Made by a program: the position numbers and the translations under genes. A DNA stretch of 64,000 nucleotides from Ulva prolifera (Eukaryota; Chlorophyta; Ulvophyceae; Ulvales; Ulvaceae). The notes beneath the pieces were generated by a model, which did no database searches, was not told where the DNA came from, and was given only the letters and a program-made list of their open reading frames with translations. Where the stretch lies: assembly GCA_023078555.1 (NCBI GenBank), contig CM041197.1, forward strand, positions 372,001-436,000, in the 5' to 3' direction. Positions 1 to 64,000 of the stretch are shown here, in pieces; within the stretch, counting starts at the first letter, position 1; every line of letters starts with the position of its first letter.

Positions 1-103
1 TTTCTGGGCATGGTGGGTGCCGCATGCATGGGTGTCTGGGTGTTTGCTTCGTCTGTTTGCTTCTTTCGCGGTGCTGCCCGCCTTGCTGCCTGTGTCCTTG
101 TAA
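1..103 (+). mobile_element. 3' end of a retroposon-like element (copy 1, cut by window edge)
   Basis: The stretch ends in GCTGCCTGTGTCCTTGTAA and matches the fixed end of four other copies in this window (7744-8250, 12429-12965, 42996-43638 on minus; 25455-26000 on plus). Only the last 100 bases are inside the window, so the target duplication cannot be checked. The family has a constant CCTTGTAA end and variable opposite ends, which is how 5'-truncated LINE or SINE insertions look. No coding capacity is visible in this fragment. Confidence 0.65.
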
Positions 104-844
104 CCCGCACATCGGTATCCAGGAGAACACTCTATAGGCGCTCTGCGGCCCGCGGTCAACAGGCCGGAACTGGGACCTAGTGGCCAGAACCGAGAATCTA
201 CACATCAGACTGCAAGTGGACTGCTGCGGCTGTCAATGCAGTCGACGTGATCTGACAGACGGAGGCTGTCCATGCCATCACCTTCTTGTGATCGTTGAAC
301 ACAGTGGCCGTGGGTAAGGCTGCCCGGCCTCAGAAAACATGCAATGCTCACGTACCTGCCATCAGAAAAGCACCTGGATCCGCTGACATGCATCGCAGAT
401 CCCGCATCAGCACAGCTGGCGGGCTGCTAGAAGTCGGGCACACTGTCGTGGCATACATTTGCACAAGCTGGTGGCCTTGTGCTGACATGTGCAGGGCACA
501 ACGACACTGCCAGTGTCTACGACTGTCTTCGATTGTCAACAAAACAATGCTGAGACGAAAAGGTGACACTGATGGTGTGTAGCGTTGTGATGCCGGGCTC
601 GTTTCACATCAGCCTCCACATCAACATGGGGGTCATGCAGATGCCCATGCAGGTTCGCCAATCATCTTCCAGCATCGAGTGCAGTGAGACACCAGCACGC
701 CTGTCCCCTGGCCCCTCAAGTCCACTCATGCGACTCACATGACAGCATGCATCCAGTAGCCTTACAGCAGGCTTGTGGCTGTGGGATGTGCTGAAACGAG
801 CAGGTGGAAACTCCAGAGTCTATCGGTTCCGCGCCGGGCCCGCT
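104..844. other. No assignable gene
   Basis: Both strands were read. Only short overlapping open frames without recognisable domains are present. This stretch lies downstream of the TM9SF gene and could hold its 3' untranslated region. Confidence 0.4.
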
Positions 845-3800
845 TCATGTCCTGGCCTCCACATCACCACTCCCGTCAGCTGCCTCCCCAGAGCGCGCCT
901 GCGCCGATGGCTTCTCGCAGTCCACGTGCTCTCTGCCGTCCGCGGCCACGCCGTCAAGACGCGAATACACCAGCCACACAAACGCGAGTGATGTGGCAAG
1001 GCCTACGGCGCCCAGGCAGAGGTACGCCACCAGCGCCACGCCGGACATGTAGCAGCTGTACATCAGCACGCTGGCGCCATGAGATTCCATGGCGGGGAGG
1101 TGGCTGTGGAGGTAGTGTATGGCGAAGAGGATGAGGAAGACGGCGGTGGCGCCGCCGCGGTGGAAGGACCTCCACCACCAGTTATAATCCTGAGCGCAGA
1201 GTTGCAAGTACCTGCAGCGAGAGCCCCGCAGTTGGAGACTGGGAGGACGGCATGACAGAGACGCACTGCAGTGCGGTGTAAGACAGCAATGACAAGGAGA
1301 TGCGTGGCATTGGCGACGGTGTTTCCTGGACAGCTTGTATCAGATCAGGTGGCTTCATGGCAACAGGCAGGGTCCTTGCTACGGCCGGTAACGCGGCGCA
1401 GAACGCTAAATGCGAACACCGACATGTTGCGAAGCACGTCCGGTCAAACTAAGCAAGAAGCGGTAATAACATCTGCTGAGAGCGTGCGAGGCGCTTCTGT
1501 GAATGTTTTCCACCCTACATGGACCCTACTTTGCTGGCGAAAGTTTTCACCGAGTACACATCAAACAAACACGCACATCCATCCGCATGTCCGCTTGTAG
1601 CCACACTCAAGTGGATCACCTGGGCACCGATACGTTTCTCGTTGCACCGGCCGCGGGTATGTTTAGGCATAGCAGCGGCAGCCACGTCACCATTCTAGGA
1701 GGCACCTTTTGACAGCTGGAAGCAGTTACAGAGGAAGGCAGCGCACGTGCACACGATCGAGAGCAATGCCGTGTTGAGCACGGTCATCCCGAAGGTGATG
1801 AGCAGGAACCCATACTGGTTGCAGAAATGGCCCTGCCAGGCCGCATCCATTGCAAGGTGTAGGGCCATGTACATGGTGCTGAACGACATGAAGCCGGTGT
1901 ACGAAAACATCACATACGGATTTGTACTCCAGCGGGGCGCCGGTATGGGGCGTGGGGTCGCATTGGTGCGCTTCGGCCAGCGGACCAGGGGCATGCTGGC
2001 GCCCATGTAGCCACCACAGTACTCCAGGCCAATGCTGATGAGCAGCCACAGTGCCACATGGCGGGTCTGGGGGTGGGCGGGCCATGGGTCGCCGGCACCG
2101 ATGGCGTTGAACGCGGTGCTGAAAACGGCATAAGCGGCGACAACGCCTGCACACGGGGGCGGCCTTGCATCCGATATCAGAACTCGAGCGCGCAAGGGGG
2201 AGCGACGTCAGCATCGATGGCGGTGCCTGTGCGCGCGCAGAGTTGCATGCACACAGTCATCGCCATCAACAGTGGGTTGCTCCATGCCAGAATGAGCCGG
2301 GGCAGACACCACCAGGACGACCGTGAGATCAAGAGCAAGCATTCCATCTTGAGGACCAGCACCTCACAGGATTTGGCAAGGTGGACCTCTCCCGCACCGC
2401 TCCCCATGAAGGACCTGAGTTTGACGGAACCGGGCAGACGCAGCTAAATAATGCATAGGCACAGGCATGGCGGCTGCTGCATGCATGCTTCACGGGAGCC
2501 TGTGGGGCAAGCACTGGGGCTGCGCGCTGCGCCGACGACTTTTCTGTACCGCACCTGGGACACCGTACGCCGCCGTGACGCACACCTTCATCCACCCAAT
2601 CGGCGACCGCCGCAGGTTGCACCACAGCCACACCGCGCTGTATGTGGCGGCGAACACGAGCACGCCGTAGAGGCAGAGGACCGTGGTGGCTAGCGCGCCG
2701 CGCCTCTCTGGCGGCAGGGCGTCCGTGGCCGCGACCCCGAGTGTCGCGACGACAGTGCACAGGACATGCAAGCCTGCGCCAAAGAGCGGTGCGAGCTGGG
2801 CGGCCTCGGCGGGCTCGCGGAAGACATCGCCGGCGACGAGCATCCAGCCGAGGTCCTCGGTTCCATCCTGCAGGAGGCGCACTCTCTGGTCGACGACCAC
2901 AGCATGCACAGCATGCACTGCGTGTGCAGCGTGCGCTGTGTCGGGCGAGGAGCAGCGGTTGCGAGAGAGTTGCCTGGTGAAGGGGGGGATTGATGTTCAC
3001 CGGTGGCCGTGGGTGAGGTGCTGTCACTGTTGGATGTGACATGGACCCGACGAAGCTTGGACTGCCACACTCGCTGTGGGGGATGAGTGCATTCTTGATG
3101 CAGATCATTGTGAAACGAGATGCTGGGCGCCGCACGTGAATGGCTTTGCCTGAACATCACTGGCTGTGGGCTGATGGTCAGCTGAATCATGCAAGCAGTC
3201 CGGCAGCTGTGCCTGGACCTGCAGAACAAGGCACCGCTAGCTCAAGGCACCGCTGCAGCTTGGTGCATGTCAGACTCGATCACAATTGTTACGCAACATG
3301 GGCTGCTGCACCAGCTGTGGTCAGGTATACCAAAAGTACTCGGTCCTGCACAAGCACGCCACGAGCCGCAGCAGCGGCCATGGCACACACCTTGCCGACA
3401 TACACGACCCTGCGGAGGACCTTGTGGTGGGCGAGGTCGCGGCGCATTGTGCGCATCACGACCACCACCGCAATGACAGACAGCATCGCCGTCATCATCA
3501 GCGAGCTTTGCACGGAGAACCGCTGCAGGTCGGCGTCGTAGGCGGACGGGCGCAGGTAGGCGTCCCACCGCTGCGGCCACTCAATGTCGACCTCCCGCCA
3601 GTACACATCGTACGTGTACACAATGTCCTCACCTGCGGACACCACCTGCACATCTGCTATGCATGAACGACATGCATGCGTCTGGGCCAGACTTGGCTCC
3701 GACCGATTAACATCACATTCACGGCGTACCACAATACAGCATCTGCGTGTACGCTCAGCCCAGGCGATGAGCTGGGGAGATGTTCCCAAGAACGCATGCC

Positions 3801-6634
3801 GAACGACGCAAGGTTCCCCGTGGTGCACGTGTATGCCACATTGTACTGTCAGTGGGAGTACTGCTGGTGGCAGCTCCTGGCGGTGCTGCATCGGTCCAGC
3901 CATTGTTGTGTTGTCCTACAGTAGCTAGCAGCAGCAACAGGCGGCACACCTGCGGCTCGGGGTTGCCGGGGTGCCCCCATGGCTGCCAGGCGATGCCTTC
4001 GAGGGGCTCGCCCCTGACCCGCTTGATGCTGCACGGCATGACTGAAAAGCCGACAATCGCCCACATCGGCTTCGCTTCCTGCACAACATACGATATCTGA
4101 GCACACAGGGCACACCCCCACATCCCGCTGTGAGCGCATACACATATGGCGGCCTGTGCGCCACCTGCTCACTCATGTCTGAGCTTTACTTATGTGCAGC
4201 GTGTCTGAAAGCTATCAGGCAGTCCATCAGAGTCATTTTTCAAGAAGGTGTCTGGCAGTGCACCACACGCATGTGTAGGCCGCAGATACCCCAGAAGCGC
4301 CGTGCATGCACGCTGCGGCATACAAACCGCGCCAGTGTTCGTGAAATTGAACTTGAAATTGCGTGACGCCTGATCGTATCGACAGGAGCCGCAGCCAGGG
4401 GCCAATGCATGATGCAGTACTATGATGCTACCATGTGGTAGCTGTGCATGCATGTGTTGCAGTGCACATGCATCGCCCCACCTACCTCTTGCATAAACAG
4501 CAACTGTGACACACACAACGCGATGCCGACGCACCGTGGCCGAACTTCTGTTCCCTTTGCTGTCGCCACCGCTGCCCACCGGCTCAGCTGCCTTCTCGGC
4601 CGCAGCCTGCGAATCGTCGCCGTGCAGGCGGTGTACGAGCACCAAGAAGTTGAGGTGGTTGAATATGACAGTGTCATCGCCACTCACTGTGCCGAGGGGA
4701 AAGCCGCGCGCCTTCCTACCCTGGTTCTGCATGCATGCACACCTATGGGCAAGGAGGTTGAGGCACTCCCCGTCGAAGCACACATGCAAGTCCTACACAC
4801 TGGCCGGATGCTTCATCTGCATAGTGGATGTGGGTGTCACAAAGGTCAAACCGCCGCTCATGTCACTGTTGAGAGTGCATGTGTGCATGTGTGTGGCAAG
4901 TGGGTGCCAGTTGAGTCGGACTCGTTTAGCACTACTGGTAGTACTGGGCAGGGAGGGGTGCTCCTCGCGCGTGAAGCTTTTACAGACAACTCGGTCTATT
5001 GGCACTGGCCTCGCAGCCAGTCAGAACATGTAGTTGCCATAGCCAAGAGGGTGCAAGGGGAGCGCATGAGCACCTGCATCAGGTCGGCTGTGGTGAGTGG
5101 CAAGCCGTCCAGCTCCAACTGCACGCGGTAGCCCTGCCGAATCTTGGCTTTGAGGTCCTGCAAGCACCGGGGAAGTCGTCCAGCATAGCCACTCATGACA
5201 CGTGCACAGCATGTACACCCCCAGCGGCCCGAGCGGCAGATCTAGAAGGTTTCTAGCGCCACCAAAGACATCAACACTGCACTGACTAAGTCATTGGAGT
5301 GCAGCATTTGTTGATGCCATCATACAAGCTTCGGTCACAATGAAGAACAAGTGATGTAATGGAATCTTGCATGTGCATTCCTGCCATGGTCGCGCCCTCG
5401 GGAGATTGCTGGGGCAATCAACGCTATGGGGCAGTGAAATGGGGTCGTGGATCGTATCCTGAGCAGGCAATCCTCGACAAGATGTCCGGACAAATAGCCA
5501 CAGGAAAGTCTTCCTTGGCACGGGTGTTGCTGAGGGGGAAGCGGAACATACCTCGGCTTGCACCTCAGTGAGAGCACCCACAGATCCATTAGTATTGCTG
5601 CAAGCATGTTTCAACGCCTCATGCTCCTGCAAACACCACGCCGTTTCCCAGAGCCACGCTGTGAAGCAGTGAAGACTCATGGGCGATGACAAGATTGACT
5701 GCCATGGAGGGATCAGTATTGTTACAGAGCAGCTGGTCCGCAGACCTGAACAGCTCACTGGCCAGCTACAGTGGTGTTATCTGTCTACATCTGCACTCTC
5801 GCCAACAGCATCAATACACAGAAAGACCATCACAGATCAGAGATGCAGCAGTGATAGGTGTAGTCGAGTAGCGGCAGCTCACGGACGATGCATCCACTTG
5901 ACGATCAGACATGGCATGGCAAGCTCGTACGTTGACTCTGAACTGATACGGAGAATTGTACAGTGCACGCCCTGATACCAAAGTCCCCGCATCATACAAA
6001 GATGTCCTTTTCTCTTCTTCACCTGTCGCTTGACAGATTGGCAGCGAGTAATAACCATGTGGTACTTGAGTATCGGCCGAAGTGATTGAGCCCGCATCCA
6101 CTGCAGTAGTCCTCGGTCATGGAACGAGCGACCAGTGCAGCAAGGGATAGATCGACTGGAATCAGTGTTGACACAGCTACGCTCTAATTTTGTGTACTGC
6201 CCATCGCGACGGGCTGGAATGCCTGCCCGTTAGCCTAACATCCCCCGAATTCGTCGTCATGACAACTGACGACATAAGCTGCTGTTGAACGTCCGGATAC
6301 GTGGAAATCATCAAGTGTATCATTCGTCGGGAGGGCAAGTTCATCAGCGGAACGAAGGATGCAGGTGGCCGAAGCCACGTCGGGCATGTCGAAAGGAACA
6401 CGAGCACTGATCATGAAGAATGCTAATATGACACTGATAAGTCACTCACATATCGGAACAGCCTTACAGTTGCTGCCCAGCTGTCGATAAGAACTACGCA
6501 GATGCAGGTTGTGACGGGACTGCCTCCTCACCTTTAATTGGTTCTCCCTGCTCATATGCATTCGGCTGAGGCTGAAACATACGGAAAGCATTCGCTGTAA
6601 ACAGGCAGGCTGCTGCAAGCACCATCATTCGCAT
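845..6634 (-). CDS. TM9SF: Transmembrane 9 superfamily (nonaspanin, EMP70) protein, multi-exon
   Basis: Endomembrane protein with nine predicted membrane spans; relatives act in Golgi/endosome sorting and adhesion. Exons in coding order, with GT-AG borders I could place: 6532-6634 (signal peptide from MRMMV, then AYEQGEPIK), 5931-6100 (DTQVPHGYYSLPIC, NSPYQFRVN), 5074-5157 (KIRQGYRVQLELDGLP), 4535-4726 (GFPLG, FNHLNF), 3950-4096 (WAIVGFSVMP), 3391-3645 (YTYDVYW, then the first span and RTMRRDL), 2555-2867 (LGWMLVAGDVFREP, RRGALATTV), 1714-2146 (YCGGYMGASMPLVRWPKRTN) and 845-1211 (QLCAQDYNWWWRSF, final spans). Phases agree at the joins I tested. The usual Cys-x2-Leu-Cys stretch between the second and third listed exons was not found, so a short exon may be missing. 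In-frame ATGs also occur at 6661 and 6691. The C-terminal tail runs beyond the usual short KxD/E-type end. Family assignment is secure; exact exon ends are manual. Confidence 0.9.
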
Positions 6635-6691
6635 GAGCGAGCCCCGCCATGGGGTCGACATGGTTTGGGCTGAAGAATACGCTCGCAACAC

Positions 6692-7609
6692 ACTTGGTTC
6701 AAGGGCGACACGAATCTACATGAAAAGATCAATGTCGAGGCGCTGCTCCCAGACCTTGCTGTTCAAGCTTGTGCTGCATAGTTGGAGATCTTCGCCAAGC
6801 AAGGAAAGAAGCCCGGACACTTTCTGACCCCAGTCTGGCTGACAGGATGCACTGCGTGCTTCACGATGTGCCGTGCCATTGCCCGCAATGTCATGTGACG
6901 ATGAGTGTCAGTGGGACAGGAGAGTTGTCCTGTAACCCGACGTTGAGATTCGGCACCTGCGGGTGTGTGCATCGATGACTAAGTTCATCATCGCCGCAAC
7001 GTGTGGCGCAGCTAGCAGCTATCGACGAAACGTCACGAAGACGTTGTGTGAAGCAACATGCAAGGCAACGAAGCGCGGGGCCTCGACAACCAGGCTGTCA
7101 GCGCTGAGCCTATTTGCAGCTATCGTGTCCAGTATACCCATGTGGCACGCACGGTATACAGATCGCCGTGCAATGAATGCACGTCATCCCAAGTTGTGCA
7201 CAAGAGCGTGCAGTGCATGAGAAAACGATCCGGCTGCATCTGCAGCAGCGGTTGCCACAGGTGCTGCAAGGCGGTCATTTCCACCTCCGCCACGTTCTGC
7301 CAGAGCCACGTGCATGCTCAACTGCCTCGTCGCGACGCGTCGTAAGCGCAAGCGCCATGAGATTGACCACGGGTGGACCTGCCACAAGCAAGAGGCGCCT
7401 TCTGCAGTTACCATTCATACACAGGCTACACCGTCCGTGCCAATGTTGTGCCACATGCCTGGACGTTCCTAGGTAGAAACATCGCAATGCCAATGCAGAA
7501 CGCATTGATAGCCCGTCCGCTGGAGGCATGACGTAAGCAGCGTTTCTGCATGCTTGACGCTGATGTGACGGCCATAGCACTCGCCGGGGCTCTTGTGCCA
7601 GGCTAGCCC
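6692..7609. other. No assignable gene
   Basis: This lies between the TM9SF start and beta-helix locus 1. It presumably holds the TM9SF promoter. I saw no convincing coding exon or repeat on either strand. Confidence 0.35.
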
Positions 7610-8340
7610 ATGTCCCCATCTGGCGTCATCGAGCATGGTGGGTGTCTTCGGGGGCGATTCCCTGCCGCCTACCATGCTGCGGGCAAGTAGTGAGTCTGGA
7701 AGATGGTGAAGCTGCGAAGACGTGCACCACGTGCGCTGCAGTGTTACAAGGACAAACGCAGCAAGGCGGGCGGCACCGCGACAGAAGCAAACAGACGAAG
7801 CAAACACACAGACACGCACGCACGCGACACTCACCACGCCCAGGAGACCCACCACCGGCGCAACAAAAGACACAGATCCGCAGACCACCAAGCACACACC
7901 CACACACCCACACACCCACAAACCCGAACCCACACACGCACACACAGACCCCACGGCCGGCACACAACATCACAACCACCCACACCACAACGCCCGCCGC
8001 CGTACGACAGGGCCAAACCCAACACACTGCTGCCTGAGGCCGCCCATCATGGCCGCCCGATTGCTGGGGGCCGCCCTAGCCCCAAGACCCACCCCCACCC
8101 CACCGAGCCACAGCACACCACGCCAGCCCGGCACACCGCCGCGCAGCCTCGCCGGCCCACGCCGCACCGCACCCAGGACAATGCATCGCCCAAGCCGTCT
8201 CCGCAGTCCTTGCACATGCCAACGAAGGCACCCCGCACACCATTGTGCGGTGCAGTGCATCCGTTGCAGCTTGGCACGGCATGCCGGGACTACGTTCCAG
8301 CAGCACGCACCAAGTTACATCAGATCAGATAACATCGAAA
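7610..8340 (+). pseudogene. Decayed exon 1 (RING-like) of beta-helix locus 1
   Basis: Clear relic of the zinc-loop exon found intact at 17892-18134. The aligned ATG is at 7610 and the conserved core is CRLPCCGQVV...KTCTTCAAV, followed after an insertion by PLQLGTACRDYVPAA. Lesions against the intact copy: two extra bases near 7634 that shift the frame between the ATG and the zinc loop; a 507-bp retroposon-like insertion at 7744-8250; a 24-base deletion between GCAGC repeats after DYVPA; and loss of the sequence around the 5' splice site. It lies 0.7 kb upstream of the intact exon 2 at 9052, the same order as in the sister loci. Either locus 1 now uses another first exon or it is dying. Confidence 0.7.
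7744..8250 (-). mobile_element. Retroposon-like element, copy 2, inserted in exon 1 of locus 1
   Basis: Reverse-oriented copy of the CCTTGTAA-ended family (TTACAAGG at 7744). It is flanked by a 7-bp duplication, TGCAGTG, at 7737-7743 and 8251-8257. The empty site is visible in the sister exon near 17990, where the coding sequence runs straight from GCTGCAGTG into CTTCCATTGCAG. The strand shown carries C-rich ACACCC runs, so the sense strand is GT-rich. Confidence 0.75.
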
Positions 8341-9051
8341 AGACCTGGTGCGTCGCTCCAGTTGGTCCTTCGTCGCATCTCGGACAGCGTGCGCCAGATC
8401 GTCTGCGTGAGAAGTCAAAGGCAACTAGCGCGCTCAGATCTGCAAGCAACACCCGCATCACTCAGATGTACCTCAAAGGCACTGTTACTGCGTATGCCGC
8501 GGCATGGCAAGCTTGGTTGCTATTCCGGGTAGTCTGTCCTGTGTTGCCGACATGGCCGAAGACCTGCCTCAAATGCAAAGTCAAGCAAGCTTCGAGCAGC
8601 TTTGAACGGGAACCTTCGAAGTATCGATTGATAGTTCTGCGATTCCAGTGTCTATGCGAGGCCCAACTGTATACGCATGCCAGCCGCAGCTGCTGCACGT
8701 CCCGGTCAACAGCTTGGGTAGCCCTCCGGGGAACAGCCTGGCATGGTCTACGAAAATCCCTCATGAGCCCGAGCTGATCACCTGTCTCTCTGTTTTCCTT
8801 CTTGCAACGTACGCACCCCAGCTGATCAACATATTCAAGATTCCATGAAAGACAAATGGCATCGTTGCCCCCACTGTCAACATCGCGGGCAGCATCGGTT
8901 TCTAGTCTACCTGAGACGCAAGCTTCCTCGCGGCAGATAGTGACAGCTGAGGCAATTATATGCGGGAAGAGGTCTGCAGCAGTTTCGCATAGCACTGACC
9001 GTTCCAAGCAACGACAGCCAGCCCAAGCCCTATGATCCGGAGCACCTGCAG

Positions 9052-12000
9052 GGCGGTGTGAATAATCTTGAAAACTTCGTGGCGGCCATCTCCTCCCTCC
9101 GCACGAGGAACCTGCAGCTTCGCCCCCAGCACCTGCCACTACACACGAAGTGCCATTTGCAGCCTTTACGCCGCACCAGGTCGTGGCAGCCCTCGGGAGA
9201 TGCGAAGTTCATGGTGTGGCGAGCAACAACGTTCGGCTGTGCTGTCCAGGCCGGCGCCGTTGAACTGCCGGAGCGGGGGGTGCTGCTGCTGGCCGGCGCC
9301 GGCGCACGCTTCCACGGCACCACCTTCACTGGTGCGCACCATCGCCATGCGTGCCGCTGCCAGGACCTCGTCTGTGCTGAATCCCAACAGAGTACTGATT
9401 GCTGTGTTCACGTGTATCCCACGATCTTTGGAGTTTATGTGTATCCCACGATCTTGTGTGTATCCCACAATATTTGGAGTTTCAGCTCCAGGCACGACAG
9501 CCCACAGTGCGAATGGCCATGTACCGCTGTATTGTACACTGGCCATGTACTGCTGTATTGTACACATATGTGCATGGTCATGTGCATGCTCCATACATGG
9601 CACTGCAGTTGGTGTGTGCACCATCCATGAGTGCATCCTTCCCGACCTTCCACATGCATGCGGAGGACTGGGCTCGCACCTATCCGCAGGGCTGGCCCCC
9701 TTGAAGGTCAGAAGTTTTATTCCACAGCCCATGATATACACAGCCTCCATGGTCCATCATCACGCATGCATGTTGCAGGCGGAATCGTCATGTGCACCGG
9801 ACCGCAGTTCTTCGGACCCTTCCAGAACTGCACCTGCCATGCCTCCGCGGTGTATGCCGTGCACGGCGCCGCCGTCACGCTGCGCCGCTGCGTCATCCGC
9901 GACAGCCACCCCGGCCTCATCCTTGCCGGCAGCGCCACCTCAGCCAAGCTCGCCCAATGCGTGTTCCAGGACTGCTGCACCTGCATCGCTGTGGACCGTG
10001 GCGCGGCGGCAGCCGCAGCATCCTGCGTCCTTCAGCGCACCCGCGCCGCTGTCACTGTGCATGGGCTGCACAGCCACGTCTCGTTGGACAGCTGCGCTGT
10101 CAGCGGGGGGTCAGAGGATGGCTACGGGCGTACCGGCGTTGCAGCTCGCGGCGGGAGCGCCCTCCTGCGCCACTGCGAGCTGAGTGGATGCCACACCGGT
10201 GTTCTCGGCACTGGCGGCACCACGTCGATCGAGCTACACCTGACAGTCGTCACAGGCGGGTCCACCCATGCAGTCAAACTCATAGGCGGTGCACGAGGCC
10301 TCCGCGGCGACTGCCACCTCAACGTTGCCGATGGGCTGTGCGCCGGCGCCTCTGCCGGACCGGACTCTGATGATGAGGAGGCTGCTGTGGTGGTCGATGT
10401 GGTGGATCGGCAATGGCTTGGCGGGGCATGCATGCAGCTGCAGCAGACCTCGGTGTACAACAAGAGGGGCCGAGGTGTTGCAGTGACCGACGGTAGTGCG
10501 GCAGACATGAGCCTGTGCAAATTCGAGGCATCTCGTCAGGCGGTGCATGCTTGGTTGGGAAGCTCGGCCACCCTCTCGCACTGCAGATGCAAAAGCCTGC
10601 ACAGTTGTATATTCGCTCTGGAGAGCGCGAAAGTGCGCGTTGTTGGCGGTCGTTACGAAGGCAGCTCTACAGCAGGCTGTGTCAAAGCATTTGCGGTGGT
10701 GATCGCCGTCGACTGCGAGCTGCGCGCCCGCAGTGAACCCATGCCCTGCGGGATCCTCATGGCGTCGTACGGGTCGGTGGTGTGGCTTCTGCGCTGCTAC
10801 ATGCATGGCGGCGCGGCTGGGGTCACTACAACAGAGGAAGACGTCACCGTGCATGCCATTGACACAATTGTGAGTGATATGCTGATCACGGTGCCGCAAC
10901 AGATCAGACCGCAGGCAACACACGATGGCTCCACAGCTTTCAGCGGAGCTGGGTACTGTTTGGCAGCCGCCGGCGGCCGGGTGACGGTGAGAGGGGGCCA
11001 CGTGGAGCGCTGCGGGATTGGGCTTGCGACGCACAGCAGCGTCGAGGCAGAGGGAGTAGAAGTCATCGACTGCACGGTTGGGATAGTGGTGGACGGGCAG
11101 AGCGAGGTGGAGGTGGCACGGGGCGCCTTCAAGGCCCTCCGCCGTACCCGCGGCAGTGAGTCGCCGGCGGATGTGAGCAACGATAGTTGCCGTGGTGGTG
11201 CGGATACAGTGGTGGTGGTTCGGGGTCAGAGACGCTGCGCTTTGTCGGCCTGCACTTTTAAAGTCTACGGTCTGGGCCTCTTTGTCACGTCGCCAGGCGG
11301 CGTCGTTGTCAGCGGCAGCAGGTTTGAAATTTCAGGGGAATGTGCTTGGGGTATCCTGGCGAGTCAGAACGTGACAGTGGAGGGTTTCTCGTTCGTAGGG
11401 TCCGGGAAGGGTCCTAATCTGAATGGTGTGAAGGCGCTGAGGCGGGCGGAGTGCGTGATCCGCCGCTGCAGCATGCATGGGCTTCGGAGGGACTCAATCA
11501 CCGCCGATGCGCAGTCTTCCGGATCCATGCGTGTGTTTATCACAATCATCTGTGATGGCGGCACCAACGGGCTCGCGGTGAGTGGAGAGGGGTCCCTCAC
11601 CGCGCAGGACTGCCAGCTGTCAGTCGCCGGCAGAGGCGTTTTCGTCTTGGGGGGCGTCTTCAGCGGGAGGAGGGTGAATATACAAGCCAGGGACACCGGG
11701 GTCGTGGCCGACCCGTCCCCCGGCGCCGTAGCGGAAGTCAAGCTCGAGGACTCGGCCATCGACGGCGGTCTCATCGGGGTGTTTGCGGACGGGGCGACAC
11801 TTGCCATGTCGTTGCTGCGCTGCCACGTCTCTGAATGCTTCAGCGGTGTCATCCTGCGCGGGGGCGCAAGTGCCCAAATCACGGGATGCAACGCGACGCA
11901 GTGCTGGGTCGGCGTGCAAGTCGGGGACTCGGAGATTGACCTGGCAGGGGATTGCGACGTGTGCCACTGCAAGGGGGACGAGACTGAGCGCGAGGCGGTG

Positions 12001-12270
12001 CGGTTGTTGTCAGATCACGGCGGGGCGTCTGTGGTGGGGGCGGGATGTGCGCACGCCGGTGCCGTCACGCACGCACGCATGGCACAGGTGGAGTTTCGTG
12101 CGTGCCGGCATGACGGTGTGGTTATACACCCCCATGGCCACTTGCACGCCGATGAGGTGTCGGCGTGGAACTGCGGTGCAGGGTTCCGCATGCATTACAT
12201 TGCGGTTCGGAGTGAGTTCTGGTGCTGCAAGGCGGTCGAGTGCGGCGTCGGGACGGTTGCACTGCAGTAG
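9052..12270 (+). CDS. Right-handed beta-helix protein, locus 1 (exons 2 and 3)
   Basis: Two exons, 9052-9331 and 9779-12270, joined in phase 1, give 923 codons plus stop. Exon 2 follows a CACCTGCAG acceptor and encodes a conserved module (LENFVAAISS, VELPERGVLLLAGAGARF, GTTFTG). Exon 3 opens with GGIVMCTGP and consists of repeated short beta-strand rungs rich in Gly, Val and Cys (such as YAVHGAAVTLRRC), the pattern of parallel beta-helix (PbH1/pectin-lyase-fold) proteins. No catalytic site of a polysaccharide lyase stands out, so I call the fold, not an enzyme. The TAG at 12268-12270 looks premature: the frame stays open to a TGA at 12373 and reads a stretch resembling the tail of locus 2. 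The upstream zinc exon is a relic (7610-8340). The last exon is convergent with locus 2. Confidence 0.8.
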
Positions 12271-12428
12271 CTGCGTCACGCGGCAGCCGGCGTGCAGCCG
12301 CCGGCGCAGCTTGAAGAAGTTCGAGTTTTTGGAGCAGCTGTGTGTGATGAAGCTCCACCAAGGCCACAGGGATGAGCCTGTTCGGTTTGCAGTACCTGTG
12401 ACTAGCTGTCACGGCAATGTGTAATGTG

Positions 12429-12965
12429 TTACAAGGACAAAGGCAGCAAGTCGGGCAGCACCGCGAAAGGAGCAAGCAGACGAAGCAAACACCAAGACAC
12501 CCACGAACATCTCACCCATCACCGGCGTAGCAAGCGACACAGATCCGCAGACCGCCAAGCACACACCCACACACCAGCACACACACGCACAGACCCACAC
12601 ACCCACAAACCCAAACCCACACACGCGCACGCACAAACCCCACGGCCGACACACAACATCACAACCACCAGCACCACAACGCCCGCCGCCTTACGACAGG
12701 GCCAAACCCAACACACTGCTGCCTGAGGCCGCCCATCATGGCCGCCCGATTGCCGGGGGCCGCCCTGGCCCCAAGACCCACCCCCACCCCACCAAGCCAC
12801 AGCATACCACGCCAGCCCGGCACACCGCCGCGCAGCCCCGCCGGCCCACGCCGCACCGCACCTAGGACACTGCATCGCCCAAGCCGTTCCGCAGTCCCCG
12901 CACATGCCAACGAAGGCATCCCGCACACCCATCGGACCCGGCCCAGCTGGAGTCAGAGGCCACAG
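12429..12965 (-). mobile_element. Retroposon-like element, copy 3
   Basis: A 537-bp insertion starting TTACAAGGACAAAGG on plus and flanked by an 8-bp duplication GTAATGTG (12421-12428 and 12966-12973). It is nearly identical to copy 4 at 42996 over its length but lacks about 105 bases present at the far end of copy 4. That is consistent with 5' truncation of a retrotransposed RNA. It sits between the convergent beta-helix loci 1 and 2. Confidence 0.75.
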
Positions 12966-12973
12966 GTAATGTG

Positions 12974-13877
12974 TAATGTGTAATGCATGCTGTGCGAACA
13001 GGGGAGCTTGTACCTAGCAATCGCAGGGGGCTTCCTGCAGTGCGTGTCCAATGCCATCATGCATGCAGTCTGGTGGTGATGGCATTACCCAATGGACAAC
13101 GTCGCAGACACATACTGGTGCCTGGGAGTTCCATGTATCGACAAAGATTGAAGGCGTCGATTGCAAGGGACGTCGGTCATACACTGTCAGTGCCGCTCAG
13201 GAATCGTGTACGTGGTTGCATTGTTCGCATGAGTGACGCTTCTCTGGCCACAACCTGGCTTGGAATCTACCTCTGTAAATCTTCGGTCGTCGTTCCTTTT
13301 CCTTGCAGGGCGCACTGTCGACTACGTATGGAGAGGTCTCGATGGACATGTGCCATGCCTATAGACATGCTACCTCGTCAGGACAGCATGTACATGCCAC
13401 TGCGAACGGGTGATTACGTGTGTGAGTACCTACCTGTATTCCTGTGCAGCCCACCAGCCCTGCATTGTTCTGATGGCACCGAACTCAAGTTCAGGCAACA
13501 ACTGCTTGGCCACTGCAGACTGCTACTCCTGAGACTATTGTGAGATAAGATTACAGCAGAATCAATGCTGGGTGGCGAATAGCACCAACACCCAACATAC
13601 ATGTATATTCTACATAATATAATGGTATACTCTGTGTACAATTGTATACTCTACACAACATAATGCGCGCAAACCTCTGCCCGACCAGGCGTGCTAAACC
13701 GCACAAGTCACCCCTCCCCTGAATAGTGGTAGCTACAATTGATGTATACGCGTCCCAAGATCCAGATTGCCGATCCGGCCTGGCGAACCATGCACGATTG
13801 ACACGGTTTTCATTTGTTGTACACCAGTGAAATGTTCTCAGACACACACGCGCCGTGACTGCGGATACCTGCGATAG
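12974..13877. other. No assignable gene
   Basis: Intergenic space between convergent loci 1 and 2. A long open frame at 12983-13543 shows no domain and no sister elsewhere in the window. The stretch 13600-13660 is AT-rich with repeated TATACTCT/ACATA motifs and could hold 3' ends of either gene. Confidence 0.3.
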
Positions 13878-16800
13878 CTAGTCACAAGCCCGGCATTCAT
13901 CACAGAGCCATCCCGGTGGCTCTGGCAACCGCAGTTCATACACCTCGATCTCAGGGATCGGGCCCGCAGGCAGCGTGTAGTCCACGTCGGTGCTCGACCG
14001 CTGAAGCGCCACCGCCCCCGTGTCGCACTCCACCGCCTTGCAGCGGCGGAACTCGCTTCGCACTGCGACGTAATGCATGCGGTATCCCGTGCCGCAGCCC
14101 CAAACCAATGCACCGTCGACGCGTACGTGGCCATGGGGGTGCACCACCACGCCGTCGTGGCCACACCCAATCACCTCCACATCCTCCATGCGCGCATGCG
14201 TCACTGCGCCCGTGTGGGCACACGCCGCCCCCGCCACAGTCGCCCCGCGATGTTCTGACAGCACCCGCACCGCGTCGCGCCGCGCTCGGTCCCCCCTCCG
14301 GCCACACACGCAGCACTCCGCTGCCAGGTCGCCACCCGAGTCGCCGACTTGAACTCCTACCTGGCACTCCACCACTTGACTCCCCTTCACACGTGCACTG
14401 GCGCCTCCGCGCAGGACAACCCCGTTGCAGCAATCTAGGACGTGGCAGCGGAGCAAGGACAGGTCAAGTGACGGCCCCTCGCCGCACACGCCGATATGGC
14501 CGCCGTCGACCTTCGAGTCCACGAGCTTGACCTCCGCCACAGTGTCTGGGGGAGGGTCGGCCGTGAGGCCGGTGCGCCCGGCGTCTATACACACGCGCTT
14601 CCCGCTGAAGACCCCCCCCTCGACACGGACTCCTGTGCCGGAGACTGACAGCTGGCAGTCCTGAGCTGCGAGTGACGCCCCCTTGCTGACCACAAGCCCG
14701 TGCGCGCCGCCACAAGAGATGACTGTTTCCAGAACACGCACAGATGACTGCATGTCGGCCTGGACAGACTCCCCGCGGAGCCCCTCCATGCTGCAGCTGC
14801 GGATCACGCATTCCGCCTGCTTCAATGTTTTCACACCGTGAAGCTTTGGACCCTCCCCGACTCCCACGAACGCGCATCCCTCGACTGTGAACACGCCCGT
14901 TCCCAGGACGCCCCAGGCACATTCCCCCGCAACTGTGAAACTGGTGCCGCTGATGACCACCCCGCCTTGCGAGGTCACCACGGCACTATGCACGTAGCCA
15001 ACAAACGTGCAGGCCGTCACAGAGCCTCGCTTGTGACCCCTGAATGCCACACCTGTCTCCGATTCACGAGAGTACCGGTCATTGCGCAAATCCGCCGGTG
15101 GCACGCTGCCGCGGTCTCGGCGCGGGCCTTTGAAGTCACAGCGTGTCATGTCCACCTCGCTGTGCCCAATCACCTCCATCGCAACCACGCAGTCGACAAA
15201 CTGTACCTCCTCCGCGGTGACGCCGCCATCTCGGCCGCGCTCGCTCTGGACCTCGAGCCCCAGCACGCAGCGCTCCACGCGCCCACCTCGCACCGTCGCG
15301 CGGCCGCCGATAAAAAAGTACCCTGCCCCGCCGGAGACTCAAACGTCTTCTGGCCGCGGCCCGCACTGTTGCGGCACCGTGGTCAGCACGTCACTCACGA
15401 TCGTGTCTACGGCATGCACGGTGGCCTCTGCCGCCATGACCCCGGATACACCGCCGTGCACGTGGCAGCGCAGGAGCCACGCCTCTGCCTCAATCGCCAC
15501 CGTGACCACGCCACGGGCTTCTGGCACGTTGAGGCCTCGCAGCTCGCAGTCACCACCGCAGACTCCTTAACCAAGCATGCTGTAGAGCTGCCTGCGTAGC
15601 AGCCGCCGATGAGGCTCACCTTCGCGCCCTCCTGCTCGGCGGCGAGACAGATGTGCTGGCTGTGGGCAATGCATTGCGTGAGCGTGGCCACGCTCGCGAA
15701 AACAGAATACACCGCCTCGCGAGATGCCTCGACCTCACAGCGATACATGTCCACCATGCTACCATCGGCCACTGCGACACCCCGTCCGCCCTGCTTAAAC
15801 ACTGAACTCTGCTCCAGCTGCATGCGTGCGTTGCCGAGCAGAGGCGACCCTGGAGACGGCTCTGTCACCCCGACCACCACAGCAGCGTCCTCGTCATCAG
15901 AGTCCGGCCCGTCATCGTCGCCGGCGCACAGCCCTTCTCCGACGCTGAGTCGACACGCGCGGCCGAGCGCTCTCGCGCCACGCATCAGCACGACGGTGGA
16001 GGTGGAGCCCCCTGTGACCACAGTACCGTGGAGTTCGATGGAGGTGGTACTGCCGATGCCGAGGGCGCCGGTGTGGAAGCCAGAGAGCACGCAGCTCCGC
16101 AGGAGGGCGCTTCCGCCGCGGGCGGCAATGCCGGTGCGCCCGCAGCCATCCTCCACTGCCCCGCTGAGTTCACAGCTGTCCAACGAGGCGTGGCTGCGCA
16201 GCCCATGCACGGTGACGGCGGCGCCACTGCGCCGCAGGAAGCAGGTGTGCACAGCGACCTCTGCACCTTGCTCCACCGCAACGCTGGTGAAGCAGCGCTG
16301 GAATGAGCATTCGACGATAGTGGCTGAGGTGGCGGCGCCGCTGGCGGTGAGGCCGGGGTGGCTGCTGAGGACGCGGCAGCGGCGCAGCGTGATGGTAGCG
16401 CCATGCACGGAGTACACTGAGGAGGACCGGAAGGTGCAGTTCTGGAAGGTTCCGCGGAATCGTGTTCCTGCGCACATGACGAGGCCACCTGCACCATGCA
16501 TGCGTGCTGACATATTGTGGAGGCAGTCGTTCGCAGCATGTGGTACACAAAGTCGGACGTCTAATGGAGGCAGCCGCAGGTGACGCGAGATTGTGGAAAG
16601 GTCATCAGTGCGTGGGTGGGCGAGAGGATCCAGCAACACGGATGCACGCATGCATGCAGCCCCAACAACTACACCACCCTACGACGAATACTCAACATTC
16701 CGACATCATTGAACAGATGTCTCAAGTCACTTTGGAGTGTGCTTTGGTACTCAGGACCAGTTTGACCAGACATCTCCACTGTTGCTGCATCGAAATGGCA

Positions 16801-18134
16801 ACGTGCAGACAAATAAACCGACCATCTTATGGAGTACTGCAATCCCATCGACAGCAGCCGCGGATTCTGCTCTACAAGAATGTGCTGGCAGCTCTGACAA
16901 GAGTATGCAGCCGCAATCGCACCTCTGAAGGTTGTGCCGTGGAAGTGTGCGCCGGCTCCAGCCAGCAGCAGCACCCCCCGCTCCGGCAGCTCGATGGTGC
17001 CCGCATGGACGGTACAGCCAGAGGTGGTCGCCTGCCACACCATGAACTTTCCCGCCCCCGAGGGCTGCCACAAGCGAGAGAACGGTGCAGGCTGCTGATT
17101 GCACTGCGTGCGCAGTGGCAGGTCCTGAGGGCCAAACTGCAGGTGGTGGGTGCGGGGAGAGGAGACGGCCGCCACGAAATCCTCGAGGGTCACGATGCTC
17201 ACACTGCTCTGCAAGTACACTACATCGTGAGGTACGGACCGGCAGTGAAATTTTTACAGTGGCTGCCTCTGGGGAGTGTTACAAACTACCAGCCAGACAT
17301 CAGCAGCCGAGCTGCTGTGATTTGCAGCGACTCGGAGGAGGTGTTCATGGCGTTGTGACAAGCTAGCTACTGATTCCCGATATGCTGAGTATGGTGGCAG
17401 TGACGCCATACATCGTTCATGTCAAGGTTCACCTAGTCCATGGTTGGTGTTCCCATGTGTTTCTTCAGAGTGTTCATGGCTGTTTCCTCGCTGTAAGCTG
17501 AAAGCAACCCATAGATGCTCACAGACCGCTTCACAGATGCATGCACAGCAACATGGAGCTATCATGCGCACATAGCGTACCTGTTCCGTATATAATCTTT
17601 TCGCTTTTAATTATGTCGTGTTATCTGCTACACAGCTGTTGTAAAGACGCGCTGGAAGGCATGCAACCGGCGGTAACTGAGACAAGCGAGCGTGTCGGCA
17701 ACAAGCCACGCTAGCATAATCACTTTCCAAGGCCCGCCAAGCAGAAATTCCAACATAATATGTGCTGCTGAGATACATAAGAGTGAAGCTAATGTGGTGC
17801 TCGCGCGCAGACCTGGGCGACTTCTCACGCGGATGATCTGGCGCACACGTGTTGACACTGGGCCAACAAAACAGCTGCTGTAACGCACCACGTACTTACG
17901 CTGAGGCTGTATCTGACGTAACTTGGTGCGTGCTGCGCCTGGCCAGGTTAGGTCCGCTGCTGGAACGTAGTCCCGGCATGCTGGGCCAAGCTGCAATGGA
18001 AGCACTGCAGCGCACGCGGAGCAGGTCTTCGCTGCTTCAACATCATCTAGATTGACTACTTGCCCGCAGCATGGTAGGCGGTAGGGAGTTGTCCCCGAAG
18101 ACGCCCACCACTCGATTGCTCCCGATCGCGACAT
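13878..18134 (-). pseudogene. RING-like/beta-helix protein, locus 2, with frameshift and in-frame stop
   Basis: Exons on the minus strand: exon 1 17892-18134 (MSRSGAIEWW, then YRLPCCGQ...CSACAAV zinc loop), exon 2 16923-17208 (LEDFVAAVSS, IELPERGVLLLAGAGAHF), exon 3 13878-16488 (GGLVMCAGTRF, beta-helix rungs). Exon 2 begins after TTGCAG in phase 0 and ends in phase 1, as in every sister. Exon 3 is closest to locus 1. A net frameshift near 15550 and an in-frame TGA at 15339-15341 break it; similarity to locus 1 continues in the appropriate frame on both sides. The C-terminal tail contains GPIPEIEV, shared in part with loci 3 and 4. Exon 1 also stays open past the splice site to a stop at 17628, adding two hydrophobic segments. 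The coding state is doubtful unless the lesions are sequencing errors. Confidence 0.7.
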
Positions 18135-19221
18135 GGGCGACGCTATAGTTGGAAAGCGTTTATGGGCGCATCAGCTGCTAATTGAACGCACAGAATATGC
18201 GATCTCTCTCCATTACAGCGAATGGGCTTTCAACAGGATTTGAACTGGCGTTGCGATATTTTCCAGGAACGTCGAGGCATGATGCACGACAATAGTACAG
18301 CAGAGAGCAAAGCATGCAGATTATTTGCTTTTGTACATGCTATTTCCTGCGGCGCGTCCATGCGGAATGATCAGTATCATGGCAATATTTTTTGTTTGCC
18401 GAGTATGCGCAAGGTGGTGCTGGCACAATGTGGCGCAGGTGGAACCCAGGGCTGACGTGGCACCATAGCTGTCAATCTAGTGCATGCACTCATCGTTGAG
18501 GCAGCCACAGGTGAGACAGTAGCTGCAACAGTGTGACAGTCTTAGACACCCTCGCGTACATCCTTTCCTGCTACGACCATCTTGCACTGCCAGCTAACTG
18601 TAGGCTTATCAGGTCACCACAGTAGTGACCTCGTTATACAAAGACCTGTTGATGTTGACAGCAGCATCATTTGCAAGCATCAAGTGGGGCCGCGTAGCAG
18701 CGAACACGCACATCGCCCCAACTCAATCTGCAGCCAGCCTGTAGGGAAGGCTCTGCACTGGAGTGTAGCACAGATTGCATCTTGGAGGCAAATAACATAA
18801 TGTCTTGATAACGACATGTGCCACACTCGCTGCATCCATGTGGTGGCTGCAATTGCAACCATGAAGTAAAAAAGGCACAGCAAACATCAGCTCAACAGAG
18901 TTCCCAATGCAATCGCTGTTACCGACATTCTAGCAACACACACAGGTCTACAATCTCAATCGTCACTGTCATCGGTGCCTACACCATCAAACGCCGGCCC
19001 CACGTGAAGCTGCTACCCTATCTCACGCTCAAATGCCCACAAGCCTGAGCAAGTGGCTACCAGACAACATACACGTCTCGTCTTCGCAAAGCTCTCCACA
19101 ATCAACACCAGCCTCGGCCATCACATGCCATCAGACACTGCTTCATTCATGTAATCTCACGAGTAATCTCACGAGTAATCTCACGAGCCATTGCAGGCGT
19201 CACGCCTCCACATGTCACCCG
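18135..19221. other. No assignable gene
   Basis: Lies between the start of locus 2 and the end of locus 3. Only short frames without domains are present. The one structured element is a 12-bp triplet repeat at 19152-19187. Confidence 0.35.
19152..19187. repeat. 12-bp tandem repeat, three units
   Basis: TAATCTCACGAG occurs three times head to tail without change, just downstream of locus 3. It is a small simple repeat with no evident function. Confidence 0.85.
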
Positions 19222-22200
19222 TCACAACACTACCACAGGCACAACCTCAATCTGCGGGATGGCCACCGCCGGCATGTCAGTGCCAACTCTCTCTGCCGCC
19301 GACGCCACATCACATCCGACGGCGCGGCACCCGGCAAACTCGCTGCGCTCCCCAATGTAAATCTCCTTGAACCCAACGTCACACCACTCAGCCGTCACCC
19401 TCTCCGCCGACACACGCCCATTCGGGTTCACAAACACCGCCTCGTCCCGGCACTGCGCCAGGTGGCAGTCGGCCATGCGGAGGCGCACCACCGCGCCGCG
19501 GTGAGCGCACAACTCGGCCCCCGGCCGCCCCCCGTCCCCGCCCCGAAGCACCTTGAACGCCTGCTTGAGAGCAGACACCCCCGAGGCCCCGCAGACACGG
19601 CAGCGAAGCATCAGGTCGTCGAAGCACTCCCCGACCATGACGGCCATGCGGCAGCGAGACACTCTGCAGTGCGTCACCCGCATGTTGCTCTGCCCGCCCA
19701 GCTGCATGCCCCAGGAGGCGCCTTCGATCCTGCACCGCCGTAGCGACCCCTCGACCGCGGTCTGCACGAGGACCCCTCCCCGGCCCCCAGACAGCACGCA
19801 ATCGGCGAGCTTGAGCGCCATCGGAGCCCGGGAGCCGTCTTGCTTGGTCAGAGTCGCCTGCAGCTGTATGTCCGTCGCCTCGAGCGTCACCCGCTTCGCG
19901 CTCAGCGACCCGCCCCCGCCCGTCAGCGACATCCCGACTTCAGCGCCAGAGACGCTGCAGTCCTGCACCGCCATGCATGCCTCGTTGTGGACCGAGAAGC
20001 CGAGACCACCACCGTCAACCTTCACATCGACCGCCGTCACTGAGCACCGGCCGGAAGCCGAGATCCCGCTGCCCACACCTGTGAAGCAGCAGCGGCGGAT
20101 CTCGCACTCTGAGCCGTCCAGTGCCACGACGGAGAAGGTGTCCTCCCCTGCAACGGCCTCGGCCACGCAGTCCTCGACGACGACCTTGCCCGACATCATG
20201 AAGCACATTTCGCGCTCCAACGACACCTTGAAGCTGCAGTGGGCGACCTTCACCTCCCGCGGCGACAGGTGGCGGACTCCGGACGGGTGGCCCTCGAAGC
20301 TGCAGTGGGCGACCGTGCCGAACGCCGTATCCCGGAACAACACGGCGACGCTGGCTTCCGGCGTGAAGCGGCGCTTGCGCATGTCTGCTGCGGCGCCGCA
20401 CTCGAGGCCCGGTCCCCTGAACTCGCACGCGGCGACGTGGACTTCAGCGCCGTGCCCGGCAAGGACGCCGACGCAGCAGTCCGTGCATTTGACCCCATCA
20501 ATAGATACGCAGGGCTCGCCGAACTGACCCTCCTGCGTCTCCACCCCGACCACGCACCGCTGCACGCTGCCACCCACCACCGTCAGACGTCCCCCTAGGG
20601 CTGCAAATCCAGCACCACCCTGGACCATGCCGCCCGTAGGGTCCTCCCGGGCCGGCATGACAACCCTGACGTCGCTCACAGTCATGTCGACAGCATGCAC
20701 GGTGCCACTAGAGCACAGCACGCCCATGACCCCGCCACGCACATGGCACCGCAGCAGCCGCGCACTGGCCGGCCCAAACACAGAGATCACCCCGCACGCG
20801 TTTGCCTCACCGCGGCCGCTGCGGAACTCGGACCCGACCGCTGTGAGCTTCGCGCCGTGATTCATCATGCACACGTTCATGCTGCCCATGTAGAGCCCGC
20901 CCTGGAGCCGCAGCTCGTCGTCCGGGCCGAAGGCCGACAGACAGCAGACCGGGCTGTCGCCACGGCAGTGCGACAAGGAGACGCGGCCGCCCCCGGCCGC
21001 CGTCCGCAGCACCTCTGCGGAGCACGTGAAGCGGCACAGCGTCGCTGCGACGGCCCCACAGCCGCCGGCGTGGATGCCCCGCGCCCCCACGGCCCAGCAG
21101 CGAACCTCGCAGCGCTCCGCCTGCATGCATGCGCCGCCGGCGCCCCCAAGCATCGTGCAGACGTCGAGACCGGTCCCAAAGGCCTCGGTGTCTGCGAGGC
21201 CGCCGCAGCGAAGCAAGGTTTCACGGACGAGCGCCCGCGCGTGGTCGCACAGCACGACTCCCTCGAAGGAGTTGGTCACCTCGATTTCTTGCAGCTCGAG
21301 TGAAGAGTCAAAGCCTCCACCGAACACGGCCACAGCGAAATGACTGAGTCTGCAGCGCATCAGCTGCGCTGATCCGCGGCGGACGGCCACTCCGGACTCG
21401 CCATCAATGCTTGCACCGGGAAGCGTGCGGTCGCCACTCACCACGCAGTCCTCCATCACGGCGTGGCTACAGGGGCCGGAGACCGTCACAGCGCTCGCCG
21501 ACAGCGCCGTGCGGGTGAGGTGGCAGCCGAGGGCTGACACAGCCGCGCCGCAATCGACGGCGATGCTGGTGCGGCAGTTGTGGATGGATGTCGCGGAGAG
21601 GGTGATGTAGGTGCCTTCGCCACTGGCGGTGATGCCGGGCTGGCTGTCGGCGATCCCACAGCCGCGGAAGGTGACGGCGGCGCCGTGGACGGCATACAGC
21701 GCGGTACCGCGGAAGGAACAGTCCTGAAAGGATCCGCAATGCTTTGCGCCAGCGCACATGACCACTCCACCTACGGGAGAAAGGTACATCAGTGCAGACA
21801 TGGCCGGAACGTCGGTGAGGTTTGTCTCATATGAATTGTTGTTAACAAGGGTGCATTCTGCTAAACTGTCGAAGCTGCCTACACGAACACAGGAGCAGAG
21901 CAACACATAGCAGGCTGGGGAAGGGTGCCACGAATGGCATGCCATGCTGTAGCACTACCTCATCTGCACCAGCGCCCAGCAGTGCCATGGCCACCAGAAC
22001 CAAGATACACAGCAGCAGCTAGAAGAGCGCACCCGTGAAGGTGGTGCCCTGAAAGTGCGCCCCGCGGCCTGTCAGCAACAGCACGCCCCGCTCCGAAAGC
22101 TCAATCGCGCCATCATGCACGGAGCAGCCATAGGTAGCTGCACGCCACACGTGGAAGGTACGATCGGGTGGCGGCCTCACTTGCAGCGGTGCGGTCCCGA

Positions 22201-22881
22201 GGGAGAGGTGGCTGCCTGGTGACGACGACATTGCGGCGACGAGGTCGTCCACATTGTCAATCACAGGGGAGGCCTGCATGCACGCCTCGGATGCATATGT
22301 CTGCCATAGGAGCACACCAGCGGCTGCCCGTTCCACCGTAAGTGTGACGGGATTGTTGATGTTACAACGCCTGCGAGACGGCTATTGGCATCATCGTGCA
22401 CGGGTTGGAGAAGCTGGCACAGCTGCGGCATGCACATGTCCACTCTTGCAGCTGGTGAGACGCAGAACAGCGCCACAGGCACTACCTGAGTCAGAGCAGG
22501 CAATATGACGTTGCTTCGAACTTACTGTGGCGTGTGCTGATTGGATCACGCGGGGTTGAGGGCAAGATGCACGAAGATGCAGCTGACGCAAACACTGCAT
22601 GAGAAACATGTGCAGAACAAGAAGAGAGACAGTATAAAGCCGCACACCTCAGTTTGACCTACCAATCGAAGGTGATTGGTTTTCGTGCACTCGGCCCAGG
22701 GCCAGGTCAACGTTTCTGAAGGCACATAGTCCCGACTCGGACGTCGCTGCAAGGGCGGAACATCTCCACAGACGGCGCACTGCACCTCAACAACATTCCG
22801 CCGCGAAATCTGGATAATGTGGCCACATGACGGCAGCCGGCATGGCACAGCCTTGCGTTCTCGCCACAGCTCATGCGACAT
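19222..22881 (-). CDS. RING-like zinc loop + right-handed beta-helix protein, locus 3 (intact)
   Basis: Three exons predicted: 22648-22881, 22033-22273 and 19222-21770. They sum to 3024 bases, 1007 residues plus stop, with no internal stop. Exon 1 (MSHELWRERK) carries C-x4-C-G-H and C-x2-C (PCRLPSCGHI, CAVCGD), then RDYVPSETLTWPW; this is one RING/U-box-like zinc site, not a full two-site RING. Its donor GAG/GTGTGC is in phase 0. Exon 2 follows GCATGCAG in phase 0 and holds VDDLVAAMSS and IELSERGVLLLTGRGAHF. Exon 3 starts GGVVMCAG and runs through many Gly/Val/Cys-rich rungs; the end reads IPQIEV. No signal peptide or membrane span is seen, so an intracellular protein is likely. Zinc domain plus beta-helix recalls the E3 subunit FBXO11, so substrate recognition for ubiquitylation is a guess. 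The exon 1 link rests on order and phase, not on transcripts. Confidence 0.75.
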
Positions 22882-23239
22882 TTGTAGTAGCCTACACAGG
22901 CTACTGCCTCGGAACCAGTCACGTCATAATATGAAAAATATCTAAACTCATGAATTGATCACGAGCCGTGGGGCAACATTCATTCTGCGCTGCTGCCAGG
23001 CTGTTCCTAGATGTACCACGTTGAGCACGGTTCTAAACGTGCAGCTGAGCAAGCTCAATCTGCTGCATTGTCGCCGACAAAGATTTGCGACAGTGAATGT
23101 AAGCGCTATGTCTGACGAGTATGACTGCGGCCGTGCTCGTAGAAAGCAAGCTCCAACTCCTGTGTTGACTGTGCGTCCTGTAGACACCCGGGTGGTGTCC
23201 AGAAGCGTCTCCCGGGGCGTTGTCATTACAGCACGATCT

Positions 23240-24465
23240 AATGGAGTACATGTGCCTGTGGGGGGTCTTTTGGGAATTTCTGGCGAGCCGCACACGAAGC
23301 GCCAGGGGCCTGGCCAGTTCGCGAGCAATTTCGTATTGTAATGTATGTTCCCAAGGCCTTGTTCGCCAGCCTCGATCAGCTCTATCGTCGGTAGGCTCGT
23401 GAAGCGATGGTGAAAAGTAGCTGGCGAGGCCTTGTAGGGCGCAAGCCGGAGCTAGCCGATCAAGTTCTAGCTTACTTGTCATATGTCACGAACACCTGCT
23501 GCTTCGCTACAGTGGAGCAGCCGATTTCAACCCTCGGCCAGGATTTTGCGGTGCAGTGAAGTCCGGCGAAAGGTATGCGACTTCGTTTCACGGCTGGCCA
23601 ATGCAACTGTAGTTTCCACAGTGTCATTGGAGGTGTGTGGCACCGTGGCGTGTACTAAGATCGATGTTCTGCCTGTCCGCTCGGTAGTCGTGGTCACTGT
23701 GTTCCTGGCCTACGGAGCGAGATGCCTGTCGCGCTTGGCGAGTCAAGCAGTACAATTATAATCTAATTAGAAGTAGCTTTGCAAGCCTGCGATGCCCATG
23801 GCTGCCTGTCTACGTACCTTCAGCTCACCCACCCAGCATGGCTCTCTGGCCCAGCCACTTGGCGAAGCCAGACGCCTAGCCAGTCTGCATGTGTGCAGCT
23901 TGAATAACATTTGATTCCACTGCAGGTCGCTGGAAACCTTTGGTGGACTCACTGTGGCTGTGACGGCCCTGCCTGGTATGGGCATGAAGTGTCGTGCACC
24001 ACAGATGCTTCTGTTCCGTGCCCCCAGGCCCGCCATTGGCACTTGTTGGACTATTGCATGCCGCTGCTGTATACATGCAACCGCAGTGAAGAGGTGCGTC
24101 TACAATGGTGGACCTATGGAGACCAATGGTGCGACAGTGGGAGAATTTCGATGTAGAGAACATACATCACTTGTACACATGCAAACCAAACTCCTATGCA
24201 TTTTGGAAATGAGGTTCACAAAATTGGACATGCAATGGAGCACACAATGGAAACATGCAATGGAACGAGCAATGGAACGCGCTGTGTTCTAGGCACCGCA
24301 AGCAATATTCAGATGCAAACTTCGTAAGTGGAATGCAATCACCTGAACAAGCGCCCATGTCATGCATCTGTGGTGTTTACAGGCTTTGTCTTCATTGGCA
24401 CCCAAGGTGGCAGTCGCTCGGTGCCAATAATGTAAGCCGGCATGCAAGGATCTCCCACAGCTAAT
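23240..24465 (+). repeat. Left arm of a diverged inverted duplication
   Basis: This stretch reappears in reverse at about 29420-30680. Matching blocks occur in the same order: TGGCGAGCCGC...CAGGGGCCTGGCCAG; GGCCTTGTAGGGCGCAAGCC; GAAGCAGCAGGT region with TCGCTACAGTGGAGCAG; CCTGTCCGCTCGGTAGTCGT; and GGCCCGCCATTGGCAC. A frame at 23483-23761 encodes a hydrophobic segment (VRSVVVVTVFLAYGARCL), but the partner arm has a TGA in the matching frame, so I do not call a gene. The origin could be an unclassified transposon present twice or a segmental duplication. Confidence 0.65.
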
Positions 24466-24511
24466 GTGTTTAAAGAGGCTTCAGGTCGGCGGGCCACATC
24501 TCAGGTGAACA

Positions 24512-25228
24512 CTAGGTCGACGTCCCTGGGAGCTTCCGCTTGCGGAACGTGGAACCCCGCCTTAACTCTTGTGTCTGGCCAATGTGTGCAGTCGGGGTGG
24601 GTAGGGGGCGTTTCTTACCGGTGCGGCTCGAAGTCCGGACGTCCATGGCGATGTAGTTGCCGCTACTGGCATCGGTCCGACCATCTTTCATGCTTGCGAG
24701 TGCATTTGCAGCAAGTTCAGTTTTGGAATTTACGGTCGGGTCTGGGCCTAGATCTCTAGCCAACAAGTCATACACGTCGGCCGAACTGTGGGCAGCTGCA
24801 GCAGCAGGGGCGATGGTGGCTGCAAGGTGTGGCTGCGCCAGCGGGGGGGGGGCGGCAACAGCTGCTGTGCACGAGGGCGGGCGTTGCTCAGGAGGGGGGG
24901 GCACAGCTGTTGCCGCTGAAGGCGGAGACTGCTCAAGAGCGGTGGGGGCCGCATCAGCCGCGGCTGCTAGAGGGGACTGCTGGAGGGGACTGCTCGAGAG
25001 GGGCGGGGTCCGCAGCTGCCACAGCTGCCACGGTTGTTGGAGGGGGATGCGTGTCCACAAAGGTCCAAAGCTCGAGATTCGGCTGGTTACAGTGACGTCT
25101 CCACATTGGGTGAGCAGTGCAGAATTGTGTTCACTGCCGAGCAGCAACAGCGGTACATCCGCACGCTGTGTGATCAAATTTCGCAGCACAGAAGCCACTG
25201 AATGGGCGGTGGCAGCTGTCCAATTCAA
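24512..25228 (-). CDS. Hypothetical protein, Ala/Pro-rich
   Basis: Uninterrupted frame of 238 codons with a non-repetitive N-terminal part (RNLITQRADVPLLLLGSEHN), a central Ala/Pro/Gln-rich run and a basic tail (RTGKKRPLPTPT, FRKRKLPGTS). A plausible 3' splice site, TTGGTAACCAG, lies just upstream near 25231, so it may be one exon of a larger gene. No family is recognised. GC-rich low-complexity DNA readily yields long open frames, so this call is weak. Confidence 0.25.
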   Translation of the reverse strand: MNWTAATAHSVASVLRNLITQRADVPLLLLGSEHNSALLTQCGDVTVTSRISSFGPLWTRIPLQQPWQLWQLRTPPLSSSPLQQSPLAAAADAAPTALEQSPPSAATAVPPPPEQRPPSCTAAVAAPPPLAQPHLAATIAPAAAAAHSSADVYDLLARDLGPDPTVNSKTELAANALASMKDGRTDASSGNYIAMDVRTSSRTGKKRPLPTPTAHIGQTQELRRGSTFRKRKLPGTST

Positions 25229-25454
25229 CGCCTGGTTACCAATGGTAACTCACCACAACTTTCTTTTGTGTAAAAATGGTTTGATCAGGTCGACTTGATC
25301 TGTTGAGTTGTAGTTTAGCAGCCCTCGTGCGGAAAGAACCCATGCAGGTCCACGTGACTGAAGCTATATGCCATGGAACAGTATCTGCGTGATGACTGCT
25401 CGACAGATTCATGTTGCTCAATATCTTCTATAGCGAGGCCACACACCATCAACG

Positions 25455-26000
25455 CTGGCGCTTCCGCTTTGTGGCGGCGGTGGCCTTGGCCTGACATCCG
25501 CCTTGGGTGACCGGCCTTGCGCTCGGCGTGCCGCGCTCTGACGCTGCCCTTGCCGTGCGTTTGCGTGTGGCCCGCCGTCAAGGCGCGACCGCGGGGTTCG
25601 GGCAGGCCGGGCTGGGGATTGGGGGTCTGGGGTTACGGGTGGGCAGGGGGGTGTGCGGGTACTGTGCGGGGAGTACTGCGCGGCCCGGGGGGGGCTCCGG
25701 GGGGGTTGGTGTCTCGGTGTGTTTGGCTCTGCGGCCTCGGCTGCGTGTGCTTTCGGGGCTCTAGAGCCGGGCTGGTGGGCGGGATGCGAGTGTGGGTGGG
25801 TGGGCGTGCAGGTGTGCTTGTGGGTGTGGGGTGTGGGGGCTTGCGTGTGGGTGTGGCTGTGTGGCTGCACACATGGCCAGCGTGGGTGCTGCCGTTGCGT
25901 GGGTGTTTTGGTGCGTGCTTCGTGTGGCTTGTTGCGTGGTGTGCGGCTCCCCTGGTTCTTGCTTGCGGTGCTACCTGCCTCGCTTGCTTTGTCCTTGTAA
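25455..26000 (+). mobile_element. Retroposon-like element, copy 5, with 15-bp target duplication
   Basis: A 546-bp GT-rich element ending GCTTTGTCCTTGTAA on plus. It is flanked by a perfect 15-bp duplication CACACACCATCAACG at 25440-25454 and 26001-26015. It is more diverged from copies 2-4 than they are from each other. The longest duplication of the five makes it the best example of target-site behaviour for the family. Fixed 3' end, variable 5' end and duplications of 7-15 bp fit LINE-driven retroposition. Confidence 0.75.
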
Positions 26001-26015
26001 CACACACCATCAACG

Positions 26016-29000
26016 ATGTGACCAGCAGTGGCGCACACCAGTATAGCAGGCGCACACTAGTATAGCTTCGCATGCATGCGATGATCACCGCCCTTCGAAG
26101 ACTTTTCCGAAGAGGAGCTGAGGTGCGGGCGACGATATGCACCCTGCTATGACCACCGCGTCATTGTCACCAGCTATCTTCTGGCACCTGTATTTCTGGC
26201 AAGCCCCTGCAGTACTCATGTGATCACCCCACGGACTCTGCAGAAGTCACCCCACGGACTCTCTCGAGGAGCATCTCGGGAGGAACCTCGCCTCCAAATT
26301 GAAACAAGGGAGATAGTGAATACCGCATGGTTCAACAACAGCTGTGCTGCTGCTGCAAAGCTGTTTAAAGGTCTTCTCAGATCAGTCACGCTTGTGTAGG
26401 CTCCTACAAGAGAGACGTTCCTACAGGAGATGTGACGGGTGAACGAGGCACGCACAGTTTCGGCGCCTGTCGGAAGAGCCTGTCGGAAGAGAAGTCAGGT
26501 AGTCCTGGCGGCAGATGTCAATGGTCTGAGACCAGAACATCATGCTGTTGTTGCTGGGAGCTGCATCCCGCATGAAGCTGTCAAACGATCGCGGCTTCTG
26601 TCCGGGCTTGGTGACACTAACAGGCCTTGCTCCGCTCCCGGGCGAAGTATAACATGAGCATATCCAACACTAGGGAGCACCTTGTTCCTTCAATACCGGA
26701 CTCTCTCCAGGCGAGCTTGTGACAGTGCTGAAGGTGCGGGGTCGTCTTGCTGATGTCCGTCTGCACACGCACGCGCCGAGATTCCAGTTAGCTGAAAATA
26801 TTCAGCTTTGCCACATGTATCAAGTGACTGCCGGCGTATGCGTCCGCTGCGTGCCGGTGCAGCTGTCTGCCATGCGGACATTGGTTCTGAATAAGCGGGC
26901 TCGTGATCTTCATCATGCATTATACGTCGAAGAAGCTTGGAATCGATTCGGTTTTGTTAATTGGATTTCAAGCCTGCCTAGTCGGCGTTCTGAGGAATGT
27001 GCCTCTCCATTGTGAAGACGTGCTGTTGCTTCGTTGACCCAGTTCAAAGTCCTGACCCATTCTGTCGCCTGTACATGCTTTCTCCACACGAGATCCATAC
27101 AGATTCGCCAACATTACAGCCTTTGCATTGTGCAGCGTCGTGCTGCACGGCCCTGGTGATTGCCATGCTCACAGGTACAGCATGTGTGTGCTGCTGCACT
27201 GGCAGCTGCAGCTCTACAGCTCACCATCTGACATCAGTTCATATCAACTGCGAAACCGGGTCATCAAGATATAGGTGACCCGAGCCCCACCTGCCAGGTC
27301 AGAACTTTGCGGTGCACTTGGCTGTGGTGCATAGTTCCAGTCTGGAAGTATGAGAACTCTCCCTTTGACTGTGCTGTGCTGTTCAAATCTGGTGGCTGTG
27401 CTGTTAAAATCAGTGCTGTGTCAAGACCACACAGATGTGTTGACACGGCACTGATTTTTCCGCTGCAATCCGGACTGCTGCCTCAGCCTAGGAGTGCTGG
27501 CAGCTTCAGGTGTGTAGAACATGGCTCTGAAAATCACCTCAACTTCAAATGCTACACATAGTGACCTGAGGTCAATGCTGCCACGGCACACACTATGATG
27601 CAGAATACCTGAAGACACATGAGCAGTTGATGCCAATGCTATAGGGTAGCAAATTCAATTCACACAGTGAGGTAACAGGACAGCACACTCCATCTACACA
27701 TGGAGTTGTTTGCGCCGCCATGCAGGTGGCAGATGCGATGGATCATCAAGGCGAGCAGGCGTGGGTAGAGGCACTTGCAGGGCTACCTGCCGACACGCAC
27801 TGGAGTGACGCCACCGCGGCAGACGCCGTGCACTGCGCCCTCCACCGAACGTAAGCAGCCTGAGCACGTTGCCCATCACCTCGCACAAGCGGCCGGCACA
27901 CTTACGTTCCTCCTGATGCTGCACAGGCCGGCGACCAAGGGCACTGCGTTGCCGGATCAGGCGGGGTGGTGGGGTAATTCTACTGCAAGGGCATGTCATG
28001 CCACAACTTTGGCTCTCATTGTTGCTATGCCGCGACATGTGATGTGTCGTACCTTGATCAGTTGTACAATTGGCCGCTGCCATGTTGGAATGACTAAGGC
28101 GAGGAGGTAGGCGGCACAGTGGAAAGAGTGCAGCTTCAAGTTGAGAGCAACGCCCAGCACAAACCCAAGCCACAGCCAACCCACACAAGCGGCACGCGGC
28201 GCGCCACACCAGCGCACGCGACTGGCAACGCCGTGACACACACACCGTGGCATATGTCTATGTACAAGCGAACCCACGCGGACACCAACCCACAAACGCC
28301 CCCACCTGAACGCCCACATGAGCCGCTCCTGAGGCGGCCCAGGATTGCGCCGCCCGCCCGGGCTGCTCGTCTGTGGGGCGCCCCCCAGTGCCGCCCAAGC
28401 CCCCGCCCCCGTACCAAGCAACATGCCATGCCAGGGCCGTGCCAGCCCTCGCCTCCCACATAAGGCCATGCAGACACCACTTTGTGTACTTGGCAGCTCC
28501 TCGCGACTCAATTGGGCAGAGTGGGAGATGGCGCCGTGCGTACGCGTGCCAGGATGTCGATCGGCTCGACGGGCGGCGCGCCGCCCAGGGTGCCCTGTGC
28601 GGCGCAGATGAGCTGTGACTGGCAGATGAGCATTGGACAGGACTGCAAGTCCTGTTACATTTGGATTTTGCATGTTCCGTGCCATCGGCGGAGCTGTGGA
28701 TCGACCGTACGGCCGGGTGTCATGGGGAGAGATCGCGGTGCCGAGGAGGGCCGTCTTGAGGCATCACCACGCCCTGCGCATGCAGCCATGTCAGAGAGCT
28801 TGTCGAGACACGCAAATCACGACCGGGCCTGCTCGTCCGTACATTGATGCAGACCTGTGTACATACATATACAGTCTTGTTGAGACACCCAATTCTGTCG
28901 GCACCCGGTAGCTGCATACATGTTACCAGCCGGGAAAATATGATTCCATGTGGATGCGCTATAGTACACCGCTCTCTGAGCTATTTCGCCCCTGGGGAGC

Positions 29001-29400
29001 TGCGGCCGCCCCTCTAGATGCATAGCCCCCTGCAACCGCCATCGCCCTTCCCGCTGCAGCTGCCTTCAGTTTGGCCAACATATATATATAGACAGGTATA
29101 TACCTGACCTGTCCGCCGGAATTCTAGACACAAGCCGGACTCTCAACTGCAACACTGAACTTGCTGCTATCTCGAGATACTGTACTCGCAGGCATGAACG
29201 ATGTGAACACCGATGCCAGAAGATACATTACCATGGTAGTTCAGAAGTCGAGCAACACCAGCAAGAAATGTCCGCGACCCACCCTGCCTGCACGCATTTA
29301 TCCGTAACAATAGTTGAGTAGAGGCTCCAGAGTATGCAGGCGGAAGCTCCCAAGTACATTGTGACCGCCAGAGATGTGATCACCTAACTCGAAGACTCAT
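26016..29400. other. No confidently assignable gene
   Basis: Several open frames occur (26719-27015 on plus; 27996-28685 on minus, partly hydrophobic) but none shows a domain or a sister in the window. A small plausible exon starts at ATG 27721 (MQVADAMDHQGEQ) and ends at a good donor, GTAAGC, near 27852, but I could not extend it. The stretch 28120-28470 is C-rich and may be a very old copy of the retroposon family. Confidence 0.25.
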
Positions 29401-29419
29401 CATGCAAACTAGTTGTTGG

Positions 29420-30680
29420 AGAACCTTGCGTGATTGATACATGTTTGTTAGCCGAGAGGGCCACATCCGGTGCCGTTGAAGACAAAGCCTGTAGACACCA
29501 CCGGTGCACGTCACGGTCAGATCTTTAGCAGATCGCATTCCAGTGCCGAGGTTTGCATCTGAAGGTAGCTCGTGCTGCCTGGCATACAAACTATTCCAGT
29601 GCTCGTTCCATTTCGTTCTCCATTGCTTGTACTAATGTTCCAATGCGCCCTATGCTGAGCGCTCCACTAGTACCGTGACCACTTTACATGAGTCAATATT
29701 GTTTCCCACATGCACAGGCTGTTGGTGTACATGTGTACAAGTGCACTTGTACACATGTAGTCTGGTCTCGAGATCGAAACAATCAGTCGATTGCAGCATT
29801 GATCTCCATGGTCCACCAAAGTAGACGCACCTATTTACTGCGGTTACATGTATACACCAGCGGCATGCAATAGTCCAACAAGTGCCAATGGCGGGCCTGG
29901 GGGCGCGGAACAGAGGCCTCTGGTGCACGACACTTTATGCCCATGCCAGGCAGGGCCGTCACAGCCACAGTGAGTCCACCAAAGGTTGCCAGCGACCTGC
30001 AGTGGAATCAAATGTTATTCAAGCTACACACATGCAGACTGGCTAGGCGTCTGGCTTCGCCAACTGGCTGAGCCAGAGGCCAATGCTGGGTCGGTGAGCT
30101 GAGGGTACGTAGACAGGCAGCCATGGGCATCGCAGGCTTGAAAAGTTACTTCTAATTAGATTGTATTTGTACTGGTTGATTCGCCAAGCGCGACAGGCAC
30201 CACGCTCCGCAGGCCAGGAACACAGCGACCACGACTACCGAGCGGACAGGCAGAACATCGATCTTGGTATACGCCACTGCCCCAAACACCTCTAATGACA
30301 CTCAGGAAACTACAGTTGCATTGGCCAGCCGTGAGATGAAGTCGCATACCTTCCGCCGGACATCACTGCACCGCAAAATCCTGGCCGAGGATTAAAATCA
30401 GCTGCTCCACTGTAGCGAAGCAGCATGTAATCGTATCATTTGATAAGTAATCTTAACGTTGAAAGGCTAGATCCGGCTTGCGCCCTACAAGGCCTAGCCA
30501 GCTACTTTCCACCATCAAATCTGTAGCCTACAAAGGGCAGAGCCGCTCGAAGCTGGCGAACACCGCATTTAGGATAAACAATACAATCCAAAGTTGCTCG
30601 CGAGCTGGCCAGGCCCCTGGCTCTTCGTGCGCGGCTCGCCAGATCTGCCCAAAAGACGATGCCTTGGGAACACAATACCG
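29420..30680 (-). repeat. Right arm of a diverged inverted duplication
   Basis: Reverse-complement partner of 23240-24465, about 5 kb away, with several matching blocks in mirrored order. Small insertions and deletions are scattered through it. The frame corresponding to the hydrophobic segment of the left arm contains a TGA, which argues that at least this arm is non-coding or dead. Confidence 0.65.
29728..29759. repeat. Perfect 32-bp palindrome
   Basis: TACATGTGTACAAGTG is followed at once by its exact reverse complement with no spacer. It lies inside the right arm of the inverted duplication. The left arm has only a partial counterpart near 24168 (CACTTGTACACATG), so the palindrome arose or survived in one arm. 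Confidence 0.9.
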
Positions 30681-30689
30681 CCGCCACCG

Positions 30690-31252
30690 CGCGTCGACAT
30701 GAATTCGAAGCATAAAGCATCGATCCCGCATGCATCCACGTTTGGTTTGGTCTTTGCGGCTCGCACAATGCCACAGTCATATTATGAAATGGTACTGACG
30801 TCAAGTCGACTGTGCTCAATTGTACGAATTTGTACAATTGCTAACCCGAAAATGTCATCAGCCCTGCTCTTCATTATCATCTCGTTTCACTGAAAGCCGA
30901 CATGTCCTGTGGGAGGCGGCACAGTGCGTCTGTTCGCTTGAGAGACAATGCATTAGCAGGTGCTGCAGCACTCACCGTGACCAGCCCGCACTGGAGTAAA
31001 ACCAGAAGCATCTAGAGCGGCACAGGTCATCCACCACAGTGCCAATCCTTTCACGAACAGTATGAGGTGGGTATGAAATCATGTACACATACATACCAAA
31101 GCGCCTCCAGCCCCTGCTCTCTACCCACCACCTCTGCAGGGCATCCCGTGCCCCAAAACATCCTTCCCCAGGTAGCTACAGCATGAAAGCATGAGACATC
31201 TTCATACGCATGGAACACAAGAACCCTGACACAGCAATACAATTACAGGATA
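30690..31252. other. No assignable gene
   Basis: About 560 bases downstream of locus 4. Short frames only. It includes a small palindromic AT-rich stretch around 30820-30840 (CAATTGTACGAATTTGTACAATTG). Confidence 0.35.
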
Positions 31253-34200
31253 TCACTCCTCCGGCAAAGACTCAAACGCAATCTCTGGGATGGGGCCCTG
31301 CGGCGCAGCCCTGCCGTCAAACTCCTCCGATGCCACCCGACACCCAACGGCCCTACAGCCCGAAAACCGGTTGCGCACACGGATGCGGAGCACCGAAAAC
31401 CCAATGTCACACGCCTGCGCCGTCACCCGCTCCGCCACGACGTACCCGTCCGCAGCGACAAGCGTGGCCGTCTCACAGTGCGCCATGGTGCAGCCGGCTA
31501 TCCGCAGCCTCGCCACCGCGCCCGCGTGCACGCACGGCGCCCCCCTCACGCCCCCCGGCCCGCTGACGGCGACCGCGTCCATCGCCTTAGCAAACGCGGC
31601 CTCTCCAGAGATCCCGCAGACGAGGCACTTCTGCACCATTTCCTCTTCTCCGGACCCAGCGAGGACTGCGGTGTTGCAGCGCGAGAAAGAGGAGTCCTTG
31701 ATACGGACATCGCACGGCCCCCGCACACTGCAACCGAAGCCGGTGTCGGAGACCGTGCAACGCAGCAGTGACACCTCAGCTGAAGCCTGCACTGACACCC
31801 CCCCATGCCCTCCAGTCAACACGGAGTCAACCAGCTTGACCGTCATTGGTGCCCGCTTCCCGTCATGCTTCGTGACCGAAACCCTCAACTGCAATTCTGC
31901 CGCCTGTAGTGTCACGCGCTTGGCACTCAACGACCCACCGCCAGCACCCTCAAACGCAGCCGCGATTCGCGTGCCTGACACATGGCAGTCCTGCAGCGCC
32001 ATGCAGGCTTCATCGTAGATGGAAAACCCGACATCTGCGCCGTCAATATTCACGCTCAGCGCTGTCACCGTGCAGCGGCCTGTGGCTGTGACCCCGGTGG
32101 ACACCCCCGTGAAGCGGCATCGGCGCAGCTCGCACTGCGAGCCGGCGACCGCCGTCACGCCACTGGTCTCCAGTCCCACCGCCGCGCGAACACTACAGTC
32201 CTCCAGAGACACCTTACCGCTCACCAGGACACACCCTGCCATGCGCTGGTCATTTGTGAAACTGCAGTGGCGTATGCTGAGCTCGCGCGAAGATGCAGGC
32301 TGCGCGCCCAGGCGGAACCCCTCGCAGCTGCAGTGCGACACTGAACCGAACGCAGAGTCATGGAATGCAACGGCCATGCTAGCTTTGGCAGGGAACCGGC
32401 GGTTGCGTAAGTCCACCGGCGCGCCCTCCCGCCGCTGGCACTGCGGCCCCTGGAACTCGCACCGCGCCACATGGACTTCAGCGTTGTGCGTTGCGAGAGC
32501 GCCGACGACGCAGTCAATGCATGCGACGCCTTCGAGAGCGACGTGCGCAGCGCTGAGGCTGCCGTCACCCCCCCGCTGCGCCTCCACCCCGACAACACAC
32601 CGCCGCACGCTCCCGCCGTTGACTACCAGTCGGCCCCCGAGGGCAACATACCCCGCCCCACCCTGCATCAGCTTGCCCGTTGGGTCCCGGCGGTCCGGAA
32701 CCACCACCCTGATGTCGGTCACAGTTGTGTCTATCACATGGAGGGTCGCGTCTGAGCACATGGCTCCCATGACGCCGTCTTGCACGTGGCACCGTAGCAG
32801 CCACGCATGGCTCCCATCTATGACAGACACCACCCCACGGACCAGGGCCTCGCTGCGGCTGCGGAACTCGCACCCAATAGCTGCGAGCTTCGCACCGCCA
32901 CTCACCAGACACGCGGTCGCACTACCCTTGTAGAGGCCACCCTTGAGCCGCAGCATGTCTCCCGCGTTGTCAGCCGTCAAGCAGAAGCCGGGGCTCTCAC
33001 CGCAGCAGTGGGACAGGGAGACGCGGCCGCCCCCGGCCGTCGTCCGCATCACCTCCGCAGAGCACGTGAAGCGGCACAGCGCCGCCGCGACGGCGCCCCG
33101 GCCGCCGGCGCTGATCCCCCGCGGCCCAACGGCCCATCCGCTCACCTCGCAGCGCTCCGCCTGCATGCATGCGCCGCCGGCGCGTCCATGCATTGCGCGC
33201 ACAGCGAGCCCGGTCGCGAAGGCGGTATTTGCGAGGCTGCCGCAGCACAGTGGGCTGTCGCGGACGAGTGCCCGCGCGTGATCGCCCAGCACAACCCCCT
33301 CGAAGCAACTGGCCACTTGCACTTGGCGCAGCTCGATCGAAGACTCACCGCCGATGCCAAACGCGGCCGTGGTGAAGTGGCCGAGAACGCTGCGCGTCAG
33401 CCGCGCCGCTCCGCGCCGGACGGCGACACCGGTCTCCCCATCGATGCTCAAGCCGGTCAGCATGCGGTCGCCGCTCACAGAGCACTCTTCGAGCACAGCG
33501 TGGCTACCAGGGCCGGTCACCGCTACGGCAGCCGCCGACAGCCCCGTGCGGGTGAGGTGGCAGCCAAGGGCTGTCACAGTCGCGCCGCAGTCGACGGCGA
33601 CGCTGGTGCGGCAATTGTGGACGGACGTCCCGGAGACTGTGGCGTTGGTGCCCTCACCGCTGGCGGTGATGCCGGGCTGGGTATCGTACACACGGCAGCG
33701 GCGGAGGGTGACGGCGGCGCCGTGGACGACGTACACCGCGGTGCCGTGGAAGGTGCAGTTGTGGAATGATCCGGAATGCTGCACACCGGCGCACATGACG
33801 ACACCCCCTGCAGGACGGAGGTGTGTCAAGGTTCTGGCTATGAGGGAGTTCTCTCTGGGTGGTCAGTGATCGCGCAACATAAGCTGCTCTGAGAACCTCT
33901 CGGGATGTGTCCAGTCAGGACGTGTCCGCAGTCTCAGTTTGTGTCCAGGAGCACCACAGCAGGGGTACAGACCAGTGTTCGAATATTGGGGAAGCTGTCG
34001 TTTAGAGGCCGCTCAAAAATAAGTAATCCAAAATTTGGTCGGCCAAATATAAAGATTTTGACCTGTTTGTGCGGCTAGCCACCGCCAAATAAATAAGTTG
34101 AATCGAGACTATGAGCGGCTAGGATTCGCCACACATATAAACGTTTTGACACGAGTGGCGGGTAAAAGTTGTAACCTGAGCAAGGCTGCATTGCGTGTTT

Positions 34201-36435
34201 GTGCGTCAGCATGGAGCACGACGCCTTCAGCCCGTCTAGCTCGCTGCAAGCTGGTCTGTCCTCGGGGCGCAGCCAGTGTACGAAGAGACCTCTTTGCAAT
34301 TCAATTTCTAGTTTCTTTGGTGGCGCAAACAAGGTCGTCCACTTGGAGACTCGCCAAAAGCTTGGCAGGCCGGTGGACCCGTCGTCGACTCGCCAAGCGC
34401 ACATACGCAAGAAGCAAGAAGCAGCCAGCCAACCGCAAACTGAAGAAGTTACTGATGGCAATGATGATTCGGATCAGGAGAATGTCGAGGACGTTGGCGA
34501 ATATGGGAAGAAACAAGCTGCCAGACGACGCCGTGACGACATTGCAAACTACAGGCGATACTTGGAACGAGTGGAACCACCCGGTGGAGCTGACTCAAGA
34601 AAGACCTACGTCAGATGTATAGCTTGTACATGTATTTCTGGAAAACAGGTTGTGCTTGTGGATATGAAATGGCACCTGTGCGCGGTCGTTATTTGGGTCC
34701 GAGCCAGAAGTAGTGACAGTGGCAAATGTGTAAAACTCCGTGATCACCAACGACACATAATCACGTACCAAGGTGGCATCGTCGGCTACGCCCAACACAA
34801 AAAAAACTATCTGCCAACGTCTGTCGGCTAGCCCTCCGACAATTCATAATGACGGTCAGTTGAAAATTCGAACACTGGTACAGACAGCAGGAGTTGACTC
34901 TTTACCTGAGCTCATCAGCGAAAGTGGAATCACTGTTGAATGAGACACTCGTCATTTGGGGAGAGGTGCTGGCAGACGCATGCATTGGGCGCGAACGCAG
35001 GCAAGAAATGTCTCTGCAGTTCGGTCGTTCGCAGTGGTGTGTGGGCCTCACATGAAGACCAGACAGAGTGAATGCAGTGTGTAATGATAACATGGCGTCG
35101 TCGTCGCCGCCAATCAAATGATTTTGGGGGAGTTGAAGAGTGTGTAGTGACCCATGTGCCATTCTGCAGGACGCTGCAGCCAACTCAGCCCCCTGGCAGG
35201 GCCGTGGCCTCGTGGCACAACAGTGCCCCTGCGCGACTGTAAGCTGCAGCTTTGGCAGGTACGAGCAAGCACTCCGCACCTTTGAAGGTGGTGTCGTGGA
35301 AGTGTGCGCCGGCGCCGGCCAGCAGCAGCACCCCCCGCTCCGGCAGCTCGACGGTGCCCGCGTGGACAGCGCAGCCCGCGGTGGCCGCCCGCCACACCAC
35401 GAAGCTGCCCTCAGGTGGTGGCCTTACCTGTGGCCGCAGCGGCGTGGCCTGCAGGTGGACATGGCCGCCTGGCGACGCTGAGATGGCTGCCACGAGGTCT
35501 CCCACGTTGCATATTCTTGAGGCGGTCTGCATACATGGCTGCCGGCCTCGGTATCATCGGTTCAAGACTTCGCCTTAGAAAACATGAACGCACGTCCGGT
35601 GTCTAGATCAGTGAGGATGAATACCTTCCCTAGATGGGTCAGCTGTGGCCATGGTGTCCGGTGCAGAGTGGCGGTGGTGCTCACTGTCAATAGCTCCCCC
35701 AGAGTGTCGGTGGGTCAAACTCAGACAGTCAGCTTTGCTACAGCGCAGCAATTTTGCAAGTTCTGATGGCCTGAGATGGCAGTAGGCGATCAGAGACAGG
35801 TAGCTGTGCAGACCACGGCACGGTCAGACACCATCCTCTCCAGCAGTGTACATGCGCCCAAATGAAGGGCACGCAACCTCGCAGCACAGATCCCGACATC
35901 CGCAAAGCATAGGCTGTGATGCAGGCGGTGTCCACCTTCTTGCACAGGCGAGAGAGCGGTGTACTTGTGGCACAGGAGATTCCTGCTCCCTCACGCGATG
36001 GTCACCATCACATCAGGTCATAAACTTCAATTTCAAACCGATGATTCGTCAGAATGACAACAAGCCTCACATCACTTGGCACAGGCGAGTCCATTACGAG
36101 CAGGACGTGGGCTCCCGCATGCTCAGACTGTCCAGGCGTACGACGCTGCTTACAGAACAGCAGATGCATTGATGACGCATGGCAGAACACAATGGACGCA
36201 CCGTAGCCTGACCGATGAAGCGCAGGCGACGGGTCTTGGTGCGCTGCGCCCATGGCCAAGTCAACGACGCCGATGGCACGTAGTCCCGGCTTGGGTCGCG
36301 CTGCACAGGCGAGCCATTCCCGCAGACGGAACAGGATAATTTCGATGACTTGATGTCAGAGAGATGGACAATATGGCCGCAGGAGGGCAGCCGGCACGGC
36401 GCTGCCTTGTGTTCTCCCCACCATTCCAGAGCCAT
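31253..36435 (-). CDS. RING-like zinc loop + right-handed beta-helix protein, locus 4 (intact)
   Basis: Three exons predicted: 36202-36435, 35280-35526 and 31253-33807. They total 3036 bases, 1011 residues plus stop, with no internal stop. Exon 1 (MALEWWGEHK) has Cys14, Cys19, His21, Cys35 and Cys38 (PCRLPSCGHI, CSVCGN), then RDYVPSASLTWPW; it is exactly as long as exon 1 of locus 3. Exon 2 follows TGTATGCAG and carries VGDLVAAISA and VELPERGVLLLAGAGAHF; its donor is GTGCGG. Exon 3 starts GGVVMCAGVQHSGSF and ends with GPIPEIAFESLPEE. It is closest to locus 3 (shared CMQAERCEVSGWAVG-type rungs). Intron 2 (33808-35279) holds a hAT transposon at 33973-34877. The expected product is a soluble, mostly beta-helical protein with an N-terminal zinc loop; the function is unknown. 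Splice sites are manual predictions. Confidence 0.75.
33973..34877 (+). mobile_element. hAT-superfamily DNA transposon in intron 2 of locus 4
   Basis: Terminal inverted repeats CAGTGTTCGAAT (33973-33984) and ATTCGAACACTG (34866-34877) are flanked by a perfect 8-bp duplication GTACAGAC (33965-33972 and 34878-34885). An 8-bp duplication with CAGTG termini is diagnostic of hAT elements. At 905 bp it is too short for a full transposase, so it is non-autonomous. It is noticeably more AT-rich than the flanking exons. Complete ends and an intact duplication suggest a fairly recent insertion. Confidence 0.9.
34211..34831 (+). CDS. Short ORF inside the hAT element, possible transposase N-terminus
   Basis: ATG-initiated frame of 206 codons (MEHDAFSPSSSLQ) ending just before the right terminal repeat. 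It has an N-terminal SISSFFGG motif, which resembles the hydrophobic IxxFF element seen near the start of many hAT transposases and in PCNA-binding peptides. An acidic/basic middle follows (DDSDQENVEDVGEYGKK), then a CxxC pair (CIACTC). The catalytic and dimerisation parts of hAT transposase are absent. It may be a remnant left by internal deletion or a captured regulatory fragment. Confidence 0.4.
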   Translation: MEHDAFSPSSSLQAGLSSGRSQCTKRPLCNSISSFFGGANKVVHLETRQKLGRPVDPSSTRQAHIRKKQEAASQPQTEEVTDGNDDSDQENVEDVGEYGKKQAARRRRDDIANYRRYLERVEPPGGADSRKTYVRCIACTCISGKQVVLVDMKWHLCAVVIWVRARSSDSGKCVKLRDHQRHIITYQGGIVGYAQHKKNYLPTSVG

Positions 36436-38654
36436 ATGCTACGAGACAGTAAACATTTCACGACCTACACCATAAGACTGACGAGTTTGCGAAGATGAGC
36501 TAGGCATTTAAACGGAGCTACCAGGCGCATACGCCCTCTGTGGACAGGACGTGTGCGCACTGGGCACTGATCTCTGCGACCGCGCTGGGCAGCACTCGCT
36601 ACATTTTTCGTACATCTGGTCCAAAGACAATGCTATGAAAAGTTGTCGTTGATTGTATGATATCATTGGACACGTACACCGCGATGCACCTACACGCATT
36701 CAAGAGAACGCACAGCCGACATCGCGACCGTGAAACGCGTGTAGACACAGGACTGCATTGTGGCTACAAGCACACCGTCTGGTACTTGTAAGCGCTTGTC
36801 GTCAGTGCATATTGCTGTCAACAGAGAGTCACGGCGTGAATTGAAGCCAGGTGCGAGTGTCTGTTAAAGAGCGACAACGTGCCCGGCGCGACAGAGCTAG
36901 CTCAGGCGCAACTGGCGCCGGCATGTCGCTGCCTCGGCTGCAGTCCAAAGAGTTTTCTCTGCCAGCCTATCAGATCTCGAGAAGGGCACAGCCTGCATGC
37001 ACGCCAGATGTCCCTGAGGCGGGCCTGGAGGACCCGATCCTGCCAGACTTCCAGTCAGGCGTGTGTGCGTGCGCTGCTGCAGAGTGGCCACACCATGGCA
37101 GTGTGTGTCACGGTGACTGCAGCTGGCCCCCGGTGATTTGCAAGAGATTACGATTTTCTTTGTTGTTTGCCTTATATTCATTCCCGTCGACGGATCCGAT
37201 TTATATAGAGTGACCAAAACCGTGTCAGCTATGTACATGTGCTCGTGCTCGACCCGAGCCCCTGAGGACGGCAGATATCCATGAATACCTACATGCATGC
37301 ATACTGCACCCGCTGAGATCTCAGCACGCGCGCCCGCGCTCCCGCCTTCTGCGCTCAAAGCCTAAGAATCCTCTGGCCTCCTGGTCTGTTGTGTGACTAC
37401 ACTAGCGTACGGCCCACGCGCGCGGTGCATCCGGTTTCACCGATGAATGTCGAGACTGCGAGTGTATCGTGCCGTGCATTCATGAATGGTGGATTTCGTC
37501 ATCTGCAGCCGCACCTCAGCTACTCTTGCTGCACTTGGGGCGCTCCCATGCCAAAGCATGTGAGGCCGCAGTCGAGAAGACGAGTGTGCCCCTCACTGGC
37601 AGTCCTAGCTGATATCGCCGGCATGCATATGTGTGGCTCCCATGTAGGAGCAGTTCTGCAGCGACCTTTAGACCAGGATCAGATCCGAAGTCTGTACAAT
37701 TCAATCAATCAAGTTGATGTTGTTCAGGCCAACGAATTGTGCAGAAAGCCGATATCGCCATATGGGGAGCCTCTATTCTCGCCGAGGCCTACTGAAGATG
37801 CGGCCACTGGCATGATATGCAAGGCAGGATGGGTGCTGCGCATAGCTATAGGATCAATCAAGACGTGCATGGTGCCATCGACAGACAGCATGCCAGACAG
37901 CATGCAGTGCACGCAGTGTCCTTGTTCTTCGCAGTCATTATCTGACGTACTTCAGTTACTCACAGTGTTGTGCAGGGACACCCCAGGTCACTGGTCATTA
38001 GACTGTAGACAAGAGCATGGTTGCGTTGTGCTCACACGAATTTCAGGAATGTGGAACGCCAGGCGGGCCACTAGTAGCCACATATGGAATGTAAAAGACG
38101 CTATTACATACCCACGCCATCACCGGCAACCGCACCTAACCATGCGTTGCGTGCGCGGGTAGTACTGCTGGCCGAGGCGAAGCCTGAGTTCTGAAAAGAG
38201 CAGCAACATGAAGAGTGCCCATGCATGCACCGGCTGCGTTCCAAGGATCTCACGGACCCTTCCACACACTAGACCAACCCCGACACCTAGTCGAGTCCAC
38301 TGCCCATACCCGGCGCTGCACACAACAGGGGCTGCAGTGACCCACAACCAATACAATACCCAGTCTGCTAGCATTGCCACTGGCGCGTTCCGGCGGTGCA
38401 CTAGTCATAGTACTGTGCATATGACCATGGCGTGTCATCCCGGCCTGTAGCGAGCAGATTTTAACAACAGATGTTGTCCGGGTCTGACCGCACAGGCACT
38501 AGCGGCTACCCAGCATCAACGCAGGGGCCAGTAAACAGGCCCTGGCGCATTCCGTTGAGATGCCGCCCGAGCATTCCCTAGAGCTAGAGCCGACACGGTG
38601 CGTATGTGCGAAAATATTGCATGACGCCAATGCATAGCGGTCCAGAAAGACCGC
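36436..38654. other. No confidently assignable gene
   Basis: Upstream of locus 4 and downstream of the peroxidase gene. A long plus-strand frame at 37389-38162 lacks an early ATG (first ATG near 37443) and any recognisable domain. A hydrophobic minus-strand frame at 38120-38401 could be a membrane-protein exon but has no supporting neighbours. Promoter elements for locus 4 should lie just above 36435. Confidence 0.25.
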
Positions 38655-41600
38655 CTACTCCACCTTGAAGACGTTGCCGGTGACGCGGGCGCCGGTGTTG
38701 GCGCTGATGATGTCAGCGTAGGTGGTCGCCTCGATCTCTTCCTGGAAGGGACGAACGCGGCCGGGGAACTCCTTCCAGTAGCGGCCGCGGCGGCCGAAGA
38801 AGCTCTTGTGGAACTGCTCGACGATGATGGCGCGGAGGGTGGCGGGGAGGGCCTCGCCGGCGGCCTTGGGCTCGCGCAGCAGGCCGAGCCATGCGTCGGG
38901 GGTCTCCTCCTCAACCTGCAGGGCGGCCCCCACGATCACACAGCGCGCTACATTGAGGGGTATACAACTGCGGATCAGCACAAGCTGTATACATGTGGAC
39001 ACCAGGGCAACAAAGCCGGGGCAGTCCGGAGCCATCACACAAAGACACTTTGACTGACAGCTCTACAAGCCTATCCCCCACCTGTCACCGCATCATCATC
39101 TGGTACTGTACATGACCCTGTAGTGTGGTACAGATGCGCGCATCGATACGAACAGTCAACTTGCTACGCGCATCGATACGAACAGTCAACTGCGCCTTGA
39201 AGGCGCAGTCAAGGCCTTCACGCAGTAACTGTGGTACCACTGTGAGCCTGAGCGTCTCTCAGGCGCTGCCCAGATCCTAGGCTGCCGCGTCCCAGCACAC
39301 GGCGATCAAGCGCAGCCACCACAAGTTGCGATTCCCTGGCTTAGCTTGAAGCCAAACTGAAAGCGCATGCATGCACACACATGCGTGTACAGGCCGCGTC
39401 GGGAACGAACCACGGGGTCAGGGGTGGTGCCGTAGCAGCGCGCGAGGCCGGCGTAGGAGGGCACGCCGAGCTCCCGGGCGCGGAAGATGTTGCGGCCCGC
39501 GAGGTCCTCGCCAGTGCCGAACAGCATGTTGCGCAGCGCGTCGGACAGCTTGCCGTCGATCTCATTGGCGGAAGTGGTGGCGAGCCCGGACATGATGTTG
39601 CTGACGCGCTCATTTGCGTCGGCCTTGTAGGTGAAGGAGGGGGCGTTGTCAGGGCCGCTGCGGTCGAGGAAGAAGCCCTGCACACCCCGCAGCAGCACTG
39701 TTAGAGTCACGTGGTAATGTAGCCACACAGCATATCTTGGGACTGCTGTACCCAGTGTGTGGAGCGATTATGGAGGTGTAGCAGCACAGGCACGGAGTGC
39801 AGTGACATTCAAACATGCATCGAAATCGGGGGCAGCAGCAAAATGCTTGGTACATCCGTGGTCGGAGCATGCATACACTTCAAAGAACTGGAACATATGG
39901 CCATGCATGCATCGGGGGAGGCGCTGGAGCTCACCTCAGAGTTGAAGGCTTCGGCGACGGGCATCCCGTCGACGTCATTGCCGATGAGATCGTGGCCGAG
40001 GCGGTACGCGATGCTGAACTCCACTGACACGCCGTCTGAGTTCGACAGCTCCTCCGCCGCCTCGAGGTCCGCCTGCGTGATGCCGAGCGCGGGGAGGAAC
40101 TCCGTGAGCACGACCTGCTGGAACTTGGCAATGACAATGTCCTGGACGCGCGCGAACTTGCGCACCGACGACTCGCCGGCGAAGCGGGGCATGCTCTCGA
40201 GGACGTCGCAGATGCGGTTGTGCTCCCGCACCCACACGGTGTGCTGCGCGGCGAGGAACGCGTGCTCTGACACCCGCACGTCGCCCGCGAGCATCGTGAT
40301 CTCGCCGTTCTCATTCGCGGCGGTGGTGAGCGGCAGGAAGTCGCCCTCGGCGGTGCGCAGGCGGCAGGTGCCCGGCAGGCGGAGGGTCTGCTGGAGGTAG
40401 GTGCGGTCGGAGCCGTAGATCGGGCCGGCGTCGATTTGGGGCGTGTGGACGTTGAGCGGCTGTTCGCAGCCGCCGCGGCGGATGGTGAAGGCGCGGTGGA
40501 TGTCCATGACGTCAAGCTCGGTGTCGACCTCGATCGTTGGGCCGTCCTCGTCCTCAATGGACAGCGTCAGGTCGTGATCTGCATGCATATGGCAGGCGGC
40601 GTCAGCCATGGTGCAGGTCTCCCGGGCTAGCGCTGAGAGCGAGGCTGGTGAAGCGACTAGCACGGGCACCAGTGTGAGGAGCAACACTTCTTGATTGTTT
40701 ATATTCTATAAACTATAGTTCACGTTAAGAGATGACTCAGAGCAATTGGTTGATGGTCAAGATACCAGGCAGGTGTGCTACAAGTACCGAAACACAAAAA
40801 TTCCAAGCCGTCTGGGACGTGTGGTGCAACCCTAACATACCACACATCAAGCGATGCAGTTGCTGCAGAAGCGCACCAACAAACTGGCCAAAGCCCCAGA
40901 CCATGTTGGAGAGGCCAACAGAGCTCTTGGCATTGCCATCCGCCGCGAACCTGTCGCTGATGTCCCGAATGTCGTCGACAAACTGCACAGGTGCTTCTGG
41001 TGCACGTGAGAGAGACGCATCAGGTACGTACAGCTCTACAGCTGGAGAACAGAATGGCAGCATGAGATGGCTGTGACCTGCCTTTGGTAATCATGTATGT
41101 ATTTGTATGTCATCAGGCGTATCCTCGGGTCAGACATGAAGATTTTCTTGTAAATTGTGAACTGCAAACTTAGTACGGCGATGCCAGACTCAGGCCACCA
41201 CCACCAAGTATAGCTGCTGCGCACCAGCCCACCGTGACGTCAGCTGACGAACCAGCAGTATGTATACTAAGAAATTACAGATGAAGAACAGATGGACATG
41301 ACAACAAAATCTTGGATAGCAGTATCTCAACCATAAAAAAAACCACTGTTGGTACGGTACTGTCGTTACCAAAGTGCACACAGATCTAGATCTGCCATGG
41401 AGCATCAGAGCAACGCATATGCTTGCAGTCCATGGCAACTCTTACAAAACCGTGTAGCTGTAACCATGCAGGTGCAGATGCTGCTCCTGTGCTGAGCTGC
41501 CAGATGCTGGAAGCATGACCATTTTCTGACTAAAATATATGGGGCCGACTCGGGCCCTCAGTCAGACTCATCACCGTCTCAACAATGCCACTGCGACCCC

Positions 41601-42112
41601 TAATACTCAGACCAGGCACTCCCAACACATTTTTGGAGCTGCCCAGACTCAGAATCGGATGACATCCACGTGGCGCACAGCCCCTAATACTCAGACCAGG
41701 CACTCCCAACACATTTTTGGAGCTGCCCAGACTCAGAATCGGATGACATCCACGTGGCGCACAGCACGACTCTTGCTGCATAGAGACACGTAAAGTGAAT
41801 GATCAGAAAGTCACTGTGGCAAGGGCACACCAGATCTCTGACTCGCATGCACGGGCAGGTGCGGATGAAGGGCCCCACGGTGACGAGGTCCTGCCTCTCC
41901 AGCTCGACAGCCGGCCCTCGCGCCGCAGGGTCAATCCCCGAAGCCTCTGCAGCGTCCACATTCTCTGCGCCGGCGTCCACCAGGTTCACCTCGTCAATCT
42001 CAATCCCCACCGCAGCATCTGCGTCAAAGGTCTGGGCCCATGCCTGCCCCGACACCAGCAGCAGCCCCAGGGCTGCAGCCACCGCGGCCGCGTGAGGGTG
42101 TTCAAGCTGCAT
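38655..42112 (-). CDS. Secreted animal-type heme peroxidase
   Basis: Exons in coding order: about 41853-42112, about 40878-41043, 39935-40578, 39414-39677 and 38655-38915. The product is about 530 residues. The start has a hydrophobic signal peptide ending near SGQAWAQ. The second/third exon join recreates WGFGQFVDHDLTL with the distal His. The third exon gives IDAGPIYGSD, HTVWVREHNRICDVL with the catalytic Arg, and FSIAYRLGHDLIGN with the proximal His. The fourth holds LSDALRNMLFG and GRNIFRARELGVPSYAG. These are ordered hallmarks of the peroxidase-cyclooxygenase superfamily, so hydrogen-peroxide-driven oxidation outside the cell or in the secretory lumen is expected. The phase at the first splice is unresolved. 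The acceptor of exon 3 is GCATGCAG. The length is near that of a minimal catalytic domain. Two tandem-repeat patches lie in its introns. Confidence 0.88.
39137..39191. repeat. Direct 25-bp repeat in last peroxidase intron
   Basis: The unit CGCGCATCGATACGAACAGT plus CAACT occurs at 39137-39161 and 39167-39191, five bases apart. A short hairpin (GCGCCTT-G-AAGGCGC) follows at once. It lies within the intron between 38916 and 39413. Confidence 0.8.
41597..41764. repeat. 84-bp tandem duplication in peroxidase intron 1
   Basis: Two head-to-tail copies (41597-41680 and 41681-41764), identical as read, starting CCCCTAATACTCAGACCAGG. Identity implies a recent duplication. It lies just upstream, in plus coordinates, of the first coding exon of the peroxidase. 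Confidence 0.9.
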
Positions 42113-42458
42113 CGTGCGCTGAAACTTCGAATTCGCTGGTTCAAGGCGCTAACTCTGCCAGTGGACGAGAGAATGGGCTTTGGCGCAAGCTCTTGGGGAA
42201 TTACTGGACTGCGGCAAAGTCTGACTCGGTTGCGATGTGCGGATGTTAACTCTTCGGCCGACTCGGAGAGCGTGGGCGTGTCCAAGCGTCAACAGCGGAG
42301 TTCGCGACGATGGATGGAAAAGGTACAGTTGATGGGCTCGGGAAGGTCGCTGTAGATGTAGCAGTCTGATGGACCTGTATATATTGCACGGCCGAGCACA
42401 CCACCGTGCCGTCGCGACTCTGTAGTGCTTGCTTCGGTGCGCATACGGCACCACAGCC

Positions 42459-42644
42459 ATGGCCCTTCTCAGAACGTCCGCTGGGCGAGGTTCGGTGTTG
42501 GCCGGCCCGAAGCAAACTTGTGCCGCGAGCATACGCATTGTGACTGGACCGTCACATGCATGCGCGTCGGTGCTGACGCGGACGCTCTACTCGGCCGCTT
42601 GTGTACAAGAACATCTGAAGACGCACTTCGGACCGGGCAGATAA
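42459..42644 (+). CDS. Short hypothetical ORF divergent from the peroxidase gene
   Basis: ATG-initiated frame of 61 codons (MALLRTSAGRGSVLAG) with a start rich in Arg, Ser and Ala and no acidic residues for over 40 codons, the look of a mitochondrial presequence. It begins 347 bases from the divergent peroxidase start, so a shared promoter region is possible. It could be a first exon, but no downstream exon was identified before the element at 42996. Weak call. Confidence 0.22.
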   Translation: MALLRTSAGRGSVLAGPKQTCAASIRIVTGPSHACASVLTRTLYSAACVQEHLKTHFGPGR

Positions 42645-42995
42645 TCGGCGGACGGCCCAAAGGCGACCTTGGCTATGCCGGCGATCACTAAGCAGTGCCG
42701 CTTTGTTGTGGGCCGCGGCGCAGCCATGGGCGCGCGGAGCCGCGCTCCCCTGATGCTGCCTCTGCACATGCGCGCTTTGCAAACTGTTAACAATCCAGAT
42801 GGACGTCATGCTTCAGAGCACCGGGTTCCGGCATGTGACAGTAGCTTCTCACATAGAGAGAAACGATGCACTTGCACACATCACCACAGGTACTGACTGA
42901 CCGTCGCCAATTGATGACCAATGCCACATCCACTCACACTGACACTGTGGGAGGACAAGGTGGGCACAGGGAATTTGAAGTGTGGGCTATGGGTG

Positions 42996-43638
42996 TTACA
43001 AGGACAAAGGCAGCAAGTCGGGCAGCACCGCGAAAGGAGCAAGCAGACAAAGCAAACACCAAGACACCCACGAACATCTCACCCATCACCGGCGCAGCAA
43101 GCGACACAGATCCGCAGACCGCCAAGCACACACCCACACACCATCACACACACGCACAGACCCACACACCCACAAACCCAAACCCACACACGCGCACGCA
43201 CAAACCCCACGGCCGACACACAACATCACAACCACCAGCACCACAACGCCCGCCGCCGTACGACAGGGCCAAACCCAACACACTGCCGCCTGAGGCCGCC
43301 CATCATGGCCGCCCGATTGCCGGGGGCCGCCCTGGCCCCAAGACCCACCCCCACCCCACCAAGCCACAGCATACCACGCCAGCCCGGCACACCGCCGCGC
43401 AGCCCCGCCGGCCCACGCCGCACCGCACCTAGGACACTGCATCGCCCAAGCCGTTCCGCAGTCCCCGCACATGCCAACGAAGGCATCCCGCACACCCATC
43501 GGACCCGGCCCAGCCGGAGTCAGAGGCCACAGGTCGGTGGCGTCAAGCGGACGGGGCGCCCAAGGGGCACCCCACCGCTCAGGCCGGATGGCCTGTAAGC
43601 GGCGAGAGGTCATCAGACGGGACTGTGAGTCCCGCCAA
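42996..43638 (-). mobile_element. Retroposon-like element, copy 4 (longest)
   Basis: A 643-bp element flanked by a perfect 12-bp duplication GGGCTATGGGTG (42984-42995 and 43639-43650). It is nearly identical to copy 3 but extends about 105 bases further at the variable end. The extra part includes a short inverted repeat (GGGACTGTGAGTCCC). As the longest copy it is the best template for defining the family. I see no RNA polymerase III box B and no reverse-transcriptase motif, so SINE versus truncated LINE is open. Confidence 0.8.
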
Positions 43639-43650
43639 GGGCTATGGGTG

Positions 43651-46600
43651 TGGCTAGGTGTGTCGCATCACATGCATGCCAGTGGTTGCAGGTGACTGCG
43701 CAGAGGCATCAAGTATCAGGTGGTGCGGAGCTGCAGCCTCTCTGGAATTGCCCTAGAATTTGCAACGGACTGAGAAGTATGTGCATCTTCCCAATTGTAT
43801 GAGCATTGCATCTGGGCCACATACATCAAACATAGTATGTAAATGAAGCTAATTGCCATGTCCATCATTGTCAGCCTCGCAGGGCCACCCATGCGAGCAC
43901 AATCTCTCGCATATACAGATCCGATCTCACTTTCTATTTGATGCGTTCGGGGTGCTGGACCTGAATAACAGGCAGGTTTGGCTCGCAATATGTTCAGGGC
44001 TGCAAGGATGTGTTCATGTCTTAGATTGGGCCCAAACATAGATTTTTCAGGCCCGATGACCCAATAATGCCAGGCAACAGCCTGCTAGGCCAGTCATGAT
44101 TGCTGAGGCGGCAGACAGGCCGGGTGCGGTGTGAAGTGCGGTCCCTGCCGCCCGGGCGCAAGTGCCTGAATTTTCCTCAAGTGTGTCAAGCTGTATGCCC
44201 GTAGACCGATATGAGAAGGCTCAAAACATCGCCGATGTGGCGGGCAGCACCTCACAGACAATGCGAAGATCAGGATCACATCCACCAGATCAGATTCGTA
44301 GCCCTGTGCATCAACAAGACTGTGCCTGCCAGTGTGGTGTGCCAGTGCCTCTGCCTCTAGAGGCATTACTATCAAGACACTGTCAAGACACTAGCTCAAC
44401 CTGCTGTCTGCCAGCAGTGCTGAGGACTTTGCACTGCATAGCGGCTGCAGCGCATGGGGCCACTGCGACTTCCTGCTGCGTTTCAGCTCTGCTTTTGATG
44501 GTTTTAGGCAGCCAGCCTTGAACATACATACCCTGCTGTGTACGGGTCAAATAGTTGACTACTCGTGTCACATGGTGGACTACGGGTGTGTCGTCGTTTC
44601 GTTGATTCGTTGTTTCGGAACGCAGCTCCTAGAGATCAGAGGCTGAGATTCCTACCTGTGGGCTGAAGTATCTATATCTCTGTCTTTCTGGTATCTGAGA
44701 TATCACCATCATGGCCAGCAACCTTTGGAGCAACATACCGCTGACTGGAACGGAGCCGGCACAGCTGCCAGTCAACGAGTTGACGGCACGCAGTCGCGAC
44801 AGACACCCACCTGCGAGAGATCTCTCTCCCCGAGGTAGTCTGGACCCTGATTTGTCAAGAGACGTATCTCGAGATACGGTGCCACAGGCTGACGGCGGAC
44901 ATGATAACGTGGCTGCTCCGAATGCGGCGCGAGACTCGCAAGACATACAACTTCCCGCATGTTCATTGAGTACTCCATCGATGCCGGAATAGGCAGATCC
45001 TTGACTGTCTTGCTCTGTCACGAAGGACGTTGTCTGCGTGCATTCCCGCATGTCGGACGAAACGCTTCAACTCAAGACGATATCTCTTCAGTCCACACGC
45101 CAGTATATCCAAAATCACATCTTCCGCTAACTTGCCGAGTATGGATCGTACTGTTCACATTGAACGCGGACGCAAAGCCTGTGCAGTCGCGAAAACCGTT
45201 TGATGCATGGGGCCGCGCAACGGCAATCAAATATCGCACTTCGTTCTCGCGCCCGCATGCCAAAGATAACCAGTGCGAGCTTGCAAATACGCAAACGATC
45301 TCTGAAAGGAACCTGGGAATGTGTAGTCCATGATCCGTGCCGTCCCGTTCACAGGCATCGAGAGGTCTCAGCATAGCCAGCTGCTTGATACATCTGTAAA
45401 AGCTGTGCGCATGTGTGAGTTGCGCAGCGACACTTTTAATCTGCATCGAAAGTTCACTGTGTGCTTTGGTTGCCGGACTAAGCCAAGATGTGGTGCCCAT
45501 CCGGACATACGTCAAACAGCCAAGGCTGCTTGCTGACACCCAAGCAGTATGGCCGACCAGCTCGAGTAGACATCCAATTGTCATTCTGGTGAATACCTGG
45601 ATGATTTCGGGAGCATTCATCTTGAATGATTGCAGGACAAAAGATCTGAACTTCTGGTCGCTGCATCGCGGTGCCACTCCACTGTTACTTTCACAGCTGT
45701 GGCCGGATGAATGTCGACATGACCTAGCAAAATTTTATAACTTGTCATGTTAGCGTCGCTGATTATGATCTTGGATTTCACAAGTCACGGGGCCAGTCAC
45801 TCGGCTGATCGAGAACACAGCTCTGGAGAAGCATCTGGCTCTCTGTGCCTCAACAATGTACGCCTCCATCTAATGAAACCATCTCGTAGGGGTTCCTTGC
45901 AGTGGACACCTAGATTGGACCCCAAGGCAGGTGCAACTCCACCTGTTTGCTAGAAACTGAAGCAGGTGGACACCTTCACCACATCAGCAGAACAGGCAAC
46001 CCATATGACCCGGTGGGGTCACGTCGCCGAGATGATACGCAATGAATGCGAATTCAGCCACCGAAGTCTTGGCGGAGAGCATGGATCGTCAAGGAGGTCC
46101 ACAAACGCCAAGTCGTAGATGAGGAACAGCGCCAACATTATTTCTACCGTGGCCTCTTCCACATGCCAAGTCTTCACGAAAGACTTGTCCCTCTGCGTTG
46201 CTATGCTGCTCCAAGTACTGGTACCACATGTACATTGCGAGGTGTGAGGTGCTTGTGGACCAGGCGTCCACATTATGGCCTTGTGCCTGTGCACGCCCTC
46301 CTGGCTGCATGACAGTGTGCAGCGCAACAACTTGAGAAAGCGGAGAAATTTCCCGTGATGGCGCCTGCCAGACTGTCGAGGCTTGCCTGTTGGGCATGTA
46401 GCCACGCAGCCATGTGCAGCGCTCAGCAGAGGTTGCGTGATCACATCCGGAGGACAGCCTGGAAGGTGCTCACAAAGTCAGTACAGGGGAATAAGATCAC
46501 TTTCTGCCACCGCTGCTGCTGAGGTACTGTGGCGGATGCAGGCCTTTAGCAGCTGAAGTCTTGCCACTCTCCTCTGGAGTACCGACGTTGACCAACATGC

Positions 46601-47678
46601 TATGATCAGCTGGTGAACATGGACTACACCGCGGAGCCTCTACACATAGCGCACAGCTGAAGTAAGACCATAACCTGTGAATGGTTGAGCGCCGCGTCCT
46701 CGTTGGACGGGTTTCGTGCCCAGCGTAACGCCATACCGTCCGCAGTTGAGGCGCCTGGCCCTTCCACGATCAGACATGTCGTCAGAGAAGTATACAAAAG
46801 CGTGAGCGGAAGAATGCAAATACCACAAATGAATCTCATCCGAATCAATAGCAACACCCATGTCGTCAGAGATACGTTGGCAGGACGTGACAAAAGCTGC
46901 ATCAGGAAACACCGCCTGGCCACAAACGTCACGCGGGCATGTAGTGTTGCTAGCAGGCAGTGTTGGATCGACTTGCACACTATTTGCGGCTGCCATCCGT
47001 ATGACTGCACTGATACCTCTGAGTCGGGACCGAGCTCCGATCTTCCGCCTGATACCAGCTGCCGACCTCGGCAGATGAAGGCCATCCTGGACACCACCCG
47101 GTATCTCGTTAGGGAGTATGCTATGTCCGATTGTCTGAAAAAAGTTTCGTCCCTGCCAGAACGGGTTCAAGGATTCAGTTTACTGCCCGACGTCTGCCTG
47201 AGGAGCAGCAGATGCGTTGTCCTGGTCGCCCTCAGCGGCGGTGAGGAAAGTGTCCACCACACATTTGGCTTGTCTCGATCTGCTGTTCGACGCACAGGGC
47301 AACCTTAACTTCCAGCAGTCTTCGACGCGTCCCAGCCAGCCTAGGTCTGTATGCTGAAGAAGCTGCCAGCGCGCTCCAGACACTCGTGAGAGCTCCGGGG
47401 AATCACGTACCAGCTGCTAACATGACTGCAACGCGTACCCAATCTGCGCATGTTCACTGTGCGTACATGGATTTCGTCAAATTAAATGATGACTGGCCCG
47501 CCTGCTGTCATCACCTGCATGCTCGCGACTCATCGCTTTGGGTCAACGGTTCGCCCACTTGCCAGACTCTTCCCCTCATCCATGCCACCAAGACAGCATG
47601 CTGATCAGCGACAGTTACTTCCCAGCATCTAGCGGCAGCTGGAGTTCTGAATCTGGACGCCAATTGCAGTGATCGAAC
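43651..47678. other. Mostly unassigned stretch
   Basis: Several medium open frames lie on both strands (45072-45677 and 46640-47170 on minus; 46685-47308 on plus), overlapping each other, with no motifs I recognise and no sister copies in the window. An old transposon is possible but unsupported. The only frame with a good start context is listed separately at 44711. Confidence 0.25.
44711..44992 (+). CDS. Hypothetical short protein
   Basis: The frame opens with a good eukaryotic start context (ATCATGGCC) and reads MASNLWSNIPLTGTEPAQ, then a hydrophilic Asp/Arg/Pro-rich segment. It has 93 codons. No family is recognised; it is likely disordered. It could be a free-standing small gene, a first exon or chance. 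Confidence 0.25.
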   Translation: MASNLWSNIPLTGTEPAQLPVNELTARSRDRHPPARDLSPRGSLDPDLSRDVSRDTVPQADGGHDNVAAPNAARDSQDIQLPACSLSTPSMPE

Positions 47679-47898
47679 ATGTCTTTCGAGGCGTGGGGGA
47701 CCATTCTCTGCCCTGAACGGCCGCTGCATGCTGTGCGGTCGCACTGCCAGACGTTCGTGTCCAGAGACCCGCCAAAACGCTCGCTGTGAGATCTGTGTTT
47801 CATCAGACTGGTCTGTTGGCGTGCAATCGATCGGCGGTCCTTGCTTCCTTCCATCGCGGTGTCTAACGTGGGACGGCCTCGCTCGCCTCAAGACTGAG
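47679..47898 (+). pseudogene. Putative exon 1 (RING-like) of beta-helix locus 5, frameshifted
   Basis: The start MSFEAWGT (ATG 47679) parallels MSHELWRE and MALEWWGE of loci 3 and 4. About 50 bases on, the zinc-loop similarity continues in another frame: CMLCGRT, ARCEICVSS, then FLPSRCLTWDGLARLKTE, matching the YVPSASLTWPWA segment of locus 4. The exon ends ACTGAG/GTGTGC, the same phase-0 donor as locus 3. A one-base shift between start and zinc loop means it is broken, unless an intron or another start rescues it. It lies 0.6 kb upstream of a matching exon 2. Confidence 0.5.
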
Positions 47899-48519
47899 GT
47901 GTGCCAAGGGAGAAGCAACACGCAGGTGCATTCCCAGCCGCGATAGCTCGATTGTTTCCAGAGCAGAGTTTTCGCAGTGCGGTGCCGAAACGCACACAGG
48001 CGCAGATACTAGAGGTGGACGCGTACGTTGGTTTTTGTCATGAACCGGCACAGAAACGTGCATGTGTACCGACAAAACTGCCATGCATTCGCCTCAACAA
48101 AACGCATCCTCCATTCGAAGCTCAACCACCTAGCTTCGACCTCGTTTTCTATTCCGCTAGTGCATCTGGCCAGTTACCTCTGTCAACAGCATGCGGTTGC
48201 AATGGAATGATAATGCAACACACGATCTGCATAGTGCAACTAAATGCAGGAGTACGACCCAGACAGGCCCCGCAAACACCTCGACCATTGCTGCTGAGGA
48301 TCTCGTTGCCCATCATCATTTGACTCCATTGCTCCGTATTTTCACAGACGTGCCGTGCCTGTTTGGCTTGGTACACGTACCAGAGGTTGAGGTACACGTC
48401 CCAAATTCGGAGTTGTCAACGCCCCAGTAGACACGGCCACGTACACATGCGCACCGACCCCTGCCCCCGGACGTGCTCTGTCAGCCCATACTTAGGCAAG
48501 TGCCCTGACGCATGCGCAG

Positions 48520-48760
48520 GCACCTTTCATGCTGCTCGAGGAGCTTCTCGCTGAGCTGCCTAGCATCCGGGGGTGCATCGACCTGTGCGGCAAGACGCTG
48601 GCACCCAAGAAGTCCCGCCGCCTACAGGCGGACACCCTGGCAGTCTTCCGAGCATCGCCGCAGGGCGGCCGCGTCGTGAACGGCATCGTCCAGCTCCCGT
48701 CATGCAGCGTGCTGCTGCTGGACGGCTGCGGCGCCCACTTCGAGCGCGTCACCTTCACAG
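48520..48760 (+). CDS. Exon 2 of beta-helix locus 5
   Basis: A 241-base exon in phase 0 after GCATGCGCAG, encoding LEELLAELPSIRG, VQLPSCSVLLLDGCGAHF and VTFTG, aligned along its length with exon 2 of loci 1-4. It ends with donor ACAG/GTGCGC in phase 1, as the others do. No beta-helix exon follows nearby. The first phase-compatible one is at 62846, about 14 kb downstream, beyond two mobile elements. It is either one gene with a very long intron or a displaced fragment. Confidence 0.6.
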
Positions 48761-49882
48761 GTGCGCGCTCCGCATGCATGTACTGTGTGAACACACGAGC
48801 CGGCTCCTCTGCAGTCATCAGATCACCAGCGCACTCTCTCGGAAACGGCCTTCGATGCTTGCATCTACGTCTACACAGGTCGTCGCTCATGCGTATGAGC
48901 GCCTCCGTATGAGCGGCAATATGAGCGGTAAGTTCACCATGTTTGGGTCGAAACGCTGACCTGGAGAATGTGACATCATTGGAAGCATACCGAAATTCGG
49001 CTCGTGCGGTTGAATAGCCTTGCAATTTCATGGTCAAGGCCTGTACCTGGCCAGATTGCGTCATTTGATGAAGAGTCCGTTGCCGAAAGCATGCAGGACT
49101 GCTCTGCGCGGGGACGCTCGCGCTGACCGCTGGTAAAGGTGCTGGTGGAAGCTATCACGACGATCCCGAGGTCTGCATTAGCAACTTTGACATACGTGCA
49201 ATCTGCTGATTTTATGCACCACGAGCATCGGTGATGGACCCGGCCGGTTCGCTCTTATTCAGACTGGCTTTCGACTTGAAGACCACCATTCTAGGCACAT
49301 GGATTGATCAATGATGAATGATGATGAAGGCATGATGGCCGAACAGCCTTCAGGTAACCATGGTCGGTTACCGCGGGTCTGAGAGCGGTCTGTTTCGGCT
49401 CTGGCGCTTGAATGTGAGTGTGGCGCAGAGGGTGATCGGCGATGAACCAGGAATGCAGTCTGACGAATATGGAATAATAACAAAAGAGATCACGGGAGAA
49501 GTCAAACACTACACGCCTGTGGCCAGGCACGCGCACAAAGCTGTACGGGTCTGTTTATCATTCGATAATGTCCTCCCATCTGGGCGCGCACAGGTTAAGC
49601 CTGCACAGTCTACCATCTGGTGCATGTTTTGTGACAGCAGTTTGTGGTCGACGCCTCGTCCTCGTGGGCTGCATAGCAAAGACGATCACGTCGTGATCAT
49701 GTGCACCGACAGCGTCGGCGGTCTCACCGCCACCCCGTGAAGCATTACTTCCGATACGATACACAGATACATGGTGTGTTATGCGATACGCGTTGACGAC
49801 TCAGACTGTTGGTCTTGCCTGTCACCAGCGACGTGCCGATTGTGCACGACCAGGTGTAACCGGGTCTCACTTGCGTCAAATA
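48761..49882. other. Intronic or intergenic stretch
   Basis: If locus 5 is one gene, this is the start of its intron 2. No exon of the family is present. A short frame at 49360-49740 has no recognisable domain. Confidence 0.3.
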
Positions 49883-52800
49883 TTACACCTCGTATCCGCG
49901 CGGCTGGGCAGTCAAATCCACCCGAAACTGGTAGTAGCTACTCAGTTTGTATCCCTGCGATCTCTCAAACTCGCGAAACCGCCTCCCTGCGACAGTTTTA
50001 TCGCTCACCGGTCGCCACTGGTCCACTCGCTCTGTCCCAAGCACTGGAAGGACTCTGACTGGTGTGGCAGTCTGACACGGTGCAGCGATCGCGCAAAACG
50101 CAATACCTTTGTATGCATCATCACTTCTTAGTCGATCTTTCCCGAAACCATCAAGTGCGCCTCGACATTTTGTGACTGCAGCCGCTTCTGCGGCGATGTC
50201 TGTATCCTTCCGTTTGCTACCTGGACGTACCGTTTTCCGTAGCTTCGATTCTTGTCCAGCTTCCGCAATTTTCTGATTCAGGTGTCTAATGTCCGCTGGG
50301 TATTCTGCTTCCCCAATCCGCGACCACACCATGCGGTCGCATCCGTAGAATTCGGCATTTGGGTCTGCCCTCTGCAGCAGACTACTTACAGAAGATACAT
50401 TTCGTCGTCTTTGTGGGCGCAGGCGGTGTAACCATCTCAGGAGGTTGACTTGAGCCGTGCGCTCCTTCGGATTCGTGTCCGAGTCTCCCACCCGCAACTC
50501 GGTGAACCCAGACCCTGCTGCGTCCGGTCTGCATACCAGCATCGTAAGTCCTGTACATAATAGAAACACCCATTTAGTGGGTGGAAGGGAAGACTCCCCC
50601 TTTATGACGGCGTTGAATTGTTTGCGATAGTTGATGCTGTTCTGTCTGGCCTCGAGTTCCTTGTCTGTCGTCTCTTGCACTTCGCTGTCCGTCAAGAAAA
50701 AGTTCAAGTGGCTTGGTCTGTTCATGAAAGACACCTGCAAGCTCCGAATCTCCGAGATCCATTTTCGGCCGCCTTTTTGGCCTGTGGCAGTGGCCCCGTC
50801 GCATGTGCTGATGGCTACTGCATATCTCTGCACCCCATGAGGGGCTCCTGGTACCTCTCGGAACGCACCTGCCGTAGGTGGGCACTGCCTGCGTCACCGT
50901 GGTTGTAGTACGTCACATTGATGTTCGGGCTGGTCACCAAACACAGCCTCAGAAGTGTCTGCTTCAAGCCTCCCGTTGTCCGAAGATTCTCTTCGACCTG
51001 CTGCCCCAGATACTTTTCCAAGCAGTACGGCAGTGACAGTAGCTCGGGCAACTCCAGTACCTGTTGTGCCGTATCGACGACAACCCCGTTTGTGATCGCA
51101 GTCTCTAGCCCAGCCCGCACCGGGGCACTCACCTCGCCCTCCTGAAGGCGCCTGATCGCTTCCATCCGAATGCTGTGACACCGCGCTTGTTGCCGTCCAG
51201 CCCCTTCGAGCCCGGCCGCCTCCGTTATAGCGGCGCACGGGCTCCCACGCAATTGTCTTGGTGTCCCTCTCTGTGCCTCTGCCATTGCCAGGAGTACCTG
51301 CATGTGTAAGTGCGCGTCTCACAGTCAACCATCCCTGTGGTCAACGTCTTTCACACAGTCTTGGCTAAAAACCGGCCGGGGTAGGGGAGGCGGGGTGGGG
51401 GGAACTACAAGGTAAAATAATCTGGTACGGAACGTGCTGCCGTTCCCGGTTCGGTGGACCGCTGCGACGTGGTCCAGTTGAATGTGTCGGACTATCGGCG
51501 CCGATTCTCTCTTCTGCATTGACCTTGGGGGATCTTTGTCTATGATCCTTTGCCGTGTTCCCTGTGCCGGGTCCTCTCTGTTGTGCAGCTCGGTCACAAT
51601 GGAGGTGGCTGTGATTCTCCCAAACAATAAAGCACCCAATCCCGGGTTCATGTAGGCCTCGTGTACAAGCGATTGCCATCTACTGGCATGTATGGCATGC
51701 ATTTCGCGCCAGGTTTGCGGTGCCATGTTTGTCATCCTCACTATTTTCTTCTGGTCTTTGTGTACAGTTTCGTATATGTTCGTGTTGTGCTCCTGCACAT
51801 GTGAACTGGTCACGAGCGTCATGAATGTTACCTCCACCATAGCTCATCCCGACTGACGCTGGGGGGTGTTGTGTCTGAAATCCCCTCGGCCTTGCCAGGG
51901 CTGTTGCGGTTCCGCTGCCGCAGTATAGCATGCCAGAGTACTGATCGTTGTGGATTGCAGGGCAGGCACATGATTTTGTGTTCGCACCTGTAATCCGCCA
52001 TGTGTCATCATTTTTTCTGTTGCGTGTGAAACGACCAGATGCGTCTTCAGTACCCTTGCTTGTGTCAACGCTTCACTGCTGTCATGAAGTTGTTCCAAAA
52101 ACTTGCGCATGATAGGGAGGAACACATGTCCGATGTGATCTTGAAGGCCATCTGCTTCCTGTTCAGTCCAGCCCACGTACGAAAGGTTGTCTCTCAAGAG
52201 CAAAGCCCCCAACGCTGTGAGTCTGCATTCTATCCGACCTGAACTTCCTCCATCATGCCCATAAAATATGTAGGGTGGCATTGCAGAGCTCATGGGCCAC
52301 TATGGGGCTGGAGCCGGAGAGTTCTTACCGTGCCAGTGCCAGTGGAGCCGCCGTGTGTGCCGCGCCCGGCAGTCCGTCAACAACGTACGTTAACACAGCC
52401 TGAACACGATTCATTTCGGCACCTTGGAGCTTGCCGCCTCCCACTGTGTCGCTTGGTCCCACTAAGCCCCCCTTGAAGGCCAGGGGAAGGGAAGCAAAGG
52501 GTGGGACCACAAAGACGGCTACTTCGTCAAACAAATAATTAAGGCGATCGGTGAGCTCTGCTTTTGTGATTTTTCTCCCTAACTCCTTTCCAAGCCCGGC
52601 CAGTAGGGATATTATGCTCTGCACTTGTGAGAAATAGTCATTTTACACAAGCTTACGGATTTGACTGAGTGGGACAATTGTAGCGGTGTGGCGCGACCCC
52701 CACCATGCCACCCCCACCATGCCACGGGAGCATGATACAACATAGCATGCAACATACTTTCAGTTGATCCAGCCCGAATCGCTTCATCACGCCTAGTGTC

Positions 52801-55050
52801 CAGTGATGCAGGTGGTCCACCCCCCACAACTCTGGGAGGGCGCCCCACTCAAACTGCGAGTCCCAGAATATGCTCTGTAGTGCTGGGCTAGAGGCTTTTA
52901 TGCCTGCACAACACGAGTGGTCAAGACTCAGACGTGGCACGCTTCATAAGGTCCAGTTTGATCTGTCGCCGTATCCTTCGTTACTCGTTTTGTGGAACCC
53001 TTTGCTATACCACAATTACAGATTTGTAGGCTTCCTGTGCCGGGACTTGCCTTGTCTTTTCATCTCTGCCTTTGACCCTGACTCTCGTATTGCTTCTGCT
53101 TCTCTGGGACTCCGGTGTTTGCGGTCTTCTGGGGAAAGCTCATGTGCTGCGAGGTCAAATTTGCATGTAGAGGTGTGGCATAGCAAACAGGCGGCATCTG
53201 TGCCTCCATTGACGCTGTCAAGCCTAAACGCGAATCGCTGCATCAGCCCCATTGTAGCTGCAGCCTCTACGGTGTCCATAATCAATGTACCCACCATTAC
53301 GTCGCAATGGGCTGTCAGGTAGGGACCTCTTGAATCAAACGCCGGCTCGACACTGCTGTGGCGTAACAATTCTTCTCTATCCTTGTGAAATTTCACCCAT
53401 ACCTGCACCAGATCAGGCACGCATGGTTGTAACATGCTGAGTGCATATGCCGTCCGGATACCATTCCCCTTCTTGGATCTGGACCATTCGTCATCCCGGA
53501 CCAACATTGGCGGGGGTAGCGCACTCCGCATTCTGGCTGCGTAGCCGTCCCTATATCTCTGAGCATCTCCTTCCACATCGCTGCGGTGGTGGCACTTATA
53601 GCGGCGTCGATGTCTGCCACGCGTACATGCTCTTGGCCTTTTGGCCTCTGTGCAAGTACCCATTCCTTCACATTTGGGACCATGCACAGTAGTTGTATCG
53701 CATTCTGACGCAGACTGGCATCTACATTCATCGGTGCCACAAATATAGGGTACAGCTCACTGCAGCAGCACGCATTGGCTTATCTAGATCTGTCTCTATA
53801 TGCTGCAGTCCCAGGCTACTGTTGACTCTGCCGGATAGGGTGTGGTCGATCATGCAGCACAGGCTTGTCAAACCACTGTCCTTTTAAGAGAGGTCACCTT
53901 TTGGCAATTGGGCTGATCAGGGTCTTGTCAAAGAATATTGCCACTGCGAAAATGGGCCTTGTGGACTCTGCTAACCCTAGTCCGCCCTGCATCCGGGCAT
54001 GAATCCGAGCCTGCACGTCGCCCCACCATCAGCTGTTTGTGGTGCATGACTGTAACTCATACAAAGTCGCCCTGCCTTCTACGAGGGGAGCGGAACCTGC
54101 TTCGCTTGGCGTACAGCCGAGCCGTGCATGAAACTCACGACTCTGCCTGCCATGTCAGCGTCGAGGGAGCCCTCAGAGGTACTGACTGGATCCATGCGTA
54201 TGTTGCAGTTCTCGATGACAGGATTCTGAAGCGAGCAGCTCAACACTTCAGCGATTGGCCTGATGAACAATGGGACCGGGGCCAATTGCCTGAGTAATGC
54301 GTGATCTGATACAATAGGTACTTCCCTGGCTGTCATCTTGCATCGGTACTTGTCTGCTTTGTCATCCAGGTATTTATTCAGTGCTTCAACTGTATGGATC
54401 GTGGGCCGTCTCTCGTGCTCAGGTCGGGATGTCTGCCTTCTCAGCACTTCCAGCAGGCGCACCCCCATGAAGTAATTCCTTTGCTGTACTGCTGTAAGGT
54501 CTTTGAGCATCCATGCAATGATATCATTCGCTATCAACATATTCTCGACGTATGCAGGTACAGATGCACCTGATGGTTGCTCTCCATCACTGTCGGGTTC
54601 GGAGTTGTCCTCACTCGTAGCGTCTGGAAGAGTAAAGGTTGGCCAACCTGTGTCTGCTGTCTCCGTATTGCACTCAGGCTTGCACTCCGTTTCACATTCT
54701 GGTTCACCGAGATCCTGTCCGTAGAGACCCTTGTTGGTGCCTGGCTGGGCTGGGGCGAGGTGGGGCTTGGTGGTGTGATTGTATTCTGCTGGATCATGGG
54801 CTGTTTCTGCTTGAGGACCGCTGGGGAGTATCATAGACTCTGCAGATCTGGTAGCCAGTCTGTTGGTAATGCTTGCAGCGGCCTGATTGTTTGTCAATTT
54901 TGTAAGTACCCGTTCATTGTATGACCGGTCTGCTGTGGTCCGCTTCGTGATGAAACCCCTGCAATGCCTTCTGTGTGCTGCTAGCGCGCCTCTACATGGC
55001 GCCCCCACTATAGCCATCCCGCACGTGTCACATACAATAGCTGGCTGCAT
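49883..55050 (-). CDS. Multi-exon DNA transposase-like gene (CACTA/Plavaka-like, tentative)
   Basis: Open segments in order: 54079-55050, 53016-53687, 52653-52940, 52325-52624, 51844-52293, 51325-51840, 50815-51303 and 49883-50833; splice sites were not all resolved. The N-terminus has a C2H2-like finger (CDTCGMAI...HRRHC) and an acidic linker. Later come GVDHLHHWTLGVMKRF (compare the D-x-LH-x-x-x-LG element of Tnp2/Plavaka transposases), then NLSYVGWTEQEADGLQDHI, KTHLVVSHATEKMMTHGG, and EHNTNIYETVHKDQKKIVRM (compare the Glu/His-x-x-x-Lys-x-x-x-Asn block that follows in that family). That order supports a CACTA-like assignment by eye only. Terminal inverted repeats and a 3-bp duplication were not found. 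Stops and frame changes between segments may be introns or decay. It sits in the proposed giant intron of locus 5. Confidence 0.45.
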
Positions 55051-55831
55051 TCATCCAAATTTGAAACAGCAGCGGGGCGGATCGCTAGCGCACGGACTGG
55101 TAGATTACTCGTGCGGCCTTTTCACATCTGCAGTCCGGTCGGTAACTCTTCCAACTGAGTACTCGCCGGAGGGGGTGTCACGAGGCGTCTGTAATCAACG
55201 TCGTGAATATGTACAGATGCTGTGCTTCTTATCGCCCGTCGTAAACCGTCCTGCACGTTGAATCCGACGGGGACGGTTGGTCTCCCCGTTTGATTCGAGC
55301 AGGCGCGTGTTGCGTGGTCGATCGGGCTGACGAGGGGGTGTCGCTGTACACGTAGGATGAGGTCTGACACGGATCTGACATCACCCATAGCACAGGCGGC
55401 AAAAAGTACAAGTGACGTCTGACGGCCTTGTGGTGAACACCGCCCCACAGAAGAAGAAGTAAACGAGCGTGAATTTCCAAAGAAAACTCCAAAACCAACA
55501 TGATATGCCGAGACGGACTTTAGCAGAGATGTGATGGGTACCCAGGAGAACGCACACGCGACACCGGTGGCCATGGCTACACGGGCCGCGAGTGCCCCGT
55601 TGTCACAAAACGAGTCAACGGAAGGCTCCGCCTAACGCAGCCATGACGAAATCAGATCAGTACATGTCAGCTTCCAAACCGCATCCTCATGGACAATCTT
55701 ATTATGCCACTTCGTCGGTTGTGTGCGCTCCGGAAGATAAGAATTGCGCCCTTTTTGATCGTTAACGCTGCTGCACCGCAGTGCAGAGGTACCATCGCTG
55801 CAGAGGACATATGTCTTCACAAGTACGTTTC

Positions 55832-56051
55832 TGTTGAATGCGCAGTGCCCCAAACGCTGCAGCGCCAGCAAGGCCAGACTCTTAGGGCTGCACCTATGCC
55901 ACAGGGGCATGCATGCATAAGTGCGTCACTGCACTCGGTGTCAGACAGCTCAAGTACTATATAATGTATCGTAGAGTACAATGCATGATCCAGTTTAGTT
56001 GTTCGTCACTGACAAGAGTTGTAACCATCACTTGTCATCAGGATCACAACA
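55832..56051 (+). repeat. 5' LTR of copia element
   Basis: 220 bp, beginning TGTTG and ending CAACA, with TG/CA termini. It includes a GCATGCATGCAT run and a TATA-like box at 55958-55964. Identical on reading to 60747-60966. Confidence 0.96.
55958..55964 (+). promoter_or_regulatory. TATA-like box in the 5' LTR
   Basis: TATATAA lies about 90 bases before the LTR end, a suitable place to drive the genomic transcript from within the LTR. The same box recurs in the 3' LTR at 60873-60879. Inferred from sequence only. Confidence 0.5.
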
Positions 56052-56080
56052 GGTTATGGGCCCACCACGTCCCGCTGCGC
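56052..56080 (+). other. Primer-binding site for a half-tRNA initiator-Met primer
   Basis: Directly after the LTR the sequence GGTTATGGGCCCACCACG is complementary to the anticodon stem-loop of eukaryotic initiator tRNA-Met (with its CCCAUAACC loop region). Complementarity continues into the D-arm side (CGCTGCGC) with one indel. Ordinary elements pair with the tRNA 3' end; this site pairs with the anticodon region, as in Drosophila copia, Ty5 and Volvox Osser, which prime from a cleaved tRNA half. Confidence 0.85.
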
Positions 56081-56239
56081 ATCACCGATATCAGAGACAA
56101 GTATCAGACACACGATAAGGTCCATATTGGAAACAGCCTGAGGAGAGACATTAAGTTAAACAAAAGAGTACGTGTGAAGAGCCACGCTCTTTAAAGGGAT
56201 ATAACAACGAAAGTGTCAGGTCAAAATTTGAAATTCGAC

Positions 56240-59200
56240 ATGACAATGGGACTGTCAGACGCAGTCAAAATCACGCAGCTGAAATCTACAAACTATTTTC
56301 GATGGAAAGGAGACGTCAAAGCAACACTGTCGTACCATGGACTCTGGGCGGCAGTTGAGGAAAATGAGGAATTCCAGGCACTGACACCCGGACAACGAGC
56401 AACAATGACCACGAAGGCTCTGGCGGTAATGACGTTGAACATTTCATCTGAACTCAGATCACACATCGACGCCATGCAAACTGCAAAGGAGGCTTGGGAA
56501 TTCTATGCTGCGATGTTCACAGAAGCAACACTTGGAGCAAAACTCAAACTGAAGGATGACCTCAGGGACATCAAAAGACAAAAGGGAGAAGATGCGCTTG
56601 CCTTCGTCGGCAGAGCCACAGAATTGAAACAAAGATTAAAGGAAGGGTGCAACATCACAGTGGATGACGATGAATTCATACATACAATAATGAAAGGTCT
56701 CGGGCCAGCGTACGCGTCATTTGTCAGTCACATGGAATTTGAATTGGCAGACATGAAACTACCGACATTCATGGCAAAGCTGCAAAGCGCCACACCACAG
56801 CTGGATCGAGACGACAGCAGAGCGTTCTTGGCTGAGAACAACAAGGATGAAAAGCCGCCGGGAAAAAGGTTCTCAGGGATATGTTTTAATTGCGGCAGGC
56901 GTGGTCACATAGCTCGATTCTGCAGAGACAAGAAACAAAACCAGAGACCAGATACACCGGAGGACGGACATTGTCACTTAGCATTCACTGCAACGATGGA
57001 GACTGATAACGAAGGCAGATATACCATTGACAACTTCAACACTGACAGAGTGATCGCAAACAGTGCACACATGTTGGCAACCGTACAGAACATTGATCAG
57101 CCAGGACACATGGAAACGCTCAGACAATTGATTGAAATCGCCCAGCGGAATCCAGACATTGATGCGGACGACATGTTATCAATATACCTGTCAACATCCA
57201 GAGCAAATTTGTCAACGGACGTGCGAAACGAGATGATGCAGGAAGGTCTCATGTATCCTGTGACAATTCTTACAGAGAAACCAACAGAACAGCAATACAT
57301 TGTCTATAACTCGTGCTGTGAACAACCTGACATGCTAGACAGAATTCACAATTCAGGATTGAAGACGTTTTTTGACTCAGGATCAGATGTTCACCTCACA
57401 AACGTGAAGAAAGGAGATCATGTAAGATCATACAAGGAATTCAGCAGTGACCACATACCAACATACGTGAGGATGGGGGGGGGTGAGCGTCACAGGGCAG
57501 AGGGATTGGTTACTTTCGTCATCAATTTATCATCTGGTGACACCCTCACCATCAATGACGCATTGTACATACCGACAGCGGTGGCCACATTGATATCAAT
57601 CAGCAAGGCAGCCCAACAGATTTCTGGTCAAATAGCGTTCACAGAATGCACAGTCATTGCTACGCCACATGGAGGTAAGGACAGAAAAATTGGAGTAAGG
57701 CACAAAGGTCTGTATGTGCCAGATGTAAAAGGACTGCATTATTCGCACAAGAAGCAAGTGTCATGGGCAGACCAGCAACCGCAAGCTCTCGTGGCAGTGA
57801 CAGAATTGATACATAAACGTCTAGGTCATCCATCACATCAAGTGCTGCAACACATGCACCAACATGGATGCGTGATGGGCCTTCCAGACAAACTAAGACC
57901 ACCAGACATGACTTGTGAAATATGCATGCGAGCCAAACAGGCAAGACCAAAATTTGGGGACTCTCTGTCAATCACAGAACAGCCTCTGGAATTGGTACAC
58001 GCTGACACAATGGGACCGTTTCCGGTACAGAGTTTTGGTGGTTCCAAATATGTGCTTGTTATGATCGATGATTACTCCAGATTCATGGGAGTATCTTGTG
58101 TGGAAACAAAAGCAGATATACCCCTAGAACTCATGCGCATTCTCAAACAATGGCAGACACAGACTGGATTCAATGTCAAACAAATCAGGACAGACCAAGG
58201 ATCAGAATTTTGCAACAAGAAGGTGCAGCAATTCTGCGAATCACATGGAATACAACACCAACGAAGTGCAGTGTACACCCCGCAACAAAACGGAAAAGTG
58301 GAACGTGGAAACAGATCACTGATGAACATCGCACGTGCATTGCTGATGGAGCTGAATGTACCGGACATCATGTGGGACGAGGGAGTAATGGCAGGCGTGA
58401 GATTGCACAATTGTGTGACGCACATAAAAAGGACGAAGACACCTTTCCAGATGTTCTACAACAAGAAACCGAATCTGTCAACTTTAAGAGTATTTGGATG
58501 CAAAGCATTCGTTCAGGTGCATGCTCACACCCGCAACAAGCTATCGGACCGTTCGATAATTGGGACATTCGTAGGTTACTCATCAAAATCAAAGGCATGG
58601 AGAGTACTAATACGGTCAGATGACAGCCACAAAATCGTTGAATCCCGAGACGTCATGTTTGATGAGACCCAACCCGGACCATTCATCTCCGATACTCAAT
58701 ATCAGGAACCAGCTTATGATCTGTGGAACAATTTGTTGTGGAACACGGGGAGTGATATCGATGTCCAACAACAATTGGAAGGAGAGCAGCAACAAGCAGA
58801 CATGCATATGCCAGCTCATGACGCAGTACCCGCACCAGACGAACTAGATGTACCAGAATTGGCACATGAAGGCCATCAAATGGAACAGCTTCAACATTAT
58901 GAAAATGCAGTACATGAAATGCCAGAAGCAGACGCAGCCCCAATAGCAGCGCCAATAGCAGCCGAGGCTGAACTCCAAAATAATGAGGATGCAGAACACG
59001 ACATGCCAGAGCTAGAAGCAGCGTCCACCGCGTCAGACACCGAAATCCAGGATCCAGATGAAGTAGATATGGAAGCAGGGCAAGGAATTGAAGGTGCTGT
59101 ACACCATCAGAGACCGACCAGAAACAGAGGGCCACCAGCAAGATTTGCAGATTTCAGGGCACATCATGTTCAATTGACTGATACGCCACAGACATTGGCC

Positions 59201-60724
59201 GAAGTCCAAGGTAGGATTGATTTTCCTCAATGGCAAGAAGCAATGAACACAGAGATCGCGTCCCTGAACGCCAACAACACCTACACTGAGGTGGACCTGC
59301 CTCCCAACGTGACACCTATACCCACAAAATGGGTATACAAAATCAAACGAGATGAACAGGGAAGAATCGAAAAATACCGTGCACGGATCGTTGTTAGGGG
59401 ATATATCCAGAAAGCAGGAATCGATTACACAGAAGTTTATGCTCCAGTGGGCAAGTACACCACGGCCAGGTATATGATGTCAGAAGTGGTACAACATGAC
59501 CTGGAACTAATTCAATTAGACGTTGCAGCAGCATATATGCACAGCTCTCTGGAGGAGGATGTATACATCAAATTACCTGGTCAGCTAAGGGATGGAAAAG
59601 CATGCAAATTAAACAAGGCTCTATATGGTCTGAAGCAATCAGGCAGAGCCTGGTTCAAACACCTCAAGAAGATATTGATGGATCTTGGCTTAATAATTAC
59701 CCACGCTGACGAGAGCTTGTATATATTCAAATCTACAGATGCCGGAAATGACACATACATACTTGTATACGTGGATGACCTACTCTTAGCAGGTCACCGT
59801 GACATCATAAACTGGATCACAGCAGAGCTGAAAAGGAAATTGCAAATCGTTGAAAAGGGAGATGCGAAATATTTCCTGGGAATGGAAATAGTCCGAGACA
59901 GACAGGCTGGAACATTATGGATTGGTCAATCGCAAGGCGCAAAGGATCTGCTCGAGAAATTTGGCCTCAAAAACGCAAAAGGCAGAAAGACTCCCATGGA
60001 TTGCAATTTGTCGCTGCAGAAGTACGACGGAACTGCAACGCCTGACAATCTAACGCAATATCAGAGCATGATTGGCAGCCTACTGTATCTAGCAAATTGC
60101 ACCAGACCAGACTTGGCACAACCAGTGGGAATGCTGGCACGATTTATGTCAAACCCATCAGATGATCACATGTCAGCCGCAAAACAGGTCCTGAGGTACC
60201 TAGCAGATACCACCACATTAGGGATAATCTACAAAAAATCGGACCCAGAATCAATTACGGGTTACTGTGATGCTGATTATGCTGGTGACATGGACAAGAG
60301 AAAATCCACGTCTGGTTACGTGTTCGTCAGATCTGGGGGAGCAGTATCGTGGAATTCAAAATTACAACCAACAGTGGCCATGTCAACGTGTGAATCAGAA
60401 TTTATGTCGGCTGCGCATGCAGCAAAGGAGGCGCTTTGGTTGAGAGACCTCAAAGGAGAACTATCCGGCAGAGTTCAACCAGTGACTATCATGGGGGATA
60501 ATCAGGGAGCACTGAAGCTGATTCATCACCCATTTGCACATCAAAGAACCAAGCACATAGATGTTGCGCACAGATTCGTCCAAGATAGGGCAGAACGGGG
60601 GGAGATAATATGCGACTACATATCTACAGACCAAATGGTAGCAGACTGTCTCACTAAGGCTGTCCCACTACAAAAGCTATTGGAAAATAGAAGAGATATG
60701 GGCATGCAATGTCGACCTGTTTGA
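56240..60724 (+). CDS. Copia gag-pol polyprotein, intact
   Basis: A single frame of 1494 residues from the first in-frame ATG (MTMGLSDAVKI). Order: Gag with UBN2-like region (WKGDVKATL, AKEAWEFYAAMF); CCHC knuckle CFNCGRRGHIARFC from residue 215; aspartic protease with FFDSGSD, catalytic Asp 379; integrase zinc site His525/His..., CEIC at 559; integrase D589, D652, E688 (spacing D-x62-D-x35-E); reverse transcriptase with YVDDLLLAG, catalytic Asp pair at 1179-1180; RNase H with CDADYAGD and STCESEF. Gag and Pol are in one frame with no shift, so Pol dosage must be set some other way. All catalytic residues I checked are present, so the element may be autonomous. A short Gln/Ala/Glu-rich acidic linker lies between integrase and reverse transcriptase. 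Confidence 0.97.
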   Translation: MTMGLSDAVKITQLKSTNYFRWKGDVKATLSYHGLWAAVEENEEFQALTPGQRATMTTKALAVMTLNISSELRSHIDAMQTAKEAWEFYAAMFTEATLGAKLKLKDDLRDIKRQKGEDALAFVGRATELKQRLKEGCNITVDDDEFIHTIMKGLGPAYASFVSHMEFELADMKLPTFMAKLQSATPQLDRDDSRAFLAENNKDEKPPGKRFSGICFNCGRRGHIARFCRDKKQNQRPDTPEDGHCHLAFTATMETDNEGRYTIDNFNTDRVIANSAHMLATVQNIDQPGHMETLRQLIEIAQRNPDIDADDMLSIYLSTSRANLSTDVRNEMMQEGLMYPVTILTEKPTEQQYIVYNSCCEQPDMLDRIHNSGLKTFFDSGSDVHLTNVKKGDHVRSYKEFSSDHIPTYVRMGGGERHRAEGLVTFVINLSSGDTLTINDALYIPTAVATLISISKAAQQISGQIAFTECTVIATPHGGKDRKIGVRHKGLYVPDVKGLHYSHKKQVSWADQQPQALVAVTELIHKRLGHPSHQVLQHMHQHGCVMGLPDKLRPPDMTCEICMRAKQARPKFGDSLSITEQPLELVHADTMGPFPVQSFGGSKYVLVMIDDYSRFMGVSCVETKADIPLELMRILKQWQTQTGFNVKQIRTDQGSEFCNKKVQQFCESHGIQHQRSAVYTPQQNGKVERGNRSLMNIARALLMELNVPDIMWDEGVMAGVRLHNCVTHIKRTKTPFQMFYNKKPNLSTLRVFGCKAFVQVHAHTRNKLSDRSIIGTFVGYSSKSKAWRVLIRSDDSHKIVESRDVMFDETQPGPFISDTQYQEPAYDLWNNLLWNTGSDIDVQQQLEGEQQQADMHMPAHDAVPAPDELDVPELAHEGHQMEQLQHYENAVHEMPEADAAPIAAPIAAEAELQNNEDAEHDMPELEAASTASDTEIQDPDEVDMEAGQGIEGAVHHQRPTRNRGPPARFADFRAHHVQLTDTPQTLAEVQGRIDFPQWQEAMNTEIASLNANNTYTEVDLPPNVTPIPTKWVYKIKRDEQGRIEKYRARIVVRGYIQKAGIDYTEVYAPVGKYTTARYMMSEVVQHDLELIQLDVAAAYMHSSLEEDVYIKLPGQLRDGKACKLNKALYGLKQSGRAWFKHLKKILMDLGLIITHADESLYIFKSTDAGNDTYILVYVDDLLLAGHRDIINWITAELKRKLQIVEKGDAKYFLGMEIVRDRQAGTLWIGQSQGAKDLLEKFGLKNAKGRKTPMDCNLSLQKYDGTATPDNLTQYQSMIGSLLYLANCTRPDLAQPVGMLARFMSNPSDDHMSAAKQVLRYLADTTTLGIIYKKSDPESITGYCDADYAGDMDKRKSTSGYVFVRSGGAVSWNSKLQPTVAMSTCESEFMSAAHAAKEALWLRDLKGELSGRVQPVTIMGDNQGALKLIHHPFAHQRTKHIDVAHRFVQDRAERGEIICDYISTDQMVADCLTKAVPLQKLLENRRDMGMQCRPV

Positions 60725-60746
60725 CGGAGCTGTCTTCCAGGGGGAG

Positions 60747-60966
60747 TGTTGAATGCGCAGTGCCCCAAACGCTGCAGCGCCAGCAAGGCCAGACTCTTAG
60801 GGCTGCACCTATGCCACAGGGGCATGCATGCATAAGTGCGTCACTGCACTCGGTGTCAGACAGCTCAAGTACTATATAATGTATCGTAGAGTACAATGCA
60901 TGATCCAGTTTAGTTGTTCGTCACTGACAAGAGTTGTAACCATCACTTGTCATCAGGATCACAACA
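60747..60966 (+). repeat. 3' LTR of copia element
   Basis: 220 bp, matching the 5' LTR base for base as read. It is preceded by a purine tract (60739-60746) used to prime plus-strand synthesis, and followed by the GTTTC target duplication. Confidence 0.96.
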
Positions 60967-60971
60967 GTTTC

Positions 60972-61810
60972 TACTCGACAGATGGATAAAGTGTGGGTGA
61001 TTGTCATACCGTCCTCTTAGCACCGTTCATTATGACGAGAAAGGGGTACCTGGTGCGCCATAGAGCGCCCCCCGCCTTGCATATAGCGTCCATCACATGG
61101 CATTTAAATGGCTGCGATTATGTCATGATAATCCATCAGTGCCAGATCGCGTTGTCAGGTGTCGTCGGTAGTATCGTGGCGTAACAACGCAGGCAACTGT
61201 TGGTTGTCAAACGGCGAAAGCACGAACCTGCGGACGAAGCAGACTAATCCAATGCAGGTGATTATTTACAAAAGAGATGCAGGTGATTGACTTTTGACAG
61301 TTACGAGAAACCGCCACTGACGATCAAGAGGCAGAGACGACACATCTCAGCGCAAATGGATGGGAGAGACACAGAACACAATTTTGACCGATGATCAGTA
61401 AGGTAGTATGTTTCCTACTCGTATGCATTCAGGCTTCGGTCCAGTAACACCGGCTGTGCAGATCGTTTGTTTGTTCAGGCATCGACGGTTGACCAGGTCG
61501 CCCAGCTACTTGTGCAGGTCAGTTCATACATGGTTCGGCGTTTGGCATCGAGAGACCTGAGTATGACCTGTTTGTCCCATCAGCTACGACAATGCGACAG
61601 CGTGCGTCGAGTCATTGACACATCAGGTACGTGTACAATTGTCAATTGCAACTGCTACAACGCTGTATGGGTTGACAAGGAACAATGCATACAGGTTACT
61701 TTCTTCAAGGGGGCTGCAGCCTGCCCGAACAGCTTCAGACGAGCTCGAAACAGCAATTGCACGGACTCGGAGCCATGGCAGGTAGGAGCCTCACAGCCTT
61801 GCACGCTTGC
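60972..61810. other. No assignable gene
   Basis: Right flank of the copia element. Short frames only. It may belong to the intron of locus 5 or to the transposase-bearing element. Confidence 0.3.
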
Positions 61811-62025
61811 GGCACAGCCCAGGCGGAAGCCGCTTGGGCTGTGCCGATGACGCATATGCATGCACCACCAGTGACAGCCCAGGCGGAAGCCGCTTGGGCT
61901 GTGCCGATGACGCATATGCATGCACCACTAGTGACAGCCCAGGCGGAAGCCGCTTGGGCTGTGCCGATGACGCATATGCATGCACCACTAGTGACAGCCC
62001 AGGCGGAAGCCGCTTGGGCTGTGCC
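61811..62025. repeat. 60-bp minisatellite, four hairpin units
   Basis: Four near-identical units with an exact 60-bp period start at 61811, 61871, 61931 and 61991. Each contains an inverted repeat, CACAGCCCAGGCGG-AAG-CCGCTTGGGCTGTG, able to form a stem of about 14-16 bp with a three-base loop and one G:T. GATGACGCATATGCATGCAC links the units. The array is open in several frames on both strands (20-residue periods such as AQAEAAWAVPMTHMHAP), which follows from a 60-bp period and is not evidence of coding. Confidence 0.92.
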
Positions 62026-62619
62026 ACATGAGGGGCTGACCACCTCCAATGCAGCTCGTACAGACGCAGCTCGCGTGCGGCGGGTGCAGTGAGCAGGGCC
62101 ACGCAGAGGGGGGGTGTGCCATGCGCCTGCAGCAAGGCCACGAGTGGCTTTGCTGTTGGGCATGGCATACAGCCTGTTCTGGGTGGACTGCTGGCCACCA
62201 AGCTGCAGCCTGCAGTCATGTACATGACGGTGCATACCCCCCACAATCAGGGGTACTGCCCGGGCAAGCACACTTACACAAATGCACATGGTGCTATTCA
62301 AACTCGCACTGCTGGTGCCGAAAATACAAAAGTTGTACATCTCGTGAAAAACAAACTCGCTCATATCGAAAATTTTCCGCTCATATATATGCGGAAAATG
62401 GGGGGGTAAATAAGAGCCTGCGTAAGCGATGGTGCATGAGCGTGGACGCTTGTAAATATGAGTGGCATATGAGCGACGACCTGTGTAGACGTATGCCTAC
62501 AGTTGTTTATGTGCACGCTGTCAGACCGTAAAAGGCGATGCTCCCGCGCAGCCGTGATGCGTTGGCGGGCCCGATCATGTTCAACATGGTCAAGCTTCTA
62601 GGCCCGGTTGCTGGATGGT

Positions 62620-62657
62620 AACCCTGACAATGTGGCGTACGCCACATTGTCGGGGTT
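62620..62657. repeat. 38-bp palindrome (26-bp perfect core)
   Basis: GACAATGTGGCGT followed at once by its reverse complement gives a 26-bp perfect core at 62626-62651. The symmetry extends to 62620-62657 with one mismatch. It lies four bases before a second, larger palindrome. Confidence 0.92.
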
Positions 62658-62661
62658 GGGT

Positions 62662-62705
62662 CGGTGCGCATCAGGCTCGCGACGTCGCGAGCCTGATGCG
62701 CACCG
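62662..62705. repeat. Perfect 44-bp palindrome
   Basis: CGGTGCGCATCAGGCTCGCGAC is followed by its exact reverse complement, centred on GACGTC at 62681-62686. It is spacer-free and located 140 bases upstream of the beta-helix exon at 62846. Confidence 0.95.
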
Positions 62706-62845
62706 TCATGGGGCCAGGGCGGCCAACAGATGCTGTGTGAGAGCTCCCACATGGCGGACCAATGTGCATGGCCATCCTGGTCCGCCAACACTGCCACCGC
62801 CCTGCTCCAGCACAGCACCCGCCGCAGAGCCGCCGCTGCCTGCAG

Positions 62846-64000
62846 GGGGAGCAGTCGTCTGCGCCGGCCCCGGCTTGTGCGGCTCCTTTCGCGGCTGTCT
62901 CTTCAAGGACTGCAACCTCTACGCCGTGCATGGCGCTGCCGCCACGCTCCAACGCTGTGCCTTGTGGTGTGTGCAGAGGGCCCTCCAGCTGCCTGCCGCC
63001 CTGAGGGGTCCGGCGGTGCTGGCCAGCGGCACGGGCACCAACGTAGTGCTCACCGACTGCGTCGTTGTCGCCTTCACGCACGCTGCCATTGCGGACGCCG
63101 GCGCCACCGTCACCGCCGCCGCGACAAGCGCCGAGCACTGCACCTCCGGCTACATCGCAAATGGCACTGGTAGTCACGTCGCGCTCACAGGCTGCGCCCT
63201 GAAGGGAGCACAGGGAGGCATTCATGGGGTGAGGGTCGACGGGGGCTCCATGCTGCTGCGTGGCTGCTCGGTCCGCGGCATATGCCATGGCACTGCAGGC
63301 TGTGAGCAGAGGGTCCACCGTGGAGGTGCACGACAGCAGATTGTGGGCCACAGATTCCGTCGTCAGCATCACAGGCGGCTGTGTCCTGCTGCGTGACACT
63401 GCCGTCGACGGGCCCGGCAGTCCGCGCTGCCGGCACGGACGGCGATTCGGACTGCCTCTCCGCTGTCCGTGTGGGCAACGCAAGAACACCTGAAGGCGGA
63501 GCCACAGTGACAGACCCGTGCTGGGCGCAGCCGGAACGCTGCAGCATCTCATATCGGTCAAAGTCGTCTAGGTTGCACAGCAGCGTGGAGCCAGTTCACG
63601 CCTCTCTGTGTGCCGCGCACGGCGCCGTGGTGGCGATGCACCTGTGCCGCGTTGAAACGCTTGCAGTGCCAGAGGCCACGGGGTCTGATCCCAGCTTTGC
63701 TGTGGCTGCGATCGAGGGGGGCCGCTTGTGCATGGCACACTGCCACGTGGCCAGCAGCGGCAATTGCAACTGCACGGTGACGGAGGACTCAGTCCTGCGT
63801 GCGGCTGCGTGCCGCCTGGAGATGCTCAACACCTCGGCCAGCCTTCGCGTCTCTGCCAGCAGCGTGACACTCGTGGACACATGCATTGTGGAGAGCGGCG
63901 CCTTGCCGCGGGGGGGCCGGGGGATGATGGTGGCCACAGTCGGCGCGACGCTGCGACTGCTCCGCACCACCACCGCCTGCTCGCGCAATTTTGCATCAGT
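62846..64000 (+). pseudogene. Beta-helix exon 3 of locus 5 (partial, frameshifted, runs off the window)
   Basis: The exon follows CTGCCTGCAG in phase 1 and opens GGAVVCAGPGLCGSFRGC, then LYAVHGAAATLQRC, aligned with the start of exon 3 in loci 1-4. Beta-helix rungs continue to the window edge, but in three successive frames: about 62848-63280, then 63260-63450 (STVEVHDSRLWATDSVVS), then from about 63440 onward (HGAVVAMHLCRVETLAV, SASSVTLVDTCIVE). Short introns or sequence errors could explain this; decay is more likely given the frameshifted exon 1. The phase fits exon 2 at 48520-48760. It is more diverged from loci 1-4 than they are from each other. Confidence 0.7.

Follow-up and report, generated by a model that had tools for sequence, protein, structure and literature searches.

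The window, by which we mean the whole stretch of 64,000 nucleotides analysed here (bases 372001-436000 of contig 2), carries five copies of a putative three-exon gene, in which a small exon 1 with likely zinc ligands and a short exon 2 precede a long exon 3 predicted to encode a right-handed beta-helix. The reading frames are intact in loci 3 and 4; loci 1, 2 and 5 are damaged. The features lie at the following positions of the window:

Locus 1, exon 1: 7663..8305, + strand; damaged, split into 7663-7764 and 8237-8305 by an inserted repeat of ~490 bp
Locus 1, exon 2: 9052..9331, + strand; longer form, acceptor read directly from the sequence
Locus 1, exon 3: 9779..12270, + strand; beta-helix, open, stops earlier than the neighbours' helices
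Locus 2, exon 1: 17889..18134, - strand; CGQ replaces CGH and Tyr replaces the first Cys
Locus 2, exon 2: 16923..17208, - strand; longer form, acceptor read from the sequence (the automatic rule chose a nearer AG)
Locus 2, exon 3: 13881..16488, - strand; frame broken, the two parts lying in open frames 15407-16678 and 13878-15338
Locus 3, exon 1: 22648..22881, - strand
Locus 3, exon 2: 22033..22273, - strand
Locus 3, exon 3: 19222..21770, - strand; beta-helix, open, second likely metal site at 19459-19602
Locus 4, exon 1: 36202..36435, - strand; likely zinc domain, running from the ATG to a GTGCG donor in phase 0
Locus 4, exon 2: 35280..35526, - strand; probably caps the N-terminal end of the beta-helix; enters in phase 0 and leaves in phase 1
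Locus 4, exon 3: 31253..33807, - strand; beta-helix, open up to the stop codon
Locus 4, second likely metal site (C-x2-C-x27-C-x-H) in a beta-helix insert: 31484..31627, - strand
Locus 5, exon 1: 47680..47940, + strand; degenerate, weak profile match (E 0.012)
Locus 5, exon 2: 48520..48760, + strand
Locus 5, exon 3: 62846..63396, + strand; frame ends early, ~14 kb from its own exon 2

The first-pass annotation had placed exon 1, exon 2 and a 2.5-kb helix exon at loci 1-4 in a fixed order and, within each locus, on one strand, and we find the same arrangement at all four, with agreeing coordinates (locus 4 exon 1 starts at 36435 in both readings). The degenerate fifth locus, at 47.7-63.4 kb, is additional to these.

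Extent of the family

The three-exon family looks real and is larger than the first-pass annotation saw, with dozens of tandem copies. RuBisCO small-subunit exons on long contigs of the genome that contains the window point to a green alga or a near relative; the exact pattern TTTAGGG x4 is absent. In a local survey of 264 kb (the window plus C2:125001-325000), profiles made from the initial examples detected 30 copies of exon 2, and in 28 of them an exon 1 precedes on the same strand, with 375-1322 nt between the matched stretches. The two copies lacking an exon-1 match are 173607m, which has a broken helix, and locus 5 of the window, with its degenerate exon 1. Locus 1 is counted among the 28, though its exon 1 consists of fragments.

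Across the genome searched (88.9 Mb, 44 contigs), two single-sequence queries returned 57 exon-1 matches, and 45 of them precede a same-strand match to PF13229 within 6 kb when all 118 PF13229 rows are used; with positions moved by 8-60 kb in 2,000 trials, such pairs averaged 15.5 and never exceeded 25. An opposite-strand helix match lies downstream of only 2 of the 57. In the reversed order, 27 of the 57 have a helix match on their own strand no more than 6 kb upstream, a result that neighbouring genes in a tandem array would produce; gene order alone is thus a weaker argument in an array than the short, regular gap between exons 1 and 2. Copies from contigs 8 and 1 (n=2) show the same anatomy, with GTACG or GTGCG past exon 1, an exon 2 that ends in GGT, and the insert within exon 3.

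Outside this genome, a protein collection yielded two helix relatives among the 7,989 scored candidates sharing most words, and seven exon-1 relatives at E≤10. Six exact peptide patterns of the locus 4 helix had no match in viral contigs, and no published description of the family was found at the level of titles and abstract openings.

Splice borders and co-evolution of the exons

Splice signals favour the phases that had been proposed for the gene, namely a phase-0 donor after exon 1, a phase-0 acceptor before exon 2 and a probable phase-1 end of exon 2. Donor-like GTRYG motifs past exon 1 number 22, 4 and 3 in phases 0, 1 and 2, respectively; a phase-0 GTRYG is present in 20 of 27 loci, and in the seven with no GTRYG at all the three-exon models use a looser GT. 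Before exon 2, TGCAG motifs number 25, 1 and 1 in phases 0, 1 and 2 across 30 loci, four of which have none in the stretch searched. At loci 1 and 2 the assigned exon-2 acceptor, also in phase 0, lies further upstream than that stretch, and the TGCAG counted there is another. The same Gly codon at the end of exon 2 is GGT in all 30 copies, against a background of 247 GGT among the 2113 Gly codons of the joined coding sequences, which fits a phase-1 donor. The GT itself occupies the exon-2 donor column in 30/30 copies. The full motif GTGCG, said earlier to be invariable, is so in the five window copies (5/5) but occurs in only 14 of the 30 copies overall. All 20 loci in which the automatic rule located exon 3 begin that exon after an AG of the matching phase, a count that is partly built in, as the rule itself required that phase within a few bases.

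The automatic rule gave a complete three-exon model in 17 of 30 loci, none with internal stops. It assigned no exon 3 in 10 of the 30, yet six of these own helix frames of 854-1081 aa and one has a frame of 589 aa. Among 16 pairs of close paralogs, identity falls from 0.82 to 0.39 across donor 2 and rises from 0.47 to 0.74 across acceptor 2 and from 0.46 to 0.79 across acceptor 3; the change at donor 1 is weaker (0.45 to 0.31), making it the least conserved splice border. The three exons co-evolve, with Mantel correlations of exon distances of 0.84 (exons 1-2), 0.94 (1-3) and 0.89 (2-3) that none of 5,000 permutations reached. Because these features are conserved across copies, we infer that the exons are spliced in vivo. 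Residues 1-190 of the joined locus 4 product, used as query, retrieved no spliced full-length relative at E≤1 among 932 candidates, in a protein collection that we take to come mostly from gene callers without splicing. The earlier proposal of one three-exon gene, repeated as a family, in which an N-terminal likely zinc domain would be fused to a giant right-handed beta-helix, is thus well in keeping with the sequences.

The exon 1 product as a likely zinc module

Exon 1 likely encodes a small zinc module. Its conserved ligand pairs, C-x-H...C-x2-C, are present in nearly all of the 28 copies, the exceptions being a fourth ligand changed to Asn in one copy, a third changed to Arg in one and the His changed to Gln in three. 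This is also a single-site spacing of SP-RINGs, which keep the ligand set C-x-H...C-x2-C. The C-x4-C that had been taken for a conserved pair is a subfamily feature, with its first Cys in 12 of 28 copies. A RING has eight metal ligands in cross-brace order; here four candidate ligands are conserved rather than eight, and RING profiles stay below their cut-offs, which speaks against the first reading of exon 1 as RING-like and perhaps E3-like.

Pfam was scanned with 23 exon-1 proteins at E≤1. Among the 25 families listed of the 29 matched, zf-RING_5 matched two proteins (best E 0.06; best score 14.7 bits against a cut-off of 27.9), Prok-RING_4 one (E 0.003), Prok-RING_1 one (E 0.051), IBR three (best E 0.022; best score 16.2 bits against 24.3), a rubredoxin-like zinc domain five (best E 0.0022), the FmdE treble clef two (best E 0.00015) and other zinc ribbons a few. 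Neither zf-MIZ nor any family common to more than five of the 23 proteins was among those 25. Zinc-ribbon, rubredoxin-like and treble-clef models match as weakly as the RING-class models or better. Among solved structures, the best sequence match of exon 1 is the zinc ribbon of RNA polymerase subunit P (E 0.0093), and an E3 ligase first appears at E 0.17. An AlphaFold model of exon 1, from an alignment of 10 rows, has a pLDDT of 54.6.

IBR, RING_5, zinc-ribbon and treble-clef domains all share with exon 1 short Cys/His pairs of similar spacing, but membership in the candidate classes is not supported. For RING, half of the ligands are missing and no RING profile attained its cut-off in any scanned frame; for IBR, the first Cys of C-x4-C is confined to the subfamily and the best score is below the cut-off. 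SP-RING membership is unsupported by the listed Pfam families and by sequence matches to solved structures, though an SP-RING-like mode of action would be compatible with every test made. No F-box profile was found at E≤10 in seven frames (exon 1 of loci 1-4 and exon 2 of loci 1, 2 and 4).

The beta-helix and a second likely metal site

Against PF13229 (Beta_helix; cut-off 25.9 bits), exon 3 scores 91.8 bits in locus 1, 86.4 in locus 3 and 90.9 in locus 4, and structure prediction returns a coiled beta fold at pLDDT 83.9, in line with the beta-helix expected from the first reading. An alignment of the helices had no sequence match to solved chains at E≤0.01. The algal proteins thus resemble PF13229 and NosD (PF05048) proteins in exon 3 and differ from them in the N-terminal domain and in an insert, for which there is no Pfam family common to more than 5/23 (among the 25/29 listed) or to more than 1/18, respectively.

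This insert, absent from the first-pass annotation, likely carries a second metal site. C-x2-C, followed by C-x-H ~27 residues on, is invariant in 19/19 aligned long helix frames; in locus 4 the residues are 726, 729, 757 and 759, near the C-terminal end of the helix. A pattern search finds the site in five other long helix frames at exon-2 loci, which the filter of the alignment had excluded. The insert is predicted to be helical, part of it at pLDDT <50, and it gave no convincing family match in Pfam or among solved structures; no Pfam family was common to more than one of 18 insert segments. Queried genome-wide, the insert gives 63 matches at E≤1, of which 49 have an exon-1 match upstream. 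Among 53 long PF13229 frames, 35 have exon 1 and the insert, 4 exon 1 only, 8 the insert only and 6 neither, counts obtained with single-sequence queries that miss divergent copies. The association (Fisher p 0.014) indicates that both putative metal sites tend to occur together.

Working model and alternatives

Gene order, splice phases, selection and the helix fold are the parts supported by computation, and our best explanation is a binding protein that acts inside the cell, built of a beta-helix and an N-terminal contact domain stabilised by zinc, a reading to which we give a probability of roughly 0.5. None of the 17 joined models has a strongly hydrophobic N-terminus by hydropathy, the only measure applied, which suggests an intracellular protein. 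The lineage-expanded family would encode products of ~1,000 residues with no obvious signal peptide, in which an N-terminal domain of ~55 residues may bind one zinc ion through C-x-H...C-x2-C, exon 2 may supply a cap, and a right-handed beta-helix of ~850 residues would follow, with an insert bearing the putative second site C-x2-C...C-x-H. Inside the cell, the helix could present an extended surface to a protein or glycan ligand, the insert might clasp or gate one end of that surface, and the conserved zinc head with its RD-x-VP...W tail might bind a common partner. Copies would then differ in ligand and share the partner to which they report.

To our knowledge, few intracellular beta-helix proteins carry an additional zinc domain, and FBXO11 is the familiar case and the nearest known arrangement. 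As described in the part of the source consulted, FBXO11 combines an F-box, three CASH domains of right-handed beta-helices that serve substrate recognition, and a C-terminal UBR zinc finger (PMC8825234). A right-handed beta-helix with a zinc domain is shared, as is an intracellular location, which is suggested for the algal family. The algal frames scanned, however, match neither F-box nor UBR (no UBR profile in exon 3 of loci 1, 3 and 4 or in 18 insert segments), their zinc domain is N-terminal rather than C-terminal, and their helix has a C-x2-C...C-x-H insert and dozens of tandem copies.

That comparison lends interest to a RING-like or SP-RING-like E3 whose beta-helix recruits substrates as in FBXO11 but with a zinc domain of its own. 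The SP-RING-like ligand set and the weak zf-RING_5, Prok-RING and IBR matches of exon 1 point the same way; we nevertheless regard it as unlikely, given the missing half of the RING ligands, the absence of zf-MIZ from the listed families, the equally good zinc-ribbon matches and a fold model too poor to discriminate. Quite unlikely, in our judgement, is a cell-wall beta-helix that acts on carbohydrates or binds them. Among the structural neighbours listed, many are polysaccharide lyases, epimerases and tailspikes, but a shared fold shows no function, the 17 joined models have no signal-peptide-like N-terminus (hydropathy only), and DPH, part of the mannuronan epimerase motif, occurs in 1/19 helices. 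That exon 1 is a separate small gene, never joined to the helix, would fit the poor conservation of its end, and is made highly improbable by the phase preference of the splice motifs, the co-evolution of the exons and the genome-wide pairing of exon 1 with the helix.

All three exons are under purifying selection, with pN < pS in 120/120, 118/120 and 120/120 pairs for exons 1, 2 and 3 and median pN/pS of 0.59, 0.72 and 0.77, so that exon 1 is the most constrained. A head more constrained than the helix, together with large tandem arrays, 63 insert matches and damaged copies adjoining open ones, would suit a recognition repertoire, for pathogens or for self and non-self, in which tandem birth and death yields many intracellular receptors with one signalling head. 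Windows above pN=pS were two and marginal in one subfamily and absent in the other (5 and 4 copies), so an arms race or ligand diversification is not demonstrated, and the repertoire seems doubtful to us. We also regard as rather unlikely the idea of an alga-specific repertoire of intracellular beta-helix receptors with two metal sites, whose shared zinc head would couple ligand binding by the helix to a common output. If it were true, that output could be degradation, modification or signalling, and the family would be a beta-helix counterpart of the NLR or F-box receptor expansions. Dozens of tandem copies that share a conserved head and insert offer a natural variant series for studying what the helix binds, what the insert does and which partner the head has.

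Damaged copies

The arrays mix open and broken copies as neighbours. In locus 1, the ~490-bp repeat lies at about 7751-8241 of the window, which holds two further near-full copies of it, and by our reading the ATG of this exon 1 appears to be out of frame. A Copia element lies between exons 2 and 3 of locus 5. Locus 2 is one of the 17 complete models, though cut short; its helix exon is frameshifted, and since a near-identical open version is present in the public contig P0002, the frameshift may be a strain or assembly difference.

Cysteines of the beta-helix and of exon 1

Across 19 aligned exon-3 helices, 44-57 cysteines were counted per 824-899 residues, which seems a high number for a predicted intracellular protein, and many of them hold fixed positions in exon 3 of loci 1, 3 and 4 and of the array copies. 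In exon 1, the likely zinc domain, glutamine replaces histidine in three copies (loci 1 and 2 and C2:274147-274407), all with an extra cysteine directly preceding the motif (CCGQ); judged from sequence, it looks as if the putative metal ligand position were shifted in these copies.

Other beta-helix frames

Genome-wide searches with single-sequence queries, which miss divergent copies, left six long PF13229 frames with neither an exon-1 match nor a match to the insert that carries the second likely metal site within the helix. These are perhaps a second beta-helix gene class within the same genome:
C2:11599356
C3:9886996
C4:8183004
C6:112756
C8:5574158
C8:5595494

Repeats and other genes in the window

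Exon 1 of locus 1 is interrupted by one of three copies of a ~490-bp repeat, to which the other two show ~85% similarity:
7751-8241, copy within locus 1 exon 1
12436-12929, second copy
43003-43496, third copy

Incomplete copies lie at window 4-96 and at C2:203-205, 292 and 319-323 kb. Two further features were observed, the first within a stretch separating exons 2 and 3 of locus 5:
56195-60724, + strand, Copia-type retrotransposon polyprotein in a long open frame (gag, integrase, reverse transcriptase)
39812-40705, - strand, segment of a gene for a haem peroxidase of the animal type (E 1.2e-28 against PF03098)
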